Source: Branchiostoma floridae
Lineage: Eukaryota; Chordata; Leptocardii; Amphioxiformes; Branchiostomatidae
Reading direction: 5' to 3'
Assembly: GCF_000003815.2 (NCBI RefSeq)
Contig: NC_049980.1
Coordinates: forward strand, 7,864,175-7,928,174
Length of the DNA stretch: 64,000 bases
The notes below the pieces were generated by a model, which saw nothing but the letters and a program-made list of their open reading frames with translations, did no database searches and was not told the DNA's origin. Shown here one piece after another: positions 1 to 64,000 of the stretch (positions within the stretch are counted from its first letter, which is position 1; each line of letters begins with the position of its first letter). Position numbers and translations under genes: made by a program.

Positions 1-2402
1 TCACAGACAAATCAGGACAGCACTGAGCACTGACGAATTGGATCAACATTACCACGAGAAAGCTACTCTCCTTCATTCACTGGGAAACGCCGAGTTTGAC
101 AGCTCGTTTGACCACCTCCTGTCTTACGTCAACAACACCGACAGTCCACCACTGCTGCGGAGAAGCGCGCTGTCTGCAATCAGGAAATACGATCACCATG
201 AGGTGAGTCATCATTACCATTTATCTATCTATCTATCCGTCCATCCATGTTTCAAGTATTTATCTAATATCTATGTCTATTTATCTCTCTCTCTATCTAT
301 CTATCAATCTATCTCTATCTATCTATCTATCTATCAGCTTACCTATCTATGTACCTATCTTGACTGCCCTCTACAAACTGACGAATGGACACTGCCCACC
401 CCACCTTTGCAATCTCCTACCCACTACCAGGTCATCAGCCATTCAATCTAGATACCCTCTTAGAAACGGAAACAACCTGACAATACCATTCCCAAAAGTG
501 CACGTACCCAGAAAACCTTCTTCCACAGAGCCACCCAGTTGTGGAACACTCTCCCACTTGAAACTCAGACAGCTCGCTCATTGTCCTCCTTCAAGGCCAA
601 AGCCTGGCTCTCTCTTGGAGACCCATTCTCCGTTAACTAACATTTATTACACCATGCTATGTGATTTCCTATGTGGACATATTGTACATGATGTATATAT
701 ATATATACGATGCACATTTGTAAATTTGTAACCATTTTGCTATGTTAATGATAGTGCTTTTATATTGACAATGTTTACTACAATGATTTCATATGTAACA
801 TGTATTGTTCTTTCCCAGGGCTAGCCCTTGGCAATAGCCTATGGCTAGTTGGGCAGCCCTGGCTGTCTGTAAACAGCCGAACGAATAAATAAATAAAATG
901 TACCTATCCCTCAGTTCAGTTCAGTTCATCCTCATATGAGGTGCCATTTGAGGTTTTGGTAACCTATCTCTATCCATCTATATCTATCTATCTATCTCCC
1001 AATACTTCTATCTATCTAATACTACATTGTATCTATCTTTCTCATGGCGCGTTTTAAGGAATATATTCTATTGGCAGTTTTATCTCCTGGTGAAATATTA
1101 ATGCAAAGCTTACAGCTATTGTGTGTTGTCAGTGCAAATGATTTTTGTGATGTTGTACTATCATTTCCGATCGACTCTCAGAGAGAAAGCCATTGCATTT
1201 TAAAGTAAGAGCAGCGAAGAGATTAAACGCTTATAATATGGGCATCTTGCTGACCCTGTCAATATTTTTACACATCTTTTATTTATGTTTAGTTCTGGAT
1301 AAAGAAATATATATCTCTTTTCACAAAAAATTTGTAATATGTATTTCTGGAAACATGTGATCGCATGCGCAGATCACATTAGTTAATTAGCGCCTCGAAC
1401 GCTGACCTCACGTAACACAAACCAGAAGCCCCCACCAGGGAGGCCAGCCACGCAAAGCTGCGCTCGTCAGGTCATCAGCAAATCATACTAAAGCTTCAAT
1501 GTTTCATCCGCCCACCCACCACGTGGTTTTCAATGTTAAAGTGCACCATGCATTAAAACTCTACCAAGCCCATTCCTTCTCCGTCTCTTTTGAACCCGAC
1601 ATGCAGTGTGAAAGAGAAGATAATCTTTGTGAAGTTAGTTCCCCCTAAATGCTATATTGATATAGAATTATTCCGGACTTTTTCTTAAAACAAAGAAGTT
1701 GTATCTTTCCTCAGGCCGCGAGTCTTCTCCTGGACAGCGCCCTGTTTGATGAGGAGGAGCATGTCCGCTATCACGCTTCTCTTCAGTACCAAAGGCATCC
1801 CAAAGCGCTCAACCTCCTGAAGATAAAGCAGAACATGGCAAATGGGTAAAGTCATTTTTTTCTTCTTTCAGATATCTACTTTTTTCCCCACCTTATTTCA
1901 ATGTTTGGTAAGGTGCAACGGTTAAAAGTTGGATTCAGTAACAATAGATTCCTGGTTTGATACTCGCCATACCTTGACGTTATACCCTTGGTACATTATT
2001 ACGCGATATGCCATGACGCTAACTGAGCCTCTCAGTTAATCTATCAAAAACACACACGGATTTGGTGCGCCACGGACACCAACATATTCACATTTCCCAA
2101 CAATATTTCCGGTAATTTATTTTTCGTATTCGAGTACAAATTTGCTATTTACAAGTGACACCATATTACTTTTCCAAGATCCGTAAGATTTTTGTTCAAT
2201 GGCGGATTTAAGTCCAGTAAATATATGCTATCTATGAGTTGCACCATATAGCTTAAACGTCGCAATCTGGTTTGTAGATGATACATCTGCCGTTTTCAGG
2301 TCTATCAACATCGAACACTATCTTGACGACCTGATGACAACGACTCATGCCATGTCAAAACATGTCCGACAGCGCCGAGGTTTATTGGAAGCTATTTCTC
2401 GG
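1..2402 (+). CDS. Exons 1-3: C-terminal part of vitellogenin/apolipoprotein-like (LLTP) superhelix
   Basis: Exons 1-202 (partial), 1715-1845 and 2300-2402 encode about 145 residues. The first two exons contain a pattern typical of the Vitellogenin_N helical repeats: HSLGNAEFDSSFDHLLSYV, then LRRSALSAIRKY, then a second repeat with LLLDSALFDEEEHVRYHA and HP. In vitellogenin, apolipoprotein B and MTP this superhelix wraps the lipid cavity. Exon ends are gag|gtgagt (202), a phase-2 donor at 1845 and cgg|gttagt (2402). The residues around SRQRRG-type basic positions in exon 3 (HVRQRRG) could be a furin-like site, but this is weak. The family assignment is by eye; a profile search with Pfam Vitellogenin_N would decide it. 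Confidence 0.7.
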
Positions 2403-5400
2403 GTTAGTGTATTACTTAGTTGAATGCTGTACAAATTAATCATTATATCAGAATCAGAATCTGCAACTGAATTTCTTTAGTGGATTGTGCTTTGTTGGGT
2501 ACAGTTTGTTACTTTTATTTTTATTTTTATTGTAGCTTATTGACTTGAATCAAATATGATTTACCTCAAAGAAGCAATAATAACGTTTCTACATTCATAT
2601 TAAATAGATATCACGAAGGCTTAGTTTACTAATGGAATAATATGCGTTTTAGGGAATCCAGTTCCATCTGAAACTTCCTGGGATAGACTGGCAGAAACGT
2701 ATTGGTACGAGTAACATCGGAGCGGAGTTCGGACTCGTTGTTAAAAATGAATTGGATCTTGACATCCGTAAGTTCGTAAAATACTCGTCTATATATCTAT
2801 ATATCTATATATACTATCTATATTTAGAAACTTCTTTTACCATAGTTACGTGACACTGAATTGAGTCAAATTTGTTGAATATTTTATAAAGTAAAGCATA
2901 AACGCCTTTCAAGTTTTTCCAAGACGTAGTATTTTCTGCATAACTATGCTGCATGTATCATACGTAATTAAATGAATTTTTGCACTTACTTTATTTTGCA
3001 CACGTATCAAAATCATAATTCAATGGTCTATATTGTTTATTTGATTCAGGCACCTGGCCCATACATACATCGCCACACACACCGACAAAAAAGAAGAGTA
3101 CATATACTTAACAACTAAAAAAGACTTAACTTATTACAATATATTACCTTAAATGTAAAAACGTTAAAAAAACTTTGTCATCGTTGTGATGTTGTGTGTT
3201 TGTTATGACATTTTAAAACGTGTTGTTGAATGTTTTTAATCCGACCACCCATGATTTTCTCCAATCGTTTTCTTTGATTAATAATTGATAAAGCTTGTCA
3301 GTTTGCAACTCACAAAGAAAATGTTTCAATATCTTTATTCTCAGGACCAACAAAAGGACATGTTCTAGTTGACGTTGACGATCAAATCTATGCAAGAGGC
3401 TTGCTAGGTTACATTGGTATGACATACGATTTCATCGACGCGGGGATATGCTTTAAAGGTGGCATTCGTTACCAGGTCAACATCCTGCAGGTATGTGAAC
3501 AGCCTGTTATTATATAGTTCTACATTTTCCACTGTCAGGCCTATCGCCTGGAGTATGTAGCGAACAACAACACGCACGATCAATCAACAACACTCCAACC
3601 TGCAAGATATTCTTCTGGATGCATTATCACCTATTATCATATAGCCAGGCACCGCGGACCAATCAGAAGCCCCCGTTCCACGTTGGTTATGACGCCGTAA
3701 TGCAAAGATTTCGGCCACGCCGATGTGTATCGCTCCTCTGATTGGTCAATATGAATCGACACCGGAACCAGTGTCGATGCAAATCGATTCGATGCAAATC
3801 TGACCAATCAGAAGGAGCGATACAGACAAGAAAGTAAGGTATATGGCCAATCAAAAGAAGCGAAACATATGCCAGACCAGAGGGAATAAGTGCAGACTGC
3901 AAGGGGGAATGGCTCATTCTGTTGATAATGAGTTTTGCTGTTCTAAACAGCCAAAGACTGGAATGTTTCTAATATTTTCTGTGAATATTTTGGTTTCAAA
4001 ATGCAATTTGTAATCTCCTTACAAATGTATGTACCAAAGAACAAATTTGAATTTTCAGAAATTCGACAAAGGAATTCACACGTATAGTACCAAGGGATCT
4101 ATATGCGCCATACAGGAGTTTGCAAGTTCGCTTCGCTCACTCGGTGGTTTTATTCGGTGGTTATAGCAAAGGACCAGGCGTTATGACACCATATACACCT
4201 CGGGGCGGGTCATTAACCCTTAAATAAAATACCCCCTCCTCTTGTTGGGGAAATTCACCAATACATTATAACCTTCGATAAAAAAAAATATGTTTTCAGT
4301 AGCGCCTGTGTCTGTGTATGTTTGTATATATATATGTATGTATGCGTGTATGTGGTTAAACAGTATAATTCTAGAAGGAGTGAATGGACTGTTTTGATAC
4401 TTGATATATCGGTAGGCCCCTATCGGCTTGAGACGGTTATGCACGCAGTGGAACTTCCAGTCTATAGATATCTCGAGGTTTGGACATGCTATTTTGAGTG
4501 CCAGATAGCTCTTTGGGTAAGTGTTGTAGGTTTATATGTCATGTCACAGAAAAGATAGACAGCCACAACAGTCACTTTCAACTTGTAATAACGTTTAAAG
4601 ATTTAGCTACTGTATTTGCTTACTGAATATGTCAATGTACTTTCCTGTAGGATTTTTCCTTTGAAGAGCTGATGGATTTTATCAAGATCTGGTTTCGAGA
4701 CGTGCCCAAAGTGATAAGAGATATAAAGAGCACAATAGAAACATTCAAACATCTGTTTGACCGCTTGGCCGAATCATCACCAGAGGAAATATTTCAAACC
4801 ATCTTGGATACAGTCAGAACTTTCCCAGAGACTGTAAAAGCTATTGCAAGGTTCATATTTATATATATATATATATTACATTTTGATTATTCTGTTTACA
4901 CCTTCTTCATTATTATTTTTTTACATCAGTCGAGTATGCATAAGTGTCGGAACTTATTGGATCTCATTCATATGTATTTGGTAAAAGATGGCGGCCGTAA
5001 GTGTTGATTTTATTTTCATAGACTGGCGATGGAGGCGTGGGAAAGAATCGCGGCATACAACAACTTACCCAGCTTCATAGAAAAAGCAAGAGAGGCGATC
5101 CTTAGAGTCAACACACTTCTCAACAGCGTGAAAAACGATGTCAACGACCTTCTTAATGTAAGTTTAAAGATACTTTCTCTGTGTGAAGGGAATACTTGTA
5201 TTTGATAATCCGACTTTTATGGGGGTGGGGTTGACATTATTGATATGTACACAAAACGTATTTTAAATCATACAATATGAATGATTTAAAAAGGAGAGGC
5301 CAAGGAAGACCCCTTAATCAGATCAGTAAAATCTGGAGGGCACAAATTGTGTGCAACTGACTATATATTGTATTCCACTTACATAGTAACCTTTGTGTAT

Positions 5401-8294
5401 TGCACTGTTGTTACTATTATACATGGCATTGTTAATATTGCACTTAAACGTAAGTTATCAGCGATATATTTCTTGCTCAAAATGTTGGCATCCATCTGTC
5501 TCGGAAGACAATGGTAGGCAGACAGGGTGGGTTAGGCGACCCGTCTGCCTGGCCTGCACATGACTGCTTGCCCAACATATTACGTATGATGAACACAGTG
5601 CGCAAGCTTTCTGACCCCAGCGTCCTTATTGCCTACGGCTGACAGGTTTCTCACATTATCACTGTTGACCACCCCCTACTGCCTACCTCTATAGTCACCA
5701 CGGTAACAATATATTGACTATGTAGGTATATGTCGTCCTTCAAGGGCTTATCCTCTGCCATTTTTCTGTCTACTGCTATAGCTACCTAGGTGTGTTGTTG
5801 AAATGAATCGTCAATTCAAGAAGAGTCAAGTTCTGCTGAGTTGGGTTTTGTATACTAATGTCAGGTACAAGTGGTGTAGGTAGGATGTCCGGGTGCATTG
5901 TGATGTGTGTCACTCCCTCAAGGTGTTCAGGACTTAGATAACACCGTATGGTAACCGGCGGATCCGATATGAAGTACCAACCTAGCAGTGTGGTAACCAG
6001 TTCCTTTAACTCAACGTTCTGATGCCAAGTGTATCTTGCTGTCAATGCCAATGTACGAGCATTAAGGACATGGCGAAGTAACTGGTGACAAACACAATGG
6101 GCACTTTGTTGAGAGGAGTAAGTTGTTCCTTGTTGGTAGCCAGTCCCTCATCCCATTCAACTAAAAAACACCTTGCGGCACATTGTACAGGGAACGTCAC
6201 CATGTTACGCCATTTTTCTCTACTTCCAAGTTCCGTCCATCTTCCTTGTACTTAAAGAGTACTACTGTGTTCCTCAATTTTACTGTCATTGTCCATTGTC
6301 ATTTGATTACTCGGCACAGTTTCTTTTCGTTAAATGAAAAAAAAATGATATTGGTACACAATCATTGCGGTCAATACTTTTAAGTACATTTGCAATTGAA
6401 ATATTTAGACAATCATTTTGTAGAGCTAACTTCTTTATTACTTGTCGATGGAGACTTCATTAATGTAATAGAAATCTGACGTATGGTGTATATTTTAGGA
6501 GATTTCGGACTCCATTCTCACCGTGTTGCCATGGGCGGCCGAGCAGATCTGGCAGGGCGTGGAGACAATTGTACAAGAGGTTCCAAAACTCATCAAGTCT
6601 CCACAGACGGCCATTGGAAACATCGCTAAAGCTGCTTTCAAGTATGCTTTCCTCAACATCAATATAATTTATGTATTTGATGTTCAGTTATTCCTCTTTC
6701 AGCCTGGAATGTTTTATTTTAATGGCCAATGGCTGAGATGTTTTGTTTTATTTCAGAATTTACCAAGCAGTAATTGGCCTTATCAACATCAAGGACTCTG
6801 TTGAAGAAGTCTTCCTGTTTAAGGAAGGTTCGTATTACAATAATGGTATTGCATTTGTAAAATATGGCCATATATCTGCAGGAACCATGGAGGATGCAAA
6901 GGCAGTAAATTCTTCTATACGTCTTTCTTAACAATACCTACGTAATCCTTGCCTCCATGGCCAGTCTAAGAATACTGGTCATAACAGTCATTGGCTCCTT
7001 AGACTGGCAAATTTTGCCGTTAATGCGTTGAAATTAACCCTTGTTGAACCCCTTGCTGACATCGTTATGTCTAGTTCACAAGGTGTATCGACGCAGCACT
7101 TGTCCAAGGAATGCAATACTATAGCCTCTATTTCTGCTCTGGAAAAACTCAAGACAAAAAAGCGATCGAGTCTAAAGCTCACTAGCACTTATCGACGTGA
7201 AATTCAAAAGCATGATGTTATAACAATACAATGTTGTGACTTAGGCATTCTGATTTAGAGCTAAAACAAAGTTTTGTAAAAGTTTCGAAAGTCCTTCACT
7301 CTCCGGAAGGTGCAACAAAAGGACTCCGTTCTAAAGTTGTCCTATGGCTACACAACTTATTTGTACGATCAGTACAGCATTGGGCTATCATAGTTTGCGT
7401 TAGCTTTAACTAATTATTACTTTTTCCCGTATGCTGAGAGTTAAATTCCCAGTGTTAACGGGGATAGTAGTAGTTGCCAAATTGAAAGTCTTCGCTATGA
7501 TCCGGCAAGGATCGAACTCACTATTTATCGAATGCGAGCGAACATCGCACCAACCCCGTTAAGTTAAGTTTATTTAACTAGTACATACATCAGCTAAGCT
7601 AGTTGAGGTAGCATGATTTTACAAACTATAACTGTTCAAAGGCCACACATGGATTTCCATTGCTAAGATTGTGGTTTTTCTGATGTGATTTTGTTTTTAT
7701 TTACGACAGGAAAACAACCATACTTTTTCAACATCGGTATGGAAATACAGGGAATTCTTGACGATTTCATGCATGTGTGGGACCTCTTCCAGAGTGAAGC
7801 TCCAGACTGGATAGAAGGACTAGGAACTCATACTGAGGGAGTGTTGAAAGACGCATTTGGTGACATGGTATTTTCATGATACATCATTTCACAAACTAAC
7901 ATCAGAATATGTCTTATCTGCCCGTATATGGAAAACTGATCAAGATATCGTAGCATGAAAGTTCATTCGTGTTGGTAGAATACATTGTAGAAAAATTTCT
8001 AAACTTTACTTCCAATACTGTGATAATTATAGGGACTTACCCCTCTAAAGTTTCGGTCAATCTCCGTCGACCTTGTTCACAGAATGACCCTTTCTATCTC
8101 CAGCAGTGACGTCAGGAAGGCACCAATTTTGCAAGGGGATCACAAGTATCAGAAAGTCTACGGCCCACACTCAACAGAGACGGGGGGCGACATAGACTTT
8201 CTGATATTATAGTTATTACAGTGTTGGAAGTAAAGTTTAGCAATTTTTCTATAATGATCTCTCTCTCTCTCTCTCCTCTCCTCTCTCTCTCTCT

Positions 8295-8361
<67 letters not shown>

Positions 8362-10510
8362 CTGGTATGATGAATGCACATGTTAAACTAATTCTTTTTT
8401 TTTGTTTTAAAGAAATCCTTGGGAAACGGTGTGGTCAACAAGGTAAACGAATCGATGTGGGTCCTTCAAAAGCAAATAGCACCTATTGCAGAACTTGTAG
8501 GACCATTCCTGGAAGCCTACAATGCAACAGTGGGTACAATCAAATCCGTGGAGAGGTGCTACGAGTCACTGAAAAAAGGGTATGCCCGCCACTTGTGTAG
8601 AAAATGCTCTTGATCAAATACCTACCTGAATGTACTTAGGATCCAAAGAAGATTTCTTTTATATTATTTGTGTTGTTTTTCAGTTATGAAACCGCACGAG
8701 GGATTGTACACAGAATCTTTGGACCAAAGGTATCTCTTAAATTCCCAAAGAAGAAACTTGATCCTGAAACATGCGGAGGTGGCCTGTACCCCAGCACGGG
8801 AGTCAGTACAAGAAGCTACGACAGTCGAGGTATCGACTTGGAGATACCCACAGGCCAAGAGGTAAGGAAATGCAACGATTGCTTCTCGAGCTTGCTTTAT
8901 ACTTGGTACGTGCGTGTTCTGCAGCTGGATATATGGATAGCATATTTATGAACGTATGACCTGAGCCACACATATCGGAAATGAGCTTACTTAATGTATT
9001 GCTTGCTTCAGGCTCAATGAGCGAATTAAGTGACAGTATCAGAATTATCAAAAGATTATTGAAGATTTTGAAAATTACTTTTTCCCAAATGGCATACACC
9101 GTCACATGCACAGAGTACAGTGTGTGACAGGTCGTTCAGTGGTACATAACTAGCTGACATCACGTTCCCACAGAGTTGGGGAGGGGGTTAACACAGGCTG
9201 TAAAATACAGATAAAGTCCTCTTTGAAAACTTAATTCTTTATATCCAGGTTGTTGCGCCATTTGCGGGAGAGGTCACACGCGTCTCCCTTCAGAGCATCA
9301 CTATTGCTACAGATGAAATAAAAGGCATGGAAGCAATCGTGGATGGCATCGACGTCGGGAACTCAGTCAAGGAAGGAAAACGGGTATTCTTTGTTGCTAT
9401 TTTCTATTCGTGTCGAGATAAAGAAACACTTAGTTGTATCATATGCAAGCAGATATAATTTAGTCGGGGAAGGGTAATTTTTTTCTTTTTCATCTTTGCC
9501 CTCTCATAGAATACTGTTACTGTAGTAACGCAAAATCCACTGAATGCAAAATTAAATGTTGTACCAATAAATTTTTGGCTGGGAGTCTATGTTCCTCAAT
9601 TAACTACTTGTATTCCTAGGAACCTATATCCTGGGTTCGTTTGTCATTAAGGAGGTCAATGTCATTTGCAAATCTTAGGCTGCAGATACGCCTGGAACCA
9701 ATGGGGGTGCGGTGGTCTTGAAATGTGTCCTGTATTATCTTCTCCAGATACACATGTATGTTATTATACACAACCAGTCAAAACATGCATCTTGGTGGAC
9801 CCCGACAGTCACTATAAAGAATCCCCCAACTTTGTTGTTAAGAAATACTGCACTGGGTGCATTTTCAGACAGGTCTTTGTTAGTTGGGATTAGACTCCCA
9901 TTCGACACCATATCATAGCCTGTCTGTACAATATGTATATACATGTATCATCATAAATGATGCATAATTATTTTTTCTCTAAGGTTGAGAAAGGAGAAGT
10001 GATCGGCACAGCAGCATCAACTGGCTGTGACACCAATACCATCCACTTCGCACTGAAGGAAAGGGGATCAAAGAAATATGTGGATCCAACCAAATACGTG
10101 CCTTCCGGAGGAATAATGAACGTAGATGTAAAGCCAGGGTGGCAGGAAGAATGTAACAGCTACTGGCTGACATTAAAAGTGGGTCTTTTTTTGCTAGTTG
10201 CACTACCAATTTTAGTATAATAAGTTTTTGGATTACCAATTCCAGCATGTAATCGGAAAACGAAATCAGCGTAATACTATGTTAACTAATTCGTATATCA
10301 ATATATGCCGCATGTATTCTTGCTGTTTTAAGATATAAGTCATATAAGTGTGAGGAATTGTTAAACACATAACAACACAAATTGTTCGTCTTTTCTGTTG
10401 TGTATTAGGGTGAAACTATCGGAAGTGGGAAACTTTCTGACGCTTTTGAGGATAACGAGACTCCGGAAGCGCCCGCTGATGATCTAGACAGGTAATATAT
10501 TGTTTTCATA

Positions 10511-10565
<55 letters not shown>

Positions 10566-13500
10566 GACTACGTCTTAAAGGCTTTTTGTTTCCCATTGAG
10601 AAAAAACACTGCCCTCTGTGAAGAGTATGAGCATTATAGAAAAAAAACGTCATAGTATGTTTTTATGACTTTTTTTGCTAAATTCTATATCATAATCATC
10701 AAAGGTTGTTGTTTACAGTCTTTGTTTAGTCCCAACCTAAAGTGTACTTAAATATTATAACGTTGCTCAGTTTATTTAGTATACAAACTAACAATAACAG
10801 TTCTTTTCATCGGCCTACAGCAGGAGTCTTCCGCTCTCTACCTCTGTGAATGACAAGTCCAGCCGTCAGCGTCTCAGAGAGGGTATTGCAAAAGCCATTA
10901 GAAGCAACCCAGGTATCACTCGCCACGCAATACGATTAAACTGGGATATTTTGTTCCTGGGAACAATGATAAACATAAACCAGTGTATTTCTTATTTTAT
11001 ATTGTTTATTTGCACATAAAGAATCATAGTATAACAAAAGATCTGTACAACACGCTGGAGAAACCAGAAACATAAAATATTGAACTTAAGTTAATTACAT
11101 TTTTGTTTTGACAAATCCTGATAATTACATTACATAAGCACTGAAGCTCAAGAGTCACTTACATTTAGCTTTCTATAATTGACAGTTGTGTGTCTAGAAG
11201 ACCTTGTTATCATAGTAACCTCTTTTCATACTAGGAGACTACACTTACTGAAACAGTACCTATCAGGCAGACTTACTCAATCAAACTAAAATTCAATTGT
11301 TTCTACATTTTATTATGTGTGTTGAAGAGACTCTTTGATACTGTAGTCCGCAGTGTCTTAACCTAGCCCCGCACCCACGTGAGCGGCATGACGGTGAAAG
11401 ACTGTTCGCCAGAGAATTTACACTAGCCGAATTATTGCGTGGATATTACTATCCTGTATCAAAGATGGATTTTCATTTGACTATCATTAACAAGTACCTT
11501 AAGCATTACAGCCATAAAAGGATTTTATTTCAAAGCAAGGACATTTTGATTCTAGATGTCTGTTTATATACACATGTTATACACATGTTCACGTTTTTTT
11601 TAACACTTTCACTAATTGAAGTTATTTAACAGACTTTCTGCAGATGCTCGGAGTTAGTGATTTAACGGACGCAAGCGGCGTTTTTTCGTTAAAGCTACAT
11701 ACCATCAAAGTGTCGACCGTTGTGAGCATTTTCGACGCAGTTGGACTGGGAGACGGCCTGCGCTTCATACTTAACATATTAGAGGTAAGCATGAAAGTTC
11801 ATCTGTGTTGGTAGAATACATTATAGAAAGAAATGCTAATACTTACTCCCAACACTGAATTAAACTAAAGGGACTTACCCTCTAAATTTTCGGTCAAACT
11901 CCGTCGACCTTGTTCACAGAATGACCCTCTCTATCTCCAGCACTGACGTCAGGAACACACCACTTTTGCAGGAGGGGGTCATAAGTATCAGAAAGTCTAT
12001 GTCGCCCCCCGTCTCTGTCTTCGCGCGAGGAGTGAAGGAGGCGGTGTACATTAGAGCCCACCGGCCCACACTCAACATAGACGGGGTGCGACATAGTTTA
12101 ATTCAGTCCCTATAGTTTAATTCAGTGTTGGAAGTAAACTATTATTCAATCTTTTATAAAATATTAGAGGTAAGTTTTTAAAAATGTTTTTTCAGAACTG
12201 AATCTAGTAAAAGCATGTAACTTTTTGTGCAGAAACATCAAAAGGTAGTCAATGATAATATAGACACATCATACAAAGGTGGTCTGCTTCACAACCACCT
12301 TAGGGTGTTGCTTCACAGCCAGTTGTTAAATGTAAAATTTGTTGAACTAACTTATGGCAGTTGAAATGTTATGTTCATTTAGAGAAATTCTACTGTTTTT
12401 ACAGCATTGCTGGGGATCCTGCAAAATACCCAACAGCTTGACAGATGAACAGTTACGATGGGAGCTGAAAAAACGGGGAAAATCGTCTATGGGATCACGT
12501 GATGCCCTTTTACAAAGATACACCACCTCAGACGACAGTAAGCCAGCAATATCCATTTGCTAGTTTCTGTTTTCTTTTAAAATGACTAGGCACTGCTTTT
12601 CAAAGAGACCTAGGGTACATACAAGCACTACTTGAACGTAAAATAAATCTAAAAAAGTAGATATGTACACCGAATATATTTTCCATATGCGTAGCGGGTC
12701 TACCGAAAGTGCGAAAAGGAACGAAAAGGAACGAAAAGGAACGAGAAGGAACGAAAAGGAACGAAAAGGAACGAAAAGGAAAGTGCCGCAAGTGCGAAAA
12801 GGAACAAAAAGAAACAAACGTTCATTTTCGTTCCTTTTCGCACTTTTGGTACTTTCCTTTTCGCACTTTCGCTACCGAAAGTGCGAAAAGGAACGAAAAG
12901 GAACGAAGTATGAAGCAAACTAAAATAAAATCAATGAGAATATAAGGAACCGGTACTACGGGCGTTAGAAGCCTATGAAACGTATTTTATTCTACTCAGA
13001 ATTTGGCAATATCAAATTTTTACGGGGCTGTTTTAAATTTAGGCTGTTGTCTTTGTGTGGCTAAATTATTCTCTGAAGATCAGCGAAATACAAAGAAACA
13101 GAACTGAGATAAGAAAGTAAGGACTAAAATTCAGTTACTGGTGGGTGATGGATAAATATTGATTGATATACNNNNNNNNNNNNNNNNNNNNNNNNNNNNN
13201 NNNNNNNNNNNNNNNNNNNNNNNNNNNNNNNNNNNNNNNNNNNNNNNNNNNNNNNNNNNNNNNNNNNNNNNNNNNNNNNNNNNNNNNNNNNNNNNNNNNN
13301 NNNNNNNNNNNNNNNNNNNNNNNNNNNNNNNNNNNNNNNNNNNNNNNNNNNNNNNNNNNNNNNNNNNNNNNNNNNNNNNNNNNNNNNNNNNNNNNNNNNN
13401 NNNNNNNNNNNNNNNNNNCTGTGAAAGGATAGACATTTATACATTGTACCAAGGAGTTTTCTTCACGTTGTACCATGAGTATTCATCATTTTGCGGGAAG

Positions 13501-16500
13501 AAAGGGCCAACGTGATTTGAGCAAAGGATATTGGGAAACTACGGAGAGATCTGGCGGGCGACTCACGTCTCCCGTGCGGGTTCGGCAGAAAAAAGTCTTT
13601 GGAAACATGCCTCGAATTGAAATCAACGCGGTGTCCCGATTGCCCGGGGCCACTAATAATTTAGGCCGGGACCACTAGAAAACGACTTTTGACATTTTTG
13701 TGACCGTAGAAAAATAACCTACACCAGAATGTCAACTCGTCACCCCCCCCCCCCCCCCAATTTGATCTGTGACAGCCCGCATGGGAACCGCCTTTGATTT
13801 GTATTTAGATATTTCCACGCGTGCACTTTAAATTTCCCACCGGTTCGACGTTTGAACCATTGGAGCTCTAGGAATTTCGTTGAACAAGCCCCAAAATACA
13901 AGAATAAAGTCCGTTTCAAATGCATTTGCCGATCACCGTTACCTTATATTCCCATCGATTTTATTTCACTTTGCTTCATACGTCGTTCCTTTTCGTTCCT
14001 TTTCGCACTTTCGGTACTTTCCTTTTCGTTCCTTTTCGTTCCTATCCAATCTTTTCGTTCCTTTTCGCACTTTCGGTACTTTCCTTTTCGTTCCTTTTCG
14101 TTCCTTTTCCTACTTTCGGTACTTTCCTTTTCGTTCCTTTTCGTTCCTTTTCGTTCCTTTTCGTTCCTTTTCGCTCCTTTTCGTTCCTTTTCGTTCCTTT
14201 TCGTTCCTTTTCGCTCCTTATCGTTCCTTTTCGCACTTTCGGTACACCGTGCGTAGCTATCAATGCCAGGATGTTAGATTTGGAGGTCGACGATCAAGCG
14301 ATCCTCTTGCAAAGCAGTTTGTAAGGTTGTGTAAGTTTTGCGGTTCCAGTTGGATTTCATTAAAACTCAGTGCATAGATTATATATTTGGAAACTTCATT
14401 TTTTTAAAGCCAAATGTTGTTTCCATGATTTGGTTGATTCGGAACGAATATATACAATGCATTTATTCGCAGTTCCTTCCTGGCGTCCAATTGTTTCCAA
14501 ATAAAAGGATATTGATTTTGACATTATTGTTTCTCTTTTTGGCTGTCTTTTTTTCTCCAGGATGTCCTGACATTTTCCACCATCTGAACAAGCTTGACTC
14601 CATCTACTGCCGCATGCAGGACAACTGTCTCGGATTCAGCTGCTGCTTGACTGTTCCCATTCCACCCTTCAACCTATTCTCTTTGAAATCTTCAGTAATG
14701 TTTGATCCTTGTAACATGAGTCTAACCATCGAACTTGGAGACATGAAGGAGACAAAGAATCTGACTTTGCCTAGATTCGGTAAGTACATGTACACGGAAA
14801 TCATTACCCCTAAAAAATTACCCGTTACTCCATTTCGGTTCATTCTCTTTTTATTGAGACAACTACATATCACTAAAATAGTGTTTTGCAATATGCCCTA
14901 AGGTTATAAAGAAGACACATGGAAAAGACCTTACCAACGTCGACTTTCAACACTTCTACGGTGATAAGCTAACTGTTCACAACAAGATGCTTTACAGTTG
15001 AGATTAGCCTACAGATCTAGTCTAAAGTACTTTTTGAAAGACATTCTCCGCATACAACCATGTATCCGACTTAGTAGAATGAAATGTGTTGTTCCATTGG
15101 TGTTTGCCCATTTGTCTACTATTGGGGGGTTTGACGGTGACGTTGTATGTGTCCTGCATAATTTGGAATTAAAAAAAATTACTTCAAACACTTTCCACAG
15201 CTGAGGAGGACGACTACAGCTTCAACAAGTCCTGGACGCTTTTTGATTCCTTCAAAGTTCAAAGAAGCTTCAGAATTAAAAGAGAGAACTCATTCATTGA
15301 GGTGATTTCTATCTATGTTATTAAATAAAATTATCTATTCTATTCAAGTGATGGGTGGACACTACATATGTATTTTTCTTGTCAAAGCATATTTATCTAT
15401 TTATTGGTTTGGCTGTTAAGCACGCACAGCCAGGGCTGACCAACAAGCCTGTGGCTATTACAAACGGCTAGCCCTGCTGACAAAAACAGAGGCAATACAA
15501 ATGGAATTGGACAAGGACAGGATACTTATCAATAACAATATTCAAGTACAAAAAATACAAATAAAAAAGAACTTTGCAATATATACATGAGTTTATAGTT
15601 TCGAAGAGAAAGGCTTGGACAGGTAACCTGAATAATTTCAACCAGTATAAGAATCACCCTTTCTATCTGTAAGCGTTTAGCTGATTGCTGTTATTGAGTT
15701 GTCCATCAATTTACAGAGCATCCAACATTAAACATTAAAAAACACGACGCATATATTTGTTATTGCAGATAAATTTGGCTCTGAGGATCTGTTCGAAAGA
15801 CATCTGTCTTCCTCCTTTGAAAATCGTGAAAGGTGCTAGGATTAAAATCCCGACTTGTCATGCTGAAAGTGCTGCTCCTCAAAAAAACCAAGGTAACAAA
15901 TACCATTTCTGAGTGACGAGTATGTCATGATATAGCAACCAATAGATAATATTTACTATGTTTATATTTCTCACTTTATACGTAGGGATGAATTACTTTT
16001 TACTTTGATTTACTTTTACCTTTTGATTTGAAATTAAATCAATTTTTCGGAAAATGCGCACATCACTTCATGCCCAATAGAGAATTATCATCTCAATAAA
16101 AAATGAAGATATAGTTGTGTGTGTGTGTGTGTGTGTGTTTGTGTTTCCGGATATTTGTGATCACCATTACTCTAGAACCTCGGGATGTATTACAATGATA
16201 TTTAGTATGTGGGTATGGGTTGGGAAGACAAAGGTCAAGGTCAATTTGGAGCCCCCTGGTATGTGACCTTGATACTGCAGCAGATATCCTTTTTTTGTAT
16301 CTTTTGACCTACATGTGCTAGTCTTTATTTTTTGGTGGCAGATAGCTTGTGACGTAATGAATGCATGGTGTATGTTTGGGTCCCCTAGCATGTTGCTCTG
16401 GAACTGCAGGGTCATTTTTGCTCAAAATCTTCTAAGGAGGATAACTGAATAAGGGAACAACAAATTTAGATGATATTTGGTCTGTAGGTAGCTAAGACGG

Positions 16501-19500
16501 AGATGTACATCATCACATGCTAAATGATTGCACAATCAACATTGTGACCAGTGTAAGTTATCTAAATATATGTACATAAAAAAATATGTACATAAAAATA
16601 TAAAAAAAATATGTACATAAACAAATATGTACATATTTAAAATATACATATATAAAAAAATATACATATATAAAAAAATATACATATATAAAAATATAAA
16701 TATACATATATAAAAAAATATGTACATAAACAAGCTTAAATTATATAAATGTGGAGATCATTTACATAATCAGACTATTTTACGGAGATATGAGGTCTGG
16801 CTAAGAGTAGCATTTGATAACATATTATCCCTTTGTCTTCAGCAGTGCAATTGATGGAGATGACCTTAGGAGACTTAGAGAAGGAGATTACTTTCTTCCG
16901 TCCATGCGGCCTGGATCTAAAACTTCCTGACCTCAACTTAGGAACTTTCGGAGGATGGAACTTTAGTTTGGGCGATCTGCAAGGCTTCAACTTTAATCTG
17001 GGGAATTTTCAATTCCCTGATTTCAATTTAGGCGACTTTCCGTTCCCAGGCCTACATCTGAATTGGGGAAATTTACCTGGCTTCGACTTAGGCAATCTAC
17101 CAAGTCTCTTCTCAAATCTTGTCAACGAACTAAGAGTGTTCATTAAAGGCGGGGTGAGCAATGAAAAACGCAATTATTATTTGTTGTCTAATGCATGATG
17201 CTTTGGGTTAATTGAAGCTTATGTAATAGATGGTTGAAATGCATTGGTATGACAGTAATCTAATATTCCTATTTGCGAATAATATATTTACTTTATTCCT
17301 GAGTATGAATGAAATTGATATCTGATACTTTGTCATTGCAAATTGTATAAATCAAAACTAATAAACTATAGATGTTGACCGAATGTCAAAATTAGAAAGG
17401 TTTTCTTGGCGAACAAAAGCCATAATCTGTTTTTTTGTCGCGTGAGTTAATTGTGTCCTTACACGTTCTTCTCTTATAGTTGATAGGCTCTATCGAGATG
17501 GCCATGCAAGATCTTGGCATAGAGCTGAATATGGTCAACAGTTATTTGGTGGGCACTCGTCGCTTTGGACCATGGGACAAAATATTCTTTAATGTCAATC
17601 CTGGCTTCCCTCTTGGACCAATATACTTAAGTCTTGGTGAGTATGTACCTCTCATGTCATCTATCCCGTTGTCTAAATATAAACTGAACTGAAATATTTT
17701 ACCGTTGGGGCACCTAAAACTGACAATCAGTTTTCGTCACCCTTCTCGGTTTTCTTTTTTCTTCATGTTGCACCAAGAGTCATGCCATTCTTTTGATATT
17801 ATCCTCCCTATCCCTGCATGCATCCTCCTCCCTGAATGTTTCCTTGTCCATATATACTACTTCAGTTTATTTTCTTTACATGCATCGCTCTGTCAATTTA
17901 TGTGTTAACGCAAATATGAACAATGAACAATTTGTCTAAAACACGTACTGTATAAAGTAATGTGTTTTCAAAGAAATCCAGGAATTTAAGTAAAATAATT
18001 AGTACTTCTAATTAAAATTAGAACTGATCTTACTTAGCGGACTGGGCACGCACGCTGCAACCTCAAAATCGCTGCAGTCAGCTGGAAAAAAAACAGGTTC
18101 ATAAAATCGTTCAATGACTGTAAACGGAGGATATAGACGATTCTAGAAGAGTATTAGACGTACTATTGTTAAAAGGCTTTGAGAAGCGTTCCAATGTTCA
18201 TCTCTTGAGAACAACTTATTCTAAAATGGCCATTCGAAAGGGTTGGTTTTAAATCTTTGTACGCATTGATGCTCATACAAATATGGATGGCCACAGTTGC
18301 ACAGTACATTTGTACAACGTGTTTTGAATTGCATGAAATACAGCTTGAAGTGGGTTTCTTACAGTATTTGGAGCCGGGGGGTATGCCGGCGTGGACTTGG
18401 AAGCTGGGGTATCTTTGATGAAAATGTCAGCCTATGTAAGTCATTTTAAATTAATTTGAATTCATTTGCTTGTGTAGAAATGCTGCAAGGTTTGTAGCAA
18501 AAGAATATTTCCCATGGAAGATGAATGTAACTGAATGTGTAGATGCAAACCTCCATGGGCAGGTTGAAAGTCTGCTGGTTGTAATGAACGACAAAGTATA
18601 TGAATATGAATGAACAATTAAAATCATATTGCATATTGAATGAAATAACAGTTCGGAATCGTATTTTCTCTGTTTCAGGGTCTTGTAACGCCAAAGGCCG
18701 GTGCCATTGTAGGCGCTGGTCTCAGGGTACAGTTTTTGGCGCTAGTTGGAGAGTTGAAATTAACGGGACACATCCTAACGACCGACTTTCCAACAAGGGC
18801 AGAAATAGCATTCAACAAATTTCCCCTCAATGTCAGGTCAGAAAGAGTTGTCTACTTTAAATATATTCCATTTGAATATACCCAGTGAATTACGCATAAT
18901 AATTACCCAATTTATTTAAAATTGATGCTTGGGGTGTAAAAATGATTCATGTCTAAATATGTTGAACGGCATGGTATTACGAAGTGTAAGTGTCTACACA
19001 AGAGTTCCGAGACTTCATACAACATACCTCGACAAATGATATTATCATAAATACTTGTCCTTGGTTATGCAAATAAGGAACTTATTTACATAAATTGCAT
19101 CAATTGCATCATCTTCTGCATGGAAATAGCACGCATGGTTGGAAGAACGAAAAATCTTAACTTAGCAAAGAATGTTTTTGTAGCAATTCATTTTGAATTA
19201 TGTACATGCGACCCCGATTAACTTATGTTGATGGCATTGCTGCCCCTACGGCCGGTGAGGCTATGGGACCGGTGAGGTGGCCCTGATTCGCATGATTTAT
19301 GTCTAATAACGTTCACTTTAAGTTGCTTAGTAATGCCTTATGTATCGAATTCCCATCATTTACCACTATGGATTATAGTATTTTCTCATGATTATGCAAT
19401 TTAATCGCCCCATGTAATTCAAACAAAGAAATCTTTTTTAAAAAGTTGTGCCTTGCCGCGTATTTTATGTTATTTTGGTAAGTTAGACTAGATTCTACGC

Positions 19501-22500
19501 TAAAAATCCCGAGTTCCACATGTCGCCCCCCTCCCCCCTCATTATCATAATTTATGTCAGATGAATTATTGGCACATTAAACAGGTTTTGTAAAACTTTT
19601 TGACCCACAATGAATATGCATTATTTTTTATTACAAACTAAGTTCCTTCTGATGCAATTTGTGATATATATTTATATAAATATGGTGAGTTAAAGCGTAG
19701 ATTTATTACGCTAGACCACATACAGTAACATGCGTCTAGAAGAGCGTTTTAATACTCGCCTGGAATGTACCATTGTCTAACTAAGCCATGAAACTCGGCA
19801 AGGAAAGAAGGGCCTTTGGAAGGGGCTTTGGAAGGGCTGGGTTAACAGGTCCGTCCATTGATCCATGGATCCATGGAAGAAAGCTGGCGTAAAGCCTTGC
19901 CTGGCGGCAAGGCAAAAAAAGCAGCAAGGGAGTCCATACCCATACCAATTACTGTGTGTCCCAATAGCTTTATACCACTTAAAAGTTACGACTACAGAAT
20001 GCCGAAAACACTCGAAATCAAAATTGATAGTTTCGCTGCAGTACATAAGAAAGCCGCTAGGGGTCCATTATCGTAATATCATCAGGATCGATCAAAGGCT
20101 TCTCGAGTTATGCTGTTCTTTAATACAAAAATAATTTTCTTGGCAAGGGTAAGAAGTGGCTAAACCCGAACCTGAAAATGTTATACTGGCCTACGTATCC
20201 AGTAACACCAAAGACAGACAGAGACATACACACCAAAAACAAAAATTTCCATCATGGAGGTCTTAACAGGGACCATCCATCCCAAGTATCTGTATCTGTA
20301 CCTGTATCCATATAGCCAGTAAAACCGCCATTCCATTCAGCGTAACGTAGCAGCGACCATGTGTGTGTTTACTATTATTATCCATAAGTATTTTCAAACC
20401 TCCATAATCATTTTTCAAGTCGATTCCATACTTGTCAAACATTAAGATTTCCTTCTCACGTTGTGTATACTCTTAAGTTGTAGTAAGCAATTTGCAACAG
20501 TTTCTAAATAAATAATTATTTAATTTTTCGCATTTTCGTAATGTAAAGGTTGTTCAAGTACATTTTCGTCTTTTAAGACGAAAACATTCTTGCATTCCAA
20601 ATAAGTCAGGCTACCACAAAGGTGATGCAAAAAAAGAATAGCACGGTGATTTGACATAGAAAAAGTTGTCGACAATAACCATTGGACTAATTATTTTCTT
20701 TCAGGGTACGGATGGACATGGTTATGATTCCATTGCGACTGGAACTTCGCGGAAAAGTGATAGCAGAAATTTCTCTCTTTGGGAAGACGTTAAGTAAGAC
20801 GATTATCAATATCCTGATCTGGCAATATGAGACACCTGCTGTCACCGGCAACATTTTCAACACAGGTCTTCCAGAGCCAGACCTTACTCCGCCGAAGTTC
20901 AGGAAATTTACATTTGATGTAAGAATGTTCTCTTTTAGTCTTTATGTTGCCTTTAAGACATTTTGCATCTAAAAAAAAGCTGATTCCATAGCATGATATT
21001 GCAGTGGGCTAGAAGTTCATTCTATCATTCGCATGATACATGCATGTAGAGTACAGGCCAGATTCATAATATGTACGTCTGGCTTAAATGATCAATAACC
21101 CTCAAAGAAGTTTCAACTGCCAGTAGTTTTAACTGCCAATGGACTATTGGCGTACGCCATATTGAAAAAAATGAGGGCATGATGAACTATATAAACGATA
21201 AACTTTAACGACAATTAAATATCAAAGTTATATCTTTGTTATTTTTATTTTAATCTCCATTGCCATTTTCCACCACCAGTTTGAAAATGGGATCGCCTTT
21301 TCGAAGAGGGCCGCCATCACCACACATTGCGAGGTCGAGCAGGTCGCAGGCCGAGACGTTGTAGAACCCGCCTTTCAACTGGAGGTAGCGGCAGAAGATG
21401 ATGTCAGCCAAGTGAAGCTGACTTATGATGTTGGGACGTACAGAGGTGGGAGTGACGTGGTGATGAATGAAGATCTCGGAGGGCCATCAAACATTATTGT
21501 CAGGGTAACTTATTTTTGTATCGTTGATTTGTTTAAAGACAAAGTACTGGTTGTTGACAGCAGTATGAGTGTGAAAACTACATGTCCATAACCGCACTAT
21601 AACCGTTAGATTTGTAAAGAAAATATCTCACCGGAAACTTGTGAAAAGTTTAACTCTTATTTTTTTTCGATTAGCTGATTGCTTCAATGACAATGTCTGC
21701 TTCTTAATGTCCTATTGTAACGCGGTGGAAATTGTTTATTGCAATTCACCATATATTTATAATTAACCCTATTCGGACGAGGGGGGAGGTTTTTTTGAGG
21801 CCAGTGCCAACTTTCCTATAAAGCCCGAACGGCTTACACTAGAGCCGCCAAATTTGGTCACTTGGCTTGAAATTAAGTTGGCATCAAATTAACAAATTTA
21901 AAAAATTTGGAAAGTTTTTGTTGTTGCGAGACTTGCTTGGCGAAAATTGGAAAGTCGGACCCAAGATGGCGTACCACAACTGGTATCTTATTTTATGACG
22001 TTATTTTGACGTCATTGATGTTGCTATTGTCAACATAAGTCGTGGCAGACATCATAAGTATATGTACACTAGCTGTTGCATACCTTGAAGTTTTCTTCGA
22101 ATGCCCTATTTATTTATATTTCCATGGTTACAGCCTACAATCCCAAAGCTAGTCATATTACATTTTAAGGCCGTCAAATGTCTTAGAAACTATTTATTGT
22201 TGTTTTACATCATTCTCTAAAGCTTGGTTGCCATATGATAAACCGTTTAGGAGTTATAGGAAGTTATAGGAGTTTTAATCGCAGGCCTCAAAAGCACCCC
22301 CCCCCCCCCACACACACACACACTTTCAGATAAAAAAAGCCCGGTCTGAATAGGGTTAAAGAAAATATCAATTATGGCTATATTTTTTAGGAAATGAAAG
22401 GCGGTGTGCCGCTTTATTTCACTGTCACTGCAACGAACTCTGGTGGAGGAAACGCAAAGGTGACTTGTGAGCTTCCCACCTATGACGTCACCTTACCTGG

Positions 22501-25500
22501 AGGGCGTGTCACTCCGGATTTCCTCACCACAAGCCATCCCAACATCCTCCGCGCATCAGCTGTGGCTCACGATGATTCCGTCATTCTTCACAAAAGGGTA
22601 AAAGCTATTCACGAAATGTCAACACCAATGCATCATTTGCAGAGGCGATAGATTTTACTGTTAATTTGCCCATACAGACATTAAGAAGACATACAGGTCT
22701 CTTAGTAGTCCATTTCACAACACGGCGGAATCACGGGTTATCAAAACAATCGGTTATATGAAATAGATTTCGCAGTCCATCATATGTTATGCTTAGAGTG
22801 ATGCTTTCAGCTTTCATTAACACAGCAACTAGCCTCTTGGTTTTAGAAATCATATTTGGCCAATACATTGAAATGGTGCTAATTTCTTGTTTTACCTACC
22901 TGTGCTATAGGCAGCAGTTGGCTATGGCAGGAAGGTTTACGGAGATCAGGTCTTGCCTTGGCATGACGTCAATACGACTGCAAACACATTGATAAACCCG
23001 GTGGTGTCGTCTATTTTGGAAAGATTTACAGGTGAGTTTACTCCATGTCATCACCATTGTGTTCCTCCATTGTGTAGCAAATTTGTGGTTATTGCTCCAT
23101 TCATGAAGTAGAACTGATATATTTTCCTTTGTCATCACGTAAAGGCCCACGGCCGGGAAAGGTAATCTCAACCCCAGTTGAAACTTCAATAGTTGACATC
23201 CCGGAGCAGTGTGCCTCGGAGTGCTTGAAGCTTCCTGCATACAAATGTCTCAGCTTCAACTATGACTACGGAAATGGTGACTGCGAACTGTTGGAGGAGA
23301 TAGAGGGACACGGTGTAGAGATACATGTGGTATGTAAGCATCTGGCATGGGATGTGGTAGTTAGAGCTAATTTAGAAGAGCTGTTGACAATACACTGTGA
23401 ATGTTTTCCTATAGGTAAATCAATGGAAAAATATCAGACAAAAGGATCCACTGATTGCAATATGTTGTTTAATCATGTGTATGTCAGGTCGGTCATTTCC
23501 ACCATTTCGAGCGGCTCGGCGTTGGTCACAGTGTGGAGTTCCGGCACGACGATCTACAGCTGAGTCACAATGTTCTCTACTACTTCAACTTCTTCCTCAA
23601 TAATACAATTGGTAACGTACAATTACTTATTTACTTTATATTTGTGCTATTGTTCATATAACATACAGTCAGCATACCAGTCAATATAAAGCAGCTTCAA
23701 GTCTGGCGACATTTTTAAGAGAGCTAACGGGGGCCGCCCTAAGATGGTTCCCGTCGTAAGACGGTACGGATTTTTTGCTGATCTTATTATCCATAAGTAC
23801 ACCGTGTTTGTTGCCACTGACTGTGCTGATTACAAAGGTAAATAAACCAAGTCCATGCACACAGCTTTAATTTGCATTCCAAGTATACTTTAACATATTT
23901 ATTTCATGTTTAAAAAAAAACCAGAATTCTAACAGTAATGTTGACAGTGCTGAATCACTGCGGTCACCGGCCTCTGCGTATTGGCGGATCGTGTCGCTAA
24001 CTATACGAACTCTTCCAAGCAGTCACACAACTGCCATGATACACATAAATAAAGCCCCATAAAACACTATGAATATGGGTCTTCAAATGTTTGTTGAGTA
24101 GAAAAGCAACCAAAAGGAAGCGACATAAACATTGCCACCATTGTACTCCCAAGGGAGTGTGGCCGTGAAGGTGGCAGACTAGAGAACGCTCCAAAGATTT
24201 ATTTGACTGTAACAAATGATTCGTGCTGTCAATGAAAATAAGACTTGATAGAGAGATGTAGATGATATTTTCATAAAATCAGACAGAGTTTTGTTGATGT
24301 TGGCGGTGTCGTTTTTTCGTAATGTTTTTTTTAGTCGGGCATTCACAATCAGTGCATTCAGTCCATTGCCCGTAAAAACATCAGCTGGATTGTTCTAGGT
24401 ACAGCCTTCCTCATGTGAGACAAGAAGTACATACAGTCACGATTTTACTGTCAAAAGAAAGCTAAAATATCATACTATTAATTATTTTCTGTGTACTTAT
24501 ATATAAATCTACCACTTACTTCTGAAGAGAGCAAAACGTAAAAAGTGTACCAAGTTAGGCACACTGTCCAGCGTAGCACAAAATTGGAAGGTTACATACA
24601 CGAAATTGTCTCACAGTGTTTGCCGCTTGTAACACGCAGCGCGAAAGGTTCATGAACCACATGAATGCATTTCTTATTCAAGTATGTTGTTCAAATCTAT
24701 GTGTAAAAAATTCAGTCATCAAAATTTGACCACTCAGGCAACTAGCGATGGAGCGCCATGAGTTTGAGCGCAAGAAAAAGCGTACCGTGTTGGGGCACCT
24801 CCCGTTAAGTATGTTCATGTTGTACAGAGGAAAAGCTGGCAATGACTAATGAACAACTTACACCTTCATGAACGTCACAATATGTGTACCAGGGGGAGTT
24901 CATGATACCCTCATCTGACAACAATATTTTTGCAGCTTTTTTTACAGCTTTACTGTTCTCTTATGCCATTAACGGATGCTACAAGGTTCTTAGCATAGTT
25001 TTTTTTACGTAACTCCTCGTCTCCAGGTTACGTCAACACGTTGACGTCCCCCGGTGTTCTGGCTGACTTCACCCCTCCGAGCCCAGGTCCGCTGGAGAAC
25101 GTCATCATGGACGTACTGATGACTGAGGACTGTGGGGACTTTGTTCTGGACCACTGGGAACAGTTCAAATGTGGAGAACAGACGCCTCTACCAAACCATA
25201 GGTATATGAGTAACAAAACTAGCCAAACAGAGTAGCAAATTCACCAAATAACTTGAAACATGATTGTGTCTTGTTGTGGTTGTTGTGTGTATGTGTATTT
25301 GTCGTTTCTTTATTGATAAAAACAAATTCTTGCCCGGAGGCTAATAGCAGGTAACATGAAAGTAAACAGACAAACAAATAGTGTGTAACCGTATAAGATA
25401 TGTCTACTTTAGTCTAAAAGCTGACTCTAAACTGCAACACGAATAAATGATTTTGATGATATGAATCCCATGCCAACAGGTGGATAGTTGACGGCCAGGG

Positions 25501-28500
25501 ATCCCGAACTGTTTTCAACGGACATGAACCGCTGGTGGATATGCTATACACCCGCGCTAACAGATATGTGTCAGGTTAGTGAACTGCATTTTTTTTATAC
25601 ATCTACCATTACCACCATTTTTACATTTTAACACAAATATTTATCATCCACATAATACACCACGTCTAAAATTGCACCGGCATTTCTTTCAATCTAGAAC
25701 AAAACGAATCTTTGTGATAATGTTTCCCCTGTAGCCAACTGGGATGGTTTCCACGACAACGAAACCGGTCTCCACGGTTATTCCTGGACTGTAGGAAGAA
25801 CTCCATGTGGACAGGATGTCCATCCTCACATAGACCCGCATGCGCACCTGTTCGACGTGTCTGAATGGACGCACGAAGGATTGGCTAGTCCTTTGTTCTT
25901 GGAAGGTAGTGTGATATTCTATATATTATTAGTCCCTTACAAAGAAGATGGTAGTAACATCTTATATGTGCAATATATACTTAACAATTCTATGTATGTA
26001 AGTGTTAGAGCATGATCACGTGGCCTACTATGGGCAGATAGAGTCGCTCCACCCACAAGGGTCTTTTAACACCCGAAATGAAATCAAGAAACCACGTTTT
26101 AGAACTTGGCCACGTTTTAGAACATGGCCACTAGCCAGAATATTCTCTATGTTTTCAGTGTCTCTTTTTAGGATATCACATTATATTCATACGCCTAATT
26201 GTCAAAGCCTGCTTGAACGACCTTTGCAGGACGTACCTCCCTTGTTAGATGGGCAAGCCTAATTGAATTAAGGGTTAATGACCCGCCCCGAGGTGTATAT
26301 GGTGTCATAACGCCTGGTCGCCGGTGTCGATTCATTCTGACCAATCAGAGGAGAGATACCCGCCTGCCTGGCCGGAATCTATGTGTTACTGCGTCATAAC
26401 CAACGTGGAACGGGGACTTCTGATTGGTCCGCGGCGCCTGGCTTTATGATAATTACCTTTGTAGGCCGATGAATGGCCTAGACAAGCAAATTACATCGTG
26501 TGTCCTCAGGGATGTGAGAGCCAGACATTGGTCTAAGAAAAATGTGTGGTTCTATTTTATGCAAATGAGTTCATAGTACCACACATTTTTCATGGTATCA
26601 CACTTTCTGCACTATGAGGTTATAAACACAGTAATTGAAGGGCTCTGACTGACTAGATGGCATTGTCTACGTTCTAAGTTATGATTATCATTATCATTAT
26701 TAGCACACAGTCTCGTCAGCCGATCGATTTACCTGTTGTGTGAGTGACAGGGATTTCAGGATTGTACAGTTGCACAGTAGCATGCCTGTTGCAGTCAGCC
26801 TAAATCGGACAACCTCTGCTCCAGAAGCGGAACTAAACCTGGACCAAGTGCGCTACGTAGATTGTTGAATATGTAATTTCTTTATTATTTAGATGGAAAA
26901 TATCACGTCACGGTTCGACCTATCAATAACGTTGAGTTCGGCGGTGTCATGGCAACAACGGTCTGTCACACCACACCATACACCATCGACAACACACCAC
27001 CATTCGTACATCGCATTCACAACGTACAGTATGATGAGGAGGCCTACGCGATTTCCGCCGAGTATAATGTCAGGTATGTATATATATATATATATATATA
27101 TACGTATTTCAAATTAAATTTCATTGCTTGTAATGATGTTTCTATTACTATCATTTACTCTAAGAAATACGAGTTGCATATAGCACGGTTCAACATATTC
27201 CTTACATGGCTATGATTTTCTCCGGCACTGCAGATAAAGCAAAAGTACACCCATGTATAGGATATTGCTTATATTGGTAGGAAAGACACGTTGATGCTGT
27301 GCTTCTGCGTATGAAGTTTACCATGTATTTATTCTCTTTGTTTACAGCGATCCCCTTTCCGACATTCGGGAGATTGACTTTGGACTCGGACGGACCAAAC
27401 GTGACGTACACCTGATGGACTGGTATCGTCATGGCAACACAACACACACGTCTGTCAACTTTCATATTCCCGATGGGGTACCTGCATGGGTCAAAGTTAG
27501 GGCAATAAACAACGGTATGACATGCCTTTTTAGTTCACCCTTTTCGCGCAGCATTGTCATTTTAACTTAATTCATATAAAAAGATGGGTCCAGTCAAAAA
27601 GGAGAATGATGGACATTTTGGGAAACATTATGATAACATTCTGATGTGCTGAAAGTTTACTGTCTTTGACTTTGATTTAAGAACATCGGATGAAATAAAA
27701 TTGAGCAATTAGAAACGGTACATGTAAGTCCTTCCATTCTCAGAACACTTAGAAGTCATGACAAGATATTACAAGCTGCAAAGCTTACGTTTTTGACCCA
27801 TAAACAATAAATTTGATAATCAATTTGTTCATAATAGCTTATAGTCACTGTATGTTGATGGCACGAATGTGAAATCGCGAAGCGTCATCGGCAGCGAGTT
27901 AGGCTCAGGCCGAAGAGGTTCTGAGTTAGAATCCTTCCATGTCACCGATATTGTGCCCTTGGGAAAGACTACACGACTTTCCTCACTTGACTCAGGTGTA
28001 AAAACGAGAAAAAGATTGCACGAGAAGTATACCATTAGCCAGGTCCCGGCTGCATGACCGTTATATGCCACTACATGTACGTACCACAGTAACAAAATTT
28101 AATGTGAAAAAAGGAACAAAGTTGTGTGAGAGTCTAACAAAAGTGTGAGTGTGCAACAAAATGATAAAAGCAACATGAAGCAATTGTGTTGATGCTCACT
28201 GTTGACACGATGCTTCTAAAAAAGGGATGAGAACCTTTTTTTAGAAGCATGTTTATGAAAGGGTCTTATAGAGATGTTTATGAAAATAAAATAAAAACTG
28301 CATGAATAGACCTTCCAAGAGATTTTCAACTAAGGTATCATTATGATATAGTTGGAAATCTCACAACCGAATCATCCTTTTTCAGTGGACCTACGTGAAG
28401 TTGGACATTCTGAATCTCCAATTCTCGTTGACACGACACCTCCAGCTGTTGGGATACTTTACGATGGCAGCGTCCACGGACATGACCTGAAATTCACATC

Positions 28501-31500
28501 TGACCCCAGAAAGATATGTGCGAATTGGAAGGACTTCCATGATGAGGAGAGTGGGCTGAGTAAGAAAAACAATTGATTTTCACAACGATACAGTTAATAT
28601 GACTACCAAACCAGGTGACTTATCCTAAGGTTTAGTTGGGAACAATTCTAATTAAGATAATAAGTTTTTCTTTAATATTCATAATTTATGCTAATTCAAT
28701 GACGCCATCGGTTGAAATCCGGTTAAGATGGTGGACTGTAGCATTCATTCAAATTATATATGTTAATACTTATAAAGATTCTTAAATTTTGTGCGGTATC
28801 GGCTTGTGAAAGGAAGTTTTCCAACAATACCTTTCCTTTATTTAAAGGTCACTACCTATGGGGAGTGGGTTCATCACGTGGTATGGACGACGTGGTTTTG
28901 CTAACTGAGTACCCCCACTCGGCATCAGAGGCATGCTCTGATGTGCAACTTATTCACAACACAACGTACTTCTCCGTGCTTGTGGCAGTCAACAATGGGC
29001 ACAAACATTTGAACGTGACAGCGTGGTCAGATGGAGGTACCCTTTATTAAACACAATACCTTATCTATGTTGTTCGGAATAATGAGATGATGAAATGTAT
29101 TTCAAAATAATTTCTTGCATTTCATGAAAATGGTTGTAATAAGTACTATAATAATGATGAAATTGTGCATAAGAATTTTATCCAGAGTTTTTAATCCCCC
29201 GGCCCCCAAAATGTAATAATATTACATCAACAATATCATGTGGCATCTGATATGACATCGCAAAAAACACTTTCTTCTGAAGTTCTGTTTGACGCAACAC
29301 CACCCTTGGAGGGGACCTTACGTGACGGTTTGGAGCCAGACTCAGACTTGGAGTTCTCGTCCGAACCTTCCACCGTGTCCGCCAACTGGGACGGCTACAG
29401 CGACCCAGAATCAGACATTTCCGACTACGCAGTTACTGTGCAAAGAACATCTCTTAAAGGTACTAATAGTAGTAGCTTTGTGCTCCTTTCATGCAACGTA
29501 TATGTCACCGAGTTACGCGGTATGCTATTTCGTCACATAAAACGTGTTTTTTGCTTTTGAATGCACTACCAAAAATGACTTTTGCTTGTTTCTCTTACCC
29601 CATGGACAATTCTTATATGAAGAAAAATACTCTTGCAAGAAGAAAATTTAGAATAAAGTTCTAAGCAAAACAAGAATCTACCAAAAATTCTCACGCAAAG
29701 AACAATTTTTTTATTCTACTTGGGTGAAGAAAATTTTTCTCACAACTAAGAATTTTCCGAAACTTTAAGTAAGCAAATCTTCTTGTTTTTTGTTATGATG
29801 CAAGAAAAAATTCTAGAAATGATTGCTTTTTTCTATAACTCTTAAGAAATACAAGAATTTTCGCTCTTGATGTAAGAAAAGTATTCTTGGTGTAAGAATA
29901 TTAGATCTCAAAAATGTCTCAAAAGTTCAAGCAAAAATTTGCTTGCCCCATGGACAAGTACGTTTTTCTAAGATTTCTTGGGGACAGAATAATTTTCTTC
30001 CCGGAAGATAAATTTTCTGTGAGGAAGAAAAACAAGATACACAAAAGAAATGATTTTTGGTAGTGTGCATATTAAGCTCCCACTTACTCAAAATGCTCAT
30101 CTGGTCATATCAATGTATTCTCTTCGAGATATAATGTCTATACGCGTTTCGTAACAAATTTTACATAGACCGATGGACTGATTTCTATTTCTATCTTCAG
30201 GGAACTTTTCGCATCCTCCAGAGATTATTCATCAGAAAACATCGGTTGGGCCTGTTGCCACTCATATCAACTGGCACAAGTTCCACCTACATCATGGAGA
30301 TCGCGTGTCTGTTCAGCTTGAGGCAACCAATCAGGCGATGGCTTCTACCTTGACGTCATCAAATGGCTTCGTAATGGACCTGACCAAACCTGTGATGGTT
30401 CACCTGGGAGATGGGACGGAGCCGGGAAAGGACAGAGAATTCTCGGTGGCCTTTGAGTTTTTCCAGATCAAAGCATATAGCCTTAACATTAACCTTAACA
30501 TTAACGGAACCTTAACATTATCAGCCACGAAGCTTTATTTCTGATACCGTTATGGCTGAATTGATATAGATGAGATGGGGTTTATAATTAAACTGCCTGT
30601 AGTGTGTTGATATTTCATTCAAACGAATACAGTAACGACCAGCGCGCAACACATTTCCCATATATAAACAAAAAAGCATAACTAATATCATTGTTTACAT
30701 GTATATNNNNNNNNNNNNNNNNNNNNNNNNNNNNNNNNNNNNNNNNNNNNNNNNNNNNNNNNNNNNNNNNNNNNNNNNNNNNNNNNNNNNNNNNNNNNNN
30801 NNNNNNCTGCCAACTGGGTATTCGAGGACAACGAGTCCGGCATTGACTACTACAAAATAACTGTGCTGAGAACAATTGCCGGGGCACAGAGACAGATATA
30901 CCCCCGAGGTTGGTAGATCTCTTATTTTTCATTTGTAAACCATGTGTTGCCACGTTTGAAAGGAATTCCAAAAAGTACACATGAATTCGTATGTTTCCTG
31001 CTAAGTCTAAGCATTGGCTTTATGCATAGACAATGATTGCATGTTTAGATATTTCTAGCCCATACATTTCTTTTGGTATCCAGCTGGGTATAGATGTTAA
31101 CTGGGTCTGTTGCACCAAGCTCTTAAGAATTTATACATTGGCAATTGTTGTAGATCTTACAATATCATATTAACACACCTTTTCTTTACCTTGAGTATAC
31201 ATTTGCAACGTGGGTACTGGATTTGTTGCAATAGCCGAGAAGCTTAATGGTGAAAATATCACCGTTGACTGATTTGCTGGGAAGTCCACAGAGCTGTAAT
31301 GTTTGTTTTCTTAACCACGTCTTACAACTGCAGAGGAACCAGCCTTATACTGGACGGGAGGCAGAACACATGGATGTCACCGTCCGTACTTACTTTGGTC
31401 AACGGCGGGCATTACCTTGTACGTGTGTCGGCGGTCAACGGTGCAGGGGCATCAACAGTGCACGAAACCGACGGTGTGATAGTAGACACCAGTCCACCTG

Positions 31501-34500
31501 ATGTGTGTACATTCATTCATAATTAATAGTGGTATTTGAACAAAGATTTTTTATGTACATATTACATAACCTTATTTTCTTACACAAACGTTTCCACAGA
31601 CACAGTCTTCTCTATCGTCTTCCACAGCGTAATGGTAGTAGTAATGGTTTATTTATAAATCCATATCTCTACAGTCGCAGCCCGACGGCTGAATTAGTAG
31701 TTGTCCACTGTGCTCTGGTATATGATATTACAATGTGAAATAACACTGTGCTAACGGGGAACTTCTAATTAGTACAAAGTAGCTGGGTCTATCATTATAT
31801 AATTGTTATGAGAACAATGCGTTCTCAAATGTTACAAATACCACTGCTACTCCTTGCCGCTTTGTGACAAAAAGGCAAGGATGCGGCCCAAACATGACTG
31901 AGTCTCTTCTTCTCTCGTCTCAATTTATGAATGGTGTATACTTTCTGACCTAGATGGCTTCCGTAATGAACCGTGTACATTTGATGTCCTCTGTATTACT
32001 TCGCAATATATGATGCAGTTGTTTGTTGCAGCGTGGTACGTCACTGCTGACATGTTTTCTTCTCTCCGCTTCCTTGTTCTAAGCTCTGGTGTAGCTTCTC
32101 TTTTCAACGTTTACAGCGTCCTTCCTGTTTTTTTTTCAATCTAGTACTAAATGTCCTTTCTGTCTCTTTAATATAATGTATCCTTTTTACAACTCCAACA
32201 CTGGATTTTGTACACGCAGTTTGTTTTCACAGCATCCTCTAAGTTATCTTTGAGGTGGATCAAAATCGCTTGTAGTAAACGATTAAAGGTTATTCATCGA
32301 ATGTGTTGATAATCATCTAGTATTGCGCTATCCTAAATTTTCTTGGCATATATTATAATAATAATGATATATATAATAATTTTCACAGATGATTAGTCTG
32401 AAGATTGGGGTGACATCAGGAGAACCAGAGGAGCTGGAGGACGGCTATGTTCTCCACACAGACCTACAGGGCATCCAGGCGTCCTGGATGGCTACTGACT
32501 TTGAGAGCGGCGTGGTGTCCTATTGGGCAGCTGTGGGAACAACCCCAGGTAAGATTCTATATAAGCAATATACAAACGCAAAATACTTCATAATGTGTTA
32601 TCGTCTTTAACTATTGTGTCAATAGTGTTGATGCCATCGTACCATTATGTATATACATTGTGTCTTGTATTGGTTATCGATGTCTACGTTTTTCTGTATA
32701 ATATGCTCATAAACATGTTATTTGCAGGTGGCAGTGATGTCAGTGATTACCAACACATTGGGCATGAAACGGACGGATACGTCGGAAATCTCAATCTTCA
32801 ACTCACTAACAAAACAACCTACTCACCTGTCTACTATCTAACGGTGAAGGCTGAGAATGCGGCGGGTAGCTTTTCAACGAACATCACTTCAAGGTAAAAA
32901 AAATCAAATCTTTTAGTTCCTAGGTTACTTCTGTTAATCTTAGGTATCGTTCATAATAAAGTATTCCACACATGATGACACCATCAGTCGTCGGTGCTGT
33001 AACTGTTTAAGTCAAGGGTTAACAGACATTTTTGTTCACAATACAGTACTGTAACCCAAAACGCTTGAGTGGCTCCATGAGCCTTGTTTTGCGGTAAATC
33101 CTAAGTAAATAAAAATTAGATTAAGAATGTTCCAAGGGTTAGACTTGAATGTATTTTGACCATTACGACATAAAGACATGCATACAAACTTTTACCATTG
33201 ATCCAACGGCTCCAAGTTGTAGTCAACTTGACACCATGTACGTTCTCAAATTCAGCCCTATAAAGGTAGTCCGCGCTGATCAAGCCGGAACAGTAACTGA
33301 CGGCTGGGAGACGTGGACTACAGTAGAACAGGCCATGACTGTGGATGTCGACTATCAGAGGGATGTGTCAACTGTCACAGTCCAGGTAAGAACTTGTACA
33401 TATGTATACAATACAAATACAATATGTATATATGTACATATATGTATATATATATATAGAAATAGAAAAATGATAGGAAGATACCGACGTCTAGTCACAC
33501 CACTACAAGAAGACTATAAGAGTCAGTCAACCTGTTTTCTTTTAAATATAAAAATTGTTCAGGTTTTAATTTTGGTAAATTAAACATGCCGAAAGCTCAT
33601 GGGATGCTTTGCTAACCGCCAATTCTATAAAGGATGCAACTATTGATAATAGACATAGTCGTTTTGTTGCTCACTTACACAGTTTGGCGGGTTTGAGAGT
33701 GAGCAGCACGGCATCACCCATTACGAGTGGTCGGTGGGGACGGAGCCGAGACTGGACGATGTGCAGCCGTACACAGCAGCGGGGATTGCACTGTCGGACC
33801 ATACCGATAATCCTGGAGGAGGTGTGTTTCATGCATGCTAGAGTGTACTGTCTACGTTTTTTTGAGTTCTTGAGGAGATCTCGAAATTTTTCAATTTTGG
33901 GGCCCCTAGCAACTTTTTAGCTACTGCAGCGGATATTCCGTGTTTTAGACATGCTATGGTCATGACAATGTGACAGATAGCTCTTCGGGTGAAGATTAAG
34001 TCGACTAGGTTTGAAACCCTTTCTGACTATTTTTGGAAATGCAGGAGCAGATTTTCTTTCAGACTTTACAAGAGAATAGCTCAAGAAGGTGTTGAAGGAT
34101 CGATGATTTTTGGTGTATAGATAACTTATTAATTTAATAAGCAATCATTCAGACAATCCCAAGCTACTTATACAAATAAGGATCTAATAGGCTTCGTTTA
34201 TGAATAAAGTTTATAAATGTGATAAATTCTATGATATGACTGTCAAACATGTGGCACATTTGTCTGATGCAAATGAATATATCATTTGTACACTACGAAA
34301 AAATTATTTGTTTTACAAATTTCCTTAAAAACTAAACATTTTCAAGAATAAATAAGAGATCAAAATGGAAGATTCTTTCCATGGAATTTCTTACAACAAG
34401 GAATAATTTCTTATAATAATCTAATAAATTAATTCTCGGAGAGATTTGTACTCCAAAGAATTTTAGAAATTCAAGATTGTTTTTGACGGCCAGCAGTTTC

Positions 34501-37500
34501 ACAAACAATATATATAAAAATGATATAGATACGGGGATGGGGCACGCTTGTAGAACTCTGGAGTTAAGATATATCCATTATTTATTTATTACTCGTAATG
34601 TTTCTGTAGAGTACCGAAACCCAGCTTACAAAACATTCACCAAAGCCAAAACAATTGCAAAGCCCTAAGCGTAAAGTTCCATTAAAGCTTATTAAACGCT
34701 TTCTCACAATCGGGTATAAAAATCATCCCGGGTAGGTTTATTTTTTCATATAGTTTATTTCAGTAATTTGACAGATATTTTCACCCATAAATCTATTTTT
34801 GAAGAAGCCACTTTGATCTGTATCTATTAAATTCGCAATAATCTTTCTCATCCAAGTGCAGTAACTTTAGACAGAATGCGTACATCGCAGCATAACAGCG
34901 ACAAGGTCACCAGTTAAGAGATATTTATACTGTCCATCTGCATCTTGTTTAAGTAACTAATAGAGTAATCGATCTTTATTCATGGGAACTTGATAGATTT
35001 CCCTTTTCATATGCATAGTTAAAAGACTGTTACATGGGATTCTTTAATGTTGCAAAAAAAAGACTGGGACTGGAACTGGAATCTCATCAATGTCCGGGGA
35101 TTTACGATCTTAAAAGCTATCAATAGCTTCCCACAAATCATTTTCAGTGATAAGGCCTTCACAGGAGTTTCTCTGTTTAGTATTTAATTGTACATGATTA
35201 TCGTTTGGAAAGAAAGGATCTCATCTAATGGCATTGGGGATTGATAAATGAATAAAGTAAATGATAAAACAAATCTTCTATAATACGTGAAGGGTCCTGT
35301 CTGTCTTCACCATCAGTTGTTTTCAAGTTAATAACGTAACATTTTTCTTTAAAAAATTTCGTCGAACAAGGCCAAGGAAGTGTTTAGTTCAGCTATCAGC
35401 AAATTCTATCCAAGCAGCTCTTTGTTTGTAGAACATCTTTCATATTTCTGTTCATATAATATTTCTTATCCTCTCTGCAGAGAGCTAGGTTCGCCAAGTA
35501 TAGTTTGCGTCGGTACATCTGTCTCGTCTGCTACTTTCTCAGTCAACGTCTCGATATGTTTTTATATTTCAGCCATACCATAAGTATGGTGAAATACATT
35601 GTATTCGTAATGTTTCTTCTCCTGTCAAATATTCAAAACACGTTATCTCCGTCGTTCGTAGACCAAATGACCTGAAATTTGGCACAATGGTAGAGTGGGC
35701 TAATACCCCAGACGTTTTTTTTTTCATTTTTTTTTCATATCTGCCTTTAAGATGATTATATTGAGGTTTTTGGCAATTTTTTATATTTTGGCTCCCTGTA
35801 CCCGGGTATTACAGCCGAATGACCTGAAATTTGATACAGAGATGCTTTGATCATATGCCCACATAGACTCTATAACAGTTTTGGCATATGGTACAACAAA
35901 ATGCTTAATTTTGTCATTTTTGGCCATTTATTCTACAAAAAAAAAGGATATTTTAGGCTCCTGTACCCTCGTTTTACAACCAAATGACCTAAAATTTCGT
36001 ATAGGAGTGCCTTCCACATATGCGCACAAGTATCTAATTACAATTTTGGCATACAGTACAACAAAATGCTTAATTTTGCGATTTTTTTGGCCTTTTTTGA
36101 CAAAAATAGTACATTTTTGGCTCCTGTACCCTCGTTTCACAACCAAATGACCTGATGCTCTAGGTGTTCTAGGTGTTAATTCAAATGACCCATGTATAAT
36201 TTCTGGCATAAACCACTTCAAAATGATATATTTTAGGATTTTTTTGGTCATTTTCCAATGGCCAGAGAGGTCAATGACCACAAGGTCGTTGACCCCCGGC
36301 AGACTGCATGTGCATATGTCCATACAACTTAATTAAAAAGTTATTTGGTAACCATTCGTGTAGGCTGATTCAATATTCTGAGTAGGTTACGGCAGCCAAT
36401 CAGCGAGCCTGCTGTTATCTGGATGAGTCCATTCCTGCACGGAGGGGTTAGTTTTTTTTTAAATTCATCTTTGGACTAGTGATTATGTAAAGTCTTTCAG
36501 TGGGAGTATTTTTGGACTGGTCTATTTTGCAATTTTACATGGGATGTGCTGGAATAGTCCATAATTGCACATAATCCATTTTTAGCAGAAGTGTTTTTTA
36601 GACTGGTCTATTTTATACACGGGGGACCTTTTTTGCTAAGTTCAATTTTGGACTAGGTTTCTTATTCAAAGGCCATGTTTTCAGTGGGAGTATTTCTGGA
36701 CAGGTCTATTGTGCAAATTCCAATGGGGTGCACTGAAAGACTCCATTCTTGTACGGGGTAATTCTTTAAGAGTCCTTTTGGGGCAAAACTGTGCTTAGTA
36801 AAAGTGATATTTGAGCAGAAGTGTTCCCTTTTCACACATATGGATGATTTTGGAACTGTCTATTGTTGCATGGGGAGGGAAATGGCTGAAATATGCTGTA
36901 GCAAATGTCTGCCTTTCTAGTTTTTAAATATCGTTTTCTTTCGACACGAAGTTTTGTCTCTTACTCCAGGCAAATGTCATGTAGAAAAGTAGCATGACTA
37001 CTATTTTTAGGAGTGCATGTTGCTTTTAGTCGTCCACAGTAAAGGCATCAAGGTCGTGTTGTAAATTTGATTGCTGTTTGATCAGGAAATCACTCAGCCA
37101 CAGAAGAGGAGAAAATAAACAATACATTTTTACTCCCATACCACTGTATGGTGGAGTGGAAAGTTGTAAGAACCTGCTTATTTATGTTTGCAGGCATCAG
37201 TAGCCATGGGAAGGCTCAGTCCCTCATACCCCTAAGCCCCGGTGTACAGTACTACGCCACGGTCCGAGCTATCACCGGTGCAGGGAACGTGCTGGACTTC
37301 GCTACAGACGGGTTCACAGTCGACATCACTCCGCCTGTCATACAGATAGACAGCGTTGGTGTACAGATTGGTAATACTTCCATTGGACAGGATTGGGTAC
37401 GTCCTCAGTATCAGAAGTCAGCTGATTCTCTCAGTGCACGTTGGTGAGTAAAAATATTCGCATCTTTGCCCGACGCATATAGCTCAGTCTTATAATTTTG

Positions 37501-40500
37501 TAACCTACCATTCTATGCATTTTTATTGAAAATAATCGTTTGCTTCTTTCATTTTGAAGACGATTCATCATCATCATATTATTTGATCTCCATAAAGGTA
37601 GCTACAAACCATCGTTTTTTTCCCATTCGGTAGGCAAGTCATTGAAAAAAAGGATACCGTAGCCTACTCGGCGTTCTGCTTCGGAAGTTACCCCGGTGCC
37701 TGTAACATCTACCCATTCACAAATACCACTGTCACGTCAGTGCCTAACTCCCTGGTGAAACCGTTAACAGAGGGACTGCCAAACATATTTAGTATTTCAG
37801 TGATGAACAGGGTAAGTCAAGGGAGTAGTTCACTTTCGCGGTTGCGGCTTTCCTGCGTTCTATGTCGAATTGTTGAATTTGTGCTAATTTACTTATAATA
37901 GGAATATTATGCAACACTTACGAAATGATATCTAGAAAGACAACAAAACACACAAAGCGCAAAAAAATTGTTTTTTTTTTACCAAATGACATTTGTTGAG
38001 CGCAACAGCAATGTCATCAACGTACGACGTCTTCAATGAGATACTTAAGTCACTTCATACAACAACTACTTAATATGACAGGTGGGAAAGGTTGCACTGA
38101 TTGAAATAATCTAAAGACAGAATTTATATTTTCTTTTACAGTTAATGGCCAAAGATCGACGAAGTTAGCGCAATGAAAACAAAGATGATGATGATAATGA
38201 CCAGTGGCTCAGTCGAATTGGTTGTAACGCATTGTATAGAATGCAATGTTCTGGTCCAAGAAGTATAAATCACTGGTAAAGAATAAGAACTAGAAAGGCC
38301 GACATTTGCTTGAGAGCAAATACAGCATATTTCAGCCATCTCCCTCCTCATGTAACAATAGACTGTTCCAAAATCACTCATGTGCAAAAATGGAACACTT
38401 CTGCTTAAAATGTCTTCTAACTACTAATCACACTTATGAGCAAAAATGAATCTTACAAAAACCCCTTCAAGAATGGACTCAAAAAAATAGACGACTCCAA
38501 AAACACTTCCGCTAAGAAATGGAATTTGGAATCATCAGCCGTCCAAAACCATATTTGAAAAAAAATCCCCCCTCTGTGCAAGAATTGACTCTTCCTGCCT
38601 TATACCTTATGTAAAGTGGAGCGATCCAAAAATATATCAACTAAAATAGTCAGCAAAGTCCACAAAATGAATTTAAAAAAATACCCCCTCCGTCGAAGAA
38701 TGGAATCTCCCAGCTCACCCTGTTTGAAATTGCACAATAGACAAGTCCAGAAATACTCACAGTACATGGCCTTTTGTATAAGAAGCAACCCAGTCCAAAA
38801 CTGAATTTAAAAAAAGTCCCCCGTGCATGAATGGGCTCTTCCAGATAACACAAGGCTTGCTGATTGGCTGCCGAATCCTCCTCATGTACAGTCTTCAGGT
38901 GGGGGTAAACTTCCATTTAACAAATGGAATTCGGAATCATCACCCATGTCCAAAACTGATTTTTTTTAAATCCCCCCTATGTGCAACAATGGACTGTCCC
39001 AGTAGTAGTCTTATGTCAAGTGGATCAGTGCGAAAACACTTCCACTAAAAAAACATTGGCATTATCACAAAGTCTAAAAGTAAATTTTAAAATACACCCC
39101 CTGTCCAACAATGGACTCTTCCAGCAAAATAAGCTCTCTCATTGGCTGGCCATTAATTGGATTTACCTTGTCCACCAACCACCTGGATGTCTATGGACTA
39201 GGTAGATAGGTAGATAATTGGATCTACCTGGCACACCTGTGGCCCTGACACACCAGAATGACCTAGAGGTCGTTGACCTCGGCACTCCAACCTTACCTAT
39301 CCTAAACTCTCCCACAAAAACCCCCTTAAGGAGCCATTTTGAAGTGATTTATACCACATATTATACATGGATCCTTTGAATAAGTATCTAGGGCACCTCT
39401 GTGCCAAATTTCAGGTCATTTGGATGTAATACCATGGTACAGGGGGCCAAAATATACAGTTTTGGTCCAAAAGTTGCAATAAAACCTCAATAAAATCATT
39501 TAAGGAGCAGATATGAAAAAAATGAAAAAAACACATTTGGGTATTTGCCCACTCTACCCTTGTGCCAAATTTCAAGTCATTTGGTCCAGAAACGGCGGAG
39601 ATGAATCGCTTTGAAAATTTGACAGGAGAAAGAAAGAAAGAAAGAAACATTACGAATACAATATATTTCACCATACCTATGGTATGGCTGAAATATAAAA
39701 ATTGCATGTACGTATTAAATTGCATTGATACCAATTTGTTTGGTTTTGTTGTTGAAAGGTTGGTCTTTGGGGACAGGCTATCTCGGGTAGCTTGACTGTT
39801 GACGAGACCCCTCCTGTTGCCGGTGAGGTTTTCTGTCCCCAGTTTGTACAAGACGCCAGTGAGCTGTCCTGTCACTGGCACGGGTTCTATGACACGGAGA
39901 GCACCATCCAGTACTACATGTTTGGTGTTGGGGAAGCTGAGGGAGATGACTCCGTCTTTAACTTCACTCATATTCCACATTACCAAACGCAATACAGACC
40001 CACAGGTATGTATCTTTTTTGTATAAATGATTATATTCCCTTCAATCTTTCACAACACTTGCTACTACTTCCTTATAAGTATGTACACTCTAAAATGTAA
40101 CGGCAGCTTAGTAGTACGTTCCATACATTGATTAATATATATTTACAGGGCTGACCATGGCACATGGGGCGCTTTACTATGTCACTGTTATCGCGTTCAA
40201 TGCTGTTTAGGACTTTCAGGCTGCATATTCTGCACCAATCGTGATCGACTTCACTCCTCCTGTTGCCGGCCGGGTTGTGGAACTGAGTCGGTATGAGGAA
40301 GTGAACAGGACAACCAACAATATTACAAGGATGGTTACCTGCACATCGGAACAAGGTTTACTGTGCATATTTTTTTTAAACAGAGCTAAATTTAGGAAAA
40401 AAGGAAAGACTGAAATCCACCCCATTAAAACGGGACTTTTTGGTCAATCTTTGAAGGGGGGGGGTCTTTTCAGGCCCACATTTGTAACTTCTAAACGACC

Positions 40501-42126
40501 TATCATACGGCCACAAAATTTTCACAGAATGACACAAACGGTAAACAAATTAATCTCCACACACACACACAAACAAATATACGAGCAGTCCTGTACCTCA
40601 GACTTGAAGTGATTTACTGTGTTGTTGTTTCATCATTTCCAGAGTGCAATGCTCTGGACGTGAAGTGTCAGAAGTCCCTTTCTCAAGTCGCAGTGGCCTG
40701 GGAAACATTTCGTGACCCTGAAAGTGAAATCGCAAGGTAACAGAACGTTAATCATTCCATGCGTTGCGTTTTGTAACAAGTAGTTTTGAATTATTTGCAA
40801 TGCTATAAGCATTGTTTCATAAAAATGATATATCTGTTGCAGGGATAGTCATTGATCTCTTTTGCCCCTTTCTTCATCTGTTCCAAAGGTATGAGGTAGC
40901 GCTTGGAACAAGTCCAGGAGGTGGACAGCTTCGGGACTTTACAGTTGTCAACACAGTGCAGAACTATTTCGTTATATCGGGGCTGGACCTGACAACTGTC
41001 ACTGAGGTATTTGCCACCGTGAGAGGAACAAACGCCGCAGGTAAGGTGCTGAATCTGAACTACTGGACTGTTCTCGACGATTGTTAGTGTCTGCCCTAAT
41101 TAGACATCAGATTATAAGTCGTTGCTTAATTGTATTTGGCTTACAACTTTTTAGGACTGTCAACCGTGTCCACTTCAAATGGTGTTTACATCAGCCGCTT
41201 GAGTGCCGGGTTGCCACCTCTGAGAGAGATTAGGGTCTGGGATGGAGAAGATTTTACCAAGGATTTGTAAGTAGATATCATACACTCATTGAAAGTTATC
41301 TCTCTAATTTTTTCGCCGACGAATTCCTTTCCTATGTACGCATTTTGTTCAGTTATGTTTTGTTTGCATTGACCTTTAAACGTAAGTCAGATCTACATAC
41401 ATTGGCATTCCCAAATCAGGGACTACCAAGACCACAATGAGGAGCTCTCTGCCCACTGGGACTTCAGCGGGGACCCGTGCCCCATCTCTAAGTACGAGTG
41501 GAGTATTATAAAGGTTGATGGTACCGTCATACAGCCTTTCGTTGACGTTCCTCCAGGTAATTTTTCAATTTATAACTGATACCTTACAGATCGCCCCCCC
41601 TTAGTGAAATGAAGGATATTGTCCAGTAGCAGATATTGCAGAGTAGTAGTATTGTATAGTCCTGCCATCGTTCTCTGCTCATGTAGGATTCTTCATGTGA
41701 CAGCACATTACAAACGTTTGTGATTCCTCGTAGAGACGAAAAATTAAGACAGCACATAGATACTCAGCTTGAAGATTACCCCATTACAAGCTTTGTCAAT
41801 GAGAATTAAATAAAAATGATTTTGTATAATAACTGAGTAAAAGTAATTATCATGTGCGGAAATTCACGTCCTCCGTATTAGTTTGTTTCCTATCGAAAGT
41901 TATAGAGAAGGTGTCACTTTCAAAACAAGGATATGATATGTTTTATACGAAGGCCAAACATATGGCAACAACGACGAACTGGAGATGAAGGACGGTGAAA
42001 CTTTTTTCATCGCTGTCAAGGCTACAAACATGATGGACTTCACATACACAGTCAGGTCGGACGGCATTACAGTCATGTTGGAACCACTGATTCCAGGGGA
42101 GGTGAGTGTGTGTATGTCTGTGTGTG

Positions 42127-42189
<63 letters not shown>

Positions 42190-42212
42190 ATGTGTGTGTG
42201 TGTGTGTGCGTT

Positions 42213-42257
<45 letters not shown>

Positions 42258-45200
42258 TTGTGTACGTGTGTGTGTGTGCGTGTGTGTGTGTGTGTATGTC
42301 CGTGCGTGTTTGTATGTGCGCCAGTATGCGCCTGTTGTCTAAGTAGGTGTACGTGTTTTGAGAACTGGTTTAATTATTTAAACACACAATGTCGTGTAAA
42401 AGATTATAGTCCGAGGACTAAATTGCCTCGTACACTGTACAGGAGAGGCTGGCGCTTAGGACTAAAACAATGGAATGTCATGCCTAAGTGCATTAACATA
42501 CTTATCACAATTTCCACTAAACTTTACAATTTAAAATTGTGGGTCTACACACCATCAAGTAAATATATATCTATGTCAATTATAAAATCGATCTCATTCT
42601 GAATGATTAAAATGTGACACTTCAAAGACTAATGTGAGTTTAACAGATCGATACAATAAGGCAGCGTGGTATTCCTGAAACGCGATGTTCGGCGAACAAT
42701 GACGGCCCGCCTCAGTGACCAGAACTGACATGCGGTGAAGATGATGATGATGATGATGTTCGGCACTTAAACTGGCTGAAGTTATCAGCATTTCTGAGGT
42801 CCCTGCTGTGCTTTGCGGTGCTTGTGTATGTGGTTATATGGTCTTATGTATCTGTATGTTTACACGCGCTCAGCTTTGGACAATAGATGCAAGAGACCTG
42901 AAAAAGATGCAGAAAAATATGAAATAGATAGCTATAACGGCTTTATCAAAATCAAATGTAACTAAGACTTACACATCTACATAACATGCACTGTGAGTGA
43001 CTTCAGACTTAACGTAACTGCAGGTTCGTGATGGCGATATCATCGGATATGACCTGAACTTCCAGCCTTCTGTCACTTCTTTGTCTGCAAACTGGGACAG
43101 CTTTGGCGAGGGGAGTCAGCAAGGTGATGCATTCTTCTGTTTGAAAATTCTTTTATTTAACATTATTAAATAATATAAGCCTATTGGTGTGAGCCTTAAC
43201 ACTATCACGACTAGATATATCCGTTATACAGATACATGCCCAATATACAGCGCCGTTTATGACCGGGATAGAATATTCCCCCGAAGAAAACAGCATTGCG
43301 CACGTATAGCACAAAACACAGGGGCGTCGGCCTAGTTGAGGGCTTCAGTTCGGGGGTCAGCGATCAAACCCTGGTACAGAGAACTTTTGTGGGATGAACG
43401 ATTATCCCGTTATCTTAGCTTAGCATAGAATATTTAAGCTTTACAACAACAATAACAATTTTTAAAATTTGTTTTTCATGTACACCATTACCACATCTAC
43501 ATTCCAATTCAAGTTGAGTTATTCTATAAACTTATGCTGTTGGTACATTCAAGGTGAACCTGGCACAGACAAGAAACAGACAATAGGGTACTACGAAGTG
43601 GCCATTGGAACGGATCGTCGCTTTCCTGGAACCAGGGATAACGTACACCCTTTCGTTAATGTTGGGTTGAAGCAGACACACATGTTTAACAACTTGCAGG
43701 TATCTCTATTTCTTATGCTCTACAATTCTACTTACATAAAGCATAGATGACATTGAGTAGAACAGTCCCTGAGTTATGCTGCGCATATACCAATGAACAA
43801 ATTATAGGGAAACAACCATCTTACCGGAAGAAAGTCTTATAGCAAAGATACTTATAGACTATATAGTGTCCCTTTTTCTTGATTTAACCCTTCTTTATAG
43901 AAATGTTGAAAATGGTTCAAATTCTAATTCATATCAGCCCTACAGCGTCAGCTGTGACAAACAGTCCTATACGAGAATGGCAGTCCCTACCACATGGGGC
44001 ACATCTGTAAGCTGACTCGGGTCTGTTGCGGAGGCATTTTTGCAGAATCGGTTTCCTTCTGCCATGCGTATCAGTCTGATTTCTCCTGATTTTAGCTGCC
44101 TGGACAGTGTGCATCTCCTACTGTATCTTTCATTTGCAAGGTCCTCCCAGTGCTCTGTGTCAATATCAACAGCCCCCAAGCCTCTCTAGCGAACATCTTG
44201 TGGCGGTCCAGTGTTTCTCTTTCCTTAGATGATACGTTCTCCGTAGAGTAGGTCTTTGGGGATTCGGCCATCCCTCATGCGATGGACGTGGCCCAGTCAG
44301 CGTGCGTTGTCTGAGAAGGGTGAACATGGTTGAGAGTCCAGCACGAGACAGCACTTCAGCATTGGTAACTTTGTCCTTCCATCCCACACAGCTTATCCCA
44401 CAAGTAGCGACATACTACATCACCGTTAGAGCTCATAGCGTTTCAACTGCCGTAGCGGAGGTGACGTCTAACGGTATACAAGTGGGTTATGGTGGACAGG
44501 TCTTATCTGTGGGACACGTCGATATTAACAGGTAAGCTAATCTAGTAAAATACGATAAGGAAAAATATCCATTATTTCTTACGAATGTACATTTTGTTTG
44601 GCTATACATGGTCTGAACGCAGAAGGTTTGTTTGAATTGAGTGGTCTCCATTTTGATTTCGTTGCTCATGATATTCATTAGCACAAGGACTTAGGGTCAA
44701 GTGATGTTTTGCCCATTTTCTATCAATAGGTTCATCGCCTCTACTGCAGAAGTGTCTTTCTCTTGGGAAGGTTTTGCTTTCGCCCTTCCTTTGCTTTACA
44801 GCCAGTGGGGCATTGGGCACACAGATGGGAATTTAACACAACTAGACTGCAAGAAATTAGTAAGTATATATAATGTATTTCATTGACTGAGAAAATGTCT
44901 CTCACTGCATGGTTTAGATATGACGTACTTCAATTGGGACTTTCGGTTAGGTAAGATTGGTGATAAGATATTGATAAAGAAAGGAGACTATGTACCTTAT
45001 CACGATTATCAACATTATTAAGTGCATGCTTAATTACTGCATCTTTACACGTTTTAGAAAATCTGTGATGCAGAAGACTCTGAAGACTGTGCCAATCTGA
45101 TGAGGAAGTTCGATATCCACCCGCTCACCAATGTTGGGAAGGATACGGCAGTAAAGGTTGTGGACCTTGAGCTTCAGCACAACAGAACATATACAGTGGT

Positions 45201-48200
45201 AGTCATAGTAACGGACCAGTCAGCGGAATGCTCATCAGCATCATCTCATGTAACTGTTGACGTCACTCCACCTTACGATGGAAGCGTTTGGGTTGGTTCT
45301 TTCGAAGGAACGGTGGGTATAGATACCTTTTAAGGTTTTGAGATTGTTTTTAAGATAGCAGTTCAACTGACATTTGATTGGCCCGTACACTCTGGTCCTA
45401 AATAGGCAATAACTCAACACTTAACATCTCCAGGTAGCATTTTCTTAAGTTTTCCTTCTTGTCTGTTCGTAGTCTATCTCTTACTCAGGCAGGACGGATG
45501 AGCTGCATGTTTCCTGGGCCGACTTTTCAGACCCAGAGAGCGGCATTGATCACTACGAGATTGCCGTGTTCTCAGGAGCGGCTTGTTCAGATGACTCTGA
45601 TGAACGGTCCCAGGTCACTGACTTTGTAAAGGTCCCATCTAATTACACTCGTTACACCATTTCGGACATTTCGCTAGAGGTAGGTGTTAACTCTTAACAT
45701 ATTTTGTTTTTGAAAGAGGTCCAAACCCTTGGTCCTGTTTTATTTGCGTTTGGTACTCTTAGAAAGAAAACATTGTATTCCCTGCACATCAATATATTCT
45801 ACACAACCTTCCAGCATGGCATCCCATACTTCGTAATGCTACATGCGTTCAACAAGGCTGGCTTGTCGACCTTCACGGAGTCCCCACCCATCCTGCTTGA
45901 TCTGGAGGATCCGGTTGGTGGAACGGTGAAGGATGGGCGGGACTTCAGTAGTGACGTCACTCATCAAAGTTCAACCACTGCCATGGACGGTAAGAAGCGG
46001 CTTTATTAGCTTTTCATGTGATCAAAAATGTTTCTGAACCTATGTGTCTGTAAAGAACATACGAGTTTGTATTCAATCCGCTGATTTTTTATTGAGCATA
46101 TGTAAGATACATCATTTCATCAGTATCATCTACTATACAGCAGAGATATCGATGACTACATTGTGCAGCCTATCCAGCTGGCTTACGTTAGATTAAAGGT
46201 TACTAAATTTTCTCTCCGTGATCTCAGCAACATTTATCTACCTGACAACTCACGATGGCGACCGATGTCCATCTCGTCAGTATTCAATGGAAGAAGAGGA
46301 ACCTGGGTGGGTTCCTGTCTCCATGGGCTCGATTTATCGAGGCAACAGTAATCACAGGATACTATTTACTAGTGATGAGGTAGGTGTGATCATTCGATTT
46401 TGCTGTGAACTAGCTCTAAAGTTGTGTCCTCTTAGTAGAAAAAGTGCATTTCAGTTTATTGAGTCATATGAAGCAATTGCTTGACCGCTCTCTTTCGTTG
46501 CCTTCTGACACCATTACTGTCCCTCGCCATTATCTACAGTTAACATTTGGTGAAGACGGTTTGTCCATCACCATGTCGAGAGACGTACAACAGACACGGA
46601 TGTACTCAGGTGCGTACTCCACCCGGGCAGACATGCAGGGAGGCGGCTCCTACAGGTTCGACATGATCGCTGCGAGCGGCGACATCAAAGCCGTCACCAG
46701 TGTTGTGTTCTGGGACGGCCCGGCAGGCGTGGTGGGAGACTTGGATACTCCGGTAGAGCAGTGGGCTCAGGAAGAGGCAGCGACCGAATCTGTAGATTGT
46801 ACATGTTGTCTTAGAAATGACACTGGAACACAGATTCACTCAACCGCAGGTGAGAATGTACGCCTTTGTTTTTTATCCCTTTTTTTGAGCTGATGTAGCC
46901 ATACCATCTTCTGTTCTACTATTAAAAATCAAAGTTACTTTAACTGTTTACTGAACCTCAGTTCCAGTTGAGAATGGGGGATGCCCGTGCAACTGTGTCC
47001 AGAATCACTTGAATACAACCATTCCACTGCTGAATACAACTTCAACGTCAACAGTGAACTACGAGACGGTTGATAAGAATCCAAATGATCAATCTCAGAT
47101 ACAGATTCCTTATGCAGGATGTGGACTTCAAATACACCCTGGTGAGCAAAAAAAAATCATACTTCAGGTATCACCCGTCTGGTAGCGGTTGATTTATAAT
47201 ATTGTTCACGAGACAGTCGCTTACTTTATATTGATACATTCCATACGTTTTAAGTGCAGAAGTCTATCCTCTGCTATGAATAAAACCCGTGAAATATACA
47301 AATCCACATATACAGCTGCATTGTGTCTCTTCTGAAGGTATTATGGCTGCGAGCATTGAGAGCCATTATGCCCTGCTGTGGTGCCGCTTTGCCAACGATA
47401 TGGTCGAACCCCAACAAGAGATGGTCTCGTTGGACTTTGACCCTTCAAGCGGATGGCATTCATACGAGCTGAGAGTTATCATTAAAAGGACCTTTGCGGT
47501 AGGGGTAAGTATCTAACAAAAATTATATAAATGGACTCTTATTGAGCTTCAAGACGGATTTGAGAAATCATTATATATAAACACATTCAGCTATGTACAA
47601 TTGAACTTGTTAGTTCTTATGATATAAAAAATACTCCTGTTATACATTTTCAACTTTTCCGTTTGATAATTGTAGGAAGATTGGAGTTTGGAGCTCTTTG
47701 TAGATGGTAGACCGCTGGCCGTTATGAACGGCATCCCAGTTTTCGGCATCCCAGTTTTCAGCGACCAAGCCCGGCTAGCCCTGGCCGTCTGGAACCGAGA
47801 CGACTTCATACCTGAAGTGCAAGACGTATTCAGCAGCCCTGAAGCTACTGCATTCTTCAGAGATCTGAGGTTTGTAAATTTGTAACAATCAAACAACAAA
47901 GACGTTAATAAGGAGTTAATAAAACAATAAACAATAAATTGAAGGTAGTGGACAAAAGACATCTCGCATGTAGGCTGCATTGGGTAACTCTGATTGTTAT
48001 TTTCAAAGATCCTTAGTTTGATCGTAAACCATATTATTAAAAATTTCTCCATGCTATTCTTTTGTGACCGTATTAAAATTAACAAATTATAGGGTGATCT
48101 CTGTACTTTATTTAAGTACTTTAAGAGCTCTTGGCCTCCGAGACAGAGACCTCCTGTCTGTCATGAGCGACAGAGTCGTCTGGAGGAACTTTATAGTGTC

Positions 48201-51200
48201 ACCGGATGGATGACTGATGATGATGATTAGAGCTCTTCCTTATTGAAATATTGTTCTATCTATATCTGCAGGCTACCACCAAGCGCAGATAACCTATGTC
48301 GCTATGGAGACCCATTCCGTCCCGGGGACAACAGTGTCTCTGTTTTTTATGCAGGAGTTGGGACCGAAAAGTTCAGGGATGATGTCGCACCTTTCCGGGA
48401 GGTCAGTTAAATTTTAATTTCAAAACGTCAGATGTAATTTAAAGTACTCACTAACTTTGTGTACTCGTTTATAAATTCATTGACATTTTACATGGTATTA
48501 GTTGCTGGATCTTCTTACTTCTTCCTAGATGCATACGCTGGAATTTAATTATTTTAACATTTATAATAATATTTCTTTTCTCTATCTTTTTCAGATTGCC
48601 CGTCCCTGCGTTCCATGTGTTAAGTCATGTGACAAGTTTGACTGTGACCCGGACTGTTCCGACGTTGACATTTCAGCCTTCCACGTCAGGATAGACAACC
48701 TTACTCTCAGTCCTAACGTCAGCTTCAAGCAGCTGGATGGTATAAACGTTACAGACACTGCTGCGGTCTACTACATCACAGTTAAAGCTGTATCAGGTAC
48801 ATCACCTTTCTTCGGTAGAAAATGTAAAGATTAAGCTTATTGAAGTTTGGATGACCTTGAAATGTTTCATTTGGTGAAAACATGTCATTTCTCATGTCAT
48901 TACCTCTGTGTTTACATATTGTTTCCGAGCCCCTATTGTATCTGACAAAAGTTCCGAATAGCGAAAATTTCCTGTTAATCGACAACGTGTCTTATTCTTT
49001 CTTATGTGTATGCTTGGTGTTGATGTTTAATTTTCCACTACGCGGTAAAATACATCATTTAGGTGAAGCGTTTTTGAAGATCCTGTGCCTTGACATACAT
49101 ATTTATATGTCTCTATCTATAGGATCTGGACGTACAGCATTGGCTTGTTCAAATGGTGTTTACGTCGACGTCACACCGCCAGACATCCAGGGTATAGACC
49201 ACGTGGACATGTCATGGGACGATGAAGAGATTGGAGAGTACCAGGGGAGCAACAGCACAATCGCCGTTAGGTACAGTGCCTTCGACAGAGAAAGTCAGGT
49301 ATTCAAATTCAATTTTTTTACACCAATACCTTAACGGATGATACAACTGATTTAATGTCCGCACATGTTGGCTGTTTGAATACTCTCTTGTGGAGGAAAA
49401 ACTCTTGAACTCACATTTACATAAATCTATCTACCTAACATGATGGCATTTATATTTGTAAGCTATGACGCAAAGGACAAACATTTGAAGCGTCCATTCG
49501 CCTTGTAGGTTGCTGAGTACTTTTGGGCAATAGGGACGGCTCCGTGGGCAACTGATGTTCAGCCCTTCAAGTCCAACGGTCTACAAGAGATGGCTGTGAA
49601 CTCTGACCTAGAGGGTATTTTGCATCATGGTTCAACGTATTACGTCACTCTAAAAGCTGTCAACGGTGCTGGTCTGGAGACAACAGTAACCTCTTCAGGT
49701 GATGTTTTTTAATGGCAATATAATTGAAGTATTATTTTCAGACATTACCAATACAATGGACTATCGTCTTAACTTTGCCATAGTTTTCTACAAAGAATTT
49801 CGTTACATACAGAATGTCAAGATGGGTATCAATTTATGTCGTAGGCGTCAAAGTGCTTCAGGGGTACCCAAATGTCACAAAGACGAACACAACTGCGCTA
49901 TTTGGTGCGAATTTACCACACGATGTCTATCCTGATGACGTCATGGAGGTGACTGACCTGACACACGTAGGAATCTCATGGGAGCGTCCACAGGAGGACC
50001 AAAGCATCACCTCCATCTGTAAACCTACTTATTGTTTACTTCTTAGACGAGTGTCAAGCTTTAGACGAGTGTTTGATATGTCGTGAAATGTGCAAATCAT
50101 ATCGGTGCTTAATTTCCTGTTTAATTTATTTCACCACCACAGCAAAATTATATCTGCAGGAAAGCCTACCGGCTTCCTGAATTAGGTAACTTTGTTACAA
50201 GTTCGGCATGCGCAGAGTACACACAAATAAACATACAATGCAGATCAATTTTACAGCTACAATGTAACTGTAGTATCTAATTGTAGAGAATGATACGTAC
50301 AGGGTCCTCTTCCATGTATTATTCATTCTTCCCGATTGTACTGCTAACCCAGTCCAATGTTAGAAAATTTCATGGGATTTTAATTATGATATTCTAAAGT
50401 ACATGTTAGGTTGACTGTGGGTTCCTTGGGTGCTCTTTCTTCAAGGTAAAATCTACGAAAATGAAGGAAGTTTGTTGTTACATGGAATATTTTATCCAGT
50501 CTTCAGTGTAAGCAGCAGCGAGGACGGAACTGGTGACATCTTTCCCAAAACCCGGGTTGGTCTCAACGACTCGGGCAGCGTTGTCATTGCAGACGGGAAG
50601 GTAGAAACTTACGGCAGAGTTGTGAACATCACTGATATACGGCAGCATAGCGGTGAAGTGAAGGATGTAGTAGAGTCAAGCAAATTTGTGATGGAACCTG
50701 GCAGGTGGGCAAAATCTGACCATCATCATCTGTTACACTTTGCGTTTATCTGTCGAGATACAACTATATGTATATGCAAAGGACTACAATCAGTAAAAGG
50801 ACCAATTTTCGTACCAGCTGTGTACCGTAATAAAATCATATTTGTGATGAACATGTTTCGTTGTAGCACATGACAAATTTGTAAATGTTGCAAGAACAAA
50901 TGTCGTTTTAAGAATGTTGTTTGTTAATTGACACGGAATCAATTATGGCATTAAGTGATTATTTACTTCAAAGTCTTTACAATACTGTATATGTACATAA
51001 TGTGGACATATATTTCTTAATCTTTTGTTCAGGACTTTGTATCCGAAGTTACTTCTATGTAACGGTGCTCATCAGTGTACGGATGTCAACGTAAAGAAGT
51101 CAATTTACATTCGTAAGTGTCTTGACGGAAAATACGCTAAATATACTTGATCTGTTAATACGGTCAACCATCTTATGTTTTGGCCGATGGCGTCATTGAA

Positions 51201-54200
51201 TAAGCCTGATTTATTCATATTTGATTATGAAATATTTACTTAACTGTATGAGTTTTTTTTCATATTATCAAAATATAGAAAATATGAGCAATGTAGAAAG
51301 AAAACCTGTAAAATGCATTGTTATAACCGTTTTTGTCAAAAATGCCTGTCAACAACCGGTTGCTATGGCAACACGAAAATGAAAAACTTTCCTTGTAAAA
51401 TTGTTGACACTCATCATCATCATCGCGGGCTACTTGCCCGGACCAAGTCCACCCTCTCCTTCCAGACTTCTCTGTCCCCCATTGCGTTCTTAAGGTCCTC
51501 GACCCGAAGCCCCACATCACGTGCAAGTTGGTCTATGTATGTTAGTCTAGGTCGTCCAGCATGTGCATAAATGAATTTAAAAAGTCTCCAAATTTCGTCT
51601 AGCGTACACCGTTCAGGCTCTAGCGTACGCCGTTCAGGCTTTATGCGACATCAAAATTGGCGTAGGCCTCAAAATCAACCCCCTCCCAAATCCGAATAGA
51701 TTTACGTTAAGTTCTGTTATCTTTAATTATGTCAACGTTAAGTTATATTACAACTTAAATTGTTATGAATATACTGAAATTCCAAAGTACTTGTCTCACT
51801 ACAGATGTTGATGATCCAAGTTAAAATAAAGCAGGAGAATTTAAAGGATAGGTCCACTTAAAATTCTCTTAAAAGTTTACGATTCTGGTTGCCATGGAGT
51901 TGTTATATAATCTTTTTCATTTTCTTGAAATAGGACCAGGAGACATTACTGCAGTATCTCACAACGGAGAGGGAGTAGAAGTCGTGTTGAACCAGACTAA
52001 ATTCACAAGCATTTCAATAAGAACTCCGGGAGGTCAGTGCGTTATTTTTGTTATCTTCTGTCGTCTATATTGTAGAAAACATTTTTTTTTCATTTTACCT
52101 TGTAAAATTATTTACAATTTGTATTCAATAAAATTCAAATGAACCTTTTATGTTTAAGGACTGCGAAAAGGCACTGCAATTGTATCTGGTTTGCTTGAAG
52201 ACAAAGATATCACAACTGAATACACGTCAGACGCTTCAGCAGACTTCAAGCCCTTCGTCACCGATCCAAGTTTTACCAAGGATATCGCTGACCGATGGCT
52301 GAAGAACAGGTATAACTCTGAGTTTTATTACTGTTTGTCATATTGATATGTAAGCACCAACACTTTGATTTTAAGCTAATAGACAAGGATGTAGTAAGAT
52401 TAACTTTTTTTCTTAATACTTGTACTTCCGGATCGCACACTGTTTTCTCTCCATACCGGATGTCTATTCACTTAGGATACAGTATTGGTTGGACGTCAAT
52501 TTCTTCGTGACCACGTTGGGGAATGTGGAGCTACCAGGTCCCATCAACATTACCGTGCCTATCAACACAACACAGATAGAGCCTGGACTGGAACCACGAC
52601 TTCTCTACTGGAACTTGGGTAAATAACCTGTTATTCTAAATTTATGTAGTTTACACAGCTACCAGATACCAAATGTCATTTTATAGAGATGAGTTGTTTA
52701 TGATTTTAGGCAAGACACTACTGGTAAAAACACTGTGTTTTGCAAATCCAGAACAAGGAGAATGGCAAGATGCACAAAGAACATGTAGCAGAGGCGGGGA
52801 AGCACAAACGCCTTTAGATTGGACGGACAATTACGCGCATTTCCAGGTATTCAAGAGCATTCGTCATTTAACTTATGTCGTATTCTCGTTGTTTTGATAA
52901 AGCATCCTCTTGGCGTATTAATACTAGGTTCTGTTTCCTGATTTCCAAAGTGAGAAAGCGTAATGTACGAATGCTATGTGTAAAGTTGAGTTTTAGCGAT
53001 ATGTAAATCAACTAAAGTCGCTGTTATCTAACCCTTAGCTCTGTTACTTTCTAGGTGTGCAAAACCAATGTTTACAACAGAAAGAGGAATGCCAGACGAA
53101 TGCCCAAAAGTATACACGAAGCCAGAGGTTACTTCCAAGGCTCCACGCATCTCACCCTCGCCGCTGTTGACAAGACCTTTCTGAACTCTCCTCCGGTCCT
53201 TACTTCCGACACTTACATAAATGTGCGTGAAGATGAAGAAAGGGCGATCATGATCGAGTACTATGATAACGAAGACGATCGTCTTGCCTTCTTCATCACT
53301 GGCCCGCCTCACCTCGGACAAGCTCAGCTCCGCAATGAAGAGGTTTGTGATGACAAAATTAAGTCCCATCTTCTGCCAACCAATAATGAACCAATTGTAC
53401 ACTCTCGTTGCTTAGTGCCGATACAGCTATATTATTCGACTACCCCATTCCACATACACGTTTAAATGAAATGTCCACAACATCTGAGCATAGGGAAATT
53501 CATGTCATGGGAGACTTTAATGTGGACTGGATTAAAACGTCAGATGTATCAAAGAAACTACATGGTATGACACAAAGCTACGGTGTGCAACAGTTAGTTG
53601 ACAAACCAACAAGAACTGTGAACCGAGGACTATCAGTGGTGGCATCTTGCATCGATCTGTTATTTACAAACCAACCAGACAAATGCAGCAAGATAACCAT
53701 AAGGACAGTTGGCTTCTCAGATCATGATGCCGTGATGTTTACACGCAAGGCAAAGATCCCAACAACAGGGCCAAGAACTGTGCATAAAAGAACATACAAG
53801 AACTTCACTGAGGACGCATTCCTTTATGAAATGAAGGAGGCGCCGTGGCACTTGGTGTATAACTTTGATGATGTTGACCAGGCGACTGAGATGTTCGCTG
53901 ACATTCTACAGGACACATGTGACAGACATGCACCAATGAGGAAATTCACTGTCAGATCAAACGCAGCCCCTTGGCTGACCCCAGACATCAAGGAACTGAT
54001 GCAAATGAGAAATGAGGCAAAGAGGGACGCCAAAGCAACTGGACTAGCATCAGACTGGGCTGTATACCGGAAGCTCAGAAACAGAGTGGTATCAGTCTGT
54101 CGCAGGGCAAAGGTTCAGTTTTACAGGGACACATTTGAAGAATGTAGTGGGAACCCGAAAAAGACATGGAATACCATCAACTCCCTTCTTGGAAGGAAAC

Positions 54201-57200
54201 ATACTGTAAGTCCAGCCTGTGTGCAAGAAGGCGGAAAGCTTCTCAGCAAACCCCGGGACATAGCAGAGCATTTCGCAAAGTTCTATGACACCAAGGTTGC
54301 CAACCTTCGCTCTGGTATGAGCAACACAGCCGGTGATGAAACATACTCAAACCTCGGGCAGGAGGCCTTCGTGCTAAAGTCAGTCACAGTAAGGGACGTG
54401 CACAAGATTCTGTCAAGACTTCCGGATGGTAAAACCCCAGGATGCGACGGAATAGACAACAAACTCCTGAGGATTTCTTCAGACATCATAGCAGAACCAC
54501 TGACTTACATAATCAATTTGTCTTTTGCAACAGGAACTTTCCCAGCAAAATGGAAGCATGCCAAGGTGATACCGCTTCTGAAAGACAGCAGTAAACCACT
54601 GTCCGGACAAAACTCTCGCCCTGTAAGTCTCCTTCCAACTTGTGGCAAGGTATGCGAGATTGTTGCCAGTGAACAGATCGTCTCATACTTCTCCCGCTCA
54701 GGTCATCAATCAGAAGCACAACACGCGTACCGTAAACTCCACTCTACAGAAACAGTCCTTCTGAAGATGACAGATGAGTGGCTGGACAGTATGGACAAAG
54801 GACTTATGACCTCGGTAGTGTTGCTGGACTACAGTGCGGCGTTTGACTTAGTAGACCACGCCCATCTTCAGAAGAAACTCGAAATGTACGGTTTCTCAGA
54901 GGAAGCGTTGTCTTGGATCATGTCATACTTGTCAAACCGCAAGTGGCAGGTCTATGCAAACGGGGCATACAGTCAGAGCCGAGTGTTGCAATGCGGGGTG
55001 CCGCAGGGAAGTTGTTTGGGACCACAACTGTACAGTATTTACGTCAATGACATGTCCAGTACAGTAGAGAATGGGGAACTGGACCAGTATGCTGACGACA
55101 GTACAGTACATGCAGCAGGACGCACTGTACAGGACATAAGAACAAAGACTCTGGTGGATTTAGAATGTGTGGCTAAATGGTCGGACCACAACATGCTTAA
55201 ACTGAACAACGGCAAGACAAAGACCATGCTGGTTGGGACGTCTAAGAAGACAAGAGTCGCACCTCCACTACAGTTGGAACTCAGGGGGCAGAGTTTACAA
55301 CAAGTACCCACTGTCAAGCTTTTGGGAGTACATGTCGACCAAAACCTCACATTCGACAATCATGTAGACCATGTTGTAAAGAACTGTAATAGAAGCATGG
55401 CGCAAGTGAACAGGGTGAGGAAATTACTTCCGCGCAGACTGAGGATAAAACTGATTCAGGCCCTTGTACTAACACATCTAGACTACTGCAGTTCGGTGTG
55501 GGCAAGTACGTCTAAGAAGAACATAAACCGGCTACAGGTCGTGCAGAACAGAGCGGCCAGGATCGCCCTTGGTTGCCACAGGTACACAAGCAGGGACGCT
55601 TTGCTGCAGACGCTAGGATGGCTGTCCGTGAAAGACAGAATCCAGCAGAAAAGTGTAGAGACTTTTCGTAAGATGATGAAAAACAAACAACCAGTCTGTC
55701 TGTATAAACAGGTCAAAATGCAGTCCCATGGATATCAAACACGCTCATCAAAATCCCAAACTATCAGACTACCAAAGCCCAGAACAAATGCTCAAAAGAA
55801 AAGGTTTTTGTACAGAATGTCCAGCACATGGAATGGTTTGCAATAGATAATTGGTCCCATTGTATATATAAAACCTCTAGTAGTCATTAAGTAATCTTTT
55901 ATCACGTGTGAATTTTTATGTACATTGTATAGATTGTATGTCTTCCTGTGTGTCAGGTTTTTGTCCTGTTATGTTTAATAATTGTTGATAAAGACCACAG
56001 GAAGAGTAGCTTCAATGTACTCCATTGTTATGCTAATTGTGGATCTTAATAAAGTCAAGTCAAGTCCACTTCAACTTCTCTTTGCCTTCAATTCCAGGAT
56101 TTCCTGATTGTCCTTTACGACCCCCGCCTGGATTGTTACGGAACAGACACAATCAACATATTGGCTGTAGAGATGCTGCCAAACAACATGAACCCTCACC
56201 ACGTCAACGTCGAGCTGGTGGTGGAGGTGCAGCCCAGCAATGACGATCCAGTTCTGTTTGTCCTTGTTGAGAACAACCCTGCCGTAATCGTTCCCACCAA
56301 ACGGTTAGACCTTACAGTGGAGGTGAACCGTGTGTCTAATGTGAAGTATATTGACCTCCAAGTGGTCATCGGAGCCTATGACGTTGAACCTGAGGACACG
56401 GTGACTCTGTACTTTAGTGCAGGGGGTAATGGCACCATATCAACATCACAGCAGGAAAGGCGTGTTGACTTCAGTTACGATGGTTGCAGCACCAACAACA
56501 CTTGGTTTTCGGTTGTCAGAGAACACGATAAAAGCAACTCTACAAGAGCTCTACATCTGGGCCCATGTGACATTCAAGCACCGCATCCTTTACAAGACAT
56601 GGCTTGGGTATTCACCACTCTCACATACAGACCACATACAAACTTCACAGGTAATATACACCTGCTTCTATACCGATAGATACATTGCTATGGAATTATT
56701 ATTAATTCTTCAGTTTTGTTCATGATTGTACAAATCTTTAATTTTTTGAACACGTTAGGCCACACCAATTTTAATTGCTTGGTTCACGGATTTTTTCATA
56801 AAAAATATGGAGCGAAAGGGAAAAAAAATTGTGAAATGGTTGGGGTAAAGATAATGGCTAATCCAAAACATAAAGAATAAAAAGTTTTCAGCTTGAAAAA
56901 AGCACAAAAACACTATTACTGTACAGTAACAGCACCTGTTCGTTGAAAATTACAAAAGTAGTGTCAGTTTATATGTTTGTCCCATTCTGAATGAATGAAA
57001 AATACAACTGCAATAATAATACCCACATTTTAAGGAGCTAATAATATAAAGGCCAATTTGCTACACCAGAAAGTTGGTGAATGATTTCATTAATGGTGAA
57101 AATTTGTTGACTGGTAATTTTTATTTTTATTTTGCTTCACCAAAAAATAGGAGCGAGCGAATTCGTGAACCAAGCAATTAAATTGGTGTGGCCTTAAGAC

Positions 57201-58782
57201 TAGCTGGCATATTTATCTACTAAACATCTTTTTGGTGTCATTTATAAACTCTCACCAAACATTAACAGCACGCAAAAATACAGCATTGTTGCATATTTTG
57301 CATTGACAGGGAGGGATGTAATAAAGATCAACGCCAGAGATCAACATGGCGGCATCTCTCGTGTTGTGACCCTGGATCTTTACGTTTTGGAGAACCTGTG
57401 TGAACATGGCGGGGAGTGTGTTGGTGATGTCACTGATACTGGTTGTACATCAAAGGACAGAGCCAAAGGATTTGATGGGTATATATTAGTTACAGTCTTA
57501 ATGTTTGCTATCATAAGACGGCTCCATATATGGTGCTGGGGTATATATAGCATAGACCTTTTGGTAACATTTTTTCATACTTTTAAAAACGATTTATATC
57601 TATTGCAGAAAATGAGTCCTATCACTTGCAGTCGCTTTTCATTTGCGACTCGAACAGAATCATTCTACAACAGTACAAAGGGTCACGTAAACATCAAGGA
57701 TATACTGTAGCTACCTATCATATATATATATATAGCATAGACCTTTTGGTAACATTTTTTTCATACTTTTAAAAATGAGTCATATCTCTTGCAGTAAATG
57801 AGTCATATCTCTTGCAGTCGTTTTTCATTTGCGACGTCGACTGGAACAAAATCATTTGACAACAGTACAAAGAGTCACGTAGACATCAAGAATATACTGT
57901 AGCTACCTAACTCTGGTAAATGTGTTATGGCATACAGGTACTGGTGTAACTGTACGAGCGCACCAGGCTGGACAGGCAGACTTTGTCAGACCGACTATGA
58001 TGAATGCCTTTCAACTCCCTGTCCTGGCAATTACACATGTATTGACCAGGTGAGAAATCAGGTTTGACACTACTGCAACTGCCAGACGCATAGATTTACA
58101 TATTCCCTCCACTAGAGAATGTAAGGGAATAAAAAACAAGAGAAACAACTAATTCAATTTCATGAATAAAGAATAAAACTAATTTACATACTAATGTTGT
58201 CTTCTAAATTATACTTTACATCATATTCCCATTATAAAATCAAGGTTACACAAATTCATTTCGGTGGCTGCACGGTAGGTCATCAAACCCCGTGTACTGG
58301 AAAGGGGGTATTGCAAATAGCGTCGTTGAACAGGTAAACGATTGTTACTGGTTCACTATTCGAGGTCATTGTCAGAAAGTATTCAAGTACCATCTCCGAA
58401 TCCTTACAGGCATTAACTTAACCAGTAATGACTGCATCTGAATACAATAACATTTTATATAGGTGAACGGTTACGTCTGTGAGTGCGGAAATCCCAGCTG
58501 GCCTTGTGCGGGGAAGTTGACAGCTTGGCAGATCTGCTTGATCGTGTTGGCAGCTGTTTTTCTGCTACTCCTGGCAATATTCTTATGGAGGAAATGGAAG
58601 AGGTCCAGGTAAATTTGGTACAAGTTTACGATAAATTACCGTGAAGATTGGCGACATAGACTAAGTGTTTAAGGTGCCTTTTAAAACGCACATAAATATG
58701 CAAATTTCAGAACTTTATATAATATAAAGAAATATGTGAGAAAGATTAGAAATGTTATGGACTTACTATACACAGTATCAAT

Positions 58783-58844
<62 letters not shown>

Positions 58845-59817
58845 ATGATATATGGGGGCAGTATTTAGCATAAACTGAGGGCGTTTAAACATTGTTTCTT
58901 TTATTAAGTTTTTTTTTCTAAACAGAGCCTCATTGCTCAGTACTCTATATTTTTTCTTTTACATTATTTTAATGTATATTCACATTCTAATTCACTACAG
59001 TGACAGCGTAAAGAGAACAGAATCAATGTTCTTCAGAGGCTCAAGGGTGTCACCAGGCAACACATTGATCAACGTGTAAGTTTGCTGAGAGAAACGTCGA
59101 TCATAGATTTGCCATCAACTAGACTGTTTGCTGTGGATTTGATCATGGAATACCCGACCCCAGCATCAATTTCGATATCGTTCCTAATAATGAAATAATA
59201 TAATATAATATAATATAATATAATATAATATAATATAATATAATATAATATAATATAATATAATATAATATAATATAATATAATATAATATAATATAATA
59301 TAATATAATATAGAAAATAACAGCAATAACAACAACAATAATGATGATAATGTAGTTCTTGTCACCTGGTATCCAGAATGACTTTGTTGTTTTTTATGTT
59401 TCCGTCTGTCGGATTAGGAAACCGGTTCATGGTGAAACTGGCAGAGATGGTGACGCTAAGGGTCCAGAGCCATGTGAACCCCGTTGTGATACTGGACTGG
59501 ACAGGGATGGGCCAGCCTCGTGCCAGGTACAATAGTACTCAGCTCTCCTTCGCCAGTGCTTTGAGAGTGCGATAAAAATGTAAGACATGGACGCTTACCA
59601 ATTGAAATAGATATTGAAAAGCATCGTTTATTTTCAGAAACGCCGTGCTTGGGAGGGTGACAACACTTCCGACCGACAGGCTGCCGCCTTGCTCAACTGG
59701 CAGTGGAAGCCAACGCACAGTACCGAGATATGTGACCGCCCCATCGGTCTGCTGCCCGGGGCTGTCACTGAGCTCAAGCCGCTGCGAGGAACTCCCATGA
59801 AGAAAGCCGACCTCTAA
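1..59817 (+). CDS. Giant multidomain LLTP / M23-like / FN3-like / EGF transmembrane protein (5' partial, 86 exons)
   Basis: One gene spans almost the whole window. It was assembled from 86 exons with matching phases; the blocks below list them. The coding total is about 14.3 kb, or roughly 4,770 residues. The frame is open from base 2, so the start codon and any signal peptide lie upstream; the stop is TAA at 59815-59817. Domain order: vitellogenin-type superhelix, amphipathic helices, LECT2/M23-like domain, SAP-like motif, Cys-rich module, LG[ND]F repeat, PAN-like exon, many FN3-like repeats, beta-sandwich lectin-like region, CSPG/cadherin-like repeats, two EGFs, one TM helix, tail. By inference it is a cell-surface protein with a lipid-binding-type N terminus; I recognise no named gene. 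Oddities: an in-frame TAG (40208-40210), a non-AG acceptor (before 33190), and one exon start lost in an N gap. Alternatively two neighbouring genes could be fused here, but no stop, promoter or phase break supports a split. Confidence 0.8.
203..1714. other. Intron 1: CTAT microsatellites and LINE 3' fragment
   Basis: A 1.5-kb intron. It holds two (CTAT)n-type microsatellite tracts (about 222-355 and 965-1035) and a LINE 3' end at about 360-895, listed separately. The rest (1040-1714) shows nothing I can name. Confidence 0.6.
360..897 (+). mobile_element. CR1/L2-type LINE 3' fragment (pol C-terminus plus 3' tail)
   Basis: Read with frameshifts, bases 510-640 encode a typical non-LTR pol C-terminus (FFHRATQLWNTLPLETQ, then SLSSFKAKAWL). 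A 3' tail follows with a hairpin-like GGGCTAGCCC, the motif CAGCCCTGGCTG and a closing run of AATAAATAAATAAA at about 885-897. Nearly the same tail appears inverted at 15405-15490, so this is a repeat family rather than gene sequence. It is heavily 5' truncated and broken. Confidence 0.65.
1910..2060 (+). repeat. Degenerate tRNA-derived SINE
   Basis: It shows an A-box-like GGTGCAACGG, a B-box-like TGGTTTGATACTCGC, then GACGTTATACCCTTGG. This order matches the better-preserved SINE at 62640-62830 (GACGTTGTGCCCTTGGG). It lies in the intron between exons 2 and 3. Confidence 0.45.
2653..3490 (+). CDS. Exons 4-5: beta-rich segment after the superhelix
   Basis: Exons 2653-2767 and 3345-3490 (phase 1 junction) encode about 87 residues of alternating hydrophobic pattern, including FHLKLPGIDWQ, AEFGLVVKNELDLDI and GHVLVDVDDQIYARGLLG. 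In LLTP proteins the superhelix is followed by beta sheets that line the lipid cavity; this stretch sits where such a sheet would start. I cannot identify a specific family. A single Cys occurs in DAGICFKGG. Splice sites are canonical (ctcag|GA at 3345 and cag|gtatgtg at 3490). Confidence 0.65.
3632..4225 (+). repeat. MITE-like repeat, copy 1 (expanded)
   Basis: From TAGCCAGGCACCGCGGACC to GCGGGTCATTAACCCTTAA this intronic sequence matches, in reverse, the shorter copy at 26266-26455. Shared blocks are the GCGGACCAATCAGAAG end, GTTCCACGTTGGTTATGACG, and CCAGGCGTTATGACACCATA. This copy carries roughly 330 extra bases in the middle, including repeated GATTGGTC/GACCAATC motifs. Confidence 0.6.
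4651..8579 (+). CDS. Exons 6-11: amphipathic-helix region (apolipoprotein/apolipophorin-like)
   Basis: Exons 4651-4850, 5022-5157, 6499-6641, 6757-6827, 7710-7867 and 8413-8579 encode about 290 residues. They are nearly all predicted helix by inspection: few Pro or Gly, heptad-spaced Leu/Ile/Val and many Lys/Glu. Examples are FKHLFDRLAESSPEEIF, REAILRVNTLLNSVKNDV and PKLIKSPQTAIGNIAKAAF. This composition resembles exchangeable apolipoproteins and apolipophorin-III, which bind lipid surfaces, but I see no sequence signature for a named family. All junction phases agree (2,0,2,1,0,2). Intron 5 to 6 holds a MITE, 7 to 8 a LINE remnant, 9 to 10 a SINE remnant and 10 to 11 an inverted-repeat element. 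Confidence 0.7.
5780..6180 (-). pseudogene. Non-LTR retrotransposon C-terminal fragment
   Basis: The minus strand reads, from about 6110 down, HVLNARTLALTARYTWHQN and then LKELVTTLLGWY. Near 5800-5870 it reads PDISIQNPTQQNLTLLELT. This layout is characteristic of a subset of LINE pol C-termini: an aligned H...LNxC..AL..GRYTWRHD block, then RPDI...LLELT. The zinc-knuckle part is decayed and no intact frame leads into it. It lies in the intron 5158-6498; the rest of that intron shows nothing clear. Confidence 0.6.
7440..7562 (-). repeat. tRNA-derived SINE fragment
   Basis: On the minus strand this reads GGTTGGTGCGATGTTCGC (A-box-like), then GAGTTCGATCCTTGCCGG, an excellent RNA polymerase III B box. 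The spacing of about 35 bases fits a tRNA-derived head. The body does not obviously match the SINE copies near 62.6 kb. Confidence 0.45.
7955..8256 (+). repeat. Inverted-repeat element, copy 1
   Basis: It starts with CATGAAAGTTCAT. Near its ends it carries inverted repeats of about 37 bases built on CTAAACTTTACTTCCAA (8001-8020) and TTGGAAGTAAAGTTTAG (8224-8240). Its internal body, from GGGACTTACC through CTCCGTCGACCTTGTTCAC to GACGTCAGGA, matches copy 2 at 11790-12160. A (CT)n then (TA)n microsatellite follows at 8258-8358. Confidence 0.65.
8258..8358. repeat. (CT)n/(TA)n compound microsatellite
   Basis: Dinucleotide CT repeats run from about 8258 to 8327 with small interruptions, then TA repeats to about 8358. 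It sits in the intron before exon 8413. Confidence 0.85.
8684..10178 (+). CDS. Exons 12-14: LECT2 / peptidase M23-like domain, probably inactive
   Basis: Exons 8684-8861, 9249-9383 and 9984-10178 encode about 170 residues. From CGGG-LY onward, landmarks match the M23 (LytM) fold as found in vertebrate LECT2. These are SRGIDLEIPTGQEVVAPFAG (family H-x-G-x-D...G..V.APF.G), VEKGEVIGTAASTG (family V..G..IG...), TNTIHFAL (family H-x-H-F/I) and VDPTKYV (family DP..YL). The zinc-ligand Asp (GID) and last His (IHF) are present. The first ligand His is replaced by Ser, and the first His of HxH by Thr. I infer a ligand-binding pseudo-enzyme domain, as is thought for LECT2 itself. Junctions are phase 0 and the exons follow the amphipathic-helix region directly. 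A structure prediction or an HHsearch against Peptidase_M23 would settle it. Confidence 0.65.
9640..9950 (-). pseudogene. RTE-like LINE reverse-transcriptase fragment
   Basis: The minus strand encodes FFIVTVGVHQDACF, which corresponds to the RT motif FRTTVGVRQGC. Then, in a shifted frame, it encodes EKIIQDTFQDHRTPIGS and RFANDIDLLN, where the family catalytic box reads RFADDID. The Asp-to-Asn change and frame breaks show a dead copy. It lies in the intron between exons 13 and 14. Confidence 0.65.
10409..11784 (+). CDS. Exons 15-17: acidic linker and short hydrophobic segment
   Basis: Exons 10409-10491, 10821-10912 and 11633-11784 encode about 109 residues. Exon 15 is acidic and Pro-rich (DAFEDNETPEAPADDLD), and exon 16 is Ser/Arg-rich and likely disordered. 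Exon 17 has FLQMLGVSDLTDASGVFSLK and ends IFDAVGLGDGLRFILNILE, a probable helix. I recognise no family. The donor of exon 17 is duplicated by a transposon insertion (see the 11776-12174 entry). The intron 10913-11632 holds nothing I can name. Confidence 0.6.
10511..10562. repeat. (AT)n microsatellite
   Basis: About 26 tandem AT units lie just downstream of the donor of exon 10409-10491. Confidence 0.9.
11776..12174 (+). mobile_element. Inverted-repeat element copy 2 with 14-bp duplication of a splice donor
   Basis: The 14-mer ATATTAGAGGTAAG occurs at 11776-11789, spanning the end of exon 17 and its splice donor. It occurs again, perfectly, at 12161-12174. Between them lies a copy of the element at 7955-8256: the same CATGAAAGTTCAT start and CTCCGTCGACCTTGTTCAC core, with inverted ACTCCCAACACTGAATTAAAC / TTTAATTCAGTGTTGGAAGT near the ends. 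The repeat flanking the element looks like a target-site duplication. At 14 bp it is longer than most DNA transposons make. Confidence 0.7.
12405..12537 (+). CDS. Exon 18: SAP-like motif
   Basis: The exon runs from ttacag|CAT to GACGACA|gtaagc in frame 0, ending in phase 1. After HCWGSCKIP it encodes LTDEQLRWELKKRGKSSMG followed by SRDALLQRY. That fits the SAP helix-extended loop-helix pattern (L..ELR..L..RG....G.K..L..R) well. SAP motifs usually bind DNA in nuclear proteins. Here the motif lies between extracellular-type, Cys-containing segments, so DNA binding is not implied. The exon is confidently coding, but the domain label rests on about 30 residues. Confidence 0.65.
12688..14257. mobile_element. 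hAT-like element with decamer-built long inverted repeats
   Basis: A perfect 8-bp direct repeat TGCGTAGC flanks the element (12688-12695 and 14250-14257). The termini are inverted: GGGTCTACCGAAAGTGCG at 12696, and the complement of CGCACTTTCGGTACACCG at 14232-14249, 16 of 18 matching. Behind them are tandem GGAACGAAAA decamers, on the left at 12715-12912 and inverted on the right at 13980-14245. Homology between the arms continues inward through a GTATGAAGCAAA block (12908 and 13975). The middle holds a 247-bp N gap and no recognisable transposase, so it is probably non-autonomous. An 8-bp duplication is typical of hAT elements. Confidence 0.75.
13172..13418. other. Assembly gap (247 N) inside the hAT-like element
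   Basis: A run of 247 N lies in the centre of the inverted-repeat element. Open frames across it are meaningless. Confidence 0.99.
14561..15892 (+). CDS. Exons 19-21: Cys-rich module
   Basis: Exons 14561-14779, 15201-15301 and 15769-15892 encode about 148 residues. The first exon has a dense Cys pattern: CPDIFHHLNKLDSIYC, then NCLGFSCCLTVP, then MFDPCNMSLTIELG. The third has LRICSKDICLPPL and closes with IKIPTC, giving nine or more Cys, an even spacing and potential disulfides. N-glycosylation sequons (NMS, NLT) support an extracellular location. I do not recognise the family. The module follows the SAP-like exon immediately and may form one unit with it. Confidence 0.65.
15400..15495 (-). 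repeat. LINE 3' tail fragment, inverted relative to 5' copy
   Basis: In reverse complement, GGCTAGCC and CAGCCCTGGCTGTGCGTG, then GCCAAACCAATAAATA, align with the tail at about 820-895. The same LINE family therefore left 3' ends in both orientations within 15 kb. Confidence 0.6.
16110..16520. repeat. (GT)n tract plus dispersed repeat with GGTCAAGGTCAA core
   Basis: A (GT)n tract at 16116-16138 is followed by sequence with AAAGGTCAAGGTCAATTTGG, CCCTGGTATGTGACCTTGAT and ACTGCAG. Similar text appears at 62395-62600, where it follows a GGAGGT hairpin, and more weakly at 33880-33990. This is probably one old dispersed element family. Confidence 0.5.
16575..16730. repeat. ATATAAAAAAATATACAT-type minisatellite
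   Basis: Irregular tandem units of about 18 bases (ACATATATAAAAAAATAT and variants, some with ATGTACATAAA) cover this part of the intron before exon 16843. Confidence 0.8.
16843..17153 (+). CDS. Exon 22: LG[ND]F short-repeat segment
   Basis: This single 311-bp exon (tcttcag|CA to GGG|gtgagc) encodes 104 residues with a conspicuous internal repeat. The core [FL]-[ND]-[FL]-x-LG-[ND]-[FL] recurs six or seven times at steps of about 8 to 12 residues: LNLGTF, FSLGDL, FNLGNF, FNLGDF, LNWGNL, FDLGNL. Phe and Leu alternate with small polar residues, which suggests short beta strands stacked in a solenoid or an amphipathic beta surface. I know of no family with exactly this motif. It starts after a short acidic helix (MEMTLGDLEKEI) and ends before LFSNLVNELRVFIKGG. 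Confidence 0.75.
17480..20918 (+). CDS. Exons 23-26: hydrophobic beta-rich region
   Basis: Exons 17480-17636, 18365-18435, 18679-18836 and 20705-20918 encode about 200 residues. They show long runs of alternating hydrophobicity and Gly (FGAGGYAGVDLEAGVSL, KAGAIVGAGLRVQFLALVGE, IPLRLELRGKVIAEISLFG). The pattern looks like an amphipathic beta sheet of the kind that contacts lipid in LLTP proteins, but no motif proves this. Phases 1,0,2,0 agree. Introns 17637-18364 and 18837-20704 hold nothing I can name; the latter has a GATCCATGGATCCATGG palindrome near 19860. Confidence 0.65.
21280..23031 (+). CDS. Exons 27-29: first FN3-like unit
   Basis: Exons 21280-21504 (75 codons), 22391-22597 (69 codons) and 22911-23031 are phase 0/0/1. 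The segment MKGGVPLYFTVTATNSGG matches the G-F strand pattern of the later repeats (G..Y.VTV.A.N.AG). The region thus begins the FN3-like array. The linker here is diverged (LPTYDVTLPGGRVTPDF) and lacks the D-x-TPP signature. Exon 29 contains two NT/NP sequon-like positions. A piggyBac-like insertion separates the first two exons. Confidence 0.65.
21763..22359. mobile_element. piggyBac-like non-autonomous element (TTAA)
   Basis: The TTAA target site occurs at both ends (21763-21766 and 22356-22359). The element between has inverted termini CCCTATTCGGAC and the complement of GGTCTGAATAGGG. CCC-starting ends with TTAA duplication are the hallmark of piggyBac elements. The 589 bp contain no transposase frame. 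A poly-C/(CA)n run lies near 22301-22323. Confidence 0.75.
23145..23329 (+). CDS. Exon 30: PAN/apple-like domain
   Basis: The exon encodes about 62 residues. The core is IPEQCASECLKLPAYKCLSF, then NYDYGNGDCELLEE. This matches the PAN/apple pattern C...C......C.SF.Y....C.L, including the four central cysteines. PAN domains mediate protein or carbohydrate contacts in extracellular proteins. It is inserted between FN3-like sequences and enters in phase 1 and leaves in phase 0. Confidence 0.7.
23488..27514 (+). CDS. Exons 31-36: FN3-like repeats (TPP units 1-2)
   Basis: Exons 23488-23611, 25027-25201, 25480-25574, 25735-25905, 26893-27073 and 27348-27514. Recurring landmarks are linker VLADFTPPSPGPLENV, an ANWDGFHDNETGLHGYSWTV block, linker YTIDNTPPFVHRIHNV and a VPAWVKVRAINN block. 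This is the FN3 outline: Trp in strand B, Tyr-x-Val in strand C, and a G..Y.V.V.A.N strand F. The ESG/ETG turn after W-x-x-F-x-D marks this particular repeat family. All phases agree. Introns hold a MITE copy (26266-26455) and a (TA)n run at 27077-27100; 23612-25026 shows nothing notable. Confidence 0.75.
26266..26455 (-). repeat. MITE-like repeat, copy 2 (compact)
   Basis: The reverse complement of this 190-bp block matches both ends of the 3632-4225 element. It starts at AAGCCAGGCGCCGCGGACC and finishes at CGGGTCATTAACCCTTAA. It may represent the unexpanded form. Confidence 0.6.
27860..28060 (+). repeat. tRNA-derived SINE
   Basis: It has a B-box-like GGTTCTGAGTTAGAATCC at about 27919, then TTGTGCCCTTGGGAAAGACT, then ACGACTTTCCTCAC and CAGGTGTAAAAACGAG. 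The last three blocks match the SINE at 62640-62830. Confidence 0.65.
28386..30908 (+). CDS. Exons 37-41: FN3-like repeats (TPP units 3-5)
   Basis: Exons 28386-28559, 28848-29036, 29283-29459, 30201-30445 and a partly hidden exon ending at 30908. Units carry ILVDTTPPAVGILYDG, VLFDATPPLEGTLRDG and FVMDLTKPVMVHLGDG, each followed by an acidic turn, a Phe and then ANW or SANWDGY with D-x-ESG. The last exon resumes at ANWVFEDNESGIDYY directly after the N gap; its 5' end is inside 30707-30806. The donor at 30445 (TCG|gtggcc) is weak, chosen because the following residues would otherwise lack the repeat pattern. Confidence 0.7.
29564..30065. mobile_element. AT-rich MITE with CACTACCAAAAAT inverted ends
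   Basis: It begins CACTACCAAAAATGACTTTT and ends with the complement of the same 13-mer (ATTTTTGGTAGTG). It is internally rich in AAGAAAATTT-type and GCAAGAATTT-type words in both orientations. It contains two CCCATGGACAA words. I could not see a convincing target duplication. A partly similar stretch starts at about 34290 (CACTACGAAAAAATTA). Confidence 0.6.
30707..30806. other. Assembly gap (100 N) hiding an exon start
   Basis: Exactly 100 N, the customary size for a gap of unknown length. Coding sequence resumes immediately at 30807 in mid-exon. Confidence 0.98.
31336..33821 (+). CDS. Exons 42-46: FN3-like repeats (TPP units 6-7), one non-canonical junction
   Basis: Exons 31336-31502, 32389-32548, 32728-32893, 33190-33385 and 33683-33821. 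Linkers read VIVDTSPPD and FTIDPTAPS. Exon 42 uses the second of two stacked AG acceptors (cagag|GA) to keep phase. Exon 45 is the odd one. To keep both phase and the exact 19-residue spacing seen in other units, it must start at 33190, but the two bases before it are AC. No phase-2 AG acceptor exists nearby. Intron 31503-32388 shows nothing recognisable. Confidence 0.65.
34730..35480 (-). pseudogene. L1-like LINE reverse-transcriptase remnant
   Basis: Reading the minus strand with frameshifts gives ENDLWEAIDSFKIVKSPDID (35060-35170). Further on it gives VRKIIANLIDTDQSGFFKNR, then FMGENICQITE, near 34755-34860. The latter matches the L1 RT block DQTGFIKGR...N with its preceding I..I. Multiple stops and frame breaks show a decayed copy, in the intron 33822-37193. 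Confidence 0.6.
35559..36930 (+). repeat. Left arm of a 1.4-kb inverted repeat pair
   Basis: The outer end has a hairpin ATTTCAGCCATACC / GTATGGTGAAAT (35566-35595). Next come CCAAATGACCTGAAATTTGG and several imperfect units of about 130-190 bases containing TTTTTGGACTGGTCTATT. The inner end reads GGCTGAAATATGCTGTAGCA, then CTGCCTTTCTAGTT (about 36,920). The whole arm matches the complement of 38284-39707. Confidence 0.75.
37194..37811 (+). CDS. Exons 47-48: FN3-like repeat (TPP unit 8) between two inverted arms
   Basis: Exons 37194-37443 and 37634-37811 (phase 2 junction, ending phase 0). They carry SPGVQYYATVRAITGAGNVL, the linker GFTVDITPPV, then SADSLSARW split across the junction. Both exons lie in the 1.35-kb spacer between the arms at 35559-36930 and 38284-39707. 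They show no sign of decay. Confidence 0.75.
38284..39707 (-). repeat. Right arm of the inverted repeat pair
   Basis: The reverse complement of the left arm, with the same hairpin at its outer end (ATTTCACCATACCTATGG at about 39666) and the same CTAGAAAGGC boundary at the inner end. It carries a small (GAAA)n expansion near 39632. Confidence 0.75.
39759..42101 (+). CDS. Exons 49-55: FN3-like repeats (TPP units 9-12) with an in-frame TAG
   Basis: Exons 39759-40005, 40149-40355, 40643-40736, 40889-41040, 41155-41266, 41420-41556 and 41953-42101. Landmarks are LTVDETPPVAGEVF, CHWHGFYDTESTIQYYMFGV, IVIDFTPPVAGRVV, the VAWETFRDPESEIARYEVAL block and LSAHWDF. In exon 40149-40355 the frame reads ALYYVTVIAFNAV-stop-DFQ, with TAG at 40208-40210, and resumes in frame through the TPP linker. 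The stop sits where other repeats have a small polar residue after N-A. All phases agree otherwise. Confidence 0.7.
42104..42330. repeat. (TG)n microsatellite
   Basis: Over 200 bases of TG dinucleotides with scattered CG and TA interruptions follow directly after the donor of exon 41953-42101. Long Cys/Val open frames over it are artefacts. Confidence 0.95.
43024..45989 (+). CDS. Exons 56-62: FN3-like repeats (TPP units 13-15)
   Basis: Exons 43024-43123, 43554-43699, 44392-44531, 44730-44859, 45058-45312, 45473-45679 and 45815-45989. Landmarks are VRDGDIIGYDLNF then LSANWDSFG, IGYYEVAIGT, TYYITVRAHS, VTVDVTPPYDGSVW, HVSWADFSDPESGIDHYEIA and PYFVMLHAFNKAGLSTF with ILLDLEDPVGGTVKDG. Several linkers have lost the TPP. 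The acceptor of exon 44392 abuts an antisense LINE fragment. Confidence 0.75.
43935..44390 (-). pseudogene. RTE-like LINE C-terminal fragment, antisense
   Basis: From 44387 downward the minus strand reads GWKDKVTNAEVLSRAGLSTM then FTLLRQRTL. With frameshifts it continues DIDTEHWEDLANER, and near 43,980 CGRDCHSRIGLF. These are the successive landmarks of RTE-type pol C-termini (K+VTN.EVL..AG, the D.W...A..R block, and the CGRDCHSRIGL finger). Its 5' end falls at the exon acceptor at 44391. Confidence 0.75.
46228..48401 (+). CDS. Exons 63-68: concanavalin-like beta-sandwich region (probable lectin-like domain)
   Basis: Exons 46228-46379, 46540-46849, 46962-47141, 47338-47504, 47676-47869 and 48272-48401 encode about 377 residues that break the FN3 array. 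Strand-like stretches resemble LamG/concanavalin-type sandwiches: GLSITMSRDVQQTRMY, GSYRFDMIAASGDIKAV, SLDFDPSSGWHSYELRVIIK, DWSLELFVDGRPLAVMNG and ARLALAVWNRDD. A paired-Cys insert (VDCTCCL..., GGCPCNCVQN) lies in exons 64-65. In exon 67 a 15-base tandem duplication yields GIPVFGIPVF. The fold is inferred from pattern only; a structure prediction would decide it. Confidence 0.6.
48120..48240 (+). repeat. LINE pol C-terminal fragment with GAT tail
   Basis: The plus strand reads ALGLRDRDLLSVMSDRVVWR to a TGA, then (GATGATGAT). This parallels the antisense fragment at 51410-51570. Confidence 0.45.
48595..50018 (+). CDS. Exons 69-72: last FN3-like repeats (TPP units 16-17)
   Basis: Exons 48595-48796, 49123-49298, 49509-49698 and 49845-50018. 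A short Cys cluster opens the block (CVPCVKSCDKFDCDPDC). Then come VYYITVKAVSGSGRTALACS, linker VYVDVTPPDIQ, AEYFWAIGTAPWATDVQPF and STYYVTLKAVNGAGLET. The block ends with VGISWERPQED, a degenerate B-strand Trp. Phases 1,0,1,1 agree. Confidence 0.75.
50446..52846 (+). CDS. Exons 73-78: unassigned extracellular region
   Basis: Exons 50446-50704, 51033-51112, 51934-52032, 52159-52309, 52476-52618 and 52710-52846 encode about 290 residues. Features are N-glycosylation sequons (LNDS, NITD, NQTK, NITV), Cys in LLLCNGAHQC and VKTLCFANP...RTCS, and a hydrophobic alternation in YWLDVNFFVTTLGNVELP. The WLDVN...NITVPI segment could be a beta domain. I do not recognise it. All phases agree. Confidence 0.65.
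51410..51570 (-). pseudogene. LINE pol C-terminal fragment, antisense
   Basis: The minus strand reads AGRPRLTYIDQLARDVGLRV, then EDLKNAMGDREVWKERVDLV and RASSPR-stop, followed by (GAT)n. This is a characteristic end of a group of LINE polymerases. It is in the intron 51113-51933. Confidence 0.7.
53055..53342 (+). CDS. Exon 79: start of CSPG/cadherin-like region
   Basis: The exon has 96 codons in phase 0 (tctag|GTG to GAG|gtttgt). Its second half reads NSPPVLTSDTYINVREDEER then IEYYDNEDDRLAFFITGPPH. This is the N.PPV....I.V.ED.....I.Y.D.E.D.L.F.I...P..G pattern of CSPG4/cadherin-like repeats. The donor joins cleanly in phase 0 to exon 56098, across an intron largely filled by a LINE. Confidence 0.75.
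53400..56068 (+). mobile_element. CR1-like LINE, 5' truncated, with 812-codon open frame
   Basis: An uninterrupted frame (53408-55846; first ATG 53471, no ATG at 53408) encodes the endonuclease C-terminus and the full reverse transcriptase. Endonuclease landmarks are IHVMGDFNVDW and GFSDHDAV. RT landmarks are DGKTPGCDGIDNKLL, SRPVSLLP, VVLLDYSAAFDLVDH, GVPQGSCLGPQLYSIYVNDM and the catalytic DQYADDST. The C-terminus closes SSTWNGLQ. The 3' end has AATAAAGTCAAGTCAAGTCC, a short TCAAG repeat tail. The N-terminal half of the endonuclease is missing, so it cannot be autonomous. The absence of internal stops suggests a fairly recent insertion, in the same orientation as the host gene. Confidence 0.9.
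56098..57478 (+). CDS. Exons 80-81: CSPG/cadherin-like region leading into EGF 1
   Basis: Exons 56098-56650 (the largest, 553 bp) and 57310-57478. The first reads YDPRLDCYGTDTINILAVEM, then VNVELVVEVQPSNDDPVLFV and VLVENNPAVIVP, later VFTTLTYRPHTNFTG. The second starts with RDVIKINARDQHGGISRVVT then LYVLENLC. The LTY.P..NFTG.D.I.I.A.DQ.GG string is typical of CSPG/cadherin-like repeats. EGF 1 starts at LCEHGGEC. The frame is phase 1 then 2. Confidence 0.75.
56755..57196. mobile_element. PIF/Harbinger-like MITE
   Basis: The element is 436 bp with about 31-bp inverted ends (GGCCACACCAATTTTAATTG and TGCTTGGTTCACG at the left; the complement at the right, differing by one T). It is flanked by TTA on both sides (56755-56757, 57194-57196). 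A 3-bp TWA duplication is typical of PIF/Harbinger elements. There is no coding capacity. Confidence 0.8.
57530..57913. repeat. Tandem duplication of about 190 bp
   Basis: Two consecutive units (about 57540-57715 and 57732-57910) each contain AGCATAGACCTTTTGGTAAC, CATACTTTTAAAAA, TTTTCATTTGCGAC, CAACAGTACAAAG and ATATACTGTAGCTACCTA. The second has an extra repeat of ATGAGTCATATCTCTTGCAG. They lie in the intron before exon 57938. Confidence 0.85.
57938..58608 (+). CDS. Exons 82-83: EGF modules and transmembrane helix
   Basis: Exons 57938-58049 and 58463-58608. EGF 1 completes with YWCNCTSAPGWTGRLC. EGF 2 runs DYDECLSTPCPGNYTC, IDQVNGYVCECGNP and WPC, its DYDEC start resembling a calcium-binding EGF. 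After GKLTAWQ a 20-residue hydrophobic helix follows (ICLIVLAAVFLLLLAILFLW). Then comes a basic stop-transfer sequence RKWKRSR, giving a type I orientation with the long N-terminal part outside. Confidence 0.88.
58788..58842. repeat. (CT)n/(TA)n microsatellite
   Basis: CT repeats (about 58786-58812) run directly into TA repeats (to about 58841), the same compound type as at 8258. Confidence 0.9.
59001..59817 (+). CDS. Exons 84-86: cytoplasmic tail and stop
   Basis: Exons 59001-59075, 59418-59526 and 59638-59817 (stop TAA). The tail of about 125 residues is hydrophilic, with basic and Ser/Thr clusters (SDSVKRTESMFFRGSRVSP), Cys-containing CEPRCDTGLDRDGPASCQK and a basic end (LRGTPMKKADL). KRTES resembles a basophilic kinase site. 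No ITAM, PDZ ligand or NPxY motif is visible. Junction phases are 2, 0. Confidence 0.8.
59193..59311. repeat. (TAATA)n pentanucleotide satellite
   Basis: About 23 near-perfect TAATA units lie between exons 84 and 85. The Tyr/Ile open frame on the minus strand is an artefact. Confidence 0.95.
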
Positions 59818-61110
59818 ATAAGACAAAAGGACCATCATGCATCACATTTTGGCTTGATACGGACGCTTTTAAGCATATGCTTTTAGGCCAGTAAGCAACT
59901 GCAACTACTTAACAGTGATATCTATCTTTAGCAGGTAATTTCTTGAACACGCTGATGATATTCATTTTGAAATTTATTCCTTTCCGTTTTGATTTTGTTT
60001 TGGTGTAAGGGTTAGGTGATTGTAAAAAGCAGAGCATCATTTACCAAGTCAGCATCAAAGTTCGCAAGTGTAAAGCCGATACAAGTTCACATGACATAAA
60101 TCTGTCTCTAGTAAGCGTAAGTCTGTTTGTTAGAATGGTGTAGTGTGTCTTACAATATTGATAAGGCCATGTTGATTTGATTATATAGATGACATCCACG
60201 CGCGCACCAATTTCGGCCATTTCCAAAGAAAGTTTTCGACCATACTGTAAAGCAGCTGTAAAATGAGCACAAATATGCCGAATATTGAAAACAAGTATAG
60301 GAAAACAGATAACTGATGTCATACAATGCCAAAGCAAATATAAAGTCAACGAATATTGGAATAGAATGTTAAAGAACATTCAGGTCCAGAGCATCAGTTC
60401 CAAGTCCGGACCTGAACCTGGACCTGATTGTTAATTGGCGATACTAAAAACAATGGTCAATTTTACTACAAAGGAATCCGACAAAGGACTATCGGACTTC
60501 CACTGGCGTTTTAAAATCCTATTTTCATGTAATCAAGGCTAACTGCCTCGTAGAAAATTGGTATACAAATGACAATAAACACTACTCGACTTAGTTCTTG
60601 TTATTTTCTTGGCCCGGCAAGCCCCAAAACACTTGATATAGCGTGTTTATATTTCTACCGATTTATTTTATTTGTTTTTTCGGACCGGTCCAACAAGGAA
60701 AAACGGGTTTGTACCGGTACGCCGTACCGGTCCCTACACCTAATTGTTGGTTTACCATACTATGTGTGTTTAGTCCTATATCCAACCTTCCTTACCGCTT
60801 AGAATTCATACCGAAGGCAACTTTTTTCCAAACACCTTTTATTAGCACTCTCACAACAGTTTTGGGGCTCCGAGAGGATACCATCCATACAATAGCAATC
60901 AAATCAACATGGCATAACAGGAATGAAACATTTCATTTTTATATATAATTCCATTCTTCATTACATGAATTGATCAGTATACTAGTAAATGGAAATCATG
61001 AAGATTTTTCCTAAACTCCAATTGATACCGTATTTAGTCACTGTGTTTTAGACAATTTAGCGCTTTGATGGCAAATAAAAATGCTACAGTAGCAGTGTTT
61101 TGAAGTGTTA
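59818..61110 (+). other. Probable 3' UTR / intergenic
   Basis: No coding signal. AATAAA hexamers at 60574-60579 and 61074-61079 are candidate polyadenylation signals for the gene; nothing shows which is used. A GGACCGGTCC palindrome-like and TACCGGTACGCCGTACCGGT stretch lies at 60680-60735. Confidence 0.5.
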
Positions 61111-61118
61111 TTCAAGTT

Positions 61119-61345
61119 TTAGGCACTTAAGGCCATGTTTGGTAAAGGACGTGGATGAAGCCATCTCCTATATCTTTCCCAACAATCTCTCCTCTGAGTT
61201 TCGTCTCGTCTAGACCTAAGATATTCAGCTTCCTCCTTTTTCATGATTTGTAAAATCTCATCTTCTTTTTGTCTAATGCCAATATTCAGTGTCCCAATTC
61301 TTAGTCCATTGTACTTTCCTGGGTCGGACTTCGTTTTCCTCCGTC
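61119..61345 (-). pseudogene. RTE-like LINE endonuclease N-terminal fragment
   Basis: The minus strand reads GLRIGTLNIGIRQKEDEILQ then IMKKEEAEYL and DETQRRD. These correspond to the start of an APE-type endonuclease: L.I.TLNV.GL..K..EI...M....ILG..ET...G. It is decayed after that. Confidence 0.6.
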
Positions 61346-61379
61346 CATTTTCAAACAGACAAACAAGCATCGTATACAA

Positions 61380-62390
61380 ACGTTTGAATATTTTCTACTT
61401 CTGTGCAAATGCTTGGACCCCATTGGTCAGAAGTAGAGAGAAAGGGACCAAAGGGACCGCTAGCGCGGAAGCAAATTCAAGATGGCGGTGGTCTCATGTC
61501 GGATGGTGTCCCAGTGTGTTTCACTCTTTTTGTGGGTATTTCCGAAATTTCTACGTTGTCTGTGACTCTCGTTAGCGGGAAGAATACGTAACAGATGAAG
61601 GAATGGATGTGTTAAGTGTTCTAAGAAATATCGTGTTCACTTATCCGAAAAAATTACGCGAAGCGACTTCCATGTATAATGTGTGCTGTCGCCTGCCGGA
61701 CAGATTTAGCATTTGAAATAGCGACAGCCTGAGAGGTATTGTTTAAATACAAACGTTTGGCTTTATTAACATTTATCAAGCCATTGTTAGATGCTCACCA
61801 TGTTTAAAACTGCTCAAGTTAGAAAGTTAAAGTTATCAGCCGGTATAAACCAGATAACGTTTTTTATTTTGAGATATCTTCACCAAAATTGCGCCATTTT
61901 CAAACATGGTAGTACATGTATATTTCATATCGGCTAAAACATTGTGAACACAAGTGTACAGAATATGTACATGTATGAAATACAAAGTATCTATTGGAAA
62001 TGTTATGTTATCTTTTCGAAAGAATTGAGTAAAACAAAAAGCTGCTAGTATATAACGCTGTTTGAAACGTTAAGATAACCATACGATAACTAACATTTCC
62101 ACTGTCTTGAATAAACTATGAGTATATCTACTGTGTTATATACTATGTACTGTGTAATAACACTGTACATAGTGTTCTGAAGCCTAGCCTTAAGGGGAGG
62201 ATTAACCCCTCCTAACCCACTACACATTACCTGCACTCTCCATCTCTTAAACAATGTTACAGGTTACTCCGGTCGCATTACATCTCACAATGCAGGGTTA
62301 GTGCAGTCATGGTTCATCCCTGATCCCCACAGTCCAACCAAAACATATAGCAATAGTCTCGGTCCTGTGCAGACCTTCTGGGTGACTGGT
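61380..62390. other. Intergenic, nothing recognised
   Basis: AT-rich single-copy-looking sequence. No gene, RNA gene or clear repeat is seen on either strand. Confidence 0.5.
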
Positions 62391-62394
62391 GACT

Positions 62395-62610
62395 TTTTAC
62401 CTCCATGAAAACGGAGGTATAGTTTACAGGGCATGTGTGTGTGATGTCTATTTTGGGCGCTATATCTCCCAAACATTTCTTGCCGTTGCGATGATGGTTG
62501 GTGTTGTTTTTCCGACGGCCAGGTTCGATTTTGGGCCTCCTGGTGGTTGACCTTGATACTGCACCTGGAATTCGTGTTGTATTGTCGTTGGCCCTGCTGT
62601 GGTTTTGATT
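62395..62610. repeat. Dispersed repeat with ACCTCC...GGAGGT hairpin
   Basis: The hairpin ACCTCCATGAAAACGGAGGT is at 62400-62419. It is followed by CTATATCTCCCAAACATT and GGGCCTCCTGGTGGTTGACC, then TTGATACTGCA. The second half resembles 16215-16290. Confidence 0.5.
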
Positions 62611-62639
62611 GTTTTGTTGACTCGTAGCCTTTAGTATAA

Positions 62640-62835
62640 GGTGTCGGGCGTGGCGTAACTGGTAGAGCGTTCGGCTCGGAACCTAGAGGTTCTGAGTTCA
62701 ATCCCCACCGTGCCCCGCCCCGACGTTGTGCCCTTGGGAAAGGCACTTTACACGACCTTCCTCACCCAGGTGTAAAAATGGGTACTTGACTTCGGTCGGG
62801 GAGGTAAAAGACTACCTTTACCTTCTGTCTGTACC
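62640..62835 (+). repeat. tRNA-derived SINE, best-preserved copy
   Basis: The RNA polymerase III A box is GTGGCGTAACTGGTAGAGCG and the B box GAGGTTCTGAGTTCAATCC; spacing is normal for a tRNA. The body reads GACGTTGTGCCCTTGGGAAA, GGCACTTTACACGACCTTCC and CTCACCCAGGTGTAAAAATG. Related copies are at about 1910, 27860 and 63262. Confidence 0.75.
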
Positions 62836-63261
62836 GTGTATGTGGCGCTGTTAATATAAATTTCAAACTTGAGTGCAGTGCCACATTGTCCCCGTCTGTC
62901 CAAAAGCAAATAGAAAAAAAAATGTAAGGTTAGAGAGGTAAAAATTTGGGCCCCTAGCAGCATGGCTAGTTTTTGCTGATTTATGCTGTTTTCTAATCGC
63001 TCGTGTGTTCTTTAAATGACCAAACTTCATCGCTACGCCAGCCCAGTTCAAGGCATGCGGCCGTGAGAACCAGGACCATGTTGAATTCAACATCGCAAGT
63101 CAGCATTGCCACTCCCCCTACAGAAACACCTGCCGCGCTTAAAAGATGTGTACAAATGTGCCATGAGTGTCTTTTCACATCTGACAGGTTTTTTTCCTGA
63201 AGAATATTTTTTCTGACTGTAGAGAGTGGGGAAGCTTAATTTCATCAGGATACGTGTCGTC

Positions 63262-63530
63262 GGCGCAGCGTAATCGTTGGGTGTTTGGCCCTAACACTAC
63301 GCCGGTGGTTTGAATCTCCTGACATGCCCCACTGACGTTGTGTCCCTGGGAAGCACTTACACTTTTCCTCACTTCGCTCTAGTGGAAATTTGTACCTAGC
63401 TCCGGTAAGGGATAGGGCGTTAAATAGAGGTCTCGTGTTTTGAGGAGAGCCACACCTCGAGCACGTAAAGAACCACCCACATCATCCCACATGATCTTTC
63501 CCGGTGTGTGGGGAGCAAATAAATCTGTCC
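63262..63530 (+). repeat. tRNA-derived SINE, longer copy
   Basis: A-box-like GGCGCAGCGTAATCGTTGG, B-box-like GGTGGTTTGAATCTCC, then GACGTTGTGTCCCTGGGAAG and CACTTACACTTTTCCTCACT. A 3' part follows, with CACGTAAAGAACCACCCACA, ATCATCCC and GTGTGGGGAGCAAATAAA, absent or diverged in the other copies. Confidence 0.7.
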
Positions 63531-63534
63531 GGAT

Positions 63535-64000
63535 ATGCAACTTGTATACTCTTCAGTAGTACGTACTGGCGTGTTACCGTATTAGGTGGTTTACCGGGTA
63601 TACAATACAAACAAACGTGGTGTTTTGCTACATTGTAAGAGATTACGGTGGATCATGACGTACAAAGGATCTATAACACATGTCCAGAATTCCAATTGTA
63701 TTTTTGTAAACATTTGTTTTAATTCGTTCAATTTGACACACATTGTCTTCTGTTTCGTCTCGCCGCTAAATAGTTCCGTGATAGCTATGATCCACCAGAA
63801 AGCGCGAGAGCAAAGCGAGAGTATATTATGGCATTGTTTTCGAGGAGCGTAAACAACAAAACTATAATCCCAAATCTTTGGATTTGCGTATTACCCCCCT
63901 TCACATTAGGCGAAAATCGATCGGACGACGAGTCTGCGAGCTCTAAATTACCACCGAGCCTACCAGAGCAATTTAAAACCTCCATACGCTTCGTCCGATC
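63535..64000. other. Intergenic, nothing recognised
   Basis: No supported gene or repeat. Open frames here are short and lack any recognisable motif. Confidence 0.5.

What the first reader, a model, noticed from the sequence alone, without database searches (positions are those of the whole stretch)
1..59817. A giant receptor-like protein built on a vitellogenin-type lipid-transfer module
Seen: 86 exons in compatible phase join LLTP superhelix, amphipathic helices, M23-like, SAP-like, PAN-like, about 15 FN3-like repeats, a lectin-like sandwich, CSPG-like repeats, EGFs, a TM helix and a tail. Known: LLTP proteins (vitellogenin, ApoB, MTP) are secreted or lumenal and carry no EGF/TM receptor end. 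Inference: this may be a membrane-tethered lipoprotein-binding or yolk-like receptor not described under a named family.
Basis: partly seen in the sequence, partly recalled or inferred. Interest (0 to 1): 0.85.

Follow-up and report, generated by a model that had tools for sequence, protein, structure and literature searches.

The report
Membrane-anchored giant vitellogenin-family protein
A lancelet gene makes a giant cell-surface protein whose front end is the lipid-carrying module of egg-yolk and LDL proteins; the same unnamed protein recurs in many invertebrates, with related forms in single-celled organisms and a fungus, so this module may be older and more varied than its familiar secreted forms.

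Summary
The window carries most of one gene (85 exons modelled in 1-59817; it starts about 36 kb upstream with a signal-peptide exon) for a protein of about 5,200 residues: large-lipid-transfer (LLT) head, R-x-R-R motif, helical bundle, degenerate M23/LECT2-like domain, SAP, beta-rich domain, PAN, FN3-type repeats, CSPG/cadherin-like and EGF-like modules, TM helix, tail. It is not a fusion artefact: 38 of 38 homologues with head, body modules, EGF and TM keep the order, and all 10 family loci of this genome have head, PAN/FN3 and CSPG/EGF-end matches in order on one strand, the TM part itself matched in 6. The predicted head matches MTP, lipovitellin, vitellogenin and ApoB first. The cleavage motif sits at the head/body junction in 53 of 57 homologues, against 2.4% of windows elsewhere. 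Relatives occur in eight animal phyla, in unnamed SH2-bearing sequences and, with gaps, in a chytrid; Monosiga is weak. No hit bears a functional family name and ten paper searches found no description. I read it as an unnamed, ancient, membrane-anchored LLTP branch. Its function (furin-cut lipid-binding surface receptor) is inferred.

The parts
1..2402 (+). C-terminal part of the LLT superhelix (HEAT-like helices) of the vitellogenin-type head; the rest of the head lies upstream of the window
   Evidence: exons 1-202, 1715-1845, 2300-2402; homologous to the superhelix of P0001, whose head has Vitellogenin_N 2.9e-13 and LLTP fold matches
2367..2378 (+). RQRR: furin-type cleavage motif at the head/body junction
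   Evidence: motif in 53 of 57 homologues with the downstream segment
2653..3490 (+). post-cleavage beta segment (GIQFHLKLPGIDW...)
   Evidence: exons; profile found in 81 of 160 proteins, the window's own included
4651..8768 (+). long helical bundle
   Evidence: exons; AlphaFold secondary structure, helices between residues 95 and 395 of the model of P0001 (low confidence)
8769..10100 (+). M23/LECT2-like domain, ligand positions S, D, T, H (canonical H, D, H, H)
   Evidence: Pfam PF01551 1.4e-11; LECT2 and M23 peptidases as weak PDB profile matches; ligand table
12405..12537 (+). SAP-like exon
   Evidence: Pfam PF02037 25.5 bits, cut-off 23.9
14561..20918 (+). beta-rich domain(s), with relatives in sponge, chytrid and unnamed eukaryotes
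23145..23329 (+). PAN domain
   Evidence: Pfam PF00024 3.3e-6, 27.3 bits
25027..45989 (+). tandem FN3-type repeats with D-x-[TSE]-P-P linkers; an exon is half hidden by the N gap 30707-30806
   Evidence: fn3 34.1 and 30.1 bits; 10 linker motifs in the whole product; post-gap exon
   Evidence: no Pfam match; conserved in family
48595..50018 (+). Cys-rich stretch followed by further FN3-type repeats
53055..57395 (+). CSPG/cadherin-like repeats (Big_9)
   Evidence: Pfam PF17963 1e-6; a LINE-bearing intron lies inside
57396..58507 (+). EGF-like modules
   Evidence: cysteine pattern; profile in 90 of 160 proteins
58532..58588 (+). transmembrane helix ICLIVLAAVFLLLLAIFLW
   Evidence: Kyte-Doolittle mean 3.22 over 19 residues
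58589..59817 (+). cytoplasmic tail (127 residues, no NPxY-type motif) and stop codon

Best explanation
One gene encodes a single-pass type I surface protein of about 5,200 residues (length taken from P0001). Shown by sequence: signal peptide, LLT head (beta sheet plus helical superhelix), R-x-R-R site, helical bundle, M23-like domain, SAP, beta-rich domain, PAN, FN3/CSPG/EGF stalk, TM helix and tail, in fixed order. Inferred: the head is cut by furin in the secretory pathway, as apolipophorin-II/I is, and stays attached to or is shed from a membrane-anchored body of about 4,550 residues; head, helical bundle and beta domain hold lipid or a hydrophobic ligand; the PAN/FN3/EGF part binds partners on cells or matrix; in part of the family the tail couples to endocytic or phosphotyrosine adaptors. 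So it most likely works as a membrane-tethered lipid-binding surface receptor/adhesion protein. I put the single-gene architecture at about 0.95 and the receptor function at about 0.45; the confidence given here is for architecture plus LLTP membership plus furin-type processing.
Against: No RNA from lancelet, protein or lipid-binding data were available. 33 of 77 head-bearing homologues show no C-terminal TM helix and 36 proteins have PAN and TM but no head; some are incomplete models, some may be real secreted or headless forms. Pfam found no DUF1081, DUF1943 or VWD, and the body model was too poor (pLDDT 54) to say whether a lipid cavity exists. The head's fold matches have low whole-chain TM-scores (0.26-0.35 by query length) and rmsd of 10-20 A. 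A PDB sequence search with the P0001 head found nothing, and the head profile found mainly HEAT-type designs and no LLTP. The window copy's tail lacks the endocytic motif. The furin, TM and signal-peptide calls rest on simple patterns.
Confidence: 0.85

Rival explanations
1. Two or more neighbouring genes (an LLTP gene and an FN3/EGF/TM receptor gene) have been joined by prediction.
For: Some public models start after the head (P0006, P0007, P0009) or stop before the TM (P0019, P0014); 36 proteins have PAN and TM without head.
Against: Same order in 38 of 38 complete homologues and at 10 of 10 own-genome loci, TM part matched at 6; P0099 has one 5,016-aa frame on a 15,340-nt contig; apart from the N gap the exon chain joins in frame without a stop.
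Confidence: 0.04
2. It is mainly a secreted or shed lipoprotein/yolk-type carrier; the TM is only a biosynthetic anchor released by proteolysis.
For: Known LLTPs are carriers, and apolipophorin-II/I is furin-cut at the same kind of place (PMC1783640, section 7); 33 of 77 head-bearing homologues lack a called TM.
Against: A TM helix is called in 44 of 77 head-bearing proteins, and tails carry NPxY-type motifs far above shuffled tails or, in P0106, SH2 domains.
Confidence: 0.2
3. It is chiefly an adhesion/matrix protein like FRAS/FREM or CSPG4; the LLT head has lost lipid binding and serves as a scaffold.
For: The PAN/FN3 part is better conserved than the head: in the 11 non-lancelet proteins with a superhelix match the 466-residue FN3_A segment scores 459-658 bits and the 313-residue superhelix 123-262; long FN3/CSPG/EGF stalk.
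Against: The head keeps its predicted fold and the cleavage motif is conserved, hard to explain for an inert scaffold.
Confidence: 0.2
4. It is a microbe-sensing or phagocytic receptor: LLT head and M23-like fold bind bacterial envelope material.
For: M23-like domain in 74 of 160 proteins; three putative peptidoglycan-binding domains and three SH2 domains in P0106; several lancelet copies. That vitellogenins bind bacteria or their products is recalled and only touched on by abstracts seen.
Against: Only 4 of 69 M23-like domains keep all four metal/catalytic positions, the window copy two; no expression or binding data.
Confidence: 0.2

Closest known systems
[quoted passage not shown]
   Same: Vitellogenin_N/LLT module with N-sheet and helical superhelix; apolipophorin-type R-x-[RK]-R site after the superhelix
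   Different: No DUF1943, DUF1081 or VWD found; continues into M23/SAP/PAN/FN3/CSPG/EGF modules, one TM helix and a tail; relatives outside animals
Insect apolipophorin-II/I and crustacean apolipocrustacein
   Same: Cleavage site of the same consensus near the end of the LLT module (PMC1783640, section 7 read)
   Different: Those are secreted lipoproteins; this one is membrane-anchored
LDL-receptor family (lipoprotein receptors)
   Same: Type I membrane protein with EGF-like modules; NPx[YF] tail motif in 20 of 71 family tails
   Different: Pfam gave no LDL-receptor class A repeats or YWTD propeller; carries the ligand-type module itself; window copy lacks NPxY
LECT2 and M23 peptidases
   Same: M23 fold
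   Different: At least one of four catalytic/metal residues missing in 65 of 69 family members, two of four in the window copy
FRAS/FREM and CSPG4-type adhesion proteins (recalled)
   Same: CSPG/cadherin-like repeats near the TM helix
   Different: No LLT head known in them (recalled)

Membership tests
LLTP superfamily | LLT module: N-terminal beta sheet plus helical superhelix (Vitellogenin_N) | tested here: met
   Pfam 49.7 bits over cut-off 24 in P0001; Foldseek top 10 all LLTPs; VIA top 7 all LLTPs. Tested on the relative P0001; the window holds only the end of the module, the rest lies upstream
LLTP superfamily | lipid cavity formed with further beta sheets (DUF1943, DUF1081) | tested here: inconclusive
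   not among Pfam matches; a conserved beta-rich domain exists but its model has pLDDT 54
LLTP superfamily | binds or transfers lipid | not testable with these tools
   needs protein
Vitellogenin family | LLT module with DUF1943 and von Willebrand D domain (definition from PMC10799875 passages) | tested here: not met
   neither among the Pfam matches of the window protein or of P0093 and P0108
APO family (ApoB, apolipophorin-II/I, apolipocrustacein) | dibasic furin-type site after the LLT module | tested here: met
   comparison text, which speaks of apolipophorin and apolipocrustacein, not of ApoB
APO family (ApoB, apolipophorin-II/I, apolipocrustacein) | DUF1081 | tested here: not met
   not among Pfam matches
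MTP family | LLT module only, nothing else (definition from PMC10799875 passages) | tested here: not met
   thousands of residues of further domains and a TM helix
LDL-receptor family | LDL-receptor class A repeats and YWTD propeller | tested here: not met
   no such Pfam match in the 4,631 residues scanned
LDL-receptor family | NPxY endocytic motif | tested here: not met
   absent from the window tail; exact NPx[YF] in 20 of 71 family tails
M23 peptidase | H-x3-D and H-x-H catalytic/metal residues | tested here: not met
   window S, D, T, H; all four kept in 4 of 69
Type I membrane protein | signal peptide and single C-terminal TM helix | tested here: met
   signal exon at -36361, TM; by hydropathy and eye, no dedicated predictor

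The most novel reading that the evidence does not exclude
The LLT module did not begin as a yolk or blood lipoprotein: an ancestral form in the opisthokont ancestor was already a giant, furin-cut surface protein with M23-like, beta-rich and FN3-type modules, kept in a chytrid, in choanoflagellates and in SH2/phosphotyrosine-tailed unicellular relatives, and through sponges to lancelets. It sensed and took up lipid or bacterial material; vitellogenin, ApoB and MTP are slimmed-down branches of, or sisters to, this receptor lineage.
Probability: 0.3. Interest if true: 0.92.

Novelty: new variant of a known kind. Interest (0 to 1): 0.78.

Why it matters
The papers seen here file LLTPs under Vtg (with clotting protein), Apo and MTP, and one dates the superfamily to before the cnidarian-bilaterian split (passages of PMC10799875; PMC1783640). 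A receptor-shaped branch with the same head in many animal phyla, and with matching parts in a chytrid and in unnamed SH2-bearing sequences, would push the LLT module back toward the opisthokont ancestor and make the old question of how lipoproteins and yolk arose testable. It would also give a large, unstudied gene family (10 loci in this lancelet) a common anatomy and concrete predictions: furin cleavage, lipid cargo, endocytic or SH2 coupling.

Tried and rejected
Rejected exons: 12233-12281, 27845-27995, 31084-31087 and 44096-44106 were removed and 27348, 31285 and 44247 given other bounds after reading the frames; 11972-12085 was dropped because it has no counterpart in P0001. The RT-bearing LINE frame in the intron 53343-56097 was first called as an exon and masked.

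Pfam on the Monosiga P0155 head gave only HEAT_2 below cut-off, and profiles built from animals only found it weakly (junction 10.0, bundle 21.3, CSPG 21.0 bits, superhelix none), so its place in the family is probable, not proven. In P0106 and P0118 Vitellogenin_N stayed below cut-off (19.6 and 22.5 of 24) and the strict PAN profile found only the sponge. The iterative profiles generalise (the FN3 profile hits all 160 proteins), so they are used only for presence and order of parts; the profiles, built from 31 bilaterian proteins and run against reversed decoys, are the stricter test. For the chytrid rows that test gave N-sheet 54-62, junction 27-42, M23 35-44 and beta 60-64 bits, but superhelix only 17.5 and 10.3 bits, and Pfam Vitellogenin_N below cut-off. 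In the 160-protein set 81 have the junction segment: 71 with the cleavage motif, 7 without (two chytrid rows, Saccoglossus P0057, four ena rows), 3 begin too late. The tail count left out P0113, P0115 and P0116 by hand and counts close relatives separately. Ten paper searches found no description of such a protein; one search is weak because the underscore is passed over, and one search listed 40 of 99 papers. Absence of vertebrates, arthropods and nematodes is only 'not listed' in three protein searches, two of them capped, all limited by length.

Full report
What is in the window. The window lies at G000:C2:7864175-7928174 of a 513-Mb assembly. A splice-site and codon-usage dynamic programme trained on the window itself gives one open chain of exons; with the repeat and LINE stretches masked and the sequence cut at 59817 it ends at the stop codon there. 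After curation there are 84 exons with 83 GT-AG introns and one more exon half hidden by the N gap 30707-30806; an open frame near 40.2 kb matching P0001 shows that at least one exon is still missing. The product inside the window has about 4,700 residues (4,727, which still held the exon 11972-12085 dropped later).

The gene starts outside the window. Exons for the front of the head lie between -10951 and 202 (coordinates relative to window base 1), and an exon MRLGLFYRTVGFALFVGLASA/NLVRLDP at -36361 gives a signal peptide followed by the conserved mature start. Residues about 50-77 of P0001 were not found; there are 1,241 N between exon 1 and the next exons. A search with P0001 of about 150 kb upstream and 110 kb downstream, with 51,526 N in the joined 324 kb, showed one weak EGF-type match and no tandem copy.

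It is one gene. (a) P0001 of Branchiostoma lanceolatum matches the whole product at 67% identity and carries Vitellogenin_N, M23, PAN and fn3 in one protein; 82 of 85 exons tested have at least 40% identity to it. (b) Among 159 proteins returned by the three searches, 77 have the head (superhelix plus junction segment), 44 also a C-terminal TM helix, and 38 have head, bundle, M23, beta, PAN, EGF and TM together; in all 38 the parts start in the same order, lectin-like and CSPG parts included where found. N-sheet, SAP and FN3 were not part of that order test. (c) In the own genome PAN/FN3 exons occur at 10 loci (C2, C14 twice, C15 twice, C17, C4, C18, C19 twice); each has head exons upstream and matches to the CSPG/EGF/TM end downstream on the same strand. 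The TM stretch itself (query residues 302-320) is matched at 6 (C2, both C14, C17, C4, one C15); the other C15 and C18 are matched over CSPG and EGF, the two C19 loci over an EGF stretch only, and EGF stretches also match elsewhere in the genome. Grouping of exon matches into loci is mine. One further C-terminal match (C4, 23.19 Mb) has no PAN/FN3 partner. The Vitellogenin_N matches at E 0.01 lie elsewhere, on C5, C6, C15 at 19.87-20.33 Mb and C16. (d) P0099, from a source written 'lgn', has one 5,016-residue frame on a 15,340-nt contig with head, EGF and TM; since the animal genes are split into many exons I take this contig to be RNA-derived, which is inference.

A conserved cleavage motif. 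In 57 proteins with the segment just after the superhelix, 53 have R-x-[RK]-R in the 48-residue stretch that ends at its start; one begins too late and three lack it. In the same proteins 198 of 6,397 windows of 48 residues hold the motif (junction included), 149 of 6,284 when junction windows are left out. In the larger set it is 71 with, 7 without, 3 too short, of 81. Apolipophorin-II/I and crustacean apolipocrustacein are cut by furin-type enzymes at the same consensus, between motifs N19 and N20 of the LLT module (PMC1783640, section 7 read). So cleavage into a head of about 590 residues and a membrane-anchored body is the best-supported mechanistic prediction.

The body. Helical bundle and beta-rich domains were modelled poorly (pLDDT 54). 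The M23 domain is real (44.8 bits; LECT2 and M23 peptidases as weak PDB profile matches; lysostaphin and LytM folds) but keeps two of four metal/catalytic positions in the window copy and all four in 4 of 69 proteins, all named gastropods (names). SAP scores 25.5 against 23.9. The region called lectin-like has no Pfam match. Starfish and Haliotis members carry about 600-2,200 residues of extra sequence around the SAP position.

The tail. Of 71 tails (protein set) 20 hold NPx[YF] and 26 that or FxNxx[YF]; 500 shuffles gave means of 2.0 and 2.7 and maxima of 8 and 9. The window tail and those of its nearest relatives lack it. P0106, a 7,187-residue unnamed protein with superhelix, junction, bundle, M23, beta, FN3 and CSPG parts (PAN by the looser profile and the source's own Pfam list only), has three SH2 domains and many tyrosine motifs in its tail and three putative peptidoglycan-binding domains in its body.

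Spread. Named hits come from lancelets, hemichordates, sea stars, brittle star, crinoid, gastropods, bivalves, a cephalopod, annelid Owenia, nemertean Lineus, brachiopod Lingula, Nematostella, Dendronephthya and the glass sponge Oopsacas (animal groups assigned from recall). That is eight phyla. The cnidarian ones share head, junction, beta and FN3 parts but not bundle, M23, PAN or EGF. Outside animals: profiles built only from 31 bilaterian proteins find superhelix, junction, bundle, M23, beta and CSPG parts in P0106 and P0118 (P0117 begins at the junction), and N-sheet, junction, M23 and beta parts in two Geranomyces variabilis (chytrid) proteins, with no reversed decoy reported for those four profiles or for the superhelix (decoys reached 13.4 bits for the bundle and 14.7 for CSPG). 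Profile comparison aligns 637 columns of the chytrid P0158 head (probability 99.3%, E 4.2e-20), while the superhelix profile alone is weak there (17.5 and 10.3 bits) and Pfam Vitellogenin_N is below cut-off. Monosiga P0155 has a similar layout but weak scores. A tree of the PAN/FN3 region puts the window with six Branchiostoma rows at 100/100; BLAST identity to them is 79-83%, so genus was not settled.

Interpretation. The safest statement is: an unnamed, ancient branch of the LLTP superfamily that is membrane-anchored and carries a furin-type site. That it binds lipid, acts as a receptor, and senses microbes are inferences with the rivals listed. I rate the most novel reading, that the LLT module was already part of a giant surface protein in the opisthokont ancestor, at 0.3.

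Literature. Ten searches of the held open-access library (listings and starts of abstracts seen; section 7 and passages of PMC1783640 and passages of PMC10799875, PMC12549020, PMC9222137 and PMC13341560) gave LLTPs only as Vtg/clotting protein, Apo and MTP. Subscription papers and preprints were not searchable, so an existing description cannot be excluded.

Noticed in passing
window 53390-55843 (+): An 818-codon open frame with reverse-transcriptase-like sequence (a LINE-type element, named by eye) overlaps the intron 53343-56097 and fooled the gene finder at first.
   Followed up: partly
window 12560-14270 and 41990-42370: Simple-repeat arrays (a KRNEKERKG-type array in translation, and a long CA/GT run) lie in introns.
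   Followed up: no
G000 C14, C15, C17, C4, C18, C19: Nine further loci with head, PAN/FN3 and CSPG/EGF-end matches in order; those on C14, C15 and C19 come as pairs in opposite orientation with gaps of roughly 8, 136 and 38 kb between the outermost matches.
   Followed up: partly
P0106, P0117, P0118 (ena): Unnamed members whose reading frames fill most of their contigs; P0106 and P0117 have SH2 domains, and all three tyrosine-rich tails and PG_binding_1 domains; reminiscent (recalled) of choanoflagellate receptors.
   Followed up: partly
P0158, P0159 (Geranomyces variabilis): Chytrid fungus proteins with LLT-like head, M23-like and beta parts, calcium-binding EGF domains and an fn2 domain.
   Followed up: partly
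P0029, P0022-P0025: Haliotis and starfish members carry about 600-2,200 extra residues around the SAP position; nature not examined.
   Followed up: no
P0048 (jgi, ena): A 3,007-residue protein with a papain-type domain, perhaps bacterial, carries a long tandem of similar FN3-type repeats; transfer or convergence not examined.
   Followed up: no
public gene names: Automatic names for family members clash: HEG1, JAG1, SELE, FAT1, CRB-like, Vitellogenin, Apple domain-containing protein.
   Followed up: partly
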